Origin: Bacteroidales bacterium
GTDB lineage: Bacteria > Bacteroidota > Bacteroidia > Bacteroidales > P3
DNA: 40,602 nucleotides
Direction of reading: 5' to 3'
Assembly: GCA_017962615.1 (NCBI GenBank)
Contig: JAGCUZ010000058.1
Span: forward strand, 1-40,602
Shown here: piece by piece, positions 1 through 40,602 of the stretch
How positions within the stretch are numbered: position 1 is the first letter of the stretch
Layout: each line of letters begins with the position of its first letter
Translations under genes and position numbers: made by a program
Notes under the pieces: model-generated
Database searches by the model: none
Told to the model about the DNA's origin: nothing
The model's input: only the letters and a program-made list of their open reading frames with translations

Positions 1-85
1 GCGTAGCCTCCAGCAGGCGGTCGGCCAATGTACTCTTGCCATGGTCGATATGCGCTATTATACAGAAGTTTCGAATGTTCTTCAT
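1..85 (-). CDS. lepA: Elongation factor 4 (LepA), 5' end only
   Basis: Reading leftwards from the ATG at 83-85, the 28 visible codons give [20 protein letters not shown] followed by ADRLLEAT. This is the conserved start of LepA/EF4, the ribosome-associated back-translocating GTPase; AHIDHGKST is the G1 P-loop of translational GTPases. The rest of the gene lies outside the window to the left. The M-K-N-I-R-N-F start separates it from EF-G and TypA. A well-formed Bacteroidota promoter sits just upstream. Confidence 0.93.
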
Positions 86-101
86 AGCAATATTTAAAGT
101 G

Positions 102-132
102 CAAAGATACGAAACTTTTGCGACATGGCAAA
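102..132 (-). promoter_or_regulatory. lepA promoter, Bacteroidota type
   Basis: On the minus strand there is TATCTTTG (102-109), an exact match to the Bacteroidota -7 consensus TAnnTTTG. A TTTG -33 element lies at 129-132, with 19 nt between them, the expected spacing. The start codon of lepA follows 16 nt downstream of the -7 box, giving a very short leader. Confidence 0.8.
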
Positions 133-182
133 ATTTATTTGCAGTAAATGTTAAAACCGTGACAGGGCCTGGGTTTGTCGCT

Positions 183-286
183 CATTTCTTCAATACTTCT
201 TCAATAGTTCTTCAATACTTCTTCAATAAAAACGCGATTTTATTGAAGAACTATTGAAGAACTATTGAAGAAGTATTGAAGAAGTG
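183..286. repeat. Long near-perfect hairpin built from 11-bp repeats
   Basis: Two 49-nt arms (183-231 and 238-286) are reverse complements with two mismatches, separated by the 6-nt loop ACGCGA. Each arm is itself made of four 11-bp direct repeats of the form TTCTTCAATAS (S = C or G). It lies between the divergent lepA and nrdJ promoters, so it could terminate or insulate transcription, be a structured RNA, or be a mobile-element remnant. There is no clean U-tract, so an ordinary intrinsic terminator is not the best reading. Confidence 0.85.
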
Positions 287-524
287 CACTACCCATTAGG
301 GACCTGATACGGGGTCATCACGCTTCCGACCGGTACCCGTAGCCGATTTATCAACCGAGCAAGCCTCAGCAACAGCAAAGAATTGGTGCCGCGAAGGGGG
401 TCTGTTTGTTGATAAGTATTTGCCGCGGTTAGCGTTTTTCTGTCTAATTTAGCAAACTGGAAATGCACCCCAAAGGGCGCTTCAATATATTGTTGCATAG
501 TTAAATAAACAAAATTTCACAGTC
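287..524. other. Gene-free structured region upstream of nrdJ
   Basis: No convincing gene is seen. Two sets of paired sequences suggest RNA structure: TACGGG (308-313) with CCCGTA (336-341), and TTATCAAC (348-355) with GTTGATAA (408-415), which would enclose a 52-nt domain. The cobalamin-riboswitch B12 box is absent, although the downstream enzyme uses that cofactor. A 69-codon frame on the minus strand (289-498) has no recognisable protein. The region could hold an unrecognised leader or small RNA. Confidence 0.4.
419..452 (+). promoter_or_regulatory. Candidate nrdJ promoter
   Basis: TTTG at 419-422 and TAATTTAG at 445-452 resemble the -33 and -7 boxes with 22-nt spacing. The -7 box has one mismatch to TAnnTTTG. 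If correct, the mRNA starts near 460 and the structured region upstream is not part of the nrdJ transcript. Confidence 0.35.
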
Positions 525-3107
525 ATGCAAGGCGACTTGTTTTCGGATATCACCCCCAAGAACGAACCCAAAGAGGAAATGAAGCAGTACACCCCCGACG
601 AGATCATGCGCTTCTCGGTGGAATACTTCCACGGCGACGAGCTTGCCGCCAACGTGTGGATGAACAAATACGCCCTGCGCGACGAGGACAAGATCTTCGA
701 GCTTAACCCCGATATGATGCACCGCCGCCTGGCACGCGAATATGCACGCATCGAGCAGAAGTACCCCAACCCCATGGGCGAGGAGGAGATCTACCAGTTG
801 CTCAAGGACTTCAAGTATATAGTCCCCCAGGGCAGCCCCATGAGCGGCATCGGCAACAACTTCCAGGTGGTGTCGCTCTCGAACTGCTTCGTTATCGGCA
901 ACTCGGGCAACAGCGACAGCTACGGCGGCATCATGAAGATCGACCAGGAGCAGGTGCAGCTGATGAAACGCCGCGGCGGCGTGGGACACGACCTCAGCCA
1001 CATACGCCCCGGCGGCAGCCCCGTGAAGAACTGCGCCCTCTCGTCGACCGGCATAGTGCCCTTCATGGAACGCTACAGCAACACCACCCGCGAGGTGGCA
1101 CAAGGCGGCCGTCGCGGTGCCCTGATGCTCAGCATCAGCATAAAACACCCCGACTCGGAGAAGTTTATCGACGCCAAGATGGAGCAGGGCAAGATTACCG
1201 GCGCCAACGTGAGCGTGAAGATTACCGACGAATTCATGCACTGCGTGGCCGAGGGCAAGCCCTTCGTGCAGCAGTACCCCATCGACTCCGACAATCCCAC
1301 GGTGAAGAAGGAGATCGACGCCCGCGCCCTGTGGAACAAGATTATCAACAACGCATGGGCCTCGGCCGAGCCCGGCGTGCTGTTCTGGGATACCATTATA
1401 CGCGAGAGCGTGCCCGACTGCTACGCTGACTTCGGCTACAAGACCGTGAGCACCAACCCCTGCGGCGAGATACCGCTGTGCCCATACGACTCGTGCCGCC
1501 TGATGGCCATCAACCTCTTCAGCTACGTGGACGACCCGTTCACCCCGCAGGCCCGCTTCAACTTCGACCTCTTCAAGGAGCACGTAACCAAAGGACAGCG
1601 CCTGATGGACGACCTGGTAGACCTTGAGATTGAGAAGGTTGACAAGATTATTGCCAAGATAGAGTCCGACCCCGAGAGCGAGGAGATAAAGGCTGTTGAG
1701 CACAACCTGTGGCTCAACATCAAGATGAAATGCCTCGAAGGCCGCCGCACGGGCTTCGGCATCACCGCCGAAGGCGACATGCTGGCCGCCTTGGGTCTGC
1801 AATACGGCACCGACGAGGCCACCGACTTCTCGGTCACCGTGCACCGCACCCTTGCCTGCACGGCCTACGCATCGAGCGTCACCATGGCCAAGGAACGCGG
1901 CATGTTCCCCATCTACGACGCCAACCGCGAGAAGCTCAACCCCTTCGTGCAACGCCTCGCCGAGGCCGACCCGGCACTGTACGCCGACATGGTGGCCAAC
2001 GGCCGGCGCAACATAGCCCTGCTCACCATAGCCCCAACGGGCACCGTGAGCATCTGCACCCGCACCACCAGCGGCATCGAGCCCGTCTTCCTCGTCAGCT
2101 ACAAACGCCGCAAGAAGATAAACCCCAACGACAAAGACTCGTCAAACAAGAACATCATACGCGACGAGAACGGCGACTACTTCGAAGAGTACAACGTGTT
2201 CCATCCCAGGTTTATAGACTGGCTGAAGGTGAACAACTACAACGTGGAGGAGGTGATGGCCATGGCCGACGCCGACCTGCAGAAGGTCATAGAGCGCAGC
2301 CCCTACTACCACGCCACCAGCGCCGACATCGACTGGGTTGCCAAGGTCAAGATGCAGGGTGCCATTCAGAAATGGGTCGACCACTCGATAAGCGTCACCG
2401 TCAACATCCCCAAGGAGACCACCAAAGAGACCGTCAGCACCATCTACCAGACCGCCTGGGAGAGCGGATGCAAGGGCTGCACCATCTACCGCGACGGCTC
2501 GCGCACCGGAGTGCTGGTGTCGAACAGCGAGTCGAAGAAGGGCGGCGAAGAAGACTTCACCGAGCACAAAGCTCCGAAACGCCCCAAACGCCTCGACGCC
2601 GAGATTGTGCGCTTCCGTAACGAGAAGGAAGACTGGATAGCCGTGGTAGGTATGTACGAGAACCGTCCCTACGAGATATTCACCGGCAAGGCCGACAGCT
2701 TCCTGCTGCCCAAATGGGTAGAGAAAGGCTGGGTGGTGCGCAACAAGGAGACCGGCGACGCCCACGCGCGCTACGACTTCCAGTTCCTCGACCGCGACGG
2801 CTACAAGGTGACCCTCGAAGGCCTCTCGCGCATGTTCAAGCCCGAGTACTGGAACTACGCCAAGCTCATCTCGGGCGTGCTGCGCCACGGCATGCCGATA
2901 CCCAACGTGGTGGACCTCATCAGTAAGCTCACCTTCGACGTCGACAGCATCACCACATGGAAGAACGGCGTGGCACGCGCCCTGCGCCGCTACGTGCAGG
3001 ACGGCACCACCACCGACGAGCTCTGCCCCGACTGCAAGCAGAAGACCGTGGTGTACAGCGGCGGCTGCAAGCACTGCACCAACTGCGGCTGGTCTAAGTG
3101 CAGCTGA
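525..3107 (+). CDS. nrdJ: Adenosylcobalamin-dependent (class II) ribonucleotide reductase
   Basis: This 860-aa enzyme makes deoxyribonucleotides from ribonucleotides in the cytosol, using adenosylcobalamin to generate the active-site thiyl radical. Cys121 (in LSNCF) is the likely first redox cysteine. N311-P-C313-G-E315 holds the radical cysteine and catalytic glutamate, and APTGTVS with a following SGIEP segment forms the substrate site. No N-terminal ATP-cone is apparent. The region from about 690 to 830 resembles the TSCPD domain of class II enzymes. The tail carries clustered cysteines (834, 837, 848, 851, 854, 859) of the sort that pass electrons from thioredoxin or bind zinc. Length is typical of the family. 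It makes the host dependent on B12 for at least one route to dNTPs. The short gap and same strand suggest possible co-transcription with the next gene, although a repeat tract separates them. Confidence 0.95.
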   Translation: MQGDLFSDITPKNEPKEEMKQYTPDEIMRFSVEYFHGDELAANVWMNKYALRDEDKIFELNPDMMHRRLAREYARIEQKYPNPMGEEEIYQLLKDFKYIVPQGSPMSGIGNNFQVVSLSNCFVIGNSGNSDSYGGIMKIDQEQVQLMKRRGGVGHDLSHIRPGGSPVKNCALSSTGIVPFMERYSNTTREVAQGGRRGALMLSISIKHPDSEKFIDAKMEQGKITGANVSVKITDEFMHCVAEGKPFVQQYPIDSDNPTVKKEIDARALWNKIINNAWASAEPGVLFWDTIIRESVPDCYADFGYKTVSTNPCGEIPLCPYDSCRLMAINLFSYVDDPFTPQARFNFDLFKEHVTKGQRLMDDLVDLEIEKVDKIIAKIESDPESEEIKAVEHNLWLNIKMKCLEGRRTGFGITAEGDMLAALGLQYGTDEATDFSVTVHRTLACTAYASSVTMAKERGMFPIYDANREKLNPFVQRLAEADPALYADMVANGRRNIALLTIAPTGTVSICTRTTSGIEPVFLVSYKRRKKINPNDKDSSNKNIIRDENGDYFEEYNVFHPRFIDWLKVNNYNVEEVMAMADADLQKVIERSPYYHATSADIDWVAKVKMQGAIQKWVDHSISVTVNIPKETTKETVSTIYQTAWESGCKGCTIYRDGSRTGVLVSNSESKKGGEEDFTEHKAPKRPKRLDAEIVRFRNEKEDWIAVVGMYENRPYEIFTGKADSFLLPKWVEKGWVVRNKETGDAHARYDFQFLDRDGYKVTLEGLSRMFKPEYWNYAKLISGVLRHGMPIPNVVDLISKLTFDVDSITTWKNGVARALRRYVQDGTTTDELCPDCKQKTVVYSGGCKHCTNCGWSKCS

Positions 3108-3212
3108 TTTATTTAGTTATAAGTTATTAGTTATTAGTTATAAGTTATAAGTAGCTGACGCGCACTGCATATCCACTTATCAACTTATCAACATAAAACA
3201 TATCAACAGGTT
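3108..3212. repeat. Intergenic repeat tract: 7-bp array, GCTGACGC core, 8-bp array
   Basis: After the nrdJ stop come 7-bp units of the type AGTTATA/AGTTATT, then GCTGACGC at 3154-3161, then 8-bp units ATATCCAC, TTATCAAC, TTATCAAC, ATATCAAC running almost to the next start codon. The same modules recur between many genes in this window. Confidence 0.8.
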
Positions 3213-4796
3213 ATGATCGACAACACCGGTACCATCCTCAACGCCATCGCCGATGGCAACAAGCATCTGGGCATCCTGCCGCGTATGGCCAACCGCCACG
3301 GCCTCATAGCCGGCGCCACCGGCACAGGCAAGACCTGCACCCTGCAGAACCTCGCCGAGAGCTTCAGCTCGATAGGCGTGCCCGTCTTTGCCACCGACAT
3401 CAAAGGCGACCTCTCGGGAGTGTCGAAGCCCGGCGGCAGCAACCCCCACCTGCAGAAGAGCGTCGACAGCAACGGCCTCGCAGCCATGGGCTTCAGCTAC
3501 AAAGCCTTCCCCGTATGCTTCTGGGACCTCGACGGCACGTCGGGCCATCCTCTGCGCACCACCGTCACCGAGATGGGACCTGTGCTGCTGGCGCGCCTGC
3601 TCAGCCTCAACGACACACAGTCGGACGTGCTCAACCTGGTGTTCCGCGTGGCCGACGACGAGGGCCTGCTGCTCATCGACCTCAAAGACCTGCGCAAGCT
3701 GCTGGAGGAAGTGGGCACCAACCGCTCCAAGTACACGCTGATGTACGGCAACGTCTCCACCGCCTCCATAGGCGCCATACAGAGGGCGCTGCTCAACCTT
3801 GAGAACCAGGGCGGCGACAAGTTCTTCGGCGAGCCCGCCATCGACATCTTCGACTTCATGCGCACCCAGTCGGGCAAAGGCGTCATCAACGTCATGGCTG
3901 CCGACAAGATTATCAACTCACCGCTTATATACTCTTCGTTCCTGCTCTACCTCCTCTCCGAGCTCTACGAACAGCTGCCCGAGGTGGGCGACCTCGACAA
4001 GCCCAAGCTCGTCTTCTTCTTCGACGAGGCTCACCTGCTCTTCGCCGACATGCCCAAGGCACTGTTACAGCGTGTCGAGCAGGTGGTGCGGCTCATACGC
4101 TCCAAAGGCGTAGGCATATACTTCTGCACACAGAACCCCAACGACATCCCCGAGGTGATACTGGGCCAGCTCGGCAACCGCATACAGCACGCCCTCAGGG
4201 CGTTCACCCCCAAGGACCAGAAAGCGGTGGTCACCGCCGCCGAGACCTTCAGGCAGAACCCCGCCTTCAACACCCAGGAAGCCATCACGCAGCTGTCGGT
4301 GGGCGAAGCCTTGGTGTCGTTCCTCGACGACCACGGAGCCCCCAACGTCGTAGAGCGTGCCGTCATAGTGCCCCCCGAGGGCTGCGCCGGTGCCGTCACC
4401 GCCGACGAGCGGCAGGCCGTCATGCGCCAGTCGCTGGTCTTCGGCAAGTACGACAACGCCGTCGACCGCGAGTCGGCCTACGAGGTGCTGAGCGCTCGCC
4501 TCGCCGAGGTGCAGCAGCAGAAGGAGGACGAGCGTCTGCGCAAGGAGCAGGCTATCGTACAGAAAGAGGAGGAAAAGGCGCGCCGCGAAGAGGAGAAAGC
4601 CCTCCGCGAAGAGGAGCGTCAGCGCAAAGCCTCCGAACGCGAGCAGGCACAGCTCGAACGGCAGAAGAAACGCGAGCACGACAACAGCCTCTGGGGCAGC
4701 CTCGAGAAGATGGCCGTGCAGAAAGCCAAGCGCGAAGCCGTCAACACCGCCTTCAAGCTGGGTCGCAGCATACTCGGTTCACTGTTAAAGAAATAG
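3213..4796 (+). CDS. HerA/YjgR-like ATPase (DUF853 family)
   Basis: A 527-aa P-loop ATPase of the FtsK/HerA superfamily, like E. coli YjgR. Walker A is GATGTGKT at 34-41 and Walker B is LVFFFDEAH with D271 and E272. The opening segment ([20 protein letters not shown]) and the [11 protein letters not shown] motif are typical of DUF853 proteins. Residues about 430-500 are a highly charged Lys/Glu/Arg coiled coil. The molecular role of this family is not established; relatives of HerA are DNA-pumping ATPases, but no NurA-type nuclease lies next to it. It ends two bases before the thioesterase gene, so the two are translationally linked. Confidence 0.88.
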
Positions 4797-4798
4797 CC

Positions 4799-5209
4799 AT
4801 GCTCGACAAGGGAATAAAAGGGCGCACGGAGCAGCTTGTAACGGCCGACATGTCGGCCGACCGCATAGGCAGCGGCCTCGCCAAAGTCTTCGCTACGCCC
4901 ATGATGGTGGCGCTGATAGAGCGCACATGCAGCGACAGCGTGCAGCCGTTCCTCGCCGACGGCGAGTCGACGGTAGGCACTCACGTCGACATCAAGCACA
5001 CCGCCGCCACGCCCATAGGCATGACGGTGTGGTGCAACAGCGAGCTGGAGTTCGTGGACGGCCCGCGCCTCACCTTCCGCGTCGAGGTGTTCGACGAGAG
5101 CGGTCCCGTAGGCTACGGCACCCACAAACGCTATATCGTCAACGGCGCCAAGTTCCAGGCCAAGGCCGATGCCAAGCTGCTGCACGCCGCACCACAGAAC
5201 ATAGCATAG
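4799..5209 (+). CDS. FlK-like hotdog-fold thioesterase
   Basis: This 136-aa protein matches the small thioesterase family that includes fluoroacetyl-CoA thioesterase FlK. The putative catalytic residues are Thr33, Glu41 and His67. Their spacing (8 and 26 residues) equals that of Thr42, Glu50 and His76 in FlK. The fold signature (FATPMMVALIE, then GTHVDIKHTAATPIGM) is intact. The natural substrate in non-fluorinated organisms is unknown; a housekeeping acyl-CoA is likely. It starts two bases after the upstream ATPase stop and ends three bases before the next gene, indicating one operon. Confidence 0.85.
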   Translation: MLDKGIKGRTEQLVTADMSADRIGSGLAKVFATPMMVALIERTCSDSVQPFLADGESTVGTHVDIKHTAATPIGMTVWCNSELEFVDGPRLTFRVEVFDESGPVGYGTHKRYIVNGAKFQAKADAKLLHAAPQNIA

Positions 5210-5212
5210 GTT

Positions 5213-5419
5213 ATGGGTTATAAGCTATTGATAACAACCCTTATAGCCACACTGGTGGCATTGGTGCTTATGGCCGTGGGACTCGGCATCAAGATGCTGT
5301 GCGGCAAAGAGCGCGAGTTCAAACGTCCCTGTGCCAACGCCGACCCCCTTACAGGCCGCTGCACCCACTGCACCTGCGGCAAGCACCCCTCCCCTACCCC
5401 CGACACCAATCCCGATTGA
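5213..5419 (+). CDS. Small Cys-rich membrane protein, unknown function
   Basis: A 68-aa protein with one strongly hydrophobic segment (about residues 4-29) followed by a short basic and cysteine-rich tail containing C30, C40, C50, C53 and C55 and a Pro-rich end. The architecture recalls small Bacteroidota membrane proteins with a trailing cysteine cluster (NqrM/DUF539-like), but no diagnostic motif is present, so no function is assigned. It starts three bases after the thioesterase stop, which supports it being a real operon member. Confidence 0.65.
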   Translation: MGYKLLITTLIATLVALVLMAVGLGIKMLCGKEREFKRPCANADPLTGRCTHCTCGKHPSPTPDTNPD

Positions 5420-5553
5420 CCCCTGCTGCCAGCCAACAGGTTCTCTGACAGGCAAGATGTCTGTACTTCCAAAAGCTTTTGGCATAATGCTCTATTGCTG
5501 CAATGCAATATATTTCTTCTTGCGGCGTTATACAGAAAACAAACATTAGACCA

Positions 5554-6369
5554 ATGACAAACGCAGACTTTTGGAAGAGAATAGATGCCATCATTAATGG
5601 CGACTTTGCTACCGAAGGTCTGCAAATGCTTGATTATTATGCAGAACTATTTATCAATGGACGGGTTGTATATAAACGATTTTCACCGTTCGAACAGCAT
5701 GGCTGCTCAGCGGGAGGTGCAACGCATGTCATTGCATCCATACTCGCGGCAGCAAAAGCTCGCTCAGATAGCGGAGTTGCACCATATGGCGACAACTTCA
5801 AAAGAGAAATCGAATGCGGAGCGCAACAGGCTGAATGCATAGAGCAATGGGCACGGTGCATAGGCTGTTGGACTGACTGTGTTGACAAAACGTTGTCAAG
5901 CTCTCTCGGTGAGCAGATTGCCGAAGGAGGCGAGGCCAAAGTCTATGACCATGGTGCCACATTAGTCAAAACCATTGGGCTTGATTATTTCATCCAACCC
6001 ATTCTGGCTCTCGACCGGATATCCCTTCACAATGCCTATTTTCCTGAGACGCGTTTGACGGTACTCGGCTTTGGTCGTACCGAGAATGGGGAATTCAAAA
6101 TAGTGGTTGAGCAGCCTTTCGTTGAGGGCATACATGTCAATGACAGCCAGATAGAAGAATATATGCATAATATGGGATTCGAACTGCGTAATCCTCGCAA
6201 CTGGACCTATGCCACCCCTGACATATATCTTAGCGACATGCACGACGAAAATATCCTTCAAACTGCTGACGGTACAATCGTCGTTGTTGACTGCGATATC
6301 CGCATAAATACACCCGAGCTCAAACAAGGTGGAACGAGAACACTTTCAACCGATGTTGAAGTGTTATGA
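5554..6369 (+). CDS. Kinase-like protein resembling the polyvalent-protein kinase domain
   Basis: The start was placed at the second in-frame ATG (MTNADFWKRI), giving 271 aa; an ATG at 5503 would add an unconvincing 17-residue extension. The C-terminal half looks like a divergent protein kinase: a Gly-containing strand with Lys (EGGEAKVYDHG, then VKT, K139), a catalytic-loop-like SDMHDENIL (227-235) and VVDCD (244-248) in the DFG position. The N-terminal half (FINGRVVYKRFSPFEQHGC) is of unknown role. I recall similar stand-alone proteins in Bacteroides annotated as putative polyvalent protein kinase domain, a domain first described in phage and plasmid polyproteins. Base composition is clearly more AT-rich than its neighbours, suggesting horizontal transfer. 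Substrate unknown. Confidence 0.7.
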   Translation: MTNADFWKRIDAIINGDFATEGLQMLDYYAELFINGRVVYKRFSPFEQHGCSAGGATHVIASILAAAKARSDSGVAPYGDNFKREIECGAQQAECIEQWARCIGCWTDCVDKTLSSSLGEQIAEGGEAKVYDHGATLVKTIGLDYFIQPILALDRISLHNAYFPETRLTVLGFGRTENGEFKIVVEQPFVEGIHVNDSQIEEYMHNMGFELRNPRNWTYATPDIYLSDMHDENILQTADGTIVVVDCDIRINTPELKQGGTRTLSTDVEVL

Positions 6370-6384
6370 TTTTATACAAATCTC

Positions 6385-6421
6385 GTACATTTAAACGAAA
6401 AAAAAAATCGTTTTACTGTAC
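6385..6421 (+). terminator. A-loop hairpin after the kinase-like gene
   Basis: GTACATTTAAACGA (6385-6398) pairs with TCGTTTTACTGTAC (6408-6421) with two mismatches around an A-only loop. It lies 15 bp after the stop codon. It has no GC-rich stem, so it may be a weak terminator or a decay-protecting hairpin. Confidence 0.4.
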
Positions 6422-6445
6422 AAAATTTACCAATATATAAACGCA

Positions 6446-6485
6446 AACAGGTGCCGCGACGGGGTCGCGGCACCTGTTGTTTTTG
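6446..6485. terminator. Intrinsic terminator between convergent genes
   Basis: AACAGGTGCCGCGAC (6446-6460) and GTCGCGGCACCTGTT (6464-6478) form a perfect 15-bp stem with a 3-nt GGG loop. On the plus strand it is followed by GTTTTT. It lies between the stop codons of the converging genes, so it probably ends transcription from both sides, best from the left. Confidence 0.88.
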
Positions 6486-6501
6486 GTCGTAGCCGGAAGA
6501 G

Positions 6502-8376
6502 TTATCGCTTGATAATCTTGACTGCCGAGCCTTCGGCGCGGAGGATGTAGATGCCCGAGGCGAGGCCGGCAAGGCTGATGCGGTTGCCGCCCTGGCGCAG
6601 GTTCACATCGGCCACCGTGCGGCCCGCGTGGTCGAACAGCGTGGCCTTAACCGCGTGGGTGACAGCGATATTGATATAGTCGGTGGCGGGGTTGGGGCCT
6701 ACGGCGCTCACCACGTCGGCAGCCTCGGCAATGCCCTGCTGCGACGACAGCTGATGCATCACGGCAACGCCGTCAAGGTCGAAGCCCGAGCTGTAGCTCG
6801 CCGTGGGCCACGGGTCGTTAACCATGTGGCCGAAAGCGTCGTAGGTGGCGTACTGCGGGTCGATGCTGCCCACCACGTCGACAAGGCGCACGTACACGAT
6901 GCTGTCGATGTTGATGCCCGTGCTGTCGCGCAGCTCCTCAAGGTCGAACGGTGTGCCGTAGCCCATGCGGTACTTGCCGGCGAGGTTGTTGATGTAGGTG
7001 GGGTCAACGTTGCTCACCACCTGCGTAGTGGTCTGCATGAGCGACGTGGCGGGGAAACGCACGAAGCGCTGCCCGTCGGAGCTCACCTCCACGAAGGCCA
7101 GCTCCAGGAAGTAGTCGTTGAACGAGTTCTCGTACACGGCGAAGTCCGCGCCGGGGCCGTTGGTTATCGGGCGGGCGAAGGTCAGCGTGGCCGAGCCGCC
7201 GTCGCCGAGGCTCACCACCGTGAGATTGTCGTTCATGTTGACAGGACCTATGGCCATGGTGTCGTCGCCGTAGGTGACGGCGGGCGAGCCTGAGGCGGCA
7301 ATGTTCTGCGGACCGCGCACCACGGTGCAGCCCGTGGCCCATGCCACTATGCTCGAGCTCGTTGCAGCCACGGCGTCGCAGCCCTCGGTGCCCACGGCGC
7401 CGCAGAAGGGCCCGTGCTCCGGCTGCGGGTCGTCGCCGCCGCCGTTGCCGCTGGAGTCGGGATGACACACAGGGTGCACAGTCATGGTATATACATTGGT
7501 GTATATCCAGCCCCAGTTATCCACATAGGTGCTGTCGATAGGCGTACCCGCGGCGGGGTCGCCCCCTTTCTCGAAGTCGCCGTCCGAGAGGGCCTGAATC
7601 ATACCGCCGTCCATCACGCCGTTGCGGGTGCTCTCCCAGTAGTTGCCGGGGGTGATGCGCAACGTATCGGTCATGCCCGCCGCAGCGTCGAAGAAGTAGA
7701 TGTCGTCGAGGAATCCCGAGCCCACGAAGCTGAAGCGCGGGTCGGCGGCGGCGATGTCGGTCATCATGGCCTGCACCGTCACGGTGGCGCTGCTGAAGCG
7801 GTAGCCCCAGGCCAGACACGTGTCGGCCCAGTTCACAGCCATAATCACGCTGTTAGAACCCTGGCCCACCCAGTAGAGGATGTCCGAAGCCGATATGGTG
7901 GCCTCCACGGGGAGGTTGCCGTTGGGGTTGGTGACGGCCGTGGCTGTGGTCATCGAGAAAGCGCAGCCGTCGCTGATCTCCATCAGGTCGCCGTCGGTCA
8001 TGGTGTAGCCCGAGTAGCCCACCGTGGCCCACTGGCCGTTGACAGTGTAGCACCAGTAGTTCACGTCGGGCGTGAGCGACAAGGTGCCGTCGCTGTACGT
8101 AAGGCTTCCCACGCCCGACGTGCTGCCGTTGTGGAAGCGGCTGTCGTGCGCCTCTATCGAGTCCAGAAGGTCGAGCGCCGTGGCCTGGCCGTTCCAGTGC
8201 ACGCCCCAAGCCAGAGCCGTGGGCGTGGCCGACTCGTCCCACGCTATCACCACTACGGCCGAGTTGCTGCCCGAGCCCACCCAGTACTGCACCGCCGAAG
8301 CCGGAAAGTTGATTGTGGCCCAAGCGTTCAGCGCGAGCGCCAGGCCGAAAACGATTGAGAGTAGTTTTTTAGTCAT
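6502..8376 (-). CDS. T9SS-exported surface protein controlled by a cobalamin riboswitch
   Basis: A 624-aa protein with an N-terminal signal peptide (MTKKLLSIVFGLALALNAWA). Two related modules follow, about 21-155 and 158-300, each opening with a YWVGSGSNS or YWVGQGSNS motif and an ALAWG or CLAWGY motif. A central domain (about 335-545, with ADFAVYENSF and VEVSSDGQRFVRFPA) resembles a beta-sandwich seen in other secreted bacterial proteins. A C-terminal T9SS type A sorting domain (GPNPATDYINI through SGIYILRAEG, ending KIIKR) means outer-membrane export and probable surface anchoring. The gene is monocistronic and preceded by a B12 riboswitch, so it should be made when cobalamin is scarce. By context it may capture or process corrinoids, or replace a B12-requiring function; no characterised B12-binding family was recognised with certainty. 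Confidence 0.85.
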   Translation of the reverse strand: MTKKLLSIVFGLALALNAWATINFPASAVQYWVGSGSNSAVVVIAWDESATPTALAWGVHWNGQATALDLLDSIEAHDSRFHNGSTSGVGSLTYSDGTLSLTPDVNYWCYTVNGQWATVGYSGYTMTDGDLMEISDGCAFSMTTATAVTNPNGNLPVEATISASDILYWVGQGSNSVIMAVNWADTCLAWGYRFSSATVTVQAMMTDIAAADPRFSFVGSGFLDDIYFFDAAAGMTDTLRITPGNYWESTRNGVMDGGMIQALSDGDFEKGGDPAAGTPIDSTYVDNWGWIYTNVYTMTVHPVCHPDSSGNGGGDDPQPEHGPFCGAVGTEGCDAVAATSSSIVAWATGCTVVRGPQNIAASGSPAVTYGDDTMAIGPVNMNDNLTVVSLGDGGSATLTFARPITNGPGADFAVYENSFNDYFLELAFVEVSSDGQRFVRFPATSLMQTTTQVVSNVDPTYINNLAGKYRMGYGTPFDLEELRDSTGINIDSIVYVRLVDVVGSIDPQYATYDAFGHMVNDPWPTASYSSGFDLDGVAVMHQLSSQQGIAEAADVVSAVGPNPATDYINIAVTHAVKATLFDHAGRTVADVNLRQGGNRISLAGLASGIYILRAEGSAVKIIKR

Positions 8377-8519
8377 TGTTTGATATTGTTTTGAAGGTTA
8401 GTAATTCTCGTCACAATATCGGTTGCCGAAAACGGGGACTTGCACGCACTGGCGGAGCTCAGGGTCCTGAAAACCCATGCCACCGGACGCTTTTTCCTCG
8501 AAAGCGGTTCCGATTTTCA

Positions 8520-8692
8520 TCGATTTGGCAGGTCTTCTGGCTCGTTCCCCTCACCCCTGTCTTCCCATGCGGCTCTGTCGTCGCACAGTGACCTAACAAT
8601 CTGGGCTTCAGTTCTGGAACTTACAGCAGCGGGACTGCGCAGGACTCTCACCTGCTTCCCTTTTCACACCCTTTCGTGGTGACCAAATCGGC
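8520..8692 (-). ncRNA. Cobalamin (AdoCbl-class) riboswitch
   Basis: On the minus strand the leader contains the class hallmarks in order: the AAGGGAAGCAGGTGAG segment, AGTCCCGCTGCTGTAA, GGTCACTGTG, the GGGAAGACAGG segment, and the B12 box AGCCAGAAGACCTGCCA (8526-8542). The aptamer begins immediately after a Bacteroidota promoter. About 140 nt separate the B12 box from the ATG at 8374-8376. That stretch (8377-8519) can form short hairpins, such as CGCTTT with AAAGCG, and probably holds the expression platform. High cobalamin is expected to shut off the downstream gene. Confidence 0.95.
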
Positions 8693-8694
8693 TG

Positions 8695-8725
8695 CAAAGA
8701 TACGAAATAAAATCAACATGGCAGA
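8695..8725 (-). promoter_or_regulatory. Promoter of the riboswitch-controlled gene
   Basis: Minus-strand TATCTTTG (8695-8702) matches TAnnTTTG exactly, and TCTG (8722-8725) lies 19 nt upstream at the -33 position, one mismatch from TTTG. Transcription would start at about 8688, at the 5' edge of the cobalamin aptamer. Confidence 0.75.
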
Positions 8726-8994
8726 TTTTTTTTACATCCCGCCGCATCCGGCCCGTCTAAAACCCGTTTTTTGACACTGTCCGCTCCGAGGTGAACGGAT
8801 ATAGAGCTACAACATGACGTTATTCCACCCTCCGCCACCCAAAATCACCCCCGTTTTCCACCCCCTCGGCGCATGTAATATATGGTATGTATAGAGAAGG
8901 TAAAGAGATGGTAAAGAGTTGGTCCCACCAACTCCTTATCAACTATATACTTACGATTTACGTTCTATATAACAAAATTGGGCATTGCACGACA
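8726..8994. other. Gene-free spacer with a small hairpin
   Basis: No gene is seen. The stretch contains CCACCC-rich sequence (about 8825-8870), then direct repeats of GGTAAAGAG (about 8899-8918) leading into an 8-bp hairpin GAGTTGGT-CCC-ACCAACTC (8916-8934). It separates the ATPase terminator from the promoter of the riboswitch gene. Confidence 0.5.
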
Positions 8995-9083
8995 CAAAAA
9001 TAGCTGTACCGTGAGAGGCACAGCCATTTGATTATAAGTATGTTGCGGTAATATTTCGGCTTCCGGCGGAATTTTTGCCGGAA
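8995..9083 (-). terminator. Terminator region of the ATPase gene
   Basis: Downstream of the ATPase stop, minus strand, there are two hairpins. TTCCGGC with GCCGGAA (9061-9083) comes first. Then GGCTGTGCC pairs with GGTACAGCT across a 6-nt loop (9002-9025), followed directly by ATTTTTG. The second has the form of an intrinsic terminator. Confidence 0.72.
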
Positions 9084-9090
9084 AAGGGTG

Positions 9091-10524
9091 CTACAACGGC
9101 ATATTGACGAAGAGGTCGTCCAGTGTGACTTGGTACTGCACCTCGGTGGAATACATGTTTTTCTTCAGACCGTAGGGGGTGACCCATGTGGGCAGGACGC
9201 CGCAGCGTATGCCCGTGTCGCGGAGGAAGGCGTCGCCTTTGGCTCTCATGCCTCGGTCGTCGGCAGCAGTGATGTTGTATTCGGAGCGGGCAAACTTTAT
9301 CTCGCAGAGGTTGACGAGGTGGTCGGCGCGCTCTATGACCATGTCAACCTGCGCACGCGGTGCGTCGTCCTTGCTGCGCCACGAGTAGTACTCCACGGCG
9401 ATGCGTCCGAGTCCCAACGCCTGCCTGACCTGCACTATGTGGCTCATGCACACGCGCTCGAAGGCCAGCCCCTGCCACGTGTTCATCATCGGGCTGTTAA
9501 CGCGCTGCTCCCAATAGCTGTCGGATATGGCCTTGCCCGAGAATGTGAGGTGGAAGATAGTGAAGAGGTCGTCCAGCTGGTAGTACGAGTCGCGGGCTTT
9601 TAGCTTGCCTTTGGCCTTGACCGAGTAGCGGCGTATGATGTCGCAGTTCTCCAAGTCGCGCAGCTGCTTGGTGAGGCTGCCGTTCGACGTTGCGCCCAGT
9701 TTCTCCACCAGCTCGGTGCGCGAAAGCCCTTTCTTGTTCTGGTTGAGGAGCTCGATGATTCTTAGATAGGCGTCGGGCGACTTGAACAAAGAGGAGTAGA
9801 GCCTGTGATACTCGTTGCTGAGCTCGGCACCTTTCTTGAAGTAGAGCCGGTCGACGTTCTGCGCAAGGCTGTGGCGGCTGTCGAGAAGGCTCAGGTAATA
9901 GGGCACGCCGCCGAATATCATGTATGCCTCGACGATGGTCTTACGAGGCCACTTCATCCCGTTCCTGGCCAGGTAGCGTTCGGTCTCGGCCAACGAGAAT
10001 TGGTGCAGGTATATGGTATGGGTTATGCGGTTGTGCAGGCCGCCGTAGTCGTCGATGATGTTGCTCACCATCCACGAGGTGGCCGAGCCGCAGACTATCA
10101 GTATGACTTCCTTCTGCAACGACGCCCACGAGTTCCAGAAGTACCCCAACGCCCTGACGAAGCCCGACTTGGGGGTGTCGAGGCATGGAAGCTCGTCGAT
10201 GTAAATAACCTTGCGGCCCTTGCTTTTCATTCGGCCCATGACGGTCTTCAGGCACTCAAAAGCCTCGAGCCACGAGGTGGGAGCCTCACCGTCATAGCCG
10301 GCAGCGGCGAGGGAGTTCCTGAAGGCAAACAGCTGCTCCTCGGCAGTACCTTCAAGGATGCCTGTCGTCTCGAACGCGAACCGCTTCTCGAAATACTGCT
10401 GTATGAGATAAGTCTTGCCAACTCGGCGTCGACCGTACACGGCAACAAACTCAGGCTTGCCCGAATGCTCTATCCTTTCAAGTTGCCGCATCTCTAACTC
10501 TCTGCCAATAAACTGCTTATTCAT
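9091..10524 (-). CDS. ATPase_2/DUF234-type ATPase with nuclease-like C-terminus
   Basis: The start MNKQFIGRELEMRQLE (ATG at 10522-10524) is chosen because the frame upstream only translates promoter and repeat DNA; this gives 477 aa. Walker A is GRRRVGKT (31-38) and Walker B ends in D110-E111. GSATSWM matches sensor 1 of the archaeal-type ATPase group, followed by a winged-helix region (about 255-330). The C-terminal part (about 335-460) contains AQVDMVIE with CEIKFA, a D...ExK pattern of the restriction-endonuclease-like fold, as in DUF234. Such genes are common in Bacteroidota and archaea and often sporadically distributed; their cellular role is not settled, though a mobile or defence-linked role is often considered. 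It is single and has its own promoter with flanking repeats. Confidence 0.88.
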   Translation of the reverse strand: MNKQFIGRELEMRQLERIEHSGKPEFVAVYGRRRVGKTYLIQQYFEKRFAFETTGILEGTAEEQLFAFRNSLAAAGYDGEAPTSWLEAFECLKTVMGRMKSKGRKVIYIDELPCLDTPKSGFVRALGYFWNSWASLQKEVILIVCGSATSWMVSNIIDDYGGLHNRITHTIYLHQFSLAETERYLARNGMKWPRKTIVEAYMIFGGVPYYLSLLDSRHSLAQNVDRLYFKKGAELSNEYHRLYSSLFKSPDAYLRIIELLNQNKKGLSRTELVEKLGATSNGSLTKQLRDLENCDIIRRYSVKAKGKLKARDSYYQLDDLFTIFHLTFSGKAISDSYWEQRVNSPMMNTWQGLAFERVCMSHIVQVRQALGLGRIAVEYYSWRSKDDAPRAQVDMVIERADHLVNLCEIKFARSEYNITAADDRGMRAKGDAFLRDTGIRCGVLPTWVTPYGLKKNMYSTEVQYQVTLDDLFVNMPL

Positions 10525-10549
10525 GATATGCAAATATTGTTTTACGATG

Positions 10550-10557
10550 CAAAGATA
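10550..10557 (-). promoter_or_regulatory. -7 box of the ATPase promoter
   Basis: Minus-strand TATCTTTG at 10550-10557 matches TAnnTTTG exactly, 25 nt upstream of the chosen ATG. The -33 region falls at the edge of the first TTGGCC-containing repeat, so a protein bound there would compete with RNA polymerase. Confidence 0.75.
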
Positions 10558-10576
10558 CATAAATATTTCGATATAG

Positions 10577-10670
10577 TTGGCCAAAAGTGGAAAAAAAATA
10601 CAGTTTTGGCCAAAGATGAGTGCTATAATTGGCCAAAAGTGGAAAAAAAATACAGTTTTGGCCAAAGATG
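10577..10670. repeat. Two identical 42-bp repeats, each an inverted repeat
   Basis: Positions 10577-10618 and 10629-10670 are identical over 42 nt with a 52-bp period. Each copy has arms TTGGCCAAAA and TTTTGGCCAA around an A-rich centre. They abut the ATPase promoter, as a pair of operators would, and may serve autoregulation; alternatively they could be recognition sites of the element carrying the ATPase. Confidence 0.88.
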
Positions 10671-11080
10671 GTGCTATCAGTGTTCGGTCTTGACGACAGT
10701 CTAGGCAAATGTTAGCAATGGTAAATGGGGGGTGAGGTTGGGTGTGGGGTGTGAGGCACGGCGGAAGGGACCGGCACGGGGAGCCGCGAGGGGTGTCATA
10801 GGGATGCACTGTGGAACGCGGTGCATTTTTGTTGCACGGGGACACTGTTCGGTATAGATTACACACAAGGAGGAGAAAAAATGCAATTTTTTTGCGTTTG
10901 GGGCGTTTTGTTAGTTAGCTAATAAGCAGCGATTTATAGCTATCGATGAAGAAAAAGTGAAAAAAAATTTTAGGGGGCTTGTAATTTTTGGGGGCAAAAA
11001 TACGATATTAGTATATGAAATATTTGAAAGGGATTATTATGCCCTTATTAAAACAGTAAACAATTAAAAGCATAAATATC
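10671..11080. other. Gene-free region upstream of the T9SS gene pair
   Basis: No gene is seen. A G-rich run at about 10727-10760 (tracts of six, two, three and four G) could form a quadruplex on the plus strand. A purine-rich AT-heavy leader follows (about 10875-11080) with several A and T homopolymers. A promoter for 11081-17060 should lie in the last 100 bp; TAATTTTTG near 10990 is close to the -7 consensus but not exact. Confidence 0.4.
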
Positions 11081-12511
11081 ATGAACCGTTATCTTATCTT
11101 TACATTGCTGATTGTGCTGTCGACACAGGTTTTCGGACAAACAGCAACACCTTGTCCAGACTGCGACACAATTCCAAACCGTCATCGCAATTATTTCTAC
11201 AACCAATGGTACGATACATGCGAATGCTACCTAAACGGCTGGGACTGCTATCTGGAAATCACAACCCCACTTACAGGAAGATATGTTGCCAAAAGATTTG
11301 TGACAAATGAACCTCTGAAAATAAAGGGACTTACAGCACTGACCAAGGTATCATCGTTATACGAGGGATTCTTTTATGATACAATAAGGATACCGGAATA
11401 CCTATATCTGTACCAAAAGGTGTGTCCCGATGATACAATCTTCTATCTCCATGATTCATGTATGCTTCTCCTTGATTCCGTACGATGGGACTCTATAAAG
11501 CCACATTATATGAGGTTCAAGCCTTACCGTGACTCCGACATATATGATTACTGCTATGCTTATGACTGCTATTTCAATAAAACATGGACTGTCGACTCTG
11601 TTTTCTATATAATGGGCACAAGAAACAGTGTTGTCCGACCCGAAGGCAACACTCACGACTGGCAACACATACCAGTAGAATATGCCTCATATGAGTACGA
11701 AGGAGTAGGATGCGCCCCTACCGACTGGGCATTGGTCAAGGAAGGGAATGGTAACACTTATACTTGGTCTGATTTCCATTTCCCAAACATATCAGGCTAT
11801 TATCTTCCGATAGTTGACAACGACTCGCTGTCGGTGCTGTCGTGCGACACCCTGCGCGGCAGCGTGGAAGGCTCAGACCACGGATACATACCCCACGGTC
11901 ATACCGCCACGATACAGGCCACAGCCAACCCAGGCTATCGCTTCGCCTACTGGAGCGACGGAACCACCAGTAATCCCAAGTCTTTCATAATCGACCGCGA
12001 CACCACCTTTATAGCCTACTTTTTCCACAACCAGCTTGAGAACTGCACCATCACGGTAAGCTCGTCCAACCCTGCCATGGGCAGCGCCAGCGGCGGCGGA
12101 CAGTATCTTGAGGGCGACACGGCCACGCTGACGGCCACACCCACCGACAGCCGCTACACCTTCGACGGCTGGAGCGACGGCAACACCGACAACCCGCGCC
12201 AGCTCATAGTGCTGCAAACAGCGTCGTACGTGGCGCAGTTCCGCAACCCGCTCGGTGTGCAGAGCGTCGACGACACCGACGACGGCATTGTAGTGGCTCC
12301 CAACCCCACCAAGAGCCTCTTCAGCGTTACATGCCGCGAGGCTATTACCGAGCTGACGGTGGTCAACGCCAACGGCGTGACGGTGTACCGCGCACGGCCC
12401 GACAGCCCCAAGGCCGACATCGACGCCGCCGACTGGGCCGCAGGCCACTACCTGGTGACCGTAACCACCCCCTCGGGCCGCACCACTAAGAAGATAGTTG
12501 TAACACACTAA
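11081..12511 (+). CDS. T9SS cargo protein with InlB-type repeats
   Basis: A 476-aa secreted protein. Residues 1-20 are a signal peptide (ending VFGQ). Residues about 21-246 are a Tyr- and Cys-rich unknown domain with many CY/YD pairs. Two divergent InlB/Listeria-Bacteroides-type repeats follow (about 250-313 with YRFAYWSDG; about 318-385 with YTFDGWSDG). A T9SS type A sorting domain (about 392-476, APNPTKS through TTKKIVV) ends it. Base composition changes abruptly near 11820: the unknown N-terminal domain is clearly AT-richer than the repeats and sorting domain, suggesting the cargo domain was exchanged. The next gene starts 13 bp later, so the two are probably co-transcribed. Confidence 0.85.
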   Translation: MNRYLIFTLLIVLSTQVFGQTATPCPDCDTIPNRHRNYFYNQWYDTCECYLNGWDCYLEITTPLTGRYVAKRFVTNEPLKIKGLTALTKVSSLYEGFFYDTIRIPEYLYLYQKVCPDDTIFYLHDSCMLLLDSVRWDSIKPHYMRFKPYRDSDIYDYCYAYDCYFNKTWTVDSVFYIMGTRNSVVRPEGNTHDWQHIPVEYASYEYEGVGCAPTDWALVKEGNGNTYTWSDFHFPNISGYYLPIVDNDSLSVLSCDTLRGSVEGSDHGYIPHGHTATIQATANPGYRFAYWSDGTTSNPKSFIIDRDTTFIAYFFHNQLENCTITVSSSNPAMGSASGGGQYLEGDTATLTATPTDSRYTFDGWSDGNTDNPRQLIVLQTASYVAQFRNPLGVQSVDDTDDGIVVAPNPTKSLFSVTCREAITELTVVNANGVTVYRARPDSPKADIDAADWAAGHYLVTVTTPSGRTTKKIVVTH

Positions 12512-12524
12512 TAAACATAGCATC

Positions 12525-15500
12525 ATGAAAAGGCAACGTCAGTTATTATTGTTCGCTCTTGCCGCGCTGGGAGCGTGGACGGGCACGTGGGCGCAGACGC
12601 CGCGCTACAGCACCGGCTTCGAGAACGAGGCCGAGACGGCGGGCTGGGTGCTCGAAAACGGCACCATGCCCAACTGGTGGTGCTTTGGCACCGCCGCCCA
12701 TAACGGAGGCTCGCAGGGGCTTTACATAGCATGCGACAGCACAGGATCGAACACCTACACCAGCGGCATAGACGGCGTAGTTTACGCCTACTACGACTTT
12801 ACGTGGAGAGGCGGCGAATGCGGCGTGATGTACGACTGGCGTTGCCAGGGCGAAGGCTCGTTGGGAGCCAATACTACAAAGTTCGACTTTATGCGCGTAT
12901 TCATAGTGCATCCATCGCAGACCTTCACCGCTGGTGTCTTCCCGGGCAACTTCAGGAACAGCTCCAACTTCGCAAGGGAGGAGTATCTTCCGCCTATATG
13001 GCACGACATAAGCGACGGGTGCCTGCTCAAAGACTCCACATGGAACCATGTGGTCAAGGCGGTAGACCTTTCGCAAGGCGTATGGCGCATCGTCTTTGCT
13101 TGGGCATACGACATAAGCGGAGTATTCAACCCCGCCGCCGCTGTCGACAACGTGTCGATAGGATGCCCTGTGTGCTTCACACCCGAGCACCTGAGGTTTA
13201 TCGACGTCACCGACGACTCGTGCACCGTGGCGTGGGACAACGAAAACCATGCCCACAGCTGGGTTGTGGAATGGGCCGACACCGACTTCGTGCCTATGAC
13301 GGGAGCCGCCAACATGGTGCGCACCACGACCCCGTGGTGCAGGATAGGCGGACTTAGTCCCGCCACGGTGTACAAGGTATACGTGTATGCCGAGTGCGAC
13401 GAGGGCACCACCTCGCAGCCAGCCTTCGACACCCTGCTGACGCAGTGTGTGGCCCTTACGCGGCCCGACCTGCCCTACCGCTACGGCTTCGAAAACGGCT
13501 ACGGCCGCAACTGCATCACCAACCCTGATTCGTCAGTATACTGCATGACGGGGCACCCGTGCTGGGACTTGTTCCCGTTCTACCTGTCGTATGTGATGGG
13601 TGGCTACCCCACCACAGAGTCGGTATTCACTTCCGACGGCAGCCGCACACGTGCCCTGAAGCTATGTTATCGAGTGGAGACCAACCATCACTATGGCGCC
13701 ATGCTGCCGTACTACAACGGTGACCTGTCGGAGCTGATGGTGTCGTTCTCGGTGCTTAACACCATGCCGGAGCCTGCAGGCAGGCTATCGGTGGGCTATA
13801 TGCGCTGCGCCACCGACAGCACGACCTACACGCCGGTGAAGTATGTCACCATCGATGGTGAAGAGGGCTGGCAGCACTTCCGAGTGCCTCTCTCGCTCTT
13901 CCCGCCACGCAGCGGTCGCATTGCCATAAGGTATGAAGGAGGTGAACGAATGGTGTGGCTCGACGACGTGGAGCTGGACATCGCCCCGCAATGCCCCCAC
14001 ATAGAGTCGCTATGGACCGAGCAGGTAACGGCACACTCGGCCTACCTGAGATGGGACACCCGTCACGACTATGCCGAGCTGCCGCAGTCGTACCTCGTAA
14101 GCTACAGCGAAGCAGGCGGAACGGTTCACAGCCTTACCGTTTTCAGCCCGCACGTGCTGCTTGGCGGGCTTAACCCCAACAGCCGCTACACCTTCACGGT
14201 GCAGGCCGTATGCGACCACGGCGACGGGCCAGCCGCCTCGCTGACCTTTCACACCGATTGCCTGAGAGGGCGCTGGAGCAGAGAACCCAACGACGACACG
14301 GTGTCGAGCCGCCAATGGCCGTGCCCTGCCTCTCAGATGTCGTATGTGTCCAACGTGGTCACGCAGGCTATATTCCATGCCGACACGCTGAGATCCATGG
14401 GAATGGCTCCAGGCTATATAGATGCCTGCTCATTCCTATGGTCGGGCAATATCTATTTTGCACGCCCTATGGCTATATACCTCGACACCACGACGGTAAA
14501 CACCTACTCGGGCGCACAGGCCCTGCGGTTCATACCCGTCGACTCGTCACTGCTGCGCTATTCAGGCAGAATCATGTCAAACGACTTGGGGAGCAAGGAT
14601 TATGTATTCGACGAGCCGCTGTACTGGGACGGCACAACAAACATCGTGCTCACAACCGTCATCAAACAGTCAAGTTACGGCTATGGCAACACATTCTTTT
14701 GGGGGACCAGCTGCAAGGTTGACGACTCCGTGTCGATGGCCGGCAGCCAGTATGAGCCTTTAGGCGACACCATACTCGATTCGGCCTCGAGGATTATGAT
14801 GCGGCTGCCATACGTGAGGTTCAGGTCTATGTGCGACCCGACGGTGGTATGCGCGCCGCCCACGGCGGCGGTTACCGACAGCACCGCCAACAGCGTTACG
14901 CTGGAGTGGGCTCCCGGCAGCGGCGAGAGCCACTGGCGGCTGGAGTCGATGGCGGCAGGCGACACCGCCTGGACGGTGGACTCGGCCTCGACGACGGCAC
15001 GCCGCTGCATATACAACTCGCTACAGCCCAACACCGCCTACCGCTTCAGGGTCACGGCACGCTGCAACGACACCGACTACAGCACCATAGTGACAGCCAC
15101 CACGGGCTGCGCGCCTGAACCACTGCCCGTAACAGAGGACTTCGAGGCCTACGCACCCGGCACGCCGCTGACGGCGATACCGCCCTGCTGGCAGGGTCTG
15201 ACCGACGTGAGCTCTATGTCGATGTACTATCCCAAAGTGTACGACATGCGCTGGCAGTCTGGCTCAAAAGCCATGCTCCTCTATTCCACCTACGGCGGCT
15301 ACTCCTACCTGGTGCTGCCAACCGTCGACGCTCGTATCGACACCCTCATGCTGTCACTCGACCTATACCGTACCGACACCTTCCGCGGTATGTATCTGCA
15401 GGTGGGCGTCATTGACGACCCCAGAAACTGCAACAGCTTCACCCCTGTGGCTACGGTTACGACGGCACGCGTCAGCGACTGGGAGCAGTTCGACGTGCCG

Positions 15501-17060
15501 CTGGCCTCCTACACAGGGCGCGGCAGGTATGTGGCCATAGCCTCGCCGCTGTCGTCGGGAGGCTTGTTTTATGTCGACAACGTCTACCTCGACTATGCAG
15601 GCAGGTGTCAGCGCCCCGTCGGGCTCAGGGTTGCAGGCACGGACCCCACCACGGTAGAGCTGGAGTGGAACGACGCCGGAGGGCGCGAGGCCCTGGTGCA
15701 CTACGGCACGCACGGCTTCACGCCAGGCACGGGGCGCATGCTGACCACCTTCGACAGCAGCATCGTCATCACCGGGCTTAGCAGCGACACTGCCTACGAC
15801 TTCTACGTACAGCTGGTGTGCACCACGGGCGACACGTCGCGGACAACAGGGGTGATGAACGTGATTCCCGGCACCATAATATCCAAACCGTTTGTGGCCG
15901 ATGAAAAGCGGGTGTGCGATGCGGTTATCTACGACGATGGAGGCCCCGACGGCGTATACTCCGACTACCAGGCTGCGATGCACATACTGCGCCCCACAGA
16001 CACCAACCATGCACTGCTGATTCAGGGCACCTACCGAGGCAACCCAGGCGACGTGCTGACGGTCTACAACGGCATAAACGGTGACGACAGCAGCATGTTG
16101 TTCTCATCGGAGGGCATCGGTGGTGTCACCGTGGGTCCCTTCCTCTCGAGCGACAGCACTGGCGGCTTGACCATCTACTTCACCACCAACGGCAGCGGCT
16201 CGGACTCGGGCTACGTGCTGCATGTGCGCTGTATGCCGCGCAGGGGCGTGGCGTGCGGCCCCGTTGCGGCTACGAGTATGGACTCGCTCACCTCCAGCCT
16301 GGCCAAGGTGTGCTGGCAGGACAGCGGCCTCTTCCACGTGGCCATCAAGACTGTCGACGACACGATATGGGGCGACAGCGTGCTGACTGCGGCGTCATGC
16401 CACACCTTCACGAACCTCACCCCCGCCACCACCTACGACTGGAGGGTGCAGCGCGTGTGCGGCTCGGAGACCTTCAGCGACTGGCGCGTGGCACGCTTCG
16501 TCACGCCGAGCCCCTGCCCCATACCAAGCGACGTAAACGTCAACGACATCACGGCCTCGCAGGCCTCGGTGGCCTGGGTGGCACCTGCCGGCACCAGCCG
16601 TTGGGAGGTGAGGCTGACGGGCCGCCGCCACACCTTCGACACCGTTGTCACCAGCTACCCCGTGCAGCTTACGCGGCTCGAGTCCTCAGCCACCTACCGC
16701 GTCGCCGTGCGCTCGCTGTGCGAGAGCGTGCCCAGCGTGTGGTCCGACACCGTGGCGTTCACCACGCTGAGCTCCGACGGCATAGCCGCCCCGTCGGGCA
16801 ACGCCGACGGCATGGAGGTTACTTTGTACCCCAACCCCGCCTCGCGCCACAGCGCGGCGACGCTGCACATAGCCAACGCCGACGGCGACGTGCTGGTGAC
16901 GCTGCTCGACATGACAGGCCGCGAGCTGCAGAAACAGCATCTATCATGTACCGCAGGCTGCTCGCACCGCCTCGACATCCAGTCCGTGCCGCAAGGCTAC
17001 TACTTCGTCAAGGTCCAGTCCCCCACAGCCATAGCCATCCGCAAACTCGTGGTGAAATAG
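12525..17060 (+). CDS. Giant multidomain T9SS surface protein (fibronectin III, CUB-like)
   Basis: A 1511-aa exported protein. A signal peptide (1-24) is followed by a jelly-roll-like domain (about 25-215). Alternating fibronectin type III modules (about 218-305, 495-585, 778-865, 1030-1115, 1245-1330, 1335-1420) and jelly-roll-like segments (about 310-490, 870-1025) come next. A CUB-like domain sits at about 1120-1240 (NPGDVLTVYNG). A T9SS type A sorting domain ends it (about 1430-1511, LYPNPASRHSAATLHI to AIRKLVVK). Fn3 modules recur with S-x-T-V-x-W and L-x-P-x-T-x-Y patterns. No catalytic motif was recognised, so adhesion or carbohydrate/protein binding at the cell surface is the likely role. 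It is probably transcribed with the preceding T9SS gene. Confidence 0.87.
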   Translation: MKRQRQLLLFALAALGAWTGTWAQTPRYSTGFENEAETAGWVLENGTMPNWWCFGTAAHNGGSQGLYIACDSTGSNTYTSGIDGVVYAYYDFTWRGGECGVMYDWRCQGEGSLGANTTKFDFMRVFIVHPSQTFTAGVFPGNFRNSSNFAREEYLPPIWHDISDGCLLKDSTWNHVVKAVDLSQGVWRIVFAWAYDISGVFNPAAAVDNVSIGCPVCFTPEHLRFIDVTDDSCTVAWDNENHAHSWVVEWADTDFVPMTGAANMVRTTTPWCRIGGLSPATVYKVYVYAECDEGTTSQPAFDTLLTQCVALTRPDLPYRYGFENGYGRNCITNPDSSVYCMTGHPCWDLFPFYLSYVMGGYPTTESVFTSDGSRTRALKLCYRVETNHHYGAMLPYYNGDLSELMVSFSVLNTMPEPAGRLSVGYMRCATDSTTYTPVKYVTIDGEEGWQHFRVPLSLFPPRSGRIAIRYEGGERMVWLDDVELDIAPQCPHIESLWTEQVTAHSAYLRWDTRHDYAELPQSYLVSYSEAGGTVHSLTVFSPHVLLGGLNPNSRYTFTVQAVCDHGDGPAASLTFHTDCLRGRWSREPNDDTVSSRQWPCPASQMSYVSNVVTQAIFHADTLRSMGMAPGYIDACSFLWSGNIYFARPMAIYLDTTTVNTYSGAQALRFIPVDSSLLRYSGRIMSNDLGSKDYVFDEPLYWDGTTNIVLTTVIKQSSYGYGNTFFWGTSCKVDDSVSMAGSQYEPLGDTILDSASRIMMRLPYVRFRSMCDPTVVCAPPTAAVTDSTANSVTLEWAPGSGESHWRLESMAAGDTAWTVDSASTTARRCIYNSLQPNTAYRFRVTARCNDTDYSTIVTATTGCAPEPLPVTEDFEAYAPGTPLTAIPPCWQGLTDVSSMSMYYPKVYDMRWQSGSKAMLLYSTYGGYSYLVLPTVDARIDTLMLSLDLYRTDTFRGMYLQVGVIDDPRNCNSFTPVATVTTARVSDWEQFDVPLASYTGRGRYVAIASPLSSGGLFYVDNVYLDYAGRCQRPVGLRVAGTDPTTVELEWNDAGGREALVHYGTHGFTPGTGRMLTTFDSSIVITGLSSDTAYDFYVQLVCTTGDTSRTTGVMNVIPGTIISKPFVADEKRVCDAVIYDDGGPDGVYSDYQAAMHILRPTDTNHALLIQGTYRGNPGDVLTVYNGINGDDSSMLFSSEGIGGVTVGPFLSSDSTGGLTIYFTTNGSGSDSGYVLHVRCMPRRGVACGPVAATSMDSLTSSLAKVCWQDSGLFHVAIKTVDDTIWGDSVLTAASCHTFTNLTPATTYDWRVQRVCGSETFSDWRVARFVTPSPCPIPSDVNVNDITASQASVAWVAPAGTSRWEVRLTGRRHTFDTVVTSYPVQLTRLESSATYRVAVRSLCESVPSVWSDTVAFTTLSSDGIAAPSGNADGMEVTLYPNPASRHSAATLHIANADGDVLVTLLDMTGRELQKQHLSCTAGCSHRLDIQSVPQGYYFVKVQSPTAIAIRKLVVK

Positions 17061-17101
17061 CCGAAACCGCTACGCAGAGAGCATGACGCTTTTATGCGCT
17101 G

Positions 17102-17165
17102 AGCTGCTTCAGGCAGCTGCTTTGCCGCCGCACAGATGTTTTTTAACAACCGTGCGGCGGTGCTG
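17102..17165 (+). terminator. Tandem hairpins after the giant T9SS gene
   Basis: AGCTGC-ttcag-GCAGCT (17102-17118) is followed by CCGCCGCAC (17125-17133) pairing with GTGCGGCGG (17152-17160), then TGCTGTTTT. The second stem is 9 bp with a T-rich loop. Together they probably end the T9SS transcript. Confidence 0.65.
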
Positions 17166-17236
17166 TTTTGCAGGGGCTTGCGGGATGCGGAGCGGGGGTG
17201 TCGATAACTTATGGCTGACGGTTTGTTTTTTTTGCG

Positions 17237-17244
17237 TAACTTTG
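17237..17244 (+). promoter_or_regulatory. -7 box upstream of the secreted beta-repeat gene
   Basis: TAACTTTG matches TAnnTTTG exactly and lies 19 nt before the ATG. The upstream half is a T-rich run; no clear TTTG at ideal spacing was found. Confidence 0.65.
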
Positions 17245-17263
17245 CATTTTAAAACATATAACC

Positions 17264-18058
17264 ATGAAAAGATATAATCTATTAATCGTGTTGTGGATGC
17301 TCGTGTTGCCAATGGCGGCCAAGTGTCAGATACCCGAAGCGGCCATCGACCAGCCGAGGGTGGCCGACTACGGCATGACGGGGCCGGTGCGCGAGATGAC
17401 GGAGCACCGCTCAGCAAACGGCGGCAATGATATTGAGAGCGTTACGAGCTACAGCTTCGACAGAGACGGAAGCCTGTCGAGCATGAAGAAGCAGGGCTTC
17501 GGCGGCGAGAAGACTACAAAATATCCGCAGAAGCACCCTTACTTTGAGCTTACCGACACGTCGACACGGACCACCTACCGCTTTGGCAAGAACGAGAGCA
17601 CCGGTCAGAACTACATGACGCAACGCACCGTGAAGGAGGCCGACGGCGACGTGAGCGCCCTGTACCGGTACTCGATGACGGGACGGATAACACAGTCCGT
17701 GCATTACGTGTATGCCGCGGGAGGCGCCCTGGCCGCTTCGATACAATACGAATACGGCGACGACGGCGGGGTGACAGGCCGCCGCCTGACGAGCTACACC
17801 AAGAGCGGCAAGCCCGAGAGGGTGCAGGGCTACTCGGTCGACGAGAGGCTGCTGATGGAGGAGACGTACAGCTACGACCGTCAGGACAACGTGGTGAAGC
17901 GCGTGCAGCGGTTCTATGACCAGGGCGGAACCAAGCCGCGCGAGACCGTGGAGACCCGCAAATACGAGTACGACGGCCGCGGCAACTGGACAAAACAACG
18001 CTACAGCCTCAACGGCAAAGAGCTGTACCTGTACGAGAGGGAGATAAGGTATTATTAG
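17264..18058 (+). CDS. Secreted beta-repeat protein, unknown function
   Basis: A 264-aa protein with a signal peptide (1-22, ending AAKCQ; the Cys at 21 could suggest a lipoprotein, but the lipobox is not convincing). The mature part is a series of short strands with Y-x-Y/D-x-x-G patterns (SFDRDGSLSS, YRYSMTGRI, YEYGDDGGV, YEYDGRGNWTKQ), reminiscent of RHS/YD or MORN-like repeats found in Bacteroidota secreted proteins. No sorting domain or enzyme motif is seen. It has its own promoter and is followed by a large repeat-filled gap. Confidence 0.75.
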   Translation: MKRYNLLIVLWMLVLPMAAKCQIPEAAIDQPRVADYGMTGPVREMTEHRSANGGNDIESVTSYSFDRDGSLSSMKKQGFGGEKTTKYPQKHPYFELTDTSTRTTYRFGKNESTGQNYMTQRTVKEADGDVSALYRYSMTGRITQSVHYVYAAGGALAASIQYEYGDDGGVTGRRLTSYTKSGKPERVQGYSVDERLLMEETYSYDRQDNVVKRVQRFYDQGGTKPRETVETRKYEYDGRGNWTKQRYSLNGKELYLYEREIRYY

Positions 18059-18486
18059 TTTTAAGTTTTAAGTTATTAGTTGTTCGCTTTCCATGTTTTT
18101 CATTCAGCGGTGCTATTCGCTATCCATGTTTTTAATTCAGTGGTGCTCATGACCTCAGTTCACAGCCTTCGGCATTAAGTGGCTGACGCGGTTTAGAGAT
18201 TATAGATACGATAGAGACGATAGAATCGATAGAGGCTGACGCACATTTTGTTCTCCGCTGCGCTATCGAAAGTCACTAAAGGTAACTTCTATAAATTCGT
18301 TATATTCGTTTTATGCTTGCATAAATATTCTAAAAATAAATTCGTTAGATTCGTGCAATTCGTGTTCAACCGAAGGTCATGAGCACCTATGAAATGAAAA
18401 ACATGACAGCGAATAATAGTAATAAATAGAACTCGCTTAAACTTCTTCACGTATCAACTTATCCACATTCAACATATCAACAAATC
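18059..18486. repeat. Composite repeat region upstream of dnaE
   Basis: No gene here. In order: 7-bp AAGTTTT/AGTTATT units; two tandem copies of a roughly 35-bp module (18083-18114 and 18116-18154); a 29-nt stretch (18161-18189) identical to the reverse complement of 30123-30151 and containing GGCTGACGC; a 9-bp-period array of GATAGA units (about 18200-18233); a second GGCTGACGC (18234-18242); the CTCCGCTGCGCTATCG core (18250-18271) with a small hairpin; 9-bp ATTCGTNNN units (about 18293-18366); an inverted copy of the 35-bp module (18375-18413); and 8-bp ATATCAAC units ending at the dnaE start. The module copies in opposite orientation could fold into a large cruciform. Confidence 0.85.
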
Positions 18487-21400
18487 ATGTATTTTGCTCA
18501 TTTGCACGTGCACTCGCACTACTCGATATTGGACGGAATGTCGAAGATTCCCGACCTGGTGAAGAAATGCAAGAAGGACGGCATGTATGCCATGGCGCTT
18601 ACCGACCACGGCAACATGTTCGGCATCAAGGAGCTGTTCGACTTTGCCAAGAAGGAGAACGGCAAGGTGAAGGACGCCGTCAAGGAGCAGAAGGCCGTCA
18701 TAGCCAACGAAGAGGCTACCGAGGAGGAGCGCGCTGCCGCCAAGGCGCGCATCGAGGAGCTGGAAGCCACCTTTTTCAAGCCCATACTGGGCATAGAGAC
18801 CTACTGCGCCCACGAGCACCGCACAGTGAAGACCCACCGCGACGGCTGGCACCTCATACTCCTTGCCAAGAACAAGCAGGGCTACCACAACCTGTGCAAG
18901 CTCAGCAGCATAGCCTACACCGAGGGCTACTACTACAACCCCCGCATCGACCACGAGCTGCTGCAGCGCTACCACGAGGGGCTTATCTGCTGTTCGGCCT
19001 GCCTGGGCGGCGAGGTGCCGCAGAAGATACTGATGGGCGACATGGCGGGCGCCGAGGCCTCGGTGCTATGGTTCAAGCAGCTCTTCGGCGACGACTACTA
19101 CCTCGAGCTGCAGCGCCACAAGACCGACAAGCCCAACGCCGCCACCGACACCTTCGAGAAGCAGCAGCGTGTGAACGCCGTCCTCGTCGAGCTGGCCGCC
19201 AAGCACGGCATAAAGCTCATAGCCACCAACGACGTCCACTTCGTCGAGGAAGAGCACGGCGAGGCCCACGACCGCCTGATATGCCTCAGCACCGGCAAGG
19301 ACTTCGGCGACCCCTCGCGCCTGCACTACACCAAGCAGGAGTGGCTGAAAAGCCCCGAGCAGATGGCCGCAATCTTTGCCGACATGCCCGAGGCGCTGGA
19401 AAACACGCGCGAGATTGTGGACAAGGTGGAAGAGTACGACATCAACAGCAACCCCATCATGCCCGCCTTCCCCATCCCCGAGAGCTTCGGCACCGAGGAG
19501 GGCTACCGCCAACGCATTGCCGAGGAGGAGCTCCTCGACGAGTTTGCCCGCAACGACAAGGGCGAGCCCATCGCCGACCCCAAGGCCCGCCAGAAGCTGC
19601 TCGAACGCCTCGGCGGCTATGAGAAGCTCTACCGCATAAAGCTCGAGGCCGACTACCTGGGCAAGCTGGTGTGGGACGGCGCCCACCGCCGCTACGGCGA
19701 CGAGCTGAGCGACGAGATAAAGGAGCGCATAGGCTTCGAGCTGCACACCATAAAGACCATGGGTTTCCCCGGCTATTTCCTCATCGTACAGGACTACATA
19801 CGCGGCGCGCGCGAGGAGCTGGGCGTCAGCGTCGGGCCCGGGCGTGGCTCGGCCGCAGGCAGCGTCGTGGCCTACTGCCTGTGGATAACCGACGTGGACC
19901 CCCTGAAATACGACCTGCTGTTCGAGCGTTTCCTGAACCCCGACCGCATATCGCTGCCCGATATCGACGTCGACTTCGACGATGCGGGGCGCGGGCGTGT
20001 GCTCGACTGGATAACGCATAAATACGGCAAGGAGCGCGTGGCGCACATCATTACTTACGGCACCATGGCCACCAAGTCGAGTGTGGCCGACGTGGGAAGG
20101 GTGCAGAAGATACCCCTTGCCACGGTCAACTACGTGAAGAGCCTTATCCCCGACCGCGGCTTCCCCGACAACGTGAAGGACGAGAAGGGCAACAGCCCCA
20201 AGGTGAACCTGCACAACTGCTACAAGTATGTGCCGCAGCTGAAGAGCATCATGGAGAGCGCGTCGGCCGCCGACCTGGAGCTGAAGGAGGTGCTCACCTA
20301 CGCCGAGGAGCTCGAGGACACCAACCGCCAGATAGGCATCCACGCCTGCGGCGTCATCATAGGCGCCGACGACCTCACCAACTTCGCCCCCCTCTGCACC
20401 ATAAAGGACAAGGAGACCGACCAGGATGTGCTGGTTACGCAGTACGACGGCCACGTGGTGGAGGAGGTCGGCCTCATCAAGATGGACTTCCTCGGCCTCA
20501 AGAACCTCACCATCATCAAGGATGCCCTGCGCAACATAAAGCACAGCCACCGAGTGGATGTCGACATCGACCATATACCCATCGACGACGAGCTGACCTA
20601 TAAGCTGTTCGGCGACGGTGCCACGGTGGGCACCTTCCAGTTTGAGTCGGCAGGAATGCAGAAATACCTGCGCGAGCTGAAGCCCCACGTGTTCGAAGAC
20701 CTCATAGCCATGAACGCCCTCTACCGTCCGGGGCCAATGGAATATATACCCGACTTCATCGACCGCAAGATGGGCCGCAAACCCATCGAGTACGACATCC
20801 CCTGCATGGAGCAGTACCTCAAGGACACCTACGGCATCACCGTGTACCAGGAGCAGGTGATGCTCCTGTCGCGCCAGCTGGCCAACTTCACCCGCGGCCA
20901 GAGCGACACCCTGCGCAAAGCCATGGGCAAGAAGCAGATTGCCAAGATGAACGAGCTGGAGGTGCTGTTTTACGAGGGCGGCGAAAAGAACGGCCATCCG
21001 AAGGAGAAGCTGCAGAAGATATGGGAGGACTGGAAGAAGTTTGCCAGCTACGCCTTCAACAAGAGCCACGCCACCTGCTACTCGTGGGTGGCCTACCAGA
21101 CGGGCTACCTCAAGGCACACTACCCCGCCGAGTACATGGCGGCGGTGCTCACCAGCGGCCTGAGCGACATAACGCGCACCACGCAGCTGCTCGAAGAATG
21201 CAAGCGCATGAAGCTCAGCGTGCTGCGCCCCAGCGTAAACCTCTCCGAGAAAGACTTCTCGGTTGACAGCGAAGGCAACATCCGCTTCGGCCTCTGCGCC
21301 ATAAAAGGCATGGGCGAGGCCGCCGCCGAGGCGCTGATAAAAGAACGCGACACCAACGGCCCCTTCAAGTCGGCCTACGACTTCGTGGAGCGCATCGACC

Positions 21401-22347
21401 TGCGCACGGTGAACCGCAAAAGCGTGGAGTCGCTCATAATGGCCGGTGCCCTCGACGACTTCGAGGAGCCGCACCGGGCGCAGTATTTCGTGCACGACAC
21501 GCCGTCGGAATCGAGTCCCACCTACGTGGAGCGACTGCTGCGCTGGGCGTCGAGGAAACAAGAGTCGGAGGAGAGCTCGCAGATGTCGATATTCGACATG
21601 TGCGACGAGATGAAGAGCGAGGAGCACCCGTTGCCGCCGGCTGCCGAGGAATGGACCAATGTGGAGCGTTGCCGCTACGAGAAAGAGGTGGTGGGCTTCT
21701 ACCTTAGCGGACATCCCCTCAACGACTTCAAGGACGAGATAAACTTCTTTGCCAAAACACCGCTCAGCGCCTTTGCCAACATGGAGGCGCTGGTTGACAG
21801 TCCCGTCTCGTTTGCAGGCATAGTGACCGAGGCGAAGACGGCGGTGTCGTCGAAGGACGGCAACACCTACGGCCGCATGGTGGTGGAGGACTTCTCGGGA
21901 TCGCACGAGTTGGTGCTGTTCGGCGAGGAGTTCCAGAAGTACAAGAACTACTTCGAGAAAGGCATATTCCTGTACTGCAACGGCAAGGTGGAGCAGAAGG
22001 TGTTCCGCGTTGGCGGCAAGGACAGTCCCGGAGGAGGCGAGGAGCGCAAGTCGCGTCCAAGGCTGAGGATAAGCCAGATGATGCTGCTCAACAACGTGAT
22101 GACCACCCTCGCACGCTCGCTCACCCTCGAGATGAGCCTTGCCAACGTCACCGACGACTTCTGCGACAGGATAGAAAACAAAATAAAGAAAAACAAAGGC
22201 AAATCGGACCTGAGGATACGCGTGAACGACATCAAGAACGGGCTCACCCTCACCATGCAGTCGACCACCGGCCATGTCGACATCCGCAACTTCCTCAACG
22301 ACATGAGCACCCTGCCTGAGATAGAACGTTATACCATAAGCAAATGA
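18487..22347 (+). CDS. dnaE: DNA polymerase III alpha subunit
   Basis: The 1286-aa replicative polymerase. The N-terminal PHP domain keeps its metal-site motif (H5, H7, H9-S-H11) and TDHGN, so the PHP site may still be active. The polymerase core has the catalytic aspartates D492 and D494 in PDIDVDFDD and D667 in KMDFLG, plus VGPGRGSAAGS and the YRPGPMEYIPDFI segment. A helix-hairpin-helix region (RFGLCAIKGMGEAAAEAL) and a C-terminal OB-fold (about 1095-1190, SFAGIVTEAKT) complete the DnaE1 layout. The start abuts an 8-bp repeat array and has no Shine-Dalgarno site. Its stop overlaps the next start by four bases (ATGA), so the GSCFA gene is translationally coupled. Confidence 0.96.
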   Translation: MYFAHLHVHSHYSILDGMSKIPDLVKKCKKDGMYAMALTDHGNMFGIKELFDFAKKENGKVKDAVKEQKAVIANEEATEEERAAAKARIEELEATFFKPILGIETYCAHEHRTVKTHRDGWHLILLAKNKQGYHNLCKLSSIAYTEGYYYNPRIDHELLQRYHEGLICCSACLGGEVPQKILMGDMAGAEASVLWFKQLFGDDYYLELQRHKTDKPNAATDTFEKQQRVNAVLVELAAKHGIKLIATNDVHFVEEEHGEAHDRLICLSTGKDFGDPSRLHYTKQEWLKSPEQMAAIFADMPEALENTREIVDKVEEYDINSNPIMPAFPIPESFGTEEGYRQRIAEEELLDEFARNDKGEPIADPKARQKLLERLGGYEKLYRIKLEADYLGKLVWDGAHRRYGDELSDEIKERIGFELHTIKTMGFPGYFLIVQDYIRGAREELGVSVGPGRGSAAGSVVAYCLWITDVDPLKYDLLFERFLNPDRISLPDIDVDFDDAGRGRVLDWITHKYGKERVAHIITYGTMATKSSVADVGRVQKIPLATVNYVKSLIPDRGFPDNVKDEKGNSPKVNLHNCYKYVPQLKSIMESASAADLELKEVLTYAEELEDTNRQIGIHACGVIIGADDLTNFAPLCTIKDKETDQDVLVTQYDGHVVEEVGLIKMDFLGLKNLTIIKDALRNIKHSHRVDVDIDHIPIDDELTYKLFGDGATVGTFQFESAGMQKYLRELKPHVFEDLIAMNALYRPGPMEYIPDFIDRKMGRKPIEYDIPCMEQYLKDTYGITVYQEQVMLLSRQLANFTRGQSDTLRKAMGKKQIAKMNELEVLFYEGGEKNGHPKEKLQKIWEDWKKFASYAFNKSHATCYSWVAYQTGYLKAHYPAEYMAAVLTSGLSDITRTTQLLEECKRMKLSVLRPSVNLSEKDFSVDSEGNIRFGLCAIKGMGEAAAEALIKERDTNGPFKSAYDFVERIDLRTVNRKSVESLIMAGALDDFEEPHRAQYFVHDTPSESSPTYVERLLRWASRKQESEESSQMSIFDMCDEMKSEEHPLPPAAEEWTNVERCRYEKEVVGFYLSGHPLNDFKDEINFFAKTPLSAFANMEALVDSPVSFAGIVTEAKTAVSSKDGNTYGRMVVEDFSGSHELVLFGEEFQKYKNYFEKGIFLYCNGKVEQKVFRVGGKDSPGGGEERKSRPRLRISQMMLLNNVMTTLARSLTLEMSLANVTDDFCDRIENKIKKNKGKSDLRIRVNDIKNGLTLTMQSTTGHVDIRNFLNDMSTLPEIERYTISK

Positions 22348-23318
22348 GCATACAGCTATATACCCCCGTGGCCGTGGACCGGCAAGGGCTCAGCCTTACG
22401 CTCGGCGACAAGGTGATGCTCCTGGGCTCGTGCTTCGCCGACCATATAGGCGACCGTCTGCGCGAAGGAGGCTTCGAGGTGCTGCAGAATCCTTTCGGAG
22501 TGCTATACAACCCCCTCTCAATATGCCAGTGCCTGCGCCGCTGCATCGACCTGGAATACGTCGACGAGGGCGACCTGGTGCAATACGACGGGGTGTGGCA
22601 TTCGTGGCTGCACCACAGCCGTTTCTCGAATGCCGACCGGCAACGCTGCCTCGACGCCTGCAACGCCTCCATACAAAGCGGCCATGAATTCCTGAAAAGC
22701 TGCACGTTGCTTACGCTCACCTTCGGCACCGCCTACGTGTATGAGTTGCAGGACGAGGGTGGCTGGCATGGCCGCGTGGTGAGCAACTGCCACAAAGTAC
22801 CGGCCTCCCGCTTCATCAAACGGCGCGCCACGCTCAACGAGATGCTGGCGGTCTGCAACGATACCCTGCAACGCCTGCAACGCCTGCAACGCATCAATAC
22901 CAACGTTTTCGATAAGTCGAGCGGAGAGAGCAAACGACGAAGTGTTTGCACTATCCCGAGGCGAGAAAACGACTGTTTCAAAGAAACGAACATAAAGGTA
23001 CAGCTCACCGTTAGTCCCATACGCCACAGCGCTGACGGCGCACGCGGCAACCAGCTGAGCAAGTCGCTGCTGCACCTGCTGTGCGACGAACTTCAGCACA
23101 GTTGCGATGCCTGCTATTTCCCGGCTTACGAGATAGTTATGGACGAACTGCGAGACTACCGGTTCTACGATGCCGACATGCTGCACCTGTCGGCCACTGC
23201 CGTCGAGATACTGTGGCAACGCTACGCCGAGGCTTATTTCCCGCAGGAAACCATGAGAAAGGTGCAGGAAAACCAGCGTGAGGCCCGTGCCGCAAAGCAC
23301 AGGAGGATAATAACATGA
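22344..23318 (+). CDS. GSCFA-domain protein with an in-frame repeat insertion
   Basis: A 324-aa protein of the GSCFA family, an SGNH-hydrolase-like group typical of Bacteroidota and proteobacteria. The name-giving GSCFA motif is at 28-32, followed by NPFGVLYNP, LTFGTAYVY and the TVSPIRH motif; the D...H pair near the end (YDADMLHLS) completes the hydrolase-like site. Substrate is not known. Residues about 186-216 (N-V-F-D-K-S-S to F-K-E-T-N) interrupt the segment that normally joins the helix to the IKVQLTVSPIRH strand; this insert is hairpin-rich DNA matching the repeat family of this genome. It overlaps dnaE by 4 bp. Confidence 0.88.
   Translation: MSIQLYTPVAVDRQGLSLTLGDKVMLLGSCFADHIGDRLREGGFEVLQNPFGVLYNPLSICQCLRRCIDLEYVDEGDLVQYDGVWHSWLHHSRFSNADRQRCLDACNASIQSGHEFLKSCTLLTLTFGTAYVYELQDEGGWHGRVVSNCHKVPASRFIKRRATLNEMLAVCNDTLQRLQRLQRINTNVFDKSSGESKRRSVCTIPRRENDCFKETNIKVQLTVSPIRHSADGARGNQLSKSLLHLLCDELQHSCDACYFPAYEIVMDELRDYRFYDADMLHLSATAVEILWQRYAEAYFPQETMRKVQENQREARAAKHRRIIT
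22899..22991 (+). repeat. Palindromic element inside the GSCFA coding sequence
   Basis: A 93-bp in-frame insertion. CGTTTTC at 22904-22910 pairs with the GAAAACG that ends it. An inner hairpin GCAAAC/GTTTGC and a small GTTTC-AAA-GAAAC hairpin are also present. TTTCGATA followed by AGCGGAGA resembles the core found in murC. It adds about 31 residues without a stop codon. Confidence 0.6.
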
Positions 23319-23450
23319 TTATTTCTAAGTTCTAAGTCTTAAGTTTTAAGTGGCTGACGCAATTATTAGTTCTAAAGTTTTAAGTGGCTGACGCAGCATC
23401 TATCGCATCTATCCTATCTATCACATCTATCACTTATAGCAAAAAACAAT
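23319..23450. repeat. Intergenic repeat tract with two GGCTGACGC cores and a 9-bp array
   Basis: 7-bp AAGTTCT/AAGTTTT units lead to GGCTGACGC at 23352-23360. A second 7-bp block leads to a second core at 23386-23394. Then four 9-bp units ATCTATCNN run to the M28 start. Same family as the other gaps. Confidence 0.85.
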
Positions 23451-24953
23451 ATGAAACGTAAAGCAAACATTCTCTTATTAGGCATGGCCTTGTTATCCAT
23501 CTGCATAGTGCCGTTGAGGGCACAGCAGACTGCCTCCAGCGAGCGGCAGCAACGGCTTGAGCGGCATGTGTTCTATATGGCCGCCGACTCGCTAAACGGC
23601 CGCGGCGGCGGCTCGGAGGACGCCAACAAGGTGGCGCACTACATCGAAGGACAGTTCAAAGAGATTGGCGTGGAGCCTTTCTTCGAAGACTACCTCTGGG
23701 AGTTCACTCCTGGCTTCGGCGGCAAGTTCTACAACGTGGTGGGTATTATTAAAGGCTCCGACCCTGCGCTGTGCGACGAATACATCGTCGTTGGTGCCCA
23801 CTACGACCACCTCGGCGTAAGGAACGGCAAGGTGTACAACGGTGCCGACGACAACGCCTCGGGTACTGCCACCGTCATAGAACTGGCGCGTACCCTCGTG
23901 CAACAGAAGGCACTGCTGCGCCGCAGCGTCATCATAGTGACTTTCGACGGCGAGGAGATGGGACTGCTTGGTTCCAAGGCTCTGTGCGACGAGTTGGCGA
24001 GCCAAGGCTTGACAGAGCGGTGCAAGCTCATGTTCAGCATCGACATGGTGGGCTGGCTCGACAAGGGCGGTCCGCTCAAGCTGGTAGGTACCGCCATGCT
24101 TGATGATTGCGACAAGATACTGAAAGCCACGGCAAAACATGTGCCCATGGAGATAGATGTCGTCACCCGCCGCTTCGACTCTTGGGGCCTCGGGTCGACC
24201 GACAGCGAGCCCTTTGCGCGCCACGGAGTGCCGGCGCTCTATGTCTCTACGGGGCTTAAATCGCCCTACCACAAGCCCGAGGACGACGCTTGGCTGATTA
24301 ATTACGAAGGGCTCAACCGTGTGACCGAATATTTGTCACTTGCCGTCCTGAATTTCTCTCGCGAGGACAAACTCGAAGCCACAGGCCGCGTGAGCATAAA
24401 GCACCGCGACGAGCCGCCGTTCATAGAGTTTGGACTCAGCGCGGCGGCCGGGTCGTCTCATTTTGCATTCCCCAGTGCCGGCTTCACCGGTCGGAAGAGT
24501 TTTGCCTTCGCCGGCGGCGCCGACCTGCACTTCAACTACAAGCATTTCACGCTCGCCACGGGGGCAGAGTACACCATGCTGCAAGGACGGCTGCCCGTGG
24601 AGGCCGACCCGTTCAACAGCACGCTGCGCTACCGTCAGCAGGCCGTCACGCTGCCTGCCATGCTGCAATACCATATTCCCAGTAAGCCGTCGGCCAACTT
24701 CTACATAGGCGTAGGGGCTTATTTCAGTCATGTGTTCGACCACCAATACCGTGAGCTTGACAATGCTTCGGCCTACAGTATTGAGCAAAACCAGCACGGC
24801 TTGCAGTGGTGTATTGGCATGAGGATGTACCACTACACGGTAGAGGCGCTGTGGCGCTACTCTGCCGACGGCGTGTTCCTCAACGACGCAACCCATGTGG
24901 CACCCAATGCACGACTCAACAGTGCCATGCTGCGACTGGGAATTCTGTTATGA
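23451..24953 (+). CDS. M28 family metallopeptidase fused to an outer-membrane beta-barrel
   Basis: A 500-aa protein with a signal peptide (1-24). Residues about 40-305 are an M28 aminopeptidase-like domain with all five expected zinc-ligand positions: H117 (GAHYDH), D133 (GADDNASG), E168/E169 (DGEEMGLLGS), D198 (SIDMVGW) and H274 (SPYHKPEDD). A protease-associated insertion is absent. Residues about 315-500 alternate polar and aromatic/hydrophobic residues in strand-sized blocks and end in MLRLGILL, as in Bacteroidota outer-membrane beta-barrels. The fusion would place a zinc peptidase on a small barrel in the outer membrane. It overlaps aroE by 4 bp. Confidence 0.85.
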   Translation: MKRKANILLLGMALLSICIVPLRAQQTASSERQQRLERHVFYMAADSLNGRGGGSEDANKVAHYIEGQFKEIGVEPFFEDYLWEFTPGFGGKFYNVVGIIKGSDPALCDEYIVVGAHYDHLGVRNGKVYNGADDNASGTATVIELARTLVQQKALLRRSVIIVTFDGEEMGLLGSKALCDELASQGLTERCKLMFSIDMVGWLDKGGPLKLVGTAMLDDCDKILKATAKHVPMEIDVVTRRFDSWGLGSTDSEPFARHGVPALYVSTGLKSPYHKPEDDAWLINYEGLNRVTEYLSLAVLNFSREDKLEATGRVSIKHRDEPPFIEFGLSAAAGSSHFAFPSAGFTGRKSFAFAGGADLHFNYKHFTLATGAEYTMLQGRLPVEADPFNSTLRYRQQAVTLPAMLQYHIPSKPSANFYIGVGAYFSHVFDHQYRELDNASAYSIEQNQHGLQWCIGMRMYHYTVEALWRYSADGVFLNDATHVAPNARLNSAMLRLGILL

Positions 24954-25726
24954 CCATGAAACTTGCGCTGATTGGCCATCCGGTAGCACACTCGCAGTCG
25001 CCGGCTTTGTATGATGCCATGTTCAGGCGGCTTGGCCTGGAAGGGAGCAGCTACAGTCTTGTCGACATAGCCCCCGAAGAGCTTAACCGCGAGCGCCTGC
25101 TACGGCTGGTTGATGAGCTAGGCCTTACAGGCTTCAACGTGACTGTGCCGCACAAGGTTGCGGTACTGCCCATGCTCGACGAGGTGAGCGATGAGGCGCG
25201 AGCCATAGGCGCGGTCAATACCGTGGTTGTGCGCGATGGACGGCTCTACGGTTACAACACCGATGCAGGGGCGTTTTCTGAATCGCTTGTGCCGCACCTG
25301 CAGCCATGCCACACTCGCGCCCTGATACTGGGCACAGGTGGCGCCGCGCGTGCCGTGGCTTACGCTTTGGGACAGCTGGGGATAGAGTACTTATATGTGA
25401 GCCGCTGCCCGAAGGGGAAAGATATGGTGCCGTACAGCGAAGCGTTGCGGCTGGCAGATGCCAGCAGGCTTGTGGTTAACGCGACACCCGTTGGCATGCC
25501 GCCGTTGCAGGCTTTGAGTCCCTGGCCCGATGCCAGTGTGCTGGGACCGTCGCATCTATGCTACGACCTGGTGTACACGCCTTCGCCAACGCGCTTCCTT
25601 GCCGAAGCGGCGGCGAGGGGTGCCGCTGTTGTCGACGGAAAAGAAATGCTCCGCTTGCAGGCGGAGCATAGTATCAAGTTGTTTATGGGAATGTTTTTTT
25701 CTCCTACAGATTGTAAAAGATTTTAA
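24950..25726 (+). CDS. aroE: Shikimate dehydrogenase
   Basis: Reduces 3-dehydroshikimate to shikimate with NADPH in aromatic amino acid biosynthesis. The start ATG at 24950 overlaps the upstream stop (ATGA); a second ATG at 24956 is also possible. The 258-aa product has the shikimate-binding HSQSP (14-18), catalytic Lys69 in NVTVPHK and Asp105 in YNTDAGAF, the nucleotide-binding GTGGAARA (128-135), VVNATPVGM and the closing QAEHSIKLFMG segment. The codons for MLRLQAEH form a 9-bp palindrome (ATGCTCCGC/GCGGAGCAT). Length is normal. Confidence 0.95.
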   Translation: MTMKLALIGHPVAHSQSPALYDAMFRRLGLEGSSYSLVDIAPEELNRERLLRLVDELGLTGFNVTVPHKVAVLPMLDEVSDEARAIGAVNTVVVRDGRLYGYNTDAGAFSESLVPHLQPCHTRALILGTGGAARAVAYALGQLGIEYLYVSRCPKGKDMVPYSEALRLADASRLVVNATPVGMPPLQALSPWPDASVLGPSHLCYDLVYTPSPTRFLAEAAARGAAVVDGKEMLRLQAEHSIKLFMGMFFSPTDCKRF

Positions 25727-25766
25727 AAGAAATGTCGTCTGTCTCTTTTCCAATCTTTTAAAATCT
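25718..25766. terminator. Bidirectional terminator between aroE and ftsZ
   Basis: AGATTTTAAAAGA (25718-25730) and TCTTTTAAAATCT (25754-25766) are perfect 13-bp reverse complements around a 23-nt loop containing CTTTTCC. It overlaps the aroE stop codon and lies 33 bp beyond the ftsZ stop on the other strand, so it probably serves both converging units. Confidence 0.7.
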
Positions 25767-25798
25767 GATGGAGATTAATGTTTTCAACATGTTGGTAA

Positions 25799-27622
25799 TC
25801 AATCCGGCAGGCCGTGCAGGCAGTCGTTGGGCTGCATTATCACACCGGCCGAGGCCACGGTCGAGGCAAGCTCGGAGTGGCGCGACAGGTTGCCGTTGTA
25901 TGTCTCGGCAATTGGTAAGCCGCCGGCATTCTCCATGGGGTTCATGCGCTCAACGATGGCAGGACCGTCGGGGTTGGAGTGCAGCAGTTCGTTCATGCGG
26001 CGGATGCGCTCGGCCAGCTGTTTTGAGCGGCTGTCGTCCGACTCGGGCTGCGGGAAGCGCGGTGCGGGAGCGGTTTTGACGGCTGCCGCGGGCTCGCCCG
26101 TGAAGTTTGCCACGGGGGCAGGCTCAGGGGTGAAAGCGGGTCTCTGCTCCGCCACCGGGGTTTCCACTGTCTCTGTTCTCAGCTCAGCTGCCGGAGTCTC
26201 CACTGTCTCTGTTCTCTGCACGCGGGTCAGTACTATGCCGTCGTCAGGGATGTACTCTGCTATGGGTTGCGCCATCACGCTCTCGGCTATCGGCAGGGCG
26301 GCCTCTATTGCCGGTTCAAGCACCTGGGCGGGCTGCTCTGCAACCGACTCCATTGCAGGAGCCTCAACCGGATCGAGTGTATAGACGTGTCGGGTTACGG
26401 TTGCCTCAGGAGTATCGGTTTTCTGCTCAGCCATCCCGGCTGTCACGATAGCGGAAGCGGTAGCTGCTGTATCGTTAGTTTGCGCTACAGGTTTGGCAGC
26501 TTCTGTTTTCTGCTCCGCTACCGGAGTCTCCACAGGTGCCACGGGCTGGGATTGCTCTTTGTTGGCATCGGCGGGCTCGGGTTTGTCGGCGTCGAGGTCG
26601 ATTTTAACCGGGGCTTCTTTCTTCTCGGGTTGGAAACCAGTGGCTATTATGGTAACCTTGAGTTCCTCGGTGAGGCACTCGTCGGCACCTGCGCCCCAGA
26701 TCACGTTAGCCTCGGGGTCGTTGATGCATTCGGTCATGTACGAGGTGGCTGTATCCAATTCGTCCATTGTTATCATCTTGTCGGGCGGATAGGAGAAGTA
26801 GAGCAGCACGTTTTGAGCACCCGCGATGTTGGTGTCGTCAAGCAGCTGCGATTTCGAGGCGGCCTCGATGGCCTCCTTGGCGCGTTCCTCGCCCTTGCCG
26901 GTGCCGGTGCCCATATAGGCCGAACCGCTCTTGGCCAAGACGGTGTTCACGTCGCGGAAGTCAGTGTTGATAAACGAGGTGACGGTGATAATCTCGGCAA
27001 TGCTCTTAGCGGCGGTTTGCAGCACGTCGTTGGCCTTGTCGAGAGCCTCGGGCATAGGCAGGTTGCCGAACATGCGCATTTTGTCGTTCGATATGACGAG
27101 CGTTGCGTCGACAATCTCGCGCAGTTCCTCGAGGCCTTTCTGAGCCTGACGTTCTCTGGGTTTGCCCTCGAACCTGAAAGGCATCGTGACGATGGCCACG
27201 ACGAGAATCTGGCCTATCTCCTCGTCGTCGAGTTTAATCTCCTTGGCTATGCGGGCAATTACCGGAGCCGCACCGGTGCCTGTGCCGCCGCCGAGGCCGG
27301 CGGTGATGAAGAGCATCTTGGTGTTGCGGGCGAGGATCTCTTTGATTTCGTCCTTTTTCTCTTCGGCGGCGCGTTTGGCCACGTCGGGGCGGTTGCCGGC
27401 GCCGAGACCGCTGCCCAGCAGTATTTTGGTAGGCACCGGGTTATCGTCCAAAGCCTGACGGTCGGTGTTGCATACGATGAAGTCTACATCCTTTATGCCT
27501 TGCCGCATCATGTGTTTTACGGCGTTGCCGCCGCCGCCGCCCACGCCAATAACTTTGATGAACGACGAACTGTTTTTAGGCGCGTCGAAGGTCAAAAGAG
27601 TGGAATTTATAATATCTTCCAT
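25799..27622 (-). CDS. ftsZ: Cell division protein FtsZ with a very long linker
   Basis: The tubulin-like GTPase that forms the division ring. The GTP-binding signature GGGTGTG is at 111-117, the nucleotide loop GVGGGGGNAVKHM at 27-39, and the T7 loop reads NTDFRDV. The globular part ends near residue 340. A linker of roughly 200 residues follows, rich in Ala, Glu, Pro, Thr and Val and made of repeats such as ETPVAEQ and TETVETP. The tail has NPDGPAIVERMNPM in the position of the conserved C-terminal peptide and ends NDCLHGLPD, an ending I recall as similar to other Bacteroidales FtsZ. At 607 aa it is well above the usual 380-480. It is the last gene of the dcw cluster. Confidence 0.95.
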   Translation of the reverse strand: MEDIINSTLLTFDAPKNSSSFIKVIGVGGGGGNAVKHMMRQGIKDVDFIVCNTDRQALDDNPVPTKILLGSGLGAGNRPDVAKRAAEEKKDEIKEILARNTKMLFITAGLGGGTGTGAAPVIARIAKEIKLDDEEIGQILVVAIVTMPFRFEGKPRERQAQKGLEELREIVDATLVISNDKMRMFGNLPMPEALDKANDVLQTAAKSIAEIITVTSFINTDFRDVNTVLAKSGSAYMGTGTGKGEERAKEAIEAASKSQLLDDTNIAGAQNVLLYFSYPPDKMITMDELDTATSYMTECINDPEANVIWGAGADECLTEELKVTIIATGFQPEKKEAPVKIDLDADKPEPADANKEQSQPVAPVETPVAEQKTEAAKPVAQTNDTAATASAIVTAGMAEQKTDTPEATVTRHVYTLDPVEAPAMESVAEQPAQVLEPAIEAALPIAESVMAQPIAEYIPDDGIVLTRVQRTETVETPAAELRTETVETPVAEQRPAFTPEPAPVANFTGEPAAAVKTAPAPRFPQPESDDSRSKQLAERIRRMNELLHSNPDGPAIVERMNPMENAGGLPIAETYNGNLSRHSELASTVASAGVIMQPNDCLHGLPD

Positions 27623-27817
27623 AAAAGCGGATTGTATTTATCTGTTTTATTATTAATCATTTAAGCACAGTACACACCTATGCTGTTCAGAATGTAAAAT
27701 TACGACGAACTTATTGATTATTGAACTGTTGCCCGACTTTGTTTTCAACAAAATGGTGTGCATAACTATAATGTTTTTTATTTACTCGCCAAATCACTGT
27801 GTATCAGGCATGTTTCA
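27623..27817 (-). promoter_or_regulatory. ftsA-ftsZ gap, possible ftsZ leader/promoter
   Basis: This 195-bp AT-rich gap is free of the repeat modules found in the other large dcw gaps. Minus-strand TAATTTTA near 27700 is one mismatch from TAnnTTTG and would give a leader of about 75 nt. ftsZ commonly has extra promoters, so this is a reasonable site, but it is not proven. Confidence 0.4.
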
Positions 27818-29242
27818 TTAATCGTCATCGTCGTCGATGTCGTCGCGGAAAACACGGTTGAGATAGCCGTTTATGGCGTTCATCCAATCGCGTCCGCTCT
27901 TCTTCTTTTGCGCGATATTGATGGTCACCTCATCGTCGGCCTCGGCGGCTGTGGGCTGGTCGACTGTCGAGGGCCCGCCGTACTCTTCACTGCGGCTTGC
28001 GGCAGCCTCATCGGCCTCACTCTCTTTGTTTTCCCCTTCGCCATTTTTGAACTCGGCTTCGCTATCGGAAGAGCCATTAGCTCTTTCTTCATAATCAAGG
28101 CCGCACAGCACCAGGCCTATACCTGTGGCATACATCGGGTGGCGCACATTGTCGTTGGGCATCTTGCTCAGGTGCTCGTCGGGGGTGCCAATGCGCGTGT
28201 CGGTGCGGGTTACATATTCCGACAGCTCTTTTATGTGTTGCAGCTTGGCTCCGCCACCGGTCAGCACTATGCCCGCAATAAGTTGTTTGGCATAGCCCGA
28301 CTGCTCGATTTCGTAGTTCACCTGCTCGAGGATATCGGTGGTGCGGGCCTTGATTATCTGTGCCAGCATGCGCATACCTATTTCGCGCGGTGCCTGACGG
28401 CGTATGCCGGGGATGGAGACGATGTCGTCGTCGTTGACGGTCTCCGGGAGGCACGAGCCGAAGCGCACCTTCAGCTTCTCGGCCTGCTCTTTGAGTATAT
28501 GGCAGTTGGTTTGTATGTCGCTTGAGATGACATTGCCGGCCAGGGCAAGCACCGAGGTGTGGCGGATGATGCCTTCGTGGAAGAGCGCAATATCGGTGGT
28601 GCCGCCTCCAATGTCCACCAGGGCCACGCCTGCGTTGCGGTCGGTGTCGTCAAGCACCGCCGCCGCCGAGGCTATGGGCTCGAGCACCACGCGGCGCACC
28701 TTGAGGCCTGCCAGCTCAACACTGTCGCTTATGTTGCGCAGGTTGGCGGTGTTGCCGGTGACGATGTGGAACACGGCCGTAAGCTGGTGTCCGGTCACTC
28801 CGACGGGGTCGATGGTGAGCTCCTCGCCGTCGACGATATACTTCTGGGCAAACACATGTATAATCTCCTCGCCCGGGCCCAGCAGTATGTTGCGCTGCTC
28901 GGCCGTGAGACGCTCGACGTCCTCGGGTTTGATGTACTTGTGATCGGAGGGTATCATTATGCTGCCGGTGTTTTTCATGCTCTTGATATGCTGGCCGGCT
29001 ATGCCCACATACACCTCGCTGACCTCGTAGTTAGCCATGTCGGACGCTTCGCGCACCGCCTTGGTTATTGAGCTGGCGGTAAGGCGGATGTTCTTCACCA
29101 CGCCGCGCTCGACTCCGGCCGAGTCGGTGTGGCCGTAGCCCAGTATGTCGAGCTTGCCGGCCTCGGACCGCTGGCCTATGAAACATGCAATTTTGGTGGT
29201 TCCAATGTCAAGTCCTACGACAATTTTGTTTTCATTTTCCAT
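27818..29242 (-). CDS. ftsA: Cell division protein FtsA
   Basis: The actin-like membrane tether of FtsZ. It has the phosphate-1 motif VVGLDIGTTKIACFIG (8-23), ALVDIGGGTTDIALF (phosphate-2) and GIVLTGGGAKLQHI (adenosine motif). The 474-aa length exceeds the usual 420. After the globular domain (about residue 375) there is an acidic, low-complexity tail; residues about 384-400 (GSSDSEAEFKNGEGEN) are encoded by a copy of the genome's repeat element. The end (KSGRDWMNAINGYLNRVF followed by acidic residues) is a good amphipathic membrane-targeting helix, so the insertion lies between catalytic domain and membrane anchor. ftsQ ends 8 bp upstream. Confidence 0.95.
   Translation of the reverse strand: MENENKIVVGLDIGTTKIACFIGQRSEAGKLDILGYGHTDSAGVERGVVKNIRLTASSITKAVREASDMANYEVSEVYVGIAGQHIKSMKNTGSIMIPSDHKYIKPEDVERLTAEQRNILLGPGEEIIHVFAQKYIVDGEELTIDPVGVTGHQLTAVFHIVTGNTANLRNISDSVELAGLKVRRVVLEPIASAAAVLDDTDRNAGVALVDIGGGTTDIALFHEGIIRHTSVLALAGNVISSDIQTNCHILKEQAEKLKVRFGSCLPETVNDDDIVSIPGIRRQAPREIGMRMLAQIIKARTTDILEQVNYEIEQSGYAKQLIAGIVLTGGGAKLQHIKELSEYVTRTDTRIGTPDEHLSKMPNDNVRHPMYATGIGLVLCGLDYEERANGSSDSEAEFKNGEGENKESEADEAAASRSEEYGGPSTVDQPTAAEADDEVTINIAQKKKSGRDWMNAINGYLNRVFRDDIDDDDD
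28050..28092 (-). repeat. Repeat element inside ftsA
   Basis: GGCTTCGCTATCG followed by a hairpin (AAGAGC/GCTCTT) and CTTCAT. It matches the murC element (30961-31005) in the flanking core and in CTTCAT, while the hairpin stem sequence differs. In both proteins the frame used is the same and gives D-S-E-A-E. Confidence 0.65.
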
Positions 29243-29250
29243 GATGCTGC

Positions 29251-30054
29251 TTATTTATTGATTAATTTTTTTGTGCAAACTATTTGATTGACATATTTTA
29301 TGCTGATGCGGCTGTAGCGTTCCCAGCCTGTCAGAGGGAGGCCCTGATTGACCATAGCGTCGAGGTTGCCGAACTTGCGCTCGAGGTTGTCGGCATCGCC
29401 CACCTCGACAACAAAACTACCCACCTTGGGCACCGCAACCAGATTGTTGTCGTGCTCGATGTATATCTGATCGAAAAGGCTGCCATAGCGCTCGTTGTCG
29501 TGCAGGAAACAGCTCAGCCGCCACGCCATGGCCAGGCCGCACTTGCGCGTCTTTTCATTATCGGCCAGTCGCTTGAGGTTCCATTGCAGTGCATTGCCGG
29601 CGGGGATTGTCTTTAAGTCGCCGTTCACCACCGGCACATCGGCAATCAGGTCGCCGCGCGAAGGCATGACGCAGCCAGTGTTGTCGAAATAAAGGTCGCC
29701 GTTCTCCATAAACAGATGCATCACCGCCACGCGCTGACGCGCCGTGACCTGCAGCGTGCCGTCGACCGATATCGTCACCCTGCTGTCGGCCACGTAGGGA
29801 TTGCTATCGACCAGCTGCCGCACGGCCTTCAGGTCGACCTCTTTTATCTTCTGTCTTGTCAGCTGCGGCATCTTGGTGTACACGAGCGTGTCGAGTTCGC
29901 AGGCCTGAAGGAGGGTGTCGGCGTCGCGGTAGTCAATCTTCGTTGCAACCCCTTTCAGCGTCGAGTTGCTGCGCACCACATTGGCCGCAACCACCAACGC
30001 CACCATCAGTATGGCAAACAAAATGTACAGCGTTATCTTACCTCGACGTTTCAT
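29251..30054 (-). CDS. ftsQ: Cell division protein FtsQ
   Basis: A 267-aa single-pass inner-membrane protein: a short basic N-terminus (MKRRGKI), a transmembrane segment (about 8-27), then a POTRA-like region (about 50-115) with NPYVADSRVTISVDGTLQV, and the beta domain with QRVAVMHLFMENGDLYFDN. It bridges early and late divisome proteins. Identification rests on this layout and the position between murC and ftsA; sequence conservation in the family is low. Confidence 0.88.
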   Translation of the reverse strand: MKRRGKITLYILFAILMVALVVAANVVRSNSTLKGVATKIDYRDADTLLQACELDTLVYTKMPQLTRQKIKEVDLKAVRQLVDSNPYVADSRVTISVDGTLQVTARQRVAVMHLFMENGDLYFDNTGCVMPSRGDLIADVPVVNGDLKTIPAGNALQWNLKRLADNEKTRKCGLAMAWRLSCFLHDNERYGSLFDQIYIEHDNNLVAVPKVGSFVVEVGDADNLERKFGNLDAMVNQGLPLTGWERYSRISIKYVNQIVCTKKLINK

Positions 30055-30201
30055 TTAGGTTGTTGAATGTTGATCTGTGGATATGTTGATACGTTGATAT
30101 GTTTAATGTGGATATGTTATGTGCGTCAGCCACTTAATGCCGAAGGCTGTGAGCACCGCTGAATAAAAGACATGGAAAGCGAACAACTTAGAACTAATAA
30201 C
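30055..30201. repeat. Intergenic repeat tract between murC and ftsQ
   Basis: 8-bp GTTGATAT/GTGGATAT units (30060-30122), then GCGTCAGCC (30123-30131), then a block whose first 29 nt are the exact reverse complement of 18161-18189. A copy of the 35-bp module (30152-30183) matches 18083-18114 in about 30 of 32 positions. 7-bp ACTTAGA/ACTTAAA units finish the tract at the murC stop. Confidence 0.88.
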
Positions 30202-31677
30202 TTAAAACTTTAAAAGGTATTCCTCTAGTTTCGGCACCAGACGGTCAATGTCGCCGGCACCTATCGTAAGCACTATGTCGGGGCACAGTGCCTCCACCAG
30301 CTCGGGCACCTGCTCGGGCGTGCACAGGTAGCGGTTCATCGTCTTTATCTTGTGCATTATCATTGCCGACGACACTCCCGGCAGAGGCTTCTCGCGGGCC
30401 GGATATATCGGCAGCAGTATTATCTCGTCGAGGCCCGATAGTGCACTGGCAAACCCGTCGGCCAGGTCGCGGGTGCGGCTGTAGAGGTGGGGTTGGAATA
30501 TGCCCACGACACGTTTGCCGGGGTAAAGGTAGCGCACCGAGTCGATCAATGCCTCTATCTCCTGGGGATGATGGGCATAGTCGTCAATATATATTATCGA
30601 TTTGTTCTTGATGCGGTAGTCGAAGCGGCGGCGTATGCCCTCGAAGTTCTTCAGCCCCGCGCGCAACTGATACTCGGTAAGTCCGCACGACAGCGCCACG
30701 GCGCAGGCCGCCACGGCGTTCTCCACGTTGTACAGGCACGAATTGGGCAGCTCGAGGTCGTACAGCACCCCCTTGGGTGTGCGCATGTCGAAGAATATGT
30801 TGCCGCCGTAGTTGCGCACGTTCCACGGGTAGTAGTCGGCCTCGATGCCGTGAGCCGTGTAGTTCTCGACGGTGATCTCGCTTCCGATGGTCAGGCCGCA
30901 GTGGCTGTGGTCGTGTTCATGTTCGTGCTCATGCTCCTCATTGTGCTCGTGATGATGGCGGTTCTCCGCTTCGCTATCGAAACATCCACTGGATGTTTCT
31001 TCATGTTCATGCTCTTCACCGTCAATGTAGCCGATACCTTGTTTCACAAACAGTTTTCCCTCGGGCAAAGTCTGGTTGGCATACTGTGCGTAGGCGTCGA
31101 GCATGTTGCGGTGCGAGCCGTAGATATCGAGGTGGTCGGGGTCGGTGGCAGTAATCACCGAGTAGTATGGATGCAACTGCAAGAACGAGCGGTCGTATTC
31201 GTCAGCCTCCACCACCATGTACTCGCTCTTCATGTCGATATGCACGTTGCTGTTGAAGTTCTTCGATATGCCTCCGAGCAGTGCGGTGCAGCCGCAGTCG
31301 CTGTGGCTCAGCAGGTGGGCTATCATGCTGCTGGTGGTGGTCTTCCCGTGCGAGCCGGCAACGGCTATGCACTTGTGGTGGCGCGTAAGCTCGCCAAGCA
31401 CCTCGGCACGCTTCTTCAGCGTTATGCCGCGCTCGCGTATGGCCTGCAGCTCGGCTGTGTCGGCCGGAACGGCGGGAGTGTATATCGCTAAGTCGACATT
31501 GGCGGGTATGCACGAGGGGTCGTCCTGGTAATGCACGGCGATGCCCTCCTCCTCAAGCTGGCGCGTGAGCGGCGACTCGGTGCGGTCGTAGCCGCTCACC
31601 GTGTGCCCCGTCTGCTTGAAATAGCGTGCCAGCGCACTCATTCCTATGCCTCCTATACCGATGAAGTAGTATGTCAT
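30202..31677 (-). CDS. murC: UDP-N-acetylmuramate--L-alanine ligase with a His-rich insertion
   Basis: Adds L-Ala to UDP-MurNAc, the first peptide step of peptidoglycan synthesis. The N-terminal GIGGIGMSALA (7-17) binds UDP, AGSHGKTTTSSM (107-118) is the ATP P-loop, VVEADEYDRSF (155-165) and ATDPDHLDIYG complete the centre, and DDYAHHPQEI is in the C-terminal domain. Residues about 217-260 are an extra loop with about 15 His and many Glu (HEH repeats), followed by a short conserved return to normal sequence. The loop's first half is encoded by a genome repeat element; the second half is a GARCAY hexamer expansion. It lies in the central domain away from the P-loop. The enzyme is otherwise complete at 491 aa, about 40 longer than usual. 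Confidence 0.95.
   Translation of the reverse strand: MTYYFIGIGGIGMSALARYFKQTGHTVSGYDRTESPLTRQLEEEGIAVHYQDDPSCIPANVDLAIYTPAVPADTAELQAIRERGITLKKRAEVLGELTRHHKCIAVAGSHGKTTTSSMIAHLLSHSDCGCTALLGGISKNFNSNVHIDMKSEYMVVEADEYDRSFLQLHPYYSVITATDPDHLDIYGSHRNMLDAYAQYANQTLPEGKLFVKQGIGYIDGEEHEHEETSSGCFDSEAENRHHHEHNEEHEHEHEHDHSHCGLTIGSEITVENYTAHGIEADYYPWNVRNYGGNIFFDMRTPKGVLYDLELPNSCLYNVENAVAACAVALSCGLTEYQLRAGLKNFEGIRRRFDYRIKNKSIIYIDDYAHHPQEIEALIDSVRYLYPGKRVVGIFQPHLYSRTRDLADGFASALSGLDEIILLPIYPAREKPLPGVSSAMIMHKIKTMNRYLCTPEQVPELVEALCPDIVLTIGAGDIDRLVPKLEEYLLKF
30898..31029 (-). repeat. Repeat element plus hexamer expansion inside murC
   Basis: Positions 30961-30982 match the intergenic core at 18250-18271 in 21 of 22 bases. 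A hairpin follows with arms GAAACATCCA and TGGATGTTTC (30979-30999), then CTTCATG. The neighbouring 30898-30960 is a degenerate 6-bp repeat giving alternating His and Glu. Confidence 0.8.
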
Positions 31678-31780
31678 GAATGATTTAAAAATTATTTTTA
31701 GTTTTTAGTTATTAGTCTTAAGTGTTAAGTGGCTGGCGCGGTGGTTGGGCTGCGTAGCACTTAGAACTTATAACTAATAA
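31678..31780. repeat. Intergenic repeat tract between murG and murC
   Basis: 7-bp TTTTAGTTATTAGTC-type units, a variant core GGCTGGCGC (31731-31739), then GGCTGCGTAGCAC and 7-bp ACTTAGA/ACTTATA units running to the murG stop. The layout is almost identical to 34087-34192. Confidence 0.8.
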
Positions 31781-32878
31781 CTATCTTGTAAGTTTCTCTA
31801 TCTCGTCAACAATCTTGTCGGCGGCGCCGTACACCGCCATGCGCTTGCACGCTTCGCCTATGCTGCGACGGCGCTCCCCGTCGGCCAGCAGTTCTGCAAG
31901 GGTGGGTATGCCTTTGCTGCCGCACTCGTCGTCGCGCACCATCAGCGCCGCTCCCTGGCTGGCCAGCGCCTGCGCGTTCTTGGTCTGATGGTCTTCGGCC
32001 ACGTTGGGCGAGGGTATCAGTATCACAGGCTTGCCAACGATACACAGCTCCGATATCGCTATGGCACCCGCGCGAGAGATTACCACATCAGCCACACTGT
32101 AGGCAAGGTCCATGCGACTAACGAACTGATGCACCTTCACTTTGTCCTCAAGGTTGGCGGCTTTGACGGCTGCAAGGTCCTCCTCGTAGTTCCAGCGGCC
32201 TGTCTGCCACACTATCTGCACGTCGTTGTCCTTAAAATACGACAAATTGCTCTTTATCATATTGTTTATGCTACCTGCGCCGAGGCTGCCGCCCACGCTG
32301 AGCACTATGGGTTTGTCGGGGTTCAGCCCGAAGTGACGGCATCCTTCTTCTTTGGTGGCCTGCAGCTGCTCTATGTCTTTGCGCACCGGGTTGCCCGTGA
32401 ACACTATCTTCTGTGCAGGGAAGAAGCGCTCGAGGCCCTGGTAGGCCACGCAGATACGGTCGGCGTGGCGGGAGAGCATCTTGTTGGTAAGGCCGGGGTA
32501 GGAGTTCTGCTCCTGCAGAAGCGTCTTATAGCCCATCTGCGACGCGCTCTTGAGCGTCGGGGCACTGGCGTAGCCGCCCACTCCGACCACTATATCGGGT
32601 GCGAAGTTTTTTATTATTCTTCTGACCATGAGCTGACTGCGCAGCATGCGGAACAGTATTGCGACGTTCTTTGGGTTGTACAGCGGACGCTTGAGTCCGG
32701 CTATTGGCAGAGCCTTGATTTCATAGCCTGCGGCGGGTACGCGCTCCATCTCCATGCGCCCTTTGGCACCGATGAACAGTATCTCGGCATCGCTCCAACG
32801 TGCTTTGATGGCATTGGCAATGGCTATTGCCGGAAAGATATGGCCGCCGCTGCCGCCACCGCTAATTATTGCTCTCAT
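31781..32878 (-). CDS. murG: UDP-GlcNAc:lipid I GlcNAc transferase
   Basis: Converts lipid I to lipid II on the inner face of the membrane. The 365-aa GT28 protein has the N-terminal loop GGGSGGH (7-13), VGVGGYASAP, LLQEQNSYPGLTNKMLS, the FTGNPVRKDI segment, SVGGSLGAGSIN and the donor-site segment VISRAGAIAISEL. All expected motifs are present. Its start overlaps the ftsW stop by 4 bp, so the two are translationally coupled. Confidence 0.96.
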   Translation of the reverse strand: MRAIISGGGSGGHIFPAIAIANAIKARWSDAEILFIGAKGRMEMERVPAAGYEIKALPIAGLKRPLYNPKNVAILFRMLRSQLMVRRIIKNFAPDIVVGVGGYASAPTLKSASQMGYKTLLQEQNSYPGLTNKMLSRHADRICVAYQGLERFFPAQKIVFTGNPVRKDIEQLQATKEEGCRHFGLNPDKPIVLSVGGSLGAGSINNMIKSNLSYFKDNDVQIVWQTGRWNYEEDLAAVKAANLEDKVKVHQFVSRMDLAYSVADVVISRAGAIAISELCIVGKPVILIPSPNVAEDHQTKNAQALASQGAALMVRDDECGSKGIPTLAELLADGERRRSIGEACKRMAVYGAADKIVDEIEKLTR

Positions 32879-34086
32879 GATTGTACAGTGTTTTGATTTT
32901 CAGATAATGTTTGCTCGCCAAAGTCGGCTTCGCCGGGGGTCTCTATATAGGACTGCTGCCCGGCAGCAGCAGTTTGTTGCTGCGCCTTGCGCGTGTTGTC
33001 GCGTGCCACCGACTGTATGGCTCCTATGATTATGCCCATGCAGAGGTAGGCGGTGCCGCCGTAGCTTATAAGCGGCAGGGTTTGTCCGGTTACGGGCAGG
33101 GCCCCGACGGCGACGCACATGTTCACCAGAGCCTGATAGTATATCAATATGCCGAGTCCCAGCACCATCAGCGAGCCGAAGCGGCCGCGGCAGTTGCGTG
33201 CGGTCCTTATGCAACGCATGAACAATATGCTGTATAACACGAAGATGAGTATCCCGAACCAGGCACCCATCTCTTCGATTATGATGGCGAAGATGAAGTC
33301 GTTGTGGGCCTCGGTCATCAGTCGGGCATGCACGGTGCTGCCCACGCCGTTGCCGGTGAGGCCGCCGCTGGCTATAGCCATACGCGCTATGTTCTCTTGC
33401 GACAGTTCGTTGGGATTGGGGTGCATCCATGTGTCGATACGGTGCACCCATGTGGTCGAGCGTCCGACCTCCACCCCCTCGTGGGTGGCGAAATAGCCCA
33501 GACCGCCGCCTACAAGGAGCAGGCAGGCCAGCATGACCCTGAGCCACCATTTGCGGTTGACGCCGCCAAAATACATCAGTGTGAAGCAGGTGATGAACAC
33601 CAGCGCGGCCATTGAGAAGTTGTCGAACAGCACCACGCCGGCCACGGCACATACAGTGAGCGACACGCGCTTGAAGACGCTGGGGTCGTCTACTTCGTCT
33701 TTCTGCAACGCCAGCTGGCGTGCGGTGACCATGACCACCAATACCTTGGCGAGCTCGGAGGGCTGGAAACGGCCTATAAGAGGCAGCTTTATCCAGCGCG
33801 TGTGCGACATGGCTACATACACCAGCAGCACAAGGACGGCGAGCAGCAGCCACAGGCTCCATTTCGACAGCTTGCGGTAGTTGACAAACGACACTCCTAT
33901 GGCTATGACATAGGCTGCAACGACGAACACCAGGTGCTTCACAAAGAAGCGCATCGGTGTGGACGAGTGGGTGTTGGCCGTTAGACCTGACGCGCTGAAC
34001 ACCGCCACGAGGGATATGATGCTCAGCAGGATGCACACTATCCAGAGTCCTTTGTCGCCTTTAAGTATGTTTAGAGCCTTGGGCAC
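32875..34086 (-). CDS. ftsW: Peptidoglycan glycosyltransferase FtsW
   Basis: A 403-aa SEDS polymerase with about ten membrane segments. Family motifs are RFQPSELAKVLVVM, the extracellular-loop EAHNDFIFAIIIEE (with the catalytic Asp in the ND pair) and LPVTGQTLPLISYGGTAYL. The C-terminal cytosolic tail of about 40 residues is Gln- and Glu-rich. It works with FtsI in septal wall synthesis. Length is typical. Confidence 0.95.
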   Translation of the reverse strand: MPKALNILKGDKGLWIVCILLSIISLVAVFSASGLTANTHSSTPMRFFVKHLVFVVAAYVIAIGVSFVNYRKLSKWSLWLLLAVLVLLVYVAMSHTRWIKLPLIGRFQPSELAKVLVVMVTARQLALQKDEVDDPSVFKRVSLTVCAVAGVVLFDNFSMAALVFITCFTLMYFGGVNRKWWLRVMLACLLLVGGGLGYFATHEGVEVGRSTTWVHRIDTWMHPNPNELSQENIARMAIASGGLTGNGVGSTVHARLMTEAHNDFIFAIIIEEMGAWFGILIFVLYSILFMRCIRTARNCRGRFGSLMVLGLGILIYYQALVNMCVAVGALPVTGQTLPLISYGGTAYLCMGIIIGAIQSVARDNTRKAQQQTAAAGQQSYIETPGEADFGEQTLSENQNTVQS

Positions 34087-34192
34087 GATATTTAGTTTTT
34101 AGTTATTAGTTTTAAGTGTTAAGTGGCTGGCGCGATGGTGTGGCTGTGTAGCACTTATAACTTAAAACTTAAAACTTAGAACTTACAACTTT
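34087..34192. repeat. Intergenic repeat tract downstream of the MurD remnant
   Basis: 7-bp units TTTAGTTTTTAGTTATTAG-like, variant core GGCTGGCGC (34125-34133), GGCTGTGTAGCAC, then ACTTATA/ACTTAAA/ACTTAGA units. Nearly the same arrangement as 31678-31780. Confidence 0.8.
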
Positions 34193-34732
34193 CTACAGGT
34201 CGTTTACCTCTCTAGCAAATCGTTCGCCGAGTTCTTCGATGCTCTTGCCGTTCTCCACGGCGGGCGAGTAGATGACGGTGGTGTTCTCAAGGTCGTTGTA
34301 GAGTGCCTTGTGGGCGGCTTCGCCTACGGTGGCCACATCGACGATGTTCTTCACCACGCCGTCGAACGCTTTGTGCAGCTGCTCGTTGTGCTCGCCGACG
34401 CATATCAGCATCTTGACTTTGCGTGCCGCCACGTTGCGCAGGCGCGTGTAGTCAGTGTGTGCCGAGGTGGCCGAGGCAATCCACACGGTGTTGCGGCCCA
34501 TGTTCTCGAGCGAGTACCATGTGGCGTTGACGGTAGTTGACGAGGCGTCGTTGATGAACTCTATGCCGCGTATGCGTGCCACGAACTCCATGCGGTAACG
34601 CATCTCGTCCACATGGGCGAAGCACTCTTTCAGGTGGGCGTTGCGCATCATGCTGAGTTTCGATGAGTCGATGCCGGCAAGGCCCGTGTGTGCCTGTTCA
34701 CGACCTTGTTTTGCCAATAATTCTATGCTCAT
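34193..34732 (-). CDS. MurD C-terminal domain remnant, stand-alone
   Basis: The 179-aa product aligns with the last ~180 residues of MurD (UDP-MurNAc-L-Ala:D-Glu ligase), whose normal length is about 445. YRMEFVARIRGIEFIND and the following TTVNATWYSLENM match well, as do the VKMLICVGEHNEQLHKAF and SPA...GERF regions. The ATP-binding centre and the UDP-binding N-terminus are absent. The SKATN motif reads ASSTT (63-67), losing the lysine that contacts D-Glu, and the CASxDxF segment after SPA is replaced by VENGKSI. The frame is open and its protein-like pattern intact, so it could be a decaying fragment or a reused scaffold protein. It sits at the usual murD position (mraY-murD-ftsW), and repeat tract DNA lies where the N-terminus would be. 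Confidence 0.75.
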   Translation of the reverse strand: MSIELLAKQGREQAHTGLAGIDSSKLSMMRNAHLKECFAHVDEMRYRMEFVARIRGIEFINDASSTTVNATWYSLENMGRNTVWIASATSAHTDYTRLRNVAARKVKMLICVGEHNEQLHKAFDGVVKNIVDVATVGEAAHKALYNDLENTTVIYSPAVENGKSIEELGERFAREVNDL

Positions 34733-34821
34733 ATTTGTGTGATGTATTTGTTTAGAAATTAATAATTAACAATTAAATATTGCGTCAGCCTCTATCGCCT
34801 CTATCATATCTATCGTATCTA
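34733..34821. repeat. Intergenic repeat tract at the murD truncation point
   Basis: 7-bp TTAATAA/TTAACAA units (34758-34779), GCGTCAGCC (34782-34790), then four 9-bp TCTATCGNN-type units running to the mraY stop. It joins mraY directly to the truncated MurD frame. Confidence 0.82.
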
Positions 34822-36000
34822 TTATCGCAGTTTGAGGGTGACGATGGTAACTATTGCGAGCAGTATGCCGATGATGGTGAAGCGTTGCACTATCTTCTCG
34901 TCTTTGAGGCCCGAGCCGTCGGGGCGGTGCTTCTCCTGGTAGTGGTGGTGCAGGGGGGTGTAGCGGAAGGGGCGAGCCTCGAGCGGCACGGGTTGCGACG
35001 CCGGCAGCTTGTGTTTGCGGCGGTAGTGCTTGCAGCTGTAGCGCTGTATGATGACGGAGAGGTCCTCGATCAGGTAGATTCCGCACAGTATGGGCAGCAG
35101 CAGTTCTTTGTGGATGAGCAGGGCAAAGACGGCTATGATGCCGCCGATGGCCAGCGAGCCGGTGTCGCCCATGAAAATCTGCGCCGGATGGGTGTTGAAC
35201 CACAGGAAACCTAGCAGGGCTCCCACAAACGAGGTGATAAACATGGTCAGCTCGCCTATGTTAGGCAGGTAGGTGATGGCAAGGTAGTTGGCCATGATGA
35301 CGTTGCCGGCCAGCCACGCCAGTATTGCCAGGGCGCCACCCACCACGGCCGCCACGCCGGTGGCCAGACCGTCGATGCCGTCGGTGAGGTTGGCGGCGTT
35401 GGAGACTGCGGTGACGATGAATATTGCCACGGCCACGTATACCACCCACACCCACTGTTCGGCCCACGGCCCCATCCAGGTGATGAGCCAGGCGTAGTCG
35501 AACTCGTTGTTTTTCACAAAAGGAATTGTGGTCTTGGTAGATGCGATGTCGGGGTGAAAGGAGAGCAGCAGGCCGACGACGAGACCCAGACCCACCTGGC
35601 CCACCACCTTGAAGCGGCCGGGGAGGCCTTTTTTGTCGCGCTTGAACACCTTGATGTAGTCGTCGGCAAAGCCTATCAGACCCAGCCAGAGGGTGGTGCC
35701 CAACATGGTAAGCACGTAAACGTTGTCGAGCTTGGCAAAGAGGAGTGTGGGAATGACTATGGCAGCAATAATCAGCAGGCCGCCCATGGTAGGCGTGCCA
35801 CGCTTCTCGCTCTCGTCGTCGCGCACGGTCTCGCCGATGCCTTTGCGCTGCATCAGCCTGATGTAGGGCTTGCCGCACAGCAGCATTATCAGCAGCGAGC
35901 TGACGAAGCAGCATGCCGAACGGAACGATATATACTGGAACACTCCCGCACCCGGGAAGTCGAAGCTCTTGTCTAACCAATCGAATAAATAATATAGCAT
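34822..36000 (-). CDS. mraY: Phospho-MurNAc-pentapeptide transferase
   Basis: Makes lipid I from UDP-MurNAc-pentapeptide and undecaprenyl phosphate. A 392-aa polytopic protein with KRGTPTMGGLLI, the catalytic aspartates in GFADDYIKVFKRDKKGLPG, NLTDGIDGLATG, FMGDTGSLAIGG and the TPLHHHYQ motif near the C-terminus. A Bacteroidota-type extra periplasmic segment (about 148-175) is present. It is flanked on both sides by repeat tracts. Confidence 0.96.
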   Translation of the reverse strand: MLYYLFDWLDKSFDFPGAGVFQYISFRSACCFVSSLLIMLLCGKPYIRLMQRKGIGETVRDDESEKRGTPTMGGLLIIAAIVIPTLLFAKLDNVYVLTMLGTTLWLGLIGFADDYIKVFKRDKKGLPGRFKVVGQVGLGLVVGLLLSFHPDIASTKTTIPFVKNNEFDYAWLITWMGPWAEQWVWVVYVAVAIFIVTAVSNAANLTDGIDGLATGVAAVVGGALAILAWLAGNVIMANYLAITYLPNIGELTMFITSFVGALLGFLWFNTHPAQIFMGDTGSLAIGGIIAVFALLIHKELLLPILCGIYLIEDLSVIIQRYSCKHYRRKHKLPASQPVPLEARPFRYTPLHHHYQEKHRPDGSGLKDEKIVQRFTIIGILLAIVTIVTLKLR

Positions 36001-36207
36001 ATTTAGTTTTAAGTTATTAGTTCTAAGTTATTAGTAGCTGACGCAATTAATTATTAATTTTTAATTCTTAATTTCTTTTAGTTCTCCGACTGCGCAGCAG
36101 TCCTTTTTCTTTTTGTTCTTTTAGTTCTGATTGAGCCCTTGACTGCGCAGCAGTCGTATTCTTGAGATTCGTGTTCAATTAAAACCGCGTCAGCCAATTT
36201 TTAATTC
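36001..36207. repeat. Intergenic repeat tract between murE and mraY
   Basis: Contains 7-bp TTTAAGT/TATTAGT units, GCTGACGC (36037-36044), 7-bp TTAATTN units, GTTCTCCG followed by the hairpin GACTGCGCAGCAGTC (36088-36102), a second identical hairpin (36141-36155), ATTCGTGTTCAATT, GCGTCAGCC (36187-36195), and a last TTAATTN array at the murE stop. The two cores are in opposite orientation. Confidence 0.85.
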
Positions 36208-37662
36208 TTAATTTTTAATTGTTAATTCTTCTCTGAGTTCCTCGCGGTCGTCGAAGTGGTGGCGCACGCCGTTAATCTCTTGGTAGGTCTCGTGGCCTTT
36301 TCCGGCTACGAGTATTATATCGCCTTTGGCGGCCATCTTGCAGGCGGTTCGTATGGCTTGACGGCGGTCGGTAATGCGCAGCATGTTGGCTTTCATCTCC
36401 TCGGTGAGACCCTTCTCCATGTCGTCGAGGATTGCCTCGGGGTCTTCGGTGCGGGGGTTGTCGGAGGTGAGTATCAGCATGTCGGCCCCGCGTGCGCCTA
36501 TCTGTGCCATCTCGGGCCGCTTCGTCTTGTCACGGTCGCCGCCACAGCCAACGACTAATATCAGCTTGCCTTGGCGCTGCACGCCGTTGATGGTGCCGAG
36601 GACGTTCTGCAGGGCGTCGGGAGTGTGGGCATAGTCGACCACGGCGGTGATGCCCTGGCCGGTTATATATTCAAACCGCCCGTCTACGGGTTTCAGCCCG
36701 CTCAGCAGGCGCAGCGCCTCGTCTTTGTCGATGCCGCACAGCACTGCTGCACCGTATATGGCTGTGAGGTTGTAGGCGTTGAAGCGTCCCACCAGGCGGC
36801 ACCACACCTCACTGCCGTTCAGCTCGAGCAGTGTGCCGTCGAAGCTGCTCTCCACCATGCGGCACCTGAAGTCGGCCACGGTTTCCAACGCGTATGTGTG
36901 CACGGCGGCTTTGGTGTTCTGCACCATCACCATGCCGTTGCGGTCGTCGCGGTTGGTGAGGGCCCATGCGTCACGCGGCAGAGCGTCGAAGAAGCCCTTC
37001 TTGGCGGCTATGTAGGCTGCCATGGTTTTGTGGTAGTCCAGATGGTCGTGGGTTATGTTGCTGAATATGCCTCCGGCAAACGTCAGGCCTGCTATGCGCT
37101 GCTGCACCACGGCGTGCGAGCTCACCTCCATGAAGCACCACTCGCATCCCGCCTCCACCATCTCGGCCAGCAGGGCGTTGAGCTCCATGGCGTCGGGCGT
37201 GGTGTGACATGTCGGCATCTCCTTGCCGTCGATTTTGTTAACTATGGTCGATATCAGTCCCGCCTTGCAGCCGTGGGCGCGCATAAGGTCGTACAGCAGC
37301 GTGGCCGTCGTGGTCTTGCCGTTGGTGCCGGTAACGCCTAGGAGTTTCAGGCTCCTGGAGGGATGGTTGTACCAGTTGTCGGCCATGATGCCCAAGGCTT
37401 TGCTGCTGTCGTCCACCTGTATGTACACCACCCCGTCGCGACGCTCTTCGGGCAGCTCCTCGCACACAACGGCGGCGGCACCCTGCTCCACAGCCTTGGC
37501 TATGTACTGGTGACCGTCCACATGCACGCCTCTCTGCGCCACGAAGAGGCACCCCTTGCCGACCTTACGCGAGTCGAACTCTATGGAGGTAATCTCAATC
37601 GCCGGTCTCGGCGCGTCAGTGGTCAGCGTTATATTGGTCAGTATATCGTCTAACAGTTTCAT
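36208..37662 (-). CDS. murE: UDP-MurNAc-tripeptide synthetase (meso-DAP adding)
   Basis: Adds the third amino acid to the peptidoglycan stem peptide. The 484-aa protein has the N-terminal SIEFDSRKVGKGCLFVA substrate pocket, the P-loop TGTNGKTT (111-118), NITHDHLDYH, the DYAHTPDAL segment and the DNPR motif (401-404), which specifies meso-diaminopimelate rather than lysine. GKGHETYQ is near the end. It overlaps the ftsI stop by 4 bp. The DNPR motif predicts a DAP-type wall, as expected for Bacteroidota. Confidence 0.96.
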   Translation of the reverse strand: MKLLDDILTNITLTTDAPRPAIEITSIEFDSRKVGKGCLFVAQRGVHVDGHQYIAKAVEQGAAAVVCEELPEERRDGVVYIQVDDSSKALGIMADNWYNHPSRSLKLLGVTGTNGKTTTATLLYDLMRAHGCKAGLISTIVNKIDGKEMPTCHTTPDAMELNALLAEMVEAGCEWCFMEVSSHAVVQQRIAGLTFAGGIFSNITHDHLDYHKTMAAYIAAKKGFFDALPRDAWALTNRDDRNGMVMVQNTKAAVHTYALETVADFRCRMVESSFDGTLLELNGSEVWCRLVGRFNAYNLTAIYGAAVLCGIDKDEALRLLSGLKPVDGRFEYITGQGITAVVDYAHTPDALQNVLGTINGVQRQGKLILVVGCGGDRDKTKRPEMAQIGARGADMLILTSDNPRTEDPEAILDDMEKGLTEEMKANMLRITDRRQAIRTACKMAAKGDIILVAGKGHETYQEINGVRHHFDDREELREELTIKN

Positions 37663-38831
37663 TTCCTGTTCTCGAGTTTTAGTTTCACTTCTGTGCCGCG
37701 CTGTGCCGCCGTTCCTGCGGCAGGGGTCTGAGCCGTCACGCGGCCGTAGCCTGCGGGTATACCCTTGTACCCTGCGCTGTGCAACAGCACCAAGGCTTCA
37801 CGCGCCGTCATCCCCGTGCAGTCGGGTACTGCGGTAGGTTTAATGTGGATAGGTTGATATGTGGATACGTCAGTCTGAACACCGGTCACCCATCTTGCGT
37901 TGCTGTCGGTAGTCAGGTATCTCAGGCCCATCAGGTCGTAGGCTCTCATCAGCTTTTCCTGCCGTGCCGTCGCCGTCTTGGGCATCTGCGGACGGCCATG
38001 GTCGGAGGTGTCGTACAGTGCTGCGGGTATTGTCATCACCTTGCCGTCGGGATGGGTAGCCATCACACAGTCGGCCACCTCTTTCACCACAGGCGCAAAC
38101 TGCCGTCCGTGCATGCCCCACACGCCCATCACCGTCACCACGCATGCATATTTCGGACTCTTGGCAGGAAACAGTCCTGCAAAGGTGGCGTTGAAGTAGC
38201 GCGAGTCAATGTCGATGTACGATGTGCCGGTCTTGCCCGCAATGCCGTAGGGCGTGCCTTTTATGTTGTTGCCCGTTCCCTGCTCCACCACGTTGGCAAG
38301 CATGTCCATCATTATCTTGGCGGTGCGGGGACTGCAGATGCTGTCGCGCAGCACTTCGGGCTCTATCGTCTTGCGACCTTTGCGGGTTATTATCTCTTGG
38401 CAGAACTGGGGCTTCATCATGCGGCCGCCATTGCCCAGGGCGGCGTAGAAGGTTGCTATATGCAGCGGCGTGCAGCTCACGGCGTAGCCGTAGTTGATGT
38501 GCAGGAAGTCCACTTCGTACTTCACCGGAACCATTGTGGCTGCCACATTCGGCGCCTTCAGCCCTACGTTAAGTTTCTCGAAGGGGAAACGCTTCTTGAA
38601 CTCGCCCACGTAGTACTGCTGCCTGTCGCCGTAGTGCTGCCACACCTTCGAGCACAATCCCACGTTCGACGACTTGGCCATGGCGGTCATCACGCTCACG
38701 CTGTCGGCGGGGTCGTCGTCGGTTATCAAGGTGTTGTGTATCCTGCGCGTGCCTATGGGTACGCGGTCGGCGGTATCCATGGCTTTGCCCAGGTCGTCAA
38801 TCATGGTGGTGTAAGCCACGGTCTTGAACAC
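37659..38831 (-). CDS. ftsI: FtsI (PBP3) C-terminal part: transpeptidase plus PASTA
   Basis: This frame continues the FtsI reading frame straight after an in-frame TAG at 38832-38834. The first residues VFK complete the SxxK catalytic motif, whose serine is the stop codon. The other two penicillin-binding motifs are intact: SSN (54-56 of this part) and KTGT (200-203). A C-terminal PASTA domain follows (about 330-385, with PDCTGMTAREALVLLH). The linker before it contains an intergenic-repeat sequence. A GTG or downstream ATG could start translation here, but the product would lack the nucleophile. Joined with the upstream part it gives about 748 aa, normal for a Bacteroidota FtsI with PASTA. 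Confidence 0.85.
   Translation of the reverse strand: MFKTVAYTTMIDDLGKAMDTADRVPIGTRRIHNTLITDDDPADSVSVMTAMAKSSNVGLCSKVWQHYGDRQQYYVGEFKKRFPFEKLNVGLKAPNVAATMVPVKYEVDFLHINYGYAVSCTPLHIATFYAALGNGGRMMKPQFCQEIITRKGRKTIEPEVLRDSICSPRTAKIMMDMLANVVEQGTGNNIKGTPYGIAGKTGTSYIDIDSRYFNATFAGLFPAKSPKYACVVTVMGVWGMHGRQFAPVVKEVADCVMATHPDGKVMTIPAALYDTSDHGRPQMPKTATARQEKLMRAYDLMGLRYLTTDSNARWVTGVQTDVSTYQPIHIKPTAVPDCTGMTAREALVLLHSAGYKGIPAGYGRVTAQTPAAGTAAQRGTEVKLKLENRK
37838..37873 (-). repeat. Intergenic 8-bp repeat module inside ftsI
   Basis: GTTTAATGTGGATA, GGTTGATAT, GTGGATA and CGTCAG appear in series, the same modules and order as 30098-30129 between ftsQ and murC. In the ftsI frame it encodes VSTYQPIHIKP, the linker before the PASTA domain. 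Confidence 0.75.
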
Positions 38832-38834
38832 CTA
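38832..38834 (-). other. In-frame TAG at the FtsI catalytic serine codon
   Basis: The minus-strand codons read CAG CCC GGC TAG GTG TTC AAG. In FtsI/PBP2 proteins this segment is E-P-G-S-x-x-K, with Ser the acylated nucleophile. TAG differs from the serine codon TCG by one base. No other disruption is seen in either half. Confidence 0.9.
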
Positions 38835-39905
38835 GCCGGGCTGGTACAGGTCGCAGCAGGCCACGTTGCCGTCGCGCTTCTCGCGGTACAGGCGGCGCAG
38901 GGTGTCCCATTTCAGGCTCACGCAGGCCAGCACCCTGCCTGTCTCCACCTCCATCACTACGACGGCACCTTTCGACTTCGGGTCGCCGTTGCAGTATTTG
39001 TCCATATATTTGCGCAGGCTCTGTTCAGCCACGTCCTGCACCCTCGAGTCGATGGTGGTCACTATGCTCTCGCCCTCTATTACGGCCTGACGCACAGTTA
39101 TATTGCTGCTGTCCGATTTGTCTATATCCTTCACCTCACGGCGGTTGGCGCCGGTCTCCACCGGCATCCACACGCCGCGCGTCAGGCGGCGGCACAGGTA
39201 CAGGCCGTCGCGGCCGCGCAGCAGCGAGTCGTTGTAGCCGTCAAGGCCGGTGTAGCTGTCGTGGTCGCCAAGGTAATAGCCCAGGCAGTTCTCGGCCAGC
39301 GTGCCGTAGGTGTGTGCACGGTGGTAGCGTATCACGCTGTTGTTGCCCTGGTCGTCGCTCACGCTCTGCACCACGCCTTTGCGCCAACCGGGTATACTGC
39401 ATATCTCTTTCCAGCACGAATAGGGCATCTTCTTCACCAGTGGCACGCAACGGCCGGGCTTCTTCTTGCGCCGTTCGCTTGTTATCAGTTGTTTATACTG
39501 CTCGGCACTCTTCGCGGGGTTGGCTTTGTGCAATATGTTGCACACCTGCGCGAGGTGGGCTTTGTAGTATTTGTCCTGTATTATCGTGTCGATTACCGGG
39601 CGGCCTTTCTTGTCGTACACCATGTTGCCTGCACCGTCGGTTCTGGGGTTCCAGCCCAGGTCTATGTACAGGTCGCACACCGGCACCGTGGTGGCCAGCA
39701 CCTTGCCGTCGCTCGATATTATGTCGCCTCGGTGCGCCAGTACGGTTTGCAGCATGCTCTCGCGCGACTTGGCCTTGTCGCGCCAGAAGTTGCCGTCAAC
39801 AACCTGCGTCTTCACAAGGCAGCTCACGATGGCGCCTCCGCCCAATACAACAAGTATCAGGTAGAACCATTTTATGTGCGACATGCGTGTCTTGTCCTCT
39901 TTCAT
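38832..39905 (-). CDS. ftsI: FtsI (PBP3) N-terminal part
   Basis: The 357 codons before the TAG hold the membrane anchor (about 11-31, WFYLILVVLGGGAIVSCLV), the N-terminal head with ESMLQTVLAHRGDIISSDGK (the start of the PBP dimerisation domain), and the LYLDLG-type DLYIDLGWNPRT segment. The first part of the transpeptidase domain follows (SIVTTIDSRVQDVAEQSLRK, GAVVVMEVETGRVLACVS), ending DLYQPG immediately before the active-site serine position. On its own this fragment cannot be catalytic. It starts 9 bp after the ftsL stop. Confidence 0.88.
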   Translation of the reverse strand: MKEDKTRMSHIKWFYLILVVLGGGAIVSCLVKTQVVDGNFWRDKAKSRESMLQTVLAHRGDIISSDGKVLATTVPVCDLYIDLGWNPRTDGAGNMVYDKKGRPVIDTIIQDKYYKAHLAQVCNILHKANPAKSAEQYKQLITSERRKKKPGRCVPLVKKMPYSCWKEICSIPGWRKGVVQSVSDDQGNNSVIRYHRAHTYGTLAENCLGYYLGDHDSYTGLDGYNDSLLRGRDGLYLCRRLTRGVWMPVETGANRREVKDIDKSDSSNITVRQAVIEGESIVTTIDSRVQDVAEQSLRKYMDKYCNGDPKSKGAVVVMEVETGRVLACVSLKWDTLRRLYREKRDGNVACCDLYQPG

Positions 39906-39914
39906 CGCAGATTG

Positions 39915-40406
39915 TTATTTATTACTCTTTCCCAGTATATAAGGCGGAGCCACCTGCATAGGTTGGCCCAGCGTGTCCATCTCTTCCAGTATCTTCGATA
40001 TCTTAACCGATTGCTGGCTCTCTTTCTGTATGTCGGTCTGTCTCTCTTTCAGCATGTTGATGCGCTCGGTGGCGGCTTTGCGCTCTTTGCTCAGCTGCTC
40101 TACGTAGTAGCGGTGCCACACCAGCAGCAGGCACAGTATGGCGATAAAGATTATGCATGGCAGCCAGTTCATCAGCGTCTTCGAGGTTATGGGCTGGCCG
40201 TGGTTCACCAAGCCGCGTATGCGCTGCCCGAGGGTGCGACGGCCCTCGCCGTTGTCGTCGCCCATGTCGGCCCCGAACTTGGTGGCATGGGCCAACGCCT
40301 CCAGCTCCTCGCGGATCGCCCTGCGCTCAGCCTCGGTGGCGCGGGGCTTGCCGCCGCCCTGCTCCTCGGTCGGATTGCCTTTAGTCGAAACGTCCTTGGT
40401 CGCCAT
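39915..40406 (-). CDS. ftsL: FtsL-like divisome protein
   Basis: A 163-aa protein at the position of ftsL, directly upstream of ftsI. It has a hydrophilic N-terminus of about 80 residues, one transmembrane segment (about 81-98, WLPCIIFIAILCLLLVW), then a charged helical segment (about 100-145) with heptad-like leucines typical of the FtsL coiled coil that pairs with the FtsQ/DivIC partner. Sequence conservation in this family is very low, so the call rests on layout and context. Confidence 0.8.
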   Translation of the reverse strand: MATKDVSTKGNPTEEQGGGKPRATEAERRAIREELEALAHATKFGADMGDDNGEGRRTLGQRIRGLVNHGQPITSKTLMNWLPCIIFIAILCLLLVWHRYYVEQLSKERKAATERINMLKERQTDIQKESQQSVKISKILEEMDTLGQPMQVAPPYILGKSNK

Positions 40407-40602
40407 GCTTTTTAATTAATAATTAACAATTAATAATTAACAATTTATAATTAATGTTTGCGTCAGCCACTTAAAACTTAGAACTTATAACTTAAAACTA
40501 TAATCGCGTCAGCCACTTAAAACTTAAAACTAAAAACTTAAAACTTATAACTTAAAACTATAATCGCGTCAGCCACTTAAAACTTAGAACTTATAACTTA
40601 AA
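40407..40602. repeat. Repeat tract upstream of ftsL with tandem 60-bp units
   Basis: 7-bp TTAATAA/TTAACAA units (40411-40455) lead to three GCGTCAGCC cores at 40460, 40506 and 40566, each followed by 7-bp ACTTAAA/ACTTAGA/ACTTATA arrays. The last two units repeat at exactly 60 bp. The tract runs off the window edge. Confidence 0.9.

Follow-up and report, generated by a model that had tools for sequence, protein, structure and literature searches.

Introduction

The nearest known systems to the repeats analysed here are the REP, BIME and NIME palindromes and the arrays of the heptamer TAACTGA, and each of those tested differs from our elements in at least one defining feature. REP sequences and the GTAG- and CGTC-tagged palindromes are 20–40 bp in length, with one end marked by an unpaired tag; in the CGTC families the stems measure 8–9 bp and no transposase is known, and dRS3 is equated with CGTC-1, according to the sections of the survey used here (PMC3733652). 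Direct repeats of TAACTGA occur in Beggiatoaceae, Cyanobacteria and five Bacteroidetes, and their function and spread are given as unknown in the excerpt of the report used (PMC4679880).

The window, i.e. the whole stretch of 40,602 nucleotides analysed, comes from a Bacteroidales genome; the source is a gut-type bacterium. Its elements are built from a core (GGCTGACGC or GCGTCAGCC) and short-period arrays, or arms, of G/T (GT) and A/C (AC) type. Like REP, GTAG, CGTC and BIME sequences as presented in the same sections of the survey (PMC3733652), the family comprises small dispersed palindromes, mostly downstream of coding regions. Unlike the REP and CGTC families described there, the stems reach 51 bp, are phased at 7 bp and variable, and have their conserved letters at the inner end: CGTC lies within the core at the inner end of the stem, and not as a terminal unpaired tag on a hairpin of 20–40 bp. 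Unlike the REP and BIME of those sections, arms of different classes are mixed in the window's genome and are mostly unpaired. A RAYT gene flanked by the repeat, the mark of GTAG-REPs, was seen in none of the 12 distinct Y1 neighbourhoods examined.

With the TAACTGA arrays, as described in the excerpt (PMC4679880), the elements share intergenic 7-bp direct repeats, which in one genome lie directly before start codons and largely share an orientation, and a shifted reading of TAACTGA on the opposite strand differs from AGTTATA by one letter. Unlike the single heptamer of that excerpt, whose description has neither core nor partner arm, our elements combine several classes of unit with a core, a most frequent arm size and a pair of arms that are opposite in type. 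The distinction was judged from the abundant units AGTTNTA, AATTNTT, TATCAACN and GATAGANNN.

Among the best matches in the open-licence literature no paper describes such a design, which is weak evidence of absence. The NIME/dRS3 mosaics of Neisseria are intergenic and consist of a short conserved repeat bounding variable modules, and the STRR heptanucleotide repeats of cyanobacteria are tandem, intergenic and of 7-bp period. Our elements resemble the former in joining a short conserved repeat to variable modules between genes and the latter in their tandem 7-bp repeats. They are set apart from NIME by short-period arrays and stop-to-start polarity, neither of which is known of NIME modules, and from STRR repeats by a core and paired arms, which are not known there.

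Results

The initial annotation had taken the arrays for modular, genome-wide DNA as opposed to random low-complexity sequence, and the counts agree. In the 2.0-Mb genome 132 copies of the exact core 9-mer were counted, compared with 53 of its reversed control; for GCGTCAGCCACTTA the counts were 68 and 0. In a 435.6-kb sample made up of the window and 20 stretches the core 9-mer was found 46 times in 72.9 kb of intergenic DNA and 4 times in 362.5 kb of predicted coding DNA; the sample is enriched for cores, because every contig had shown up in core searches. The repeats are not confined to the window's contig, since copies lie on many contigs and the core is present also in named isolates. Copy number is 52 in the window's genome compared with 0–3 in 119 congeners.

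The proposed periods of 7, 8 and 9 bp were recovered by array search. Intergenic arrays numbered 49 at 7 bp, 17 at 8 bp, 21 at 9 bp and 15 at 11 bp, against 0–1 at periods 4, 5, 6, 10, 12 and 13 and 0–1.4 in shuffled DNA. Periods of 14–24 score too, with counts of up to 28; many of these can be obtained by multiplying or adding 7, 8, 9 and 11. The 11-bp arrays were treated as a separate class because they are seldom found in tandem gaps (3 of 13 typed arrays, compared with 81 of 83 for periods 7–9).

All 14 places listed by the initial annotation hold the core or a one-base variant of it. The exact core GGCTGACGC/GCGTCAGCC is present at ten (18181, 18234, 23352, 23386, 30123, 34782, 36187, 40460, 40506 and 40566), the variant GGCTGGCGC at 31731 and 34125, and the variant AGCTGACGC at 3153 and 36036, each one base ahead of its listed position.

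Three elements lie on the plus strand. Between a ribonucleotide-reductase gene and a HerA-like gene (3108..3212), a 7-bp GT arm (3115–3152) is followed by the core variant AGCTGACGC (3153–3161) and an 8-bp AC arm (3168–3208). The composite element before dnaE (18059..18486) consists of a 7-bp GT arm at the stop codon, two copies of a 33-bp module (18083–18147), a core (18181–18189), a 9-bp GT arm (18194–18233), another core (18234–18242), an ATTCGT 9-bp module near 18283–18370 and an 8-bp AC arm (18452–18487). At 23319..23450, a 7-bp GT arm and core (23352–23360) are succeeded by a second 7-bp GT arm and core (23386–23394) and a 9-bp AC arm (23396–23441).

The remaining elements are on the minus strand, and gaps of the dcw cell-wall/division cluster are among those that hold them. 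The element between murC and the downstream gene at 29251–30054 (30055..30201) has a 7-bp GT arm at the stop codon of murC, together with a module ATTCAGCGGTGC...CTTCGGCATTAAGT that recurs at other loci, a core (30123–30131) and an 8-bp AC arm (30061–30118). Hairpin-type elements are found between a murG-type gene and murC (31678..31780; 7-bp arms flanking the core variant at 31731–31739, fold z −6.7) and between a murD-like fragment and ftsW (34087..34192; 7-bp arms at 34091–34124 and 34153–34191 around the core variant at 34125–34133, fold z −5.4). Between mraY and the murD-like fragment (34733..34821) are a 9-bp GT arm (34788–34821), a core (34782–34790) and a TTAATT-type 7-bp arm. The double element between murE and mraY (36001..36207, fold z −5.1) carries a TTAATT-type arm with a core (36187–36195), inner GC hairpins, a TTAATT-type arm (36046–36074), a core variant (36036–36044) and a 7-bp AC arm (36003–36035). 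Upstream of an ftsL-like gene is a triple element (40407..40602) with three 7-bp GT arms and cores at 40566, 40506 and 40460 and a TTAATT-type arm (40413–40455), which is cut by the contig end. The only known RNA family in the window at gathering score is a cobalamin riboswitch, away from the elements.

Elements were present in 65 of 174 tandem gaps, 2 of 22 convergent gaps and 1 of 24 divergent gaps. The arrays had been thought to combine freely; they follow instead a rule of order and strand. GT arms stood 5′ of AC arms in 37/37 tandem gaps with both, and in 28/28 when the near-palindromic TTAATT class was left out, with arm motifs defined after inspection of the data and with the gaps of one genome, which are not phylogenetically independent, as the tests. 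G/T-type arms begin at the stop codon and A/C-type arms lie on the side of the next start codon; that several arrays reach a start or stop codon had been noted before. The first 7-bp GT motif lay at −8 to +15 from the stop codon in 34 of 35 gaps, and the stop TAG forms part of the array in nine, gene calls and start codons being those of a home-made codon-usage predictor. The core sits at the inner end of the arm: a GT motif is directly 5′ of 36 of the 46 sense cores and an AC motif directly 3′ of 8 of the 13 antisense cores, while no core has the reverse placement and the remainder have no motif within 6 bases. Solitary AC arms showed no position preference (9 in the first half of the gap, 10 in the second).

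In a weaker, unsupervised order test, GT preceded AC in 11 of 13 gaps with both signs in the window's genome, with two exceptions, and in 6/6 in relatives. Pooling 20 relatives gave 11 GT and 5 AC arrays in the first half of the gap and 4 GT and 24 AC in the second (p ~0.0006). Five relatives were sampled further, picked for arrays in their first stretch. Background DNA of the window's genome has no GT/AC split (88/98 and 78/98 windows). One locus compared across four MAGs shows constraint: 77 of the 85 columns in its gap did not vary, against 63–65% of third codon positions. The polarity, the near-restriction to co-directional gaps and the fact that the core caps hairpins in other Bacteroidota (see below) go beyond what had been noted before.

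Of 54 element gaps, 2 contained the promoter word TAnnTTTG, compared with 21 of 55 tandem gaps that lack an element and 10 of 13 divergent gaps. G content ahead of the start codon was 7.6% in element gaps versus 16.0%. A possible role in mRNA spacing, suggested at the outset, is favoured by the position of the elements, the scarcity of promoter words and the low G ahead of the start codon.

Exactly four units were counted in 31 of 61 core-attached arms. The units are position-specific, and adjacent identical units numbered 21 of 159 where 28.6 ± 3.8 were expected. Element gaps did not fold above shuffles (median z −0.06; 12/53 below −2) and were less folded than element-free gaps (median z −1.61; 21/45 below −2). 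Native arm pairs were not more stable than swapped pairs in the window's genome, where a search for strict GGCTGACGC...GCGTCAGCC capped palindromes returned none. Upkeep of a hairpin was thus ruled out for most copies in this genome by the fold test against shuffles and swapped arms.

Capped palindromes were present in 20 of 121 Spirosoma-family genomes, with up to 65 per genome and none in the reversed control. Cultured Spirosoma species are among the carriers, namely S. luteum DSM 19990 and S. fluviale DSM 29961. Each palindrome lies at a stop codon and pairs a 7-bp-phased arm with its complement on the far side of a cap, in which GGCTGACGC and then GCGTCAGCC enclose a loop of ~12 nt; the cap is conserved and the loop variable. 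Stems differ in sequence, retain the 7-bp period and reach 51 bp; for 54 unique palindromes with stems of at least 20 bp, the 7-bp autocorrelation was 0.635 against 0.298 ± 0.016. Their context was tandem for 30, convergent for 22 and divergent for one. Polarity is not established in this family, because only 29 of 47 5′ arms are G/T-rich and the background DNA leans likewise (71/51 and 34/67). In two related genomes, five gaps held a palindrome in both; the stems were unrelated in three and recognisably related in two. Neither clean empty sites nor target duplications were found at the compared sites.

Discussion

The reading we prefer, which has perhaps an even chance of being right, is that the arrays represent arms of a family of Bacteroidota elements, interspersed and derived from palindromes, the halves of which would now act as G-poor intercistronic spacers in the window's genome; from the pattern we infer both the function and a mover. 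Its direct support is the occurrence in co-directional gaps poor in promoter words, the polarity, the commonest arm size, the dispersal and the replacement of stems at some sites.

The capped palindrome at the stop codon, seen in the Spirosoma family and also in a few relatives, looks ancestral. The family would have multiplied in the window's genome and its halves been mixed into one or more GT arms with GGCTGACGC and then an AC arm, often of another class; most copies there would no longer fold because the arm halves are mixed. Descent from hairpins is argued from the shared core, arm type and polarity, because the present copies show no fold excess. Recombination or conversion between repeats, possibly aided by an enzyme not seen here, may disperse the copies and exchange them. 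Within operons, the GT arm would supply stop codons after the upstream gene, and the G-poor, unstructured AC arm may form the start region of the downstream gene. Shine-Dalgarno sequences are reportedly not used in the phylum Bacteroidota. That GGCTGACGC is found in two orders might reflect convergence or transfer.

A MITE- or REP-like non-autonomous element, with a transposase reading the capped hairpin and its position set by stop-codon targeting plus selection, is possible though somewhat unlikely. The dispersed copies, the conserved cap with its variable loop, the stop-codon placement and the lineage-specific amplification would all suit such a mover, as would the ~30 places in genome G573 that match one palindrome of G506 (40 of 257 candidates scored). 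However, the compared sites gave neither a target duplication nor a clean empty site, and Y1/IS200-type genes were present in 11 of 12 tested genomes, whether or not the element was. Among 12 distinct Y1 neighbourhoods (13 stretches, out of some 46 matches), 11 had no exact core and one had a single core ~3 kb away. A mover of the IS200/RAYT type was rejected on these grounds, its genes occurring with and without the element and not adjoining the core in 12 places. One exact 19-base pattern had no match in viral contigs, and a BLAST search of one element against plasmids and phages, in which the low-complexity filter may have masked the query, gave none. The idea of a non-autonomous dispersed family, raised in the initial annotation, thus gains from the commonest arm length, the position-specific units and the lineage-specific copy number, while the search for its enzyme found none.

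Protein-binding arrays were another role suggested in the initial annotation. That each repeat unit is a protein binding site on DNA or RNA, for a nucleoid protein or an operon-wide regulator, with the 7-, 8- and 9-bp classes serving different proteins, appears improbable. In its favour, variation within a unit is confined to one position, its core letters being conserved, and the period is retained as the sequence changes; but units vary among genomes of a single genus and between the same sites of relatives, which a fixed reader would hardly tolerate.

The long Spirosoma-family hairpins, which lie at stop codons and hardly ever in divergent gaps, recall transcription terminators or mRNA 3′-end hairpins, of which the window's forms would be decayed versions. 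We regard this as very doubtful: the gaps in the window's genome lie inside operons such as dcw, rarely with a promoter word for the next gene, and are mostly unfolded, with no fold excess, and no clear U tract was visible by eye behind the displayed Spirosoma-family capped hairpins. Ordinary slippage microsatellites or an assembly artefact, for which the tandem short-period repeats and the ending of the window within an array might speak, are scarcely credible, slippage being ruled out by the four-unit commonest arm, the position-specific units and the deficit of identical neighbours, and either being at odds with the copies on many contigs, the core in named isolates and the strand and position rules.

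A broader proposal, speculative and rather unlikely as a whole, goes further than the palindrome-derived spacers preferred above: Bacteroidota may hold self-renewing phased intergenic palindromes, whose sites behind stop codons last while the stems are rewritten whole, on both arms at once; the repeat period, joined in one family by the GGCTGACGC cap, would be all that carries over. If so, some process would have to write or convert whole period-7 arms, and the window's genome would represent a switch to mixed, unpaired arms filling operon gaps. If sites do outlast their replaced stems with the period kept, some process handles whole arms, and we know of none that acts in this way.

The rules described here, and hence tests, apply to scattered puzzles such as heptamer arrays, palindromes arranged in mosaics and unusual intercistronic spacers in bacteria. 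The capped form in cultured Spirosoma opens the question to bench tests, and the elements bear on how genes are separated inside the operons of bacteria that ignore Shine-Dalgarno sequences.

Distribution of cores and arrays

All 14 places listed for the core in the initial annotation were present, 10 as exact copies of the conserved 9-mer and four with one letter changed. Its occurrence above chance was also upheld genome-wide: G000, the genome to which the window belongs (2,009,018 bases in 71 contigs, 67% complete), contains 132 exact copies against 53 for the reversed control. For GCGTCAGCCACTTA the corresponding numbers were 68 and 0. Gap statistics were obtained from the window and 20 stretches of G000 (435,602 bases, 236 intergenic gaps), the latter drawn from contigs already found in the core and GCGTCAGCCACTTA searches. 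The array periods of 7, 8 and 9 bp proposed earlier were borne out in intergenic DNA. Among periods 4 to 13, a period of 11 also scored and the remainder stayed at shuffle level in this sample; periods 14 to 24 score too, many as multiples or sums. The contig end (window position 40602) falls within a triple array, and arrays of this kind therefore probably break assembly.

Of the 174 tandem gaps (flanked by co-directional genes) in the G000 sample, 65 held an array or core; so did 2 of the 22 convergent gaps and a single one of the 24 divergent gaps (tandem versus divergent, p 0.0008; tandem versus convergent, p 0.008). Typed arrays of periods 7, 8 and 9 lay in tandem gaps in 81/83 cases and form one group. 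The 11-bp-period arrays are a class apart from this element: of the 13 typed in G000, 7 were in divergent gaps, with 3 each in convergent and tandem gaps. Such arrays, some of them inverted pairs, were seen at window 186-285 and 8879-8923 and, in two other stretches, at L133 8442-8536 and L119 13399-13486; they differ in sequence in most of 20 relatives sampled.

Polarity and composition of the arms

Every array class was found on either strand, the strand being set by position in the gap. Toward the stop codon stands the G/T-type strand (GT arm: AGTTNTA, GTTGATAN, GATAGANNN; AATTAAN for the TTAATT class), and toward the next start codon its complement (AC arm). All GT arms preceded all AC arms in each of the 37 tandem gaps having both, and in 28/28 when the TTAATT class was left out. 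GT arms without an AC partner were located in the first half of the gap in 15/15; AC arms without a GT partner showed no preference between halves (9 versus 10). The classes were mixed, 7-bp GT arms being combined with 8-bp AC arms in 9 gaps, 9-bp in 6, 7-bp in 4 and TTAATT in 4. The core is at the inner end of the arm: a GT motif lay immediately 5' of 36/46 sense cores and an AC motif immediately 3' of 8/13 antisense cores, and the reverse arrangement was seen in none of either.

Further modules recur inside elements at several loci, namely a 33-bp repeat of the CATGTTTTTAATTCAGCGGTGC type and the short GC hairpins GAAAGTCCAGTGGACTTTC and GACTGCGCAGCAGTC (window 18083-18147 and 36075-36186; L044 13530; L050 5363). 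A 52-bp tandem repeat of about two copies (96% matches) lies at window 10572-10677.

In core-attached 7-bp arms, exactly four units were present in 31/61, the units were position-specific, and adjacent units were alike in 21/159, fewer than the 28.6 +/- 3.8 expected. These three features speak against slippage as the source of the arms, which have the appearance of a copied module.

Folding in excess of shuffles was absent in element gaps (median z -0.06, below -2 in 12/53); element-free gaps fold more (median z -1.61, below -2 in 21/45). Native arm pairs had no stability gain over swapped pairs. A minority of elements are true hairpins, such as those at window 31678-31780 and 34087-34192.

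Anchoring to stop and start codons

The first 7-bp GT motif begins -8 to +15 from the stop codon in 34/35 gaps, and in 9 gaps the array begins with the stop codon TAG itself. TAG terminates 18/35 genes before 7-bp GT arms, compared with 69/291 of all genes (p 0.0002). On the other side, the distance from the end of the last AC motif to the predicted start was 2 to 136 bases (median 20, 51 gaps). G content in the 25 bases 5' of the start was 7.6% in 52 AC-arm gaps, compared with 16.0% in 85 element-free gaps; it was 16.0% in 9 element gaps without an AC motif. Shine-Dalgarno-like purine-rich words occurred in 1/52, 3/85 and 1/9 of these gaps, respectively. Shine-Dalgarno sequences are reported to be missing in Bacteroidetes (PMC6847099).

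Operon setting

Promoter words were counted in gaps of 60-400 bp. The Bacteroidetes promoter word, TAnnTTTG, was present in 2/54 tandem gaps with an element versus 21/55 without (p 9e-6) and in 10/13 divergent gaps; shuffles gave 4.1, 4.5 and 1.6, respectively. A cobalamin riboswitch (110 bits) lies at window 8510-8702 on the minus strand.

The minus strand of window 25799-40406 carries the dcw (cell-wall/division) cluster in the order FtsL-like gene, penicillin-binding protein, murE, mraY, murD-like fragment, ftsW, murG-type glycosyltransferase, murC, an unassigned gene, ftsA and ftsZ; the slot between murC and ftsA is usually occupied by ftsQ. Elements were found in five gaps within the cluster and in one directly upstream of the FtsL-like gene. 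The murD-like gene (34193-34732, minus strand) has an element on either side, and its match to the 441-long murD model is confined to positions 267-418; it is either genuinely truncated or misassembled because of repeats. The penicillin-binding-protein gene (37659-39905, minus strand) was seen as two adjacent reading frames.

Elements in relatives

Among 120 genomes of the genus, GCGTCAGCCACTTANAAC was present in 52 copies in G000 and in 1-3 copies in 11 others. Other congeners have arrays of unlike sequence, for example AGTTAAGGGA then TTCACTA in G069, and TTAGCAG then TTCACATC in G065. At one locus the hairpin form was kept in four MAGs, with 77/85 gap columns invariant, among them all 39 columns before the ATG, compared with 63-65% of third codon positions.

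A scan for AGTTNTAAGTGGCTGACGC over 84,980 species returned 26 stretches, 19 from Bacteroidales or Bacteroidetes MAGs and 6 from four Spirosoma species; the remaining one, from Thiomicrospira, looks like chance. The capped pattern, GGCTGACGC followed after 5-30 bases by GCGTCAGCC, occurred in 2 of 395 genomes sampled across the phylum, and its reversed control at one place in another genome. In the family of those two genomes, taken as the Spirosoma family, it was found in 20/121 genomes and 4/36 genera, with as many as 65 copies in one genome and no match to the control.

Seven genomes supplied 54 unique palindromes. Their stems extended 1 to 51 bp beyond the cap, the hairpin tip containing the core, and the commonest loop was 12 nt (22/54). 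Stems of at least 20 bp had a 7-bp autocorrelation of 0.635 versus 0.298 +/- 0.016, with very unlike units (GTTTACG, AATGTAC, GAGCCAA, GGATTTC). The gaps that held capped palindromes were tandem in 30 cases, convergent in 22 and divergent in 1 (background 94, 26 and 31), and arm ends were at most 20 bases from a stop codon in 62/74.

An inverted repeat scoring at least 17 was present 3' of putative pheT in 6/21 genomes; the stems there were all different in G506, G573, G542 and G589, three being built on GTTTNNN. The comparison of G506 with G573 covered 27 conserved gene neighbours; a palindrome was found in both genomes at 5, only in G506 at 1 and only in G573 at 3, flanking proteins being 86-98% identical at hairpin-bearing neighbours. 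Stems at three of the five shared sites were as unlike as those of different sites, one pair sharing the cap; at the other two they were recognisably related, changed on both arms. Two G506 palindromes (L203 4872-4962, without the GGCTGACGC cap, and L204 12535-12631) each had stems with about 30 similar places in G573 among 40 candidates scored for each, mostly 75-93% identical.

Discussion

The element is similar in location to REP-type palindromes and mosaics but fails in tag, stem size and transposase link. G000 has two Y1_Tnp (IS200/RAYT-type) genes, C40:58448-58789 and C22:45399-45734, and no exact core was found in the examined neighbourhoods of both; Y1 genes are common, yet none lay beside an element in 12 places examined. 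Heptamer arrays are alike in period, but the element is without their fixed unit.

In the favoured reading, the core makes up one half of a hairpin cap and the arrays serve as arms. In G000 the family would have multiplied, with arms mixed across classes, polarity kept and pairing mostly lost. Distribution and comparison indicate that the repeats most likely swap by recombining at the arms and cap that they have in common; judged from position and composition, selection most likely holds them in operon gaps. There the GT side may stop stray translation past the upstream gene, and the element may give the next gene an unstructured start region. On a bold reading, the element would represent a categorically new process.
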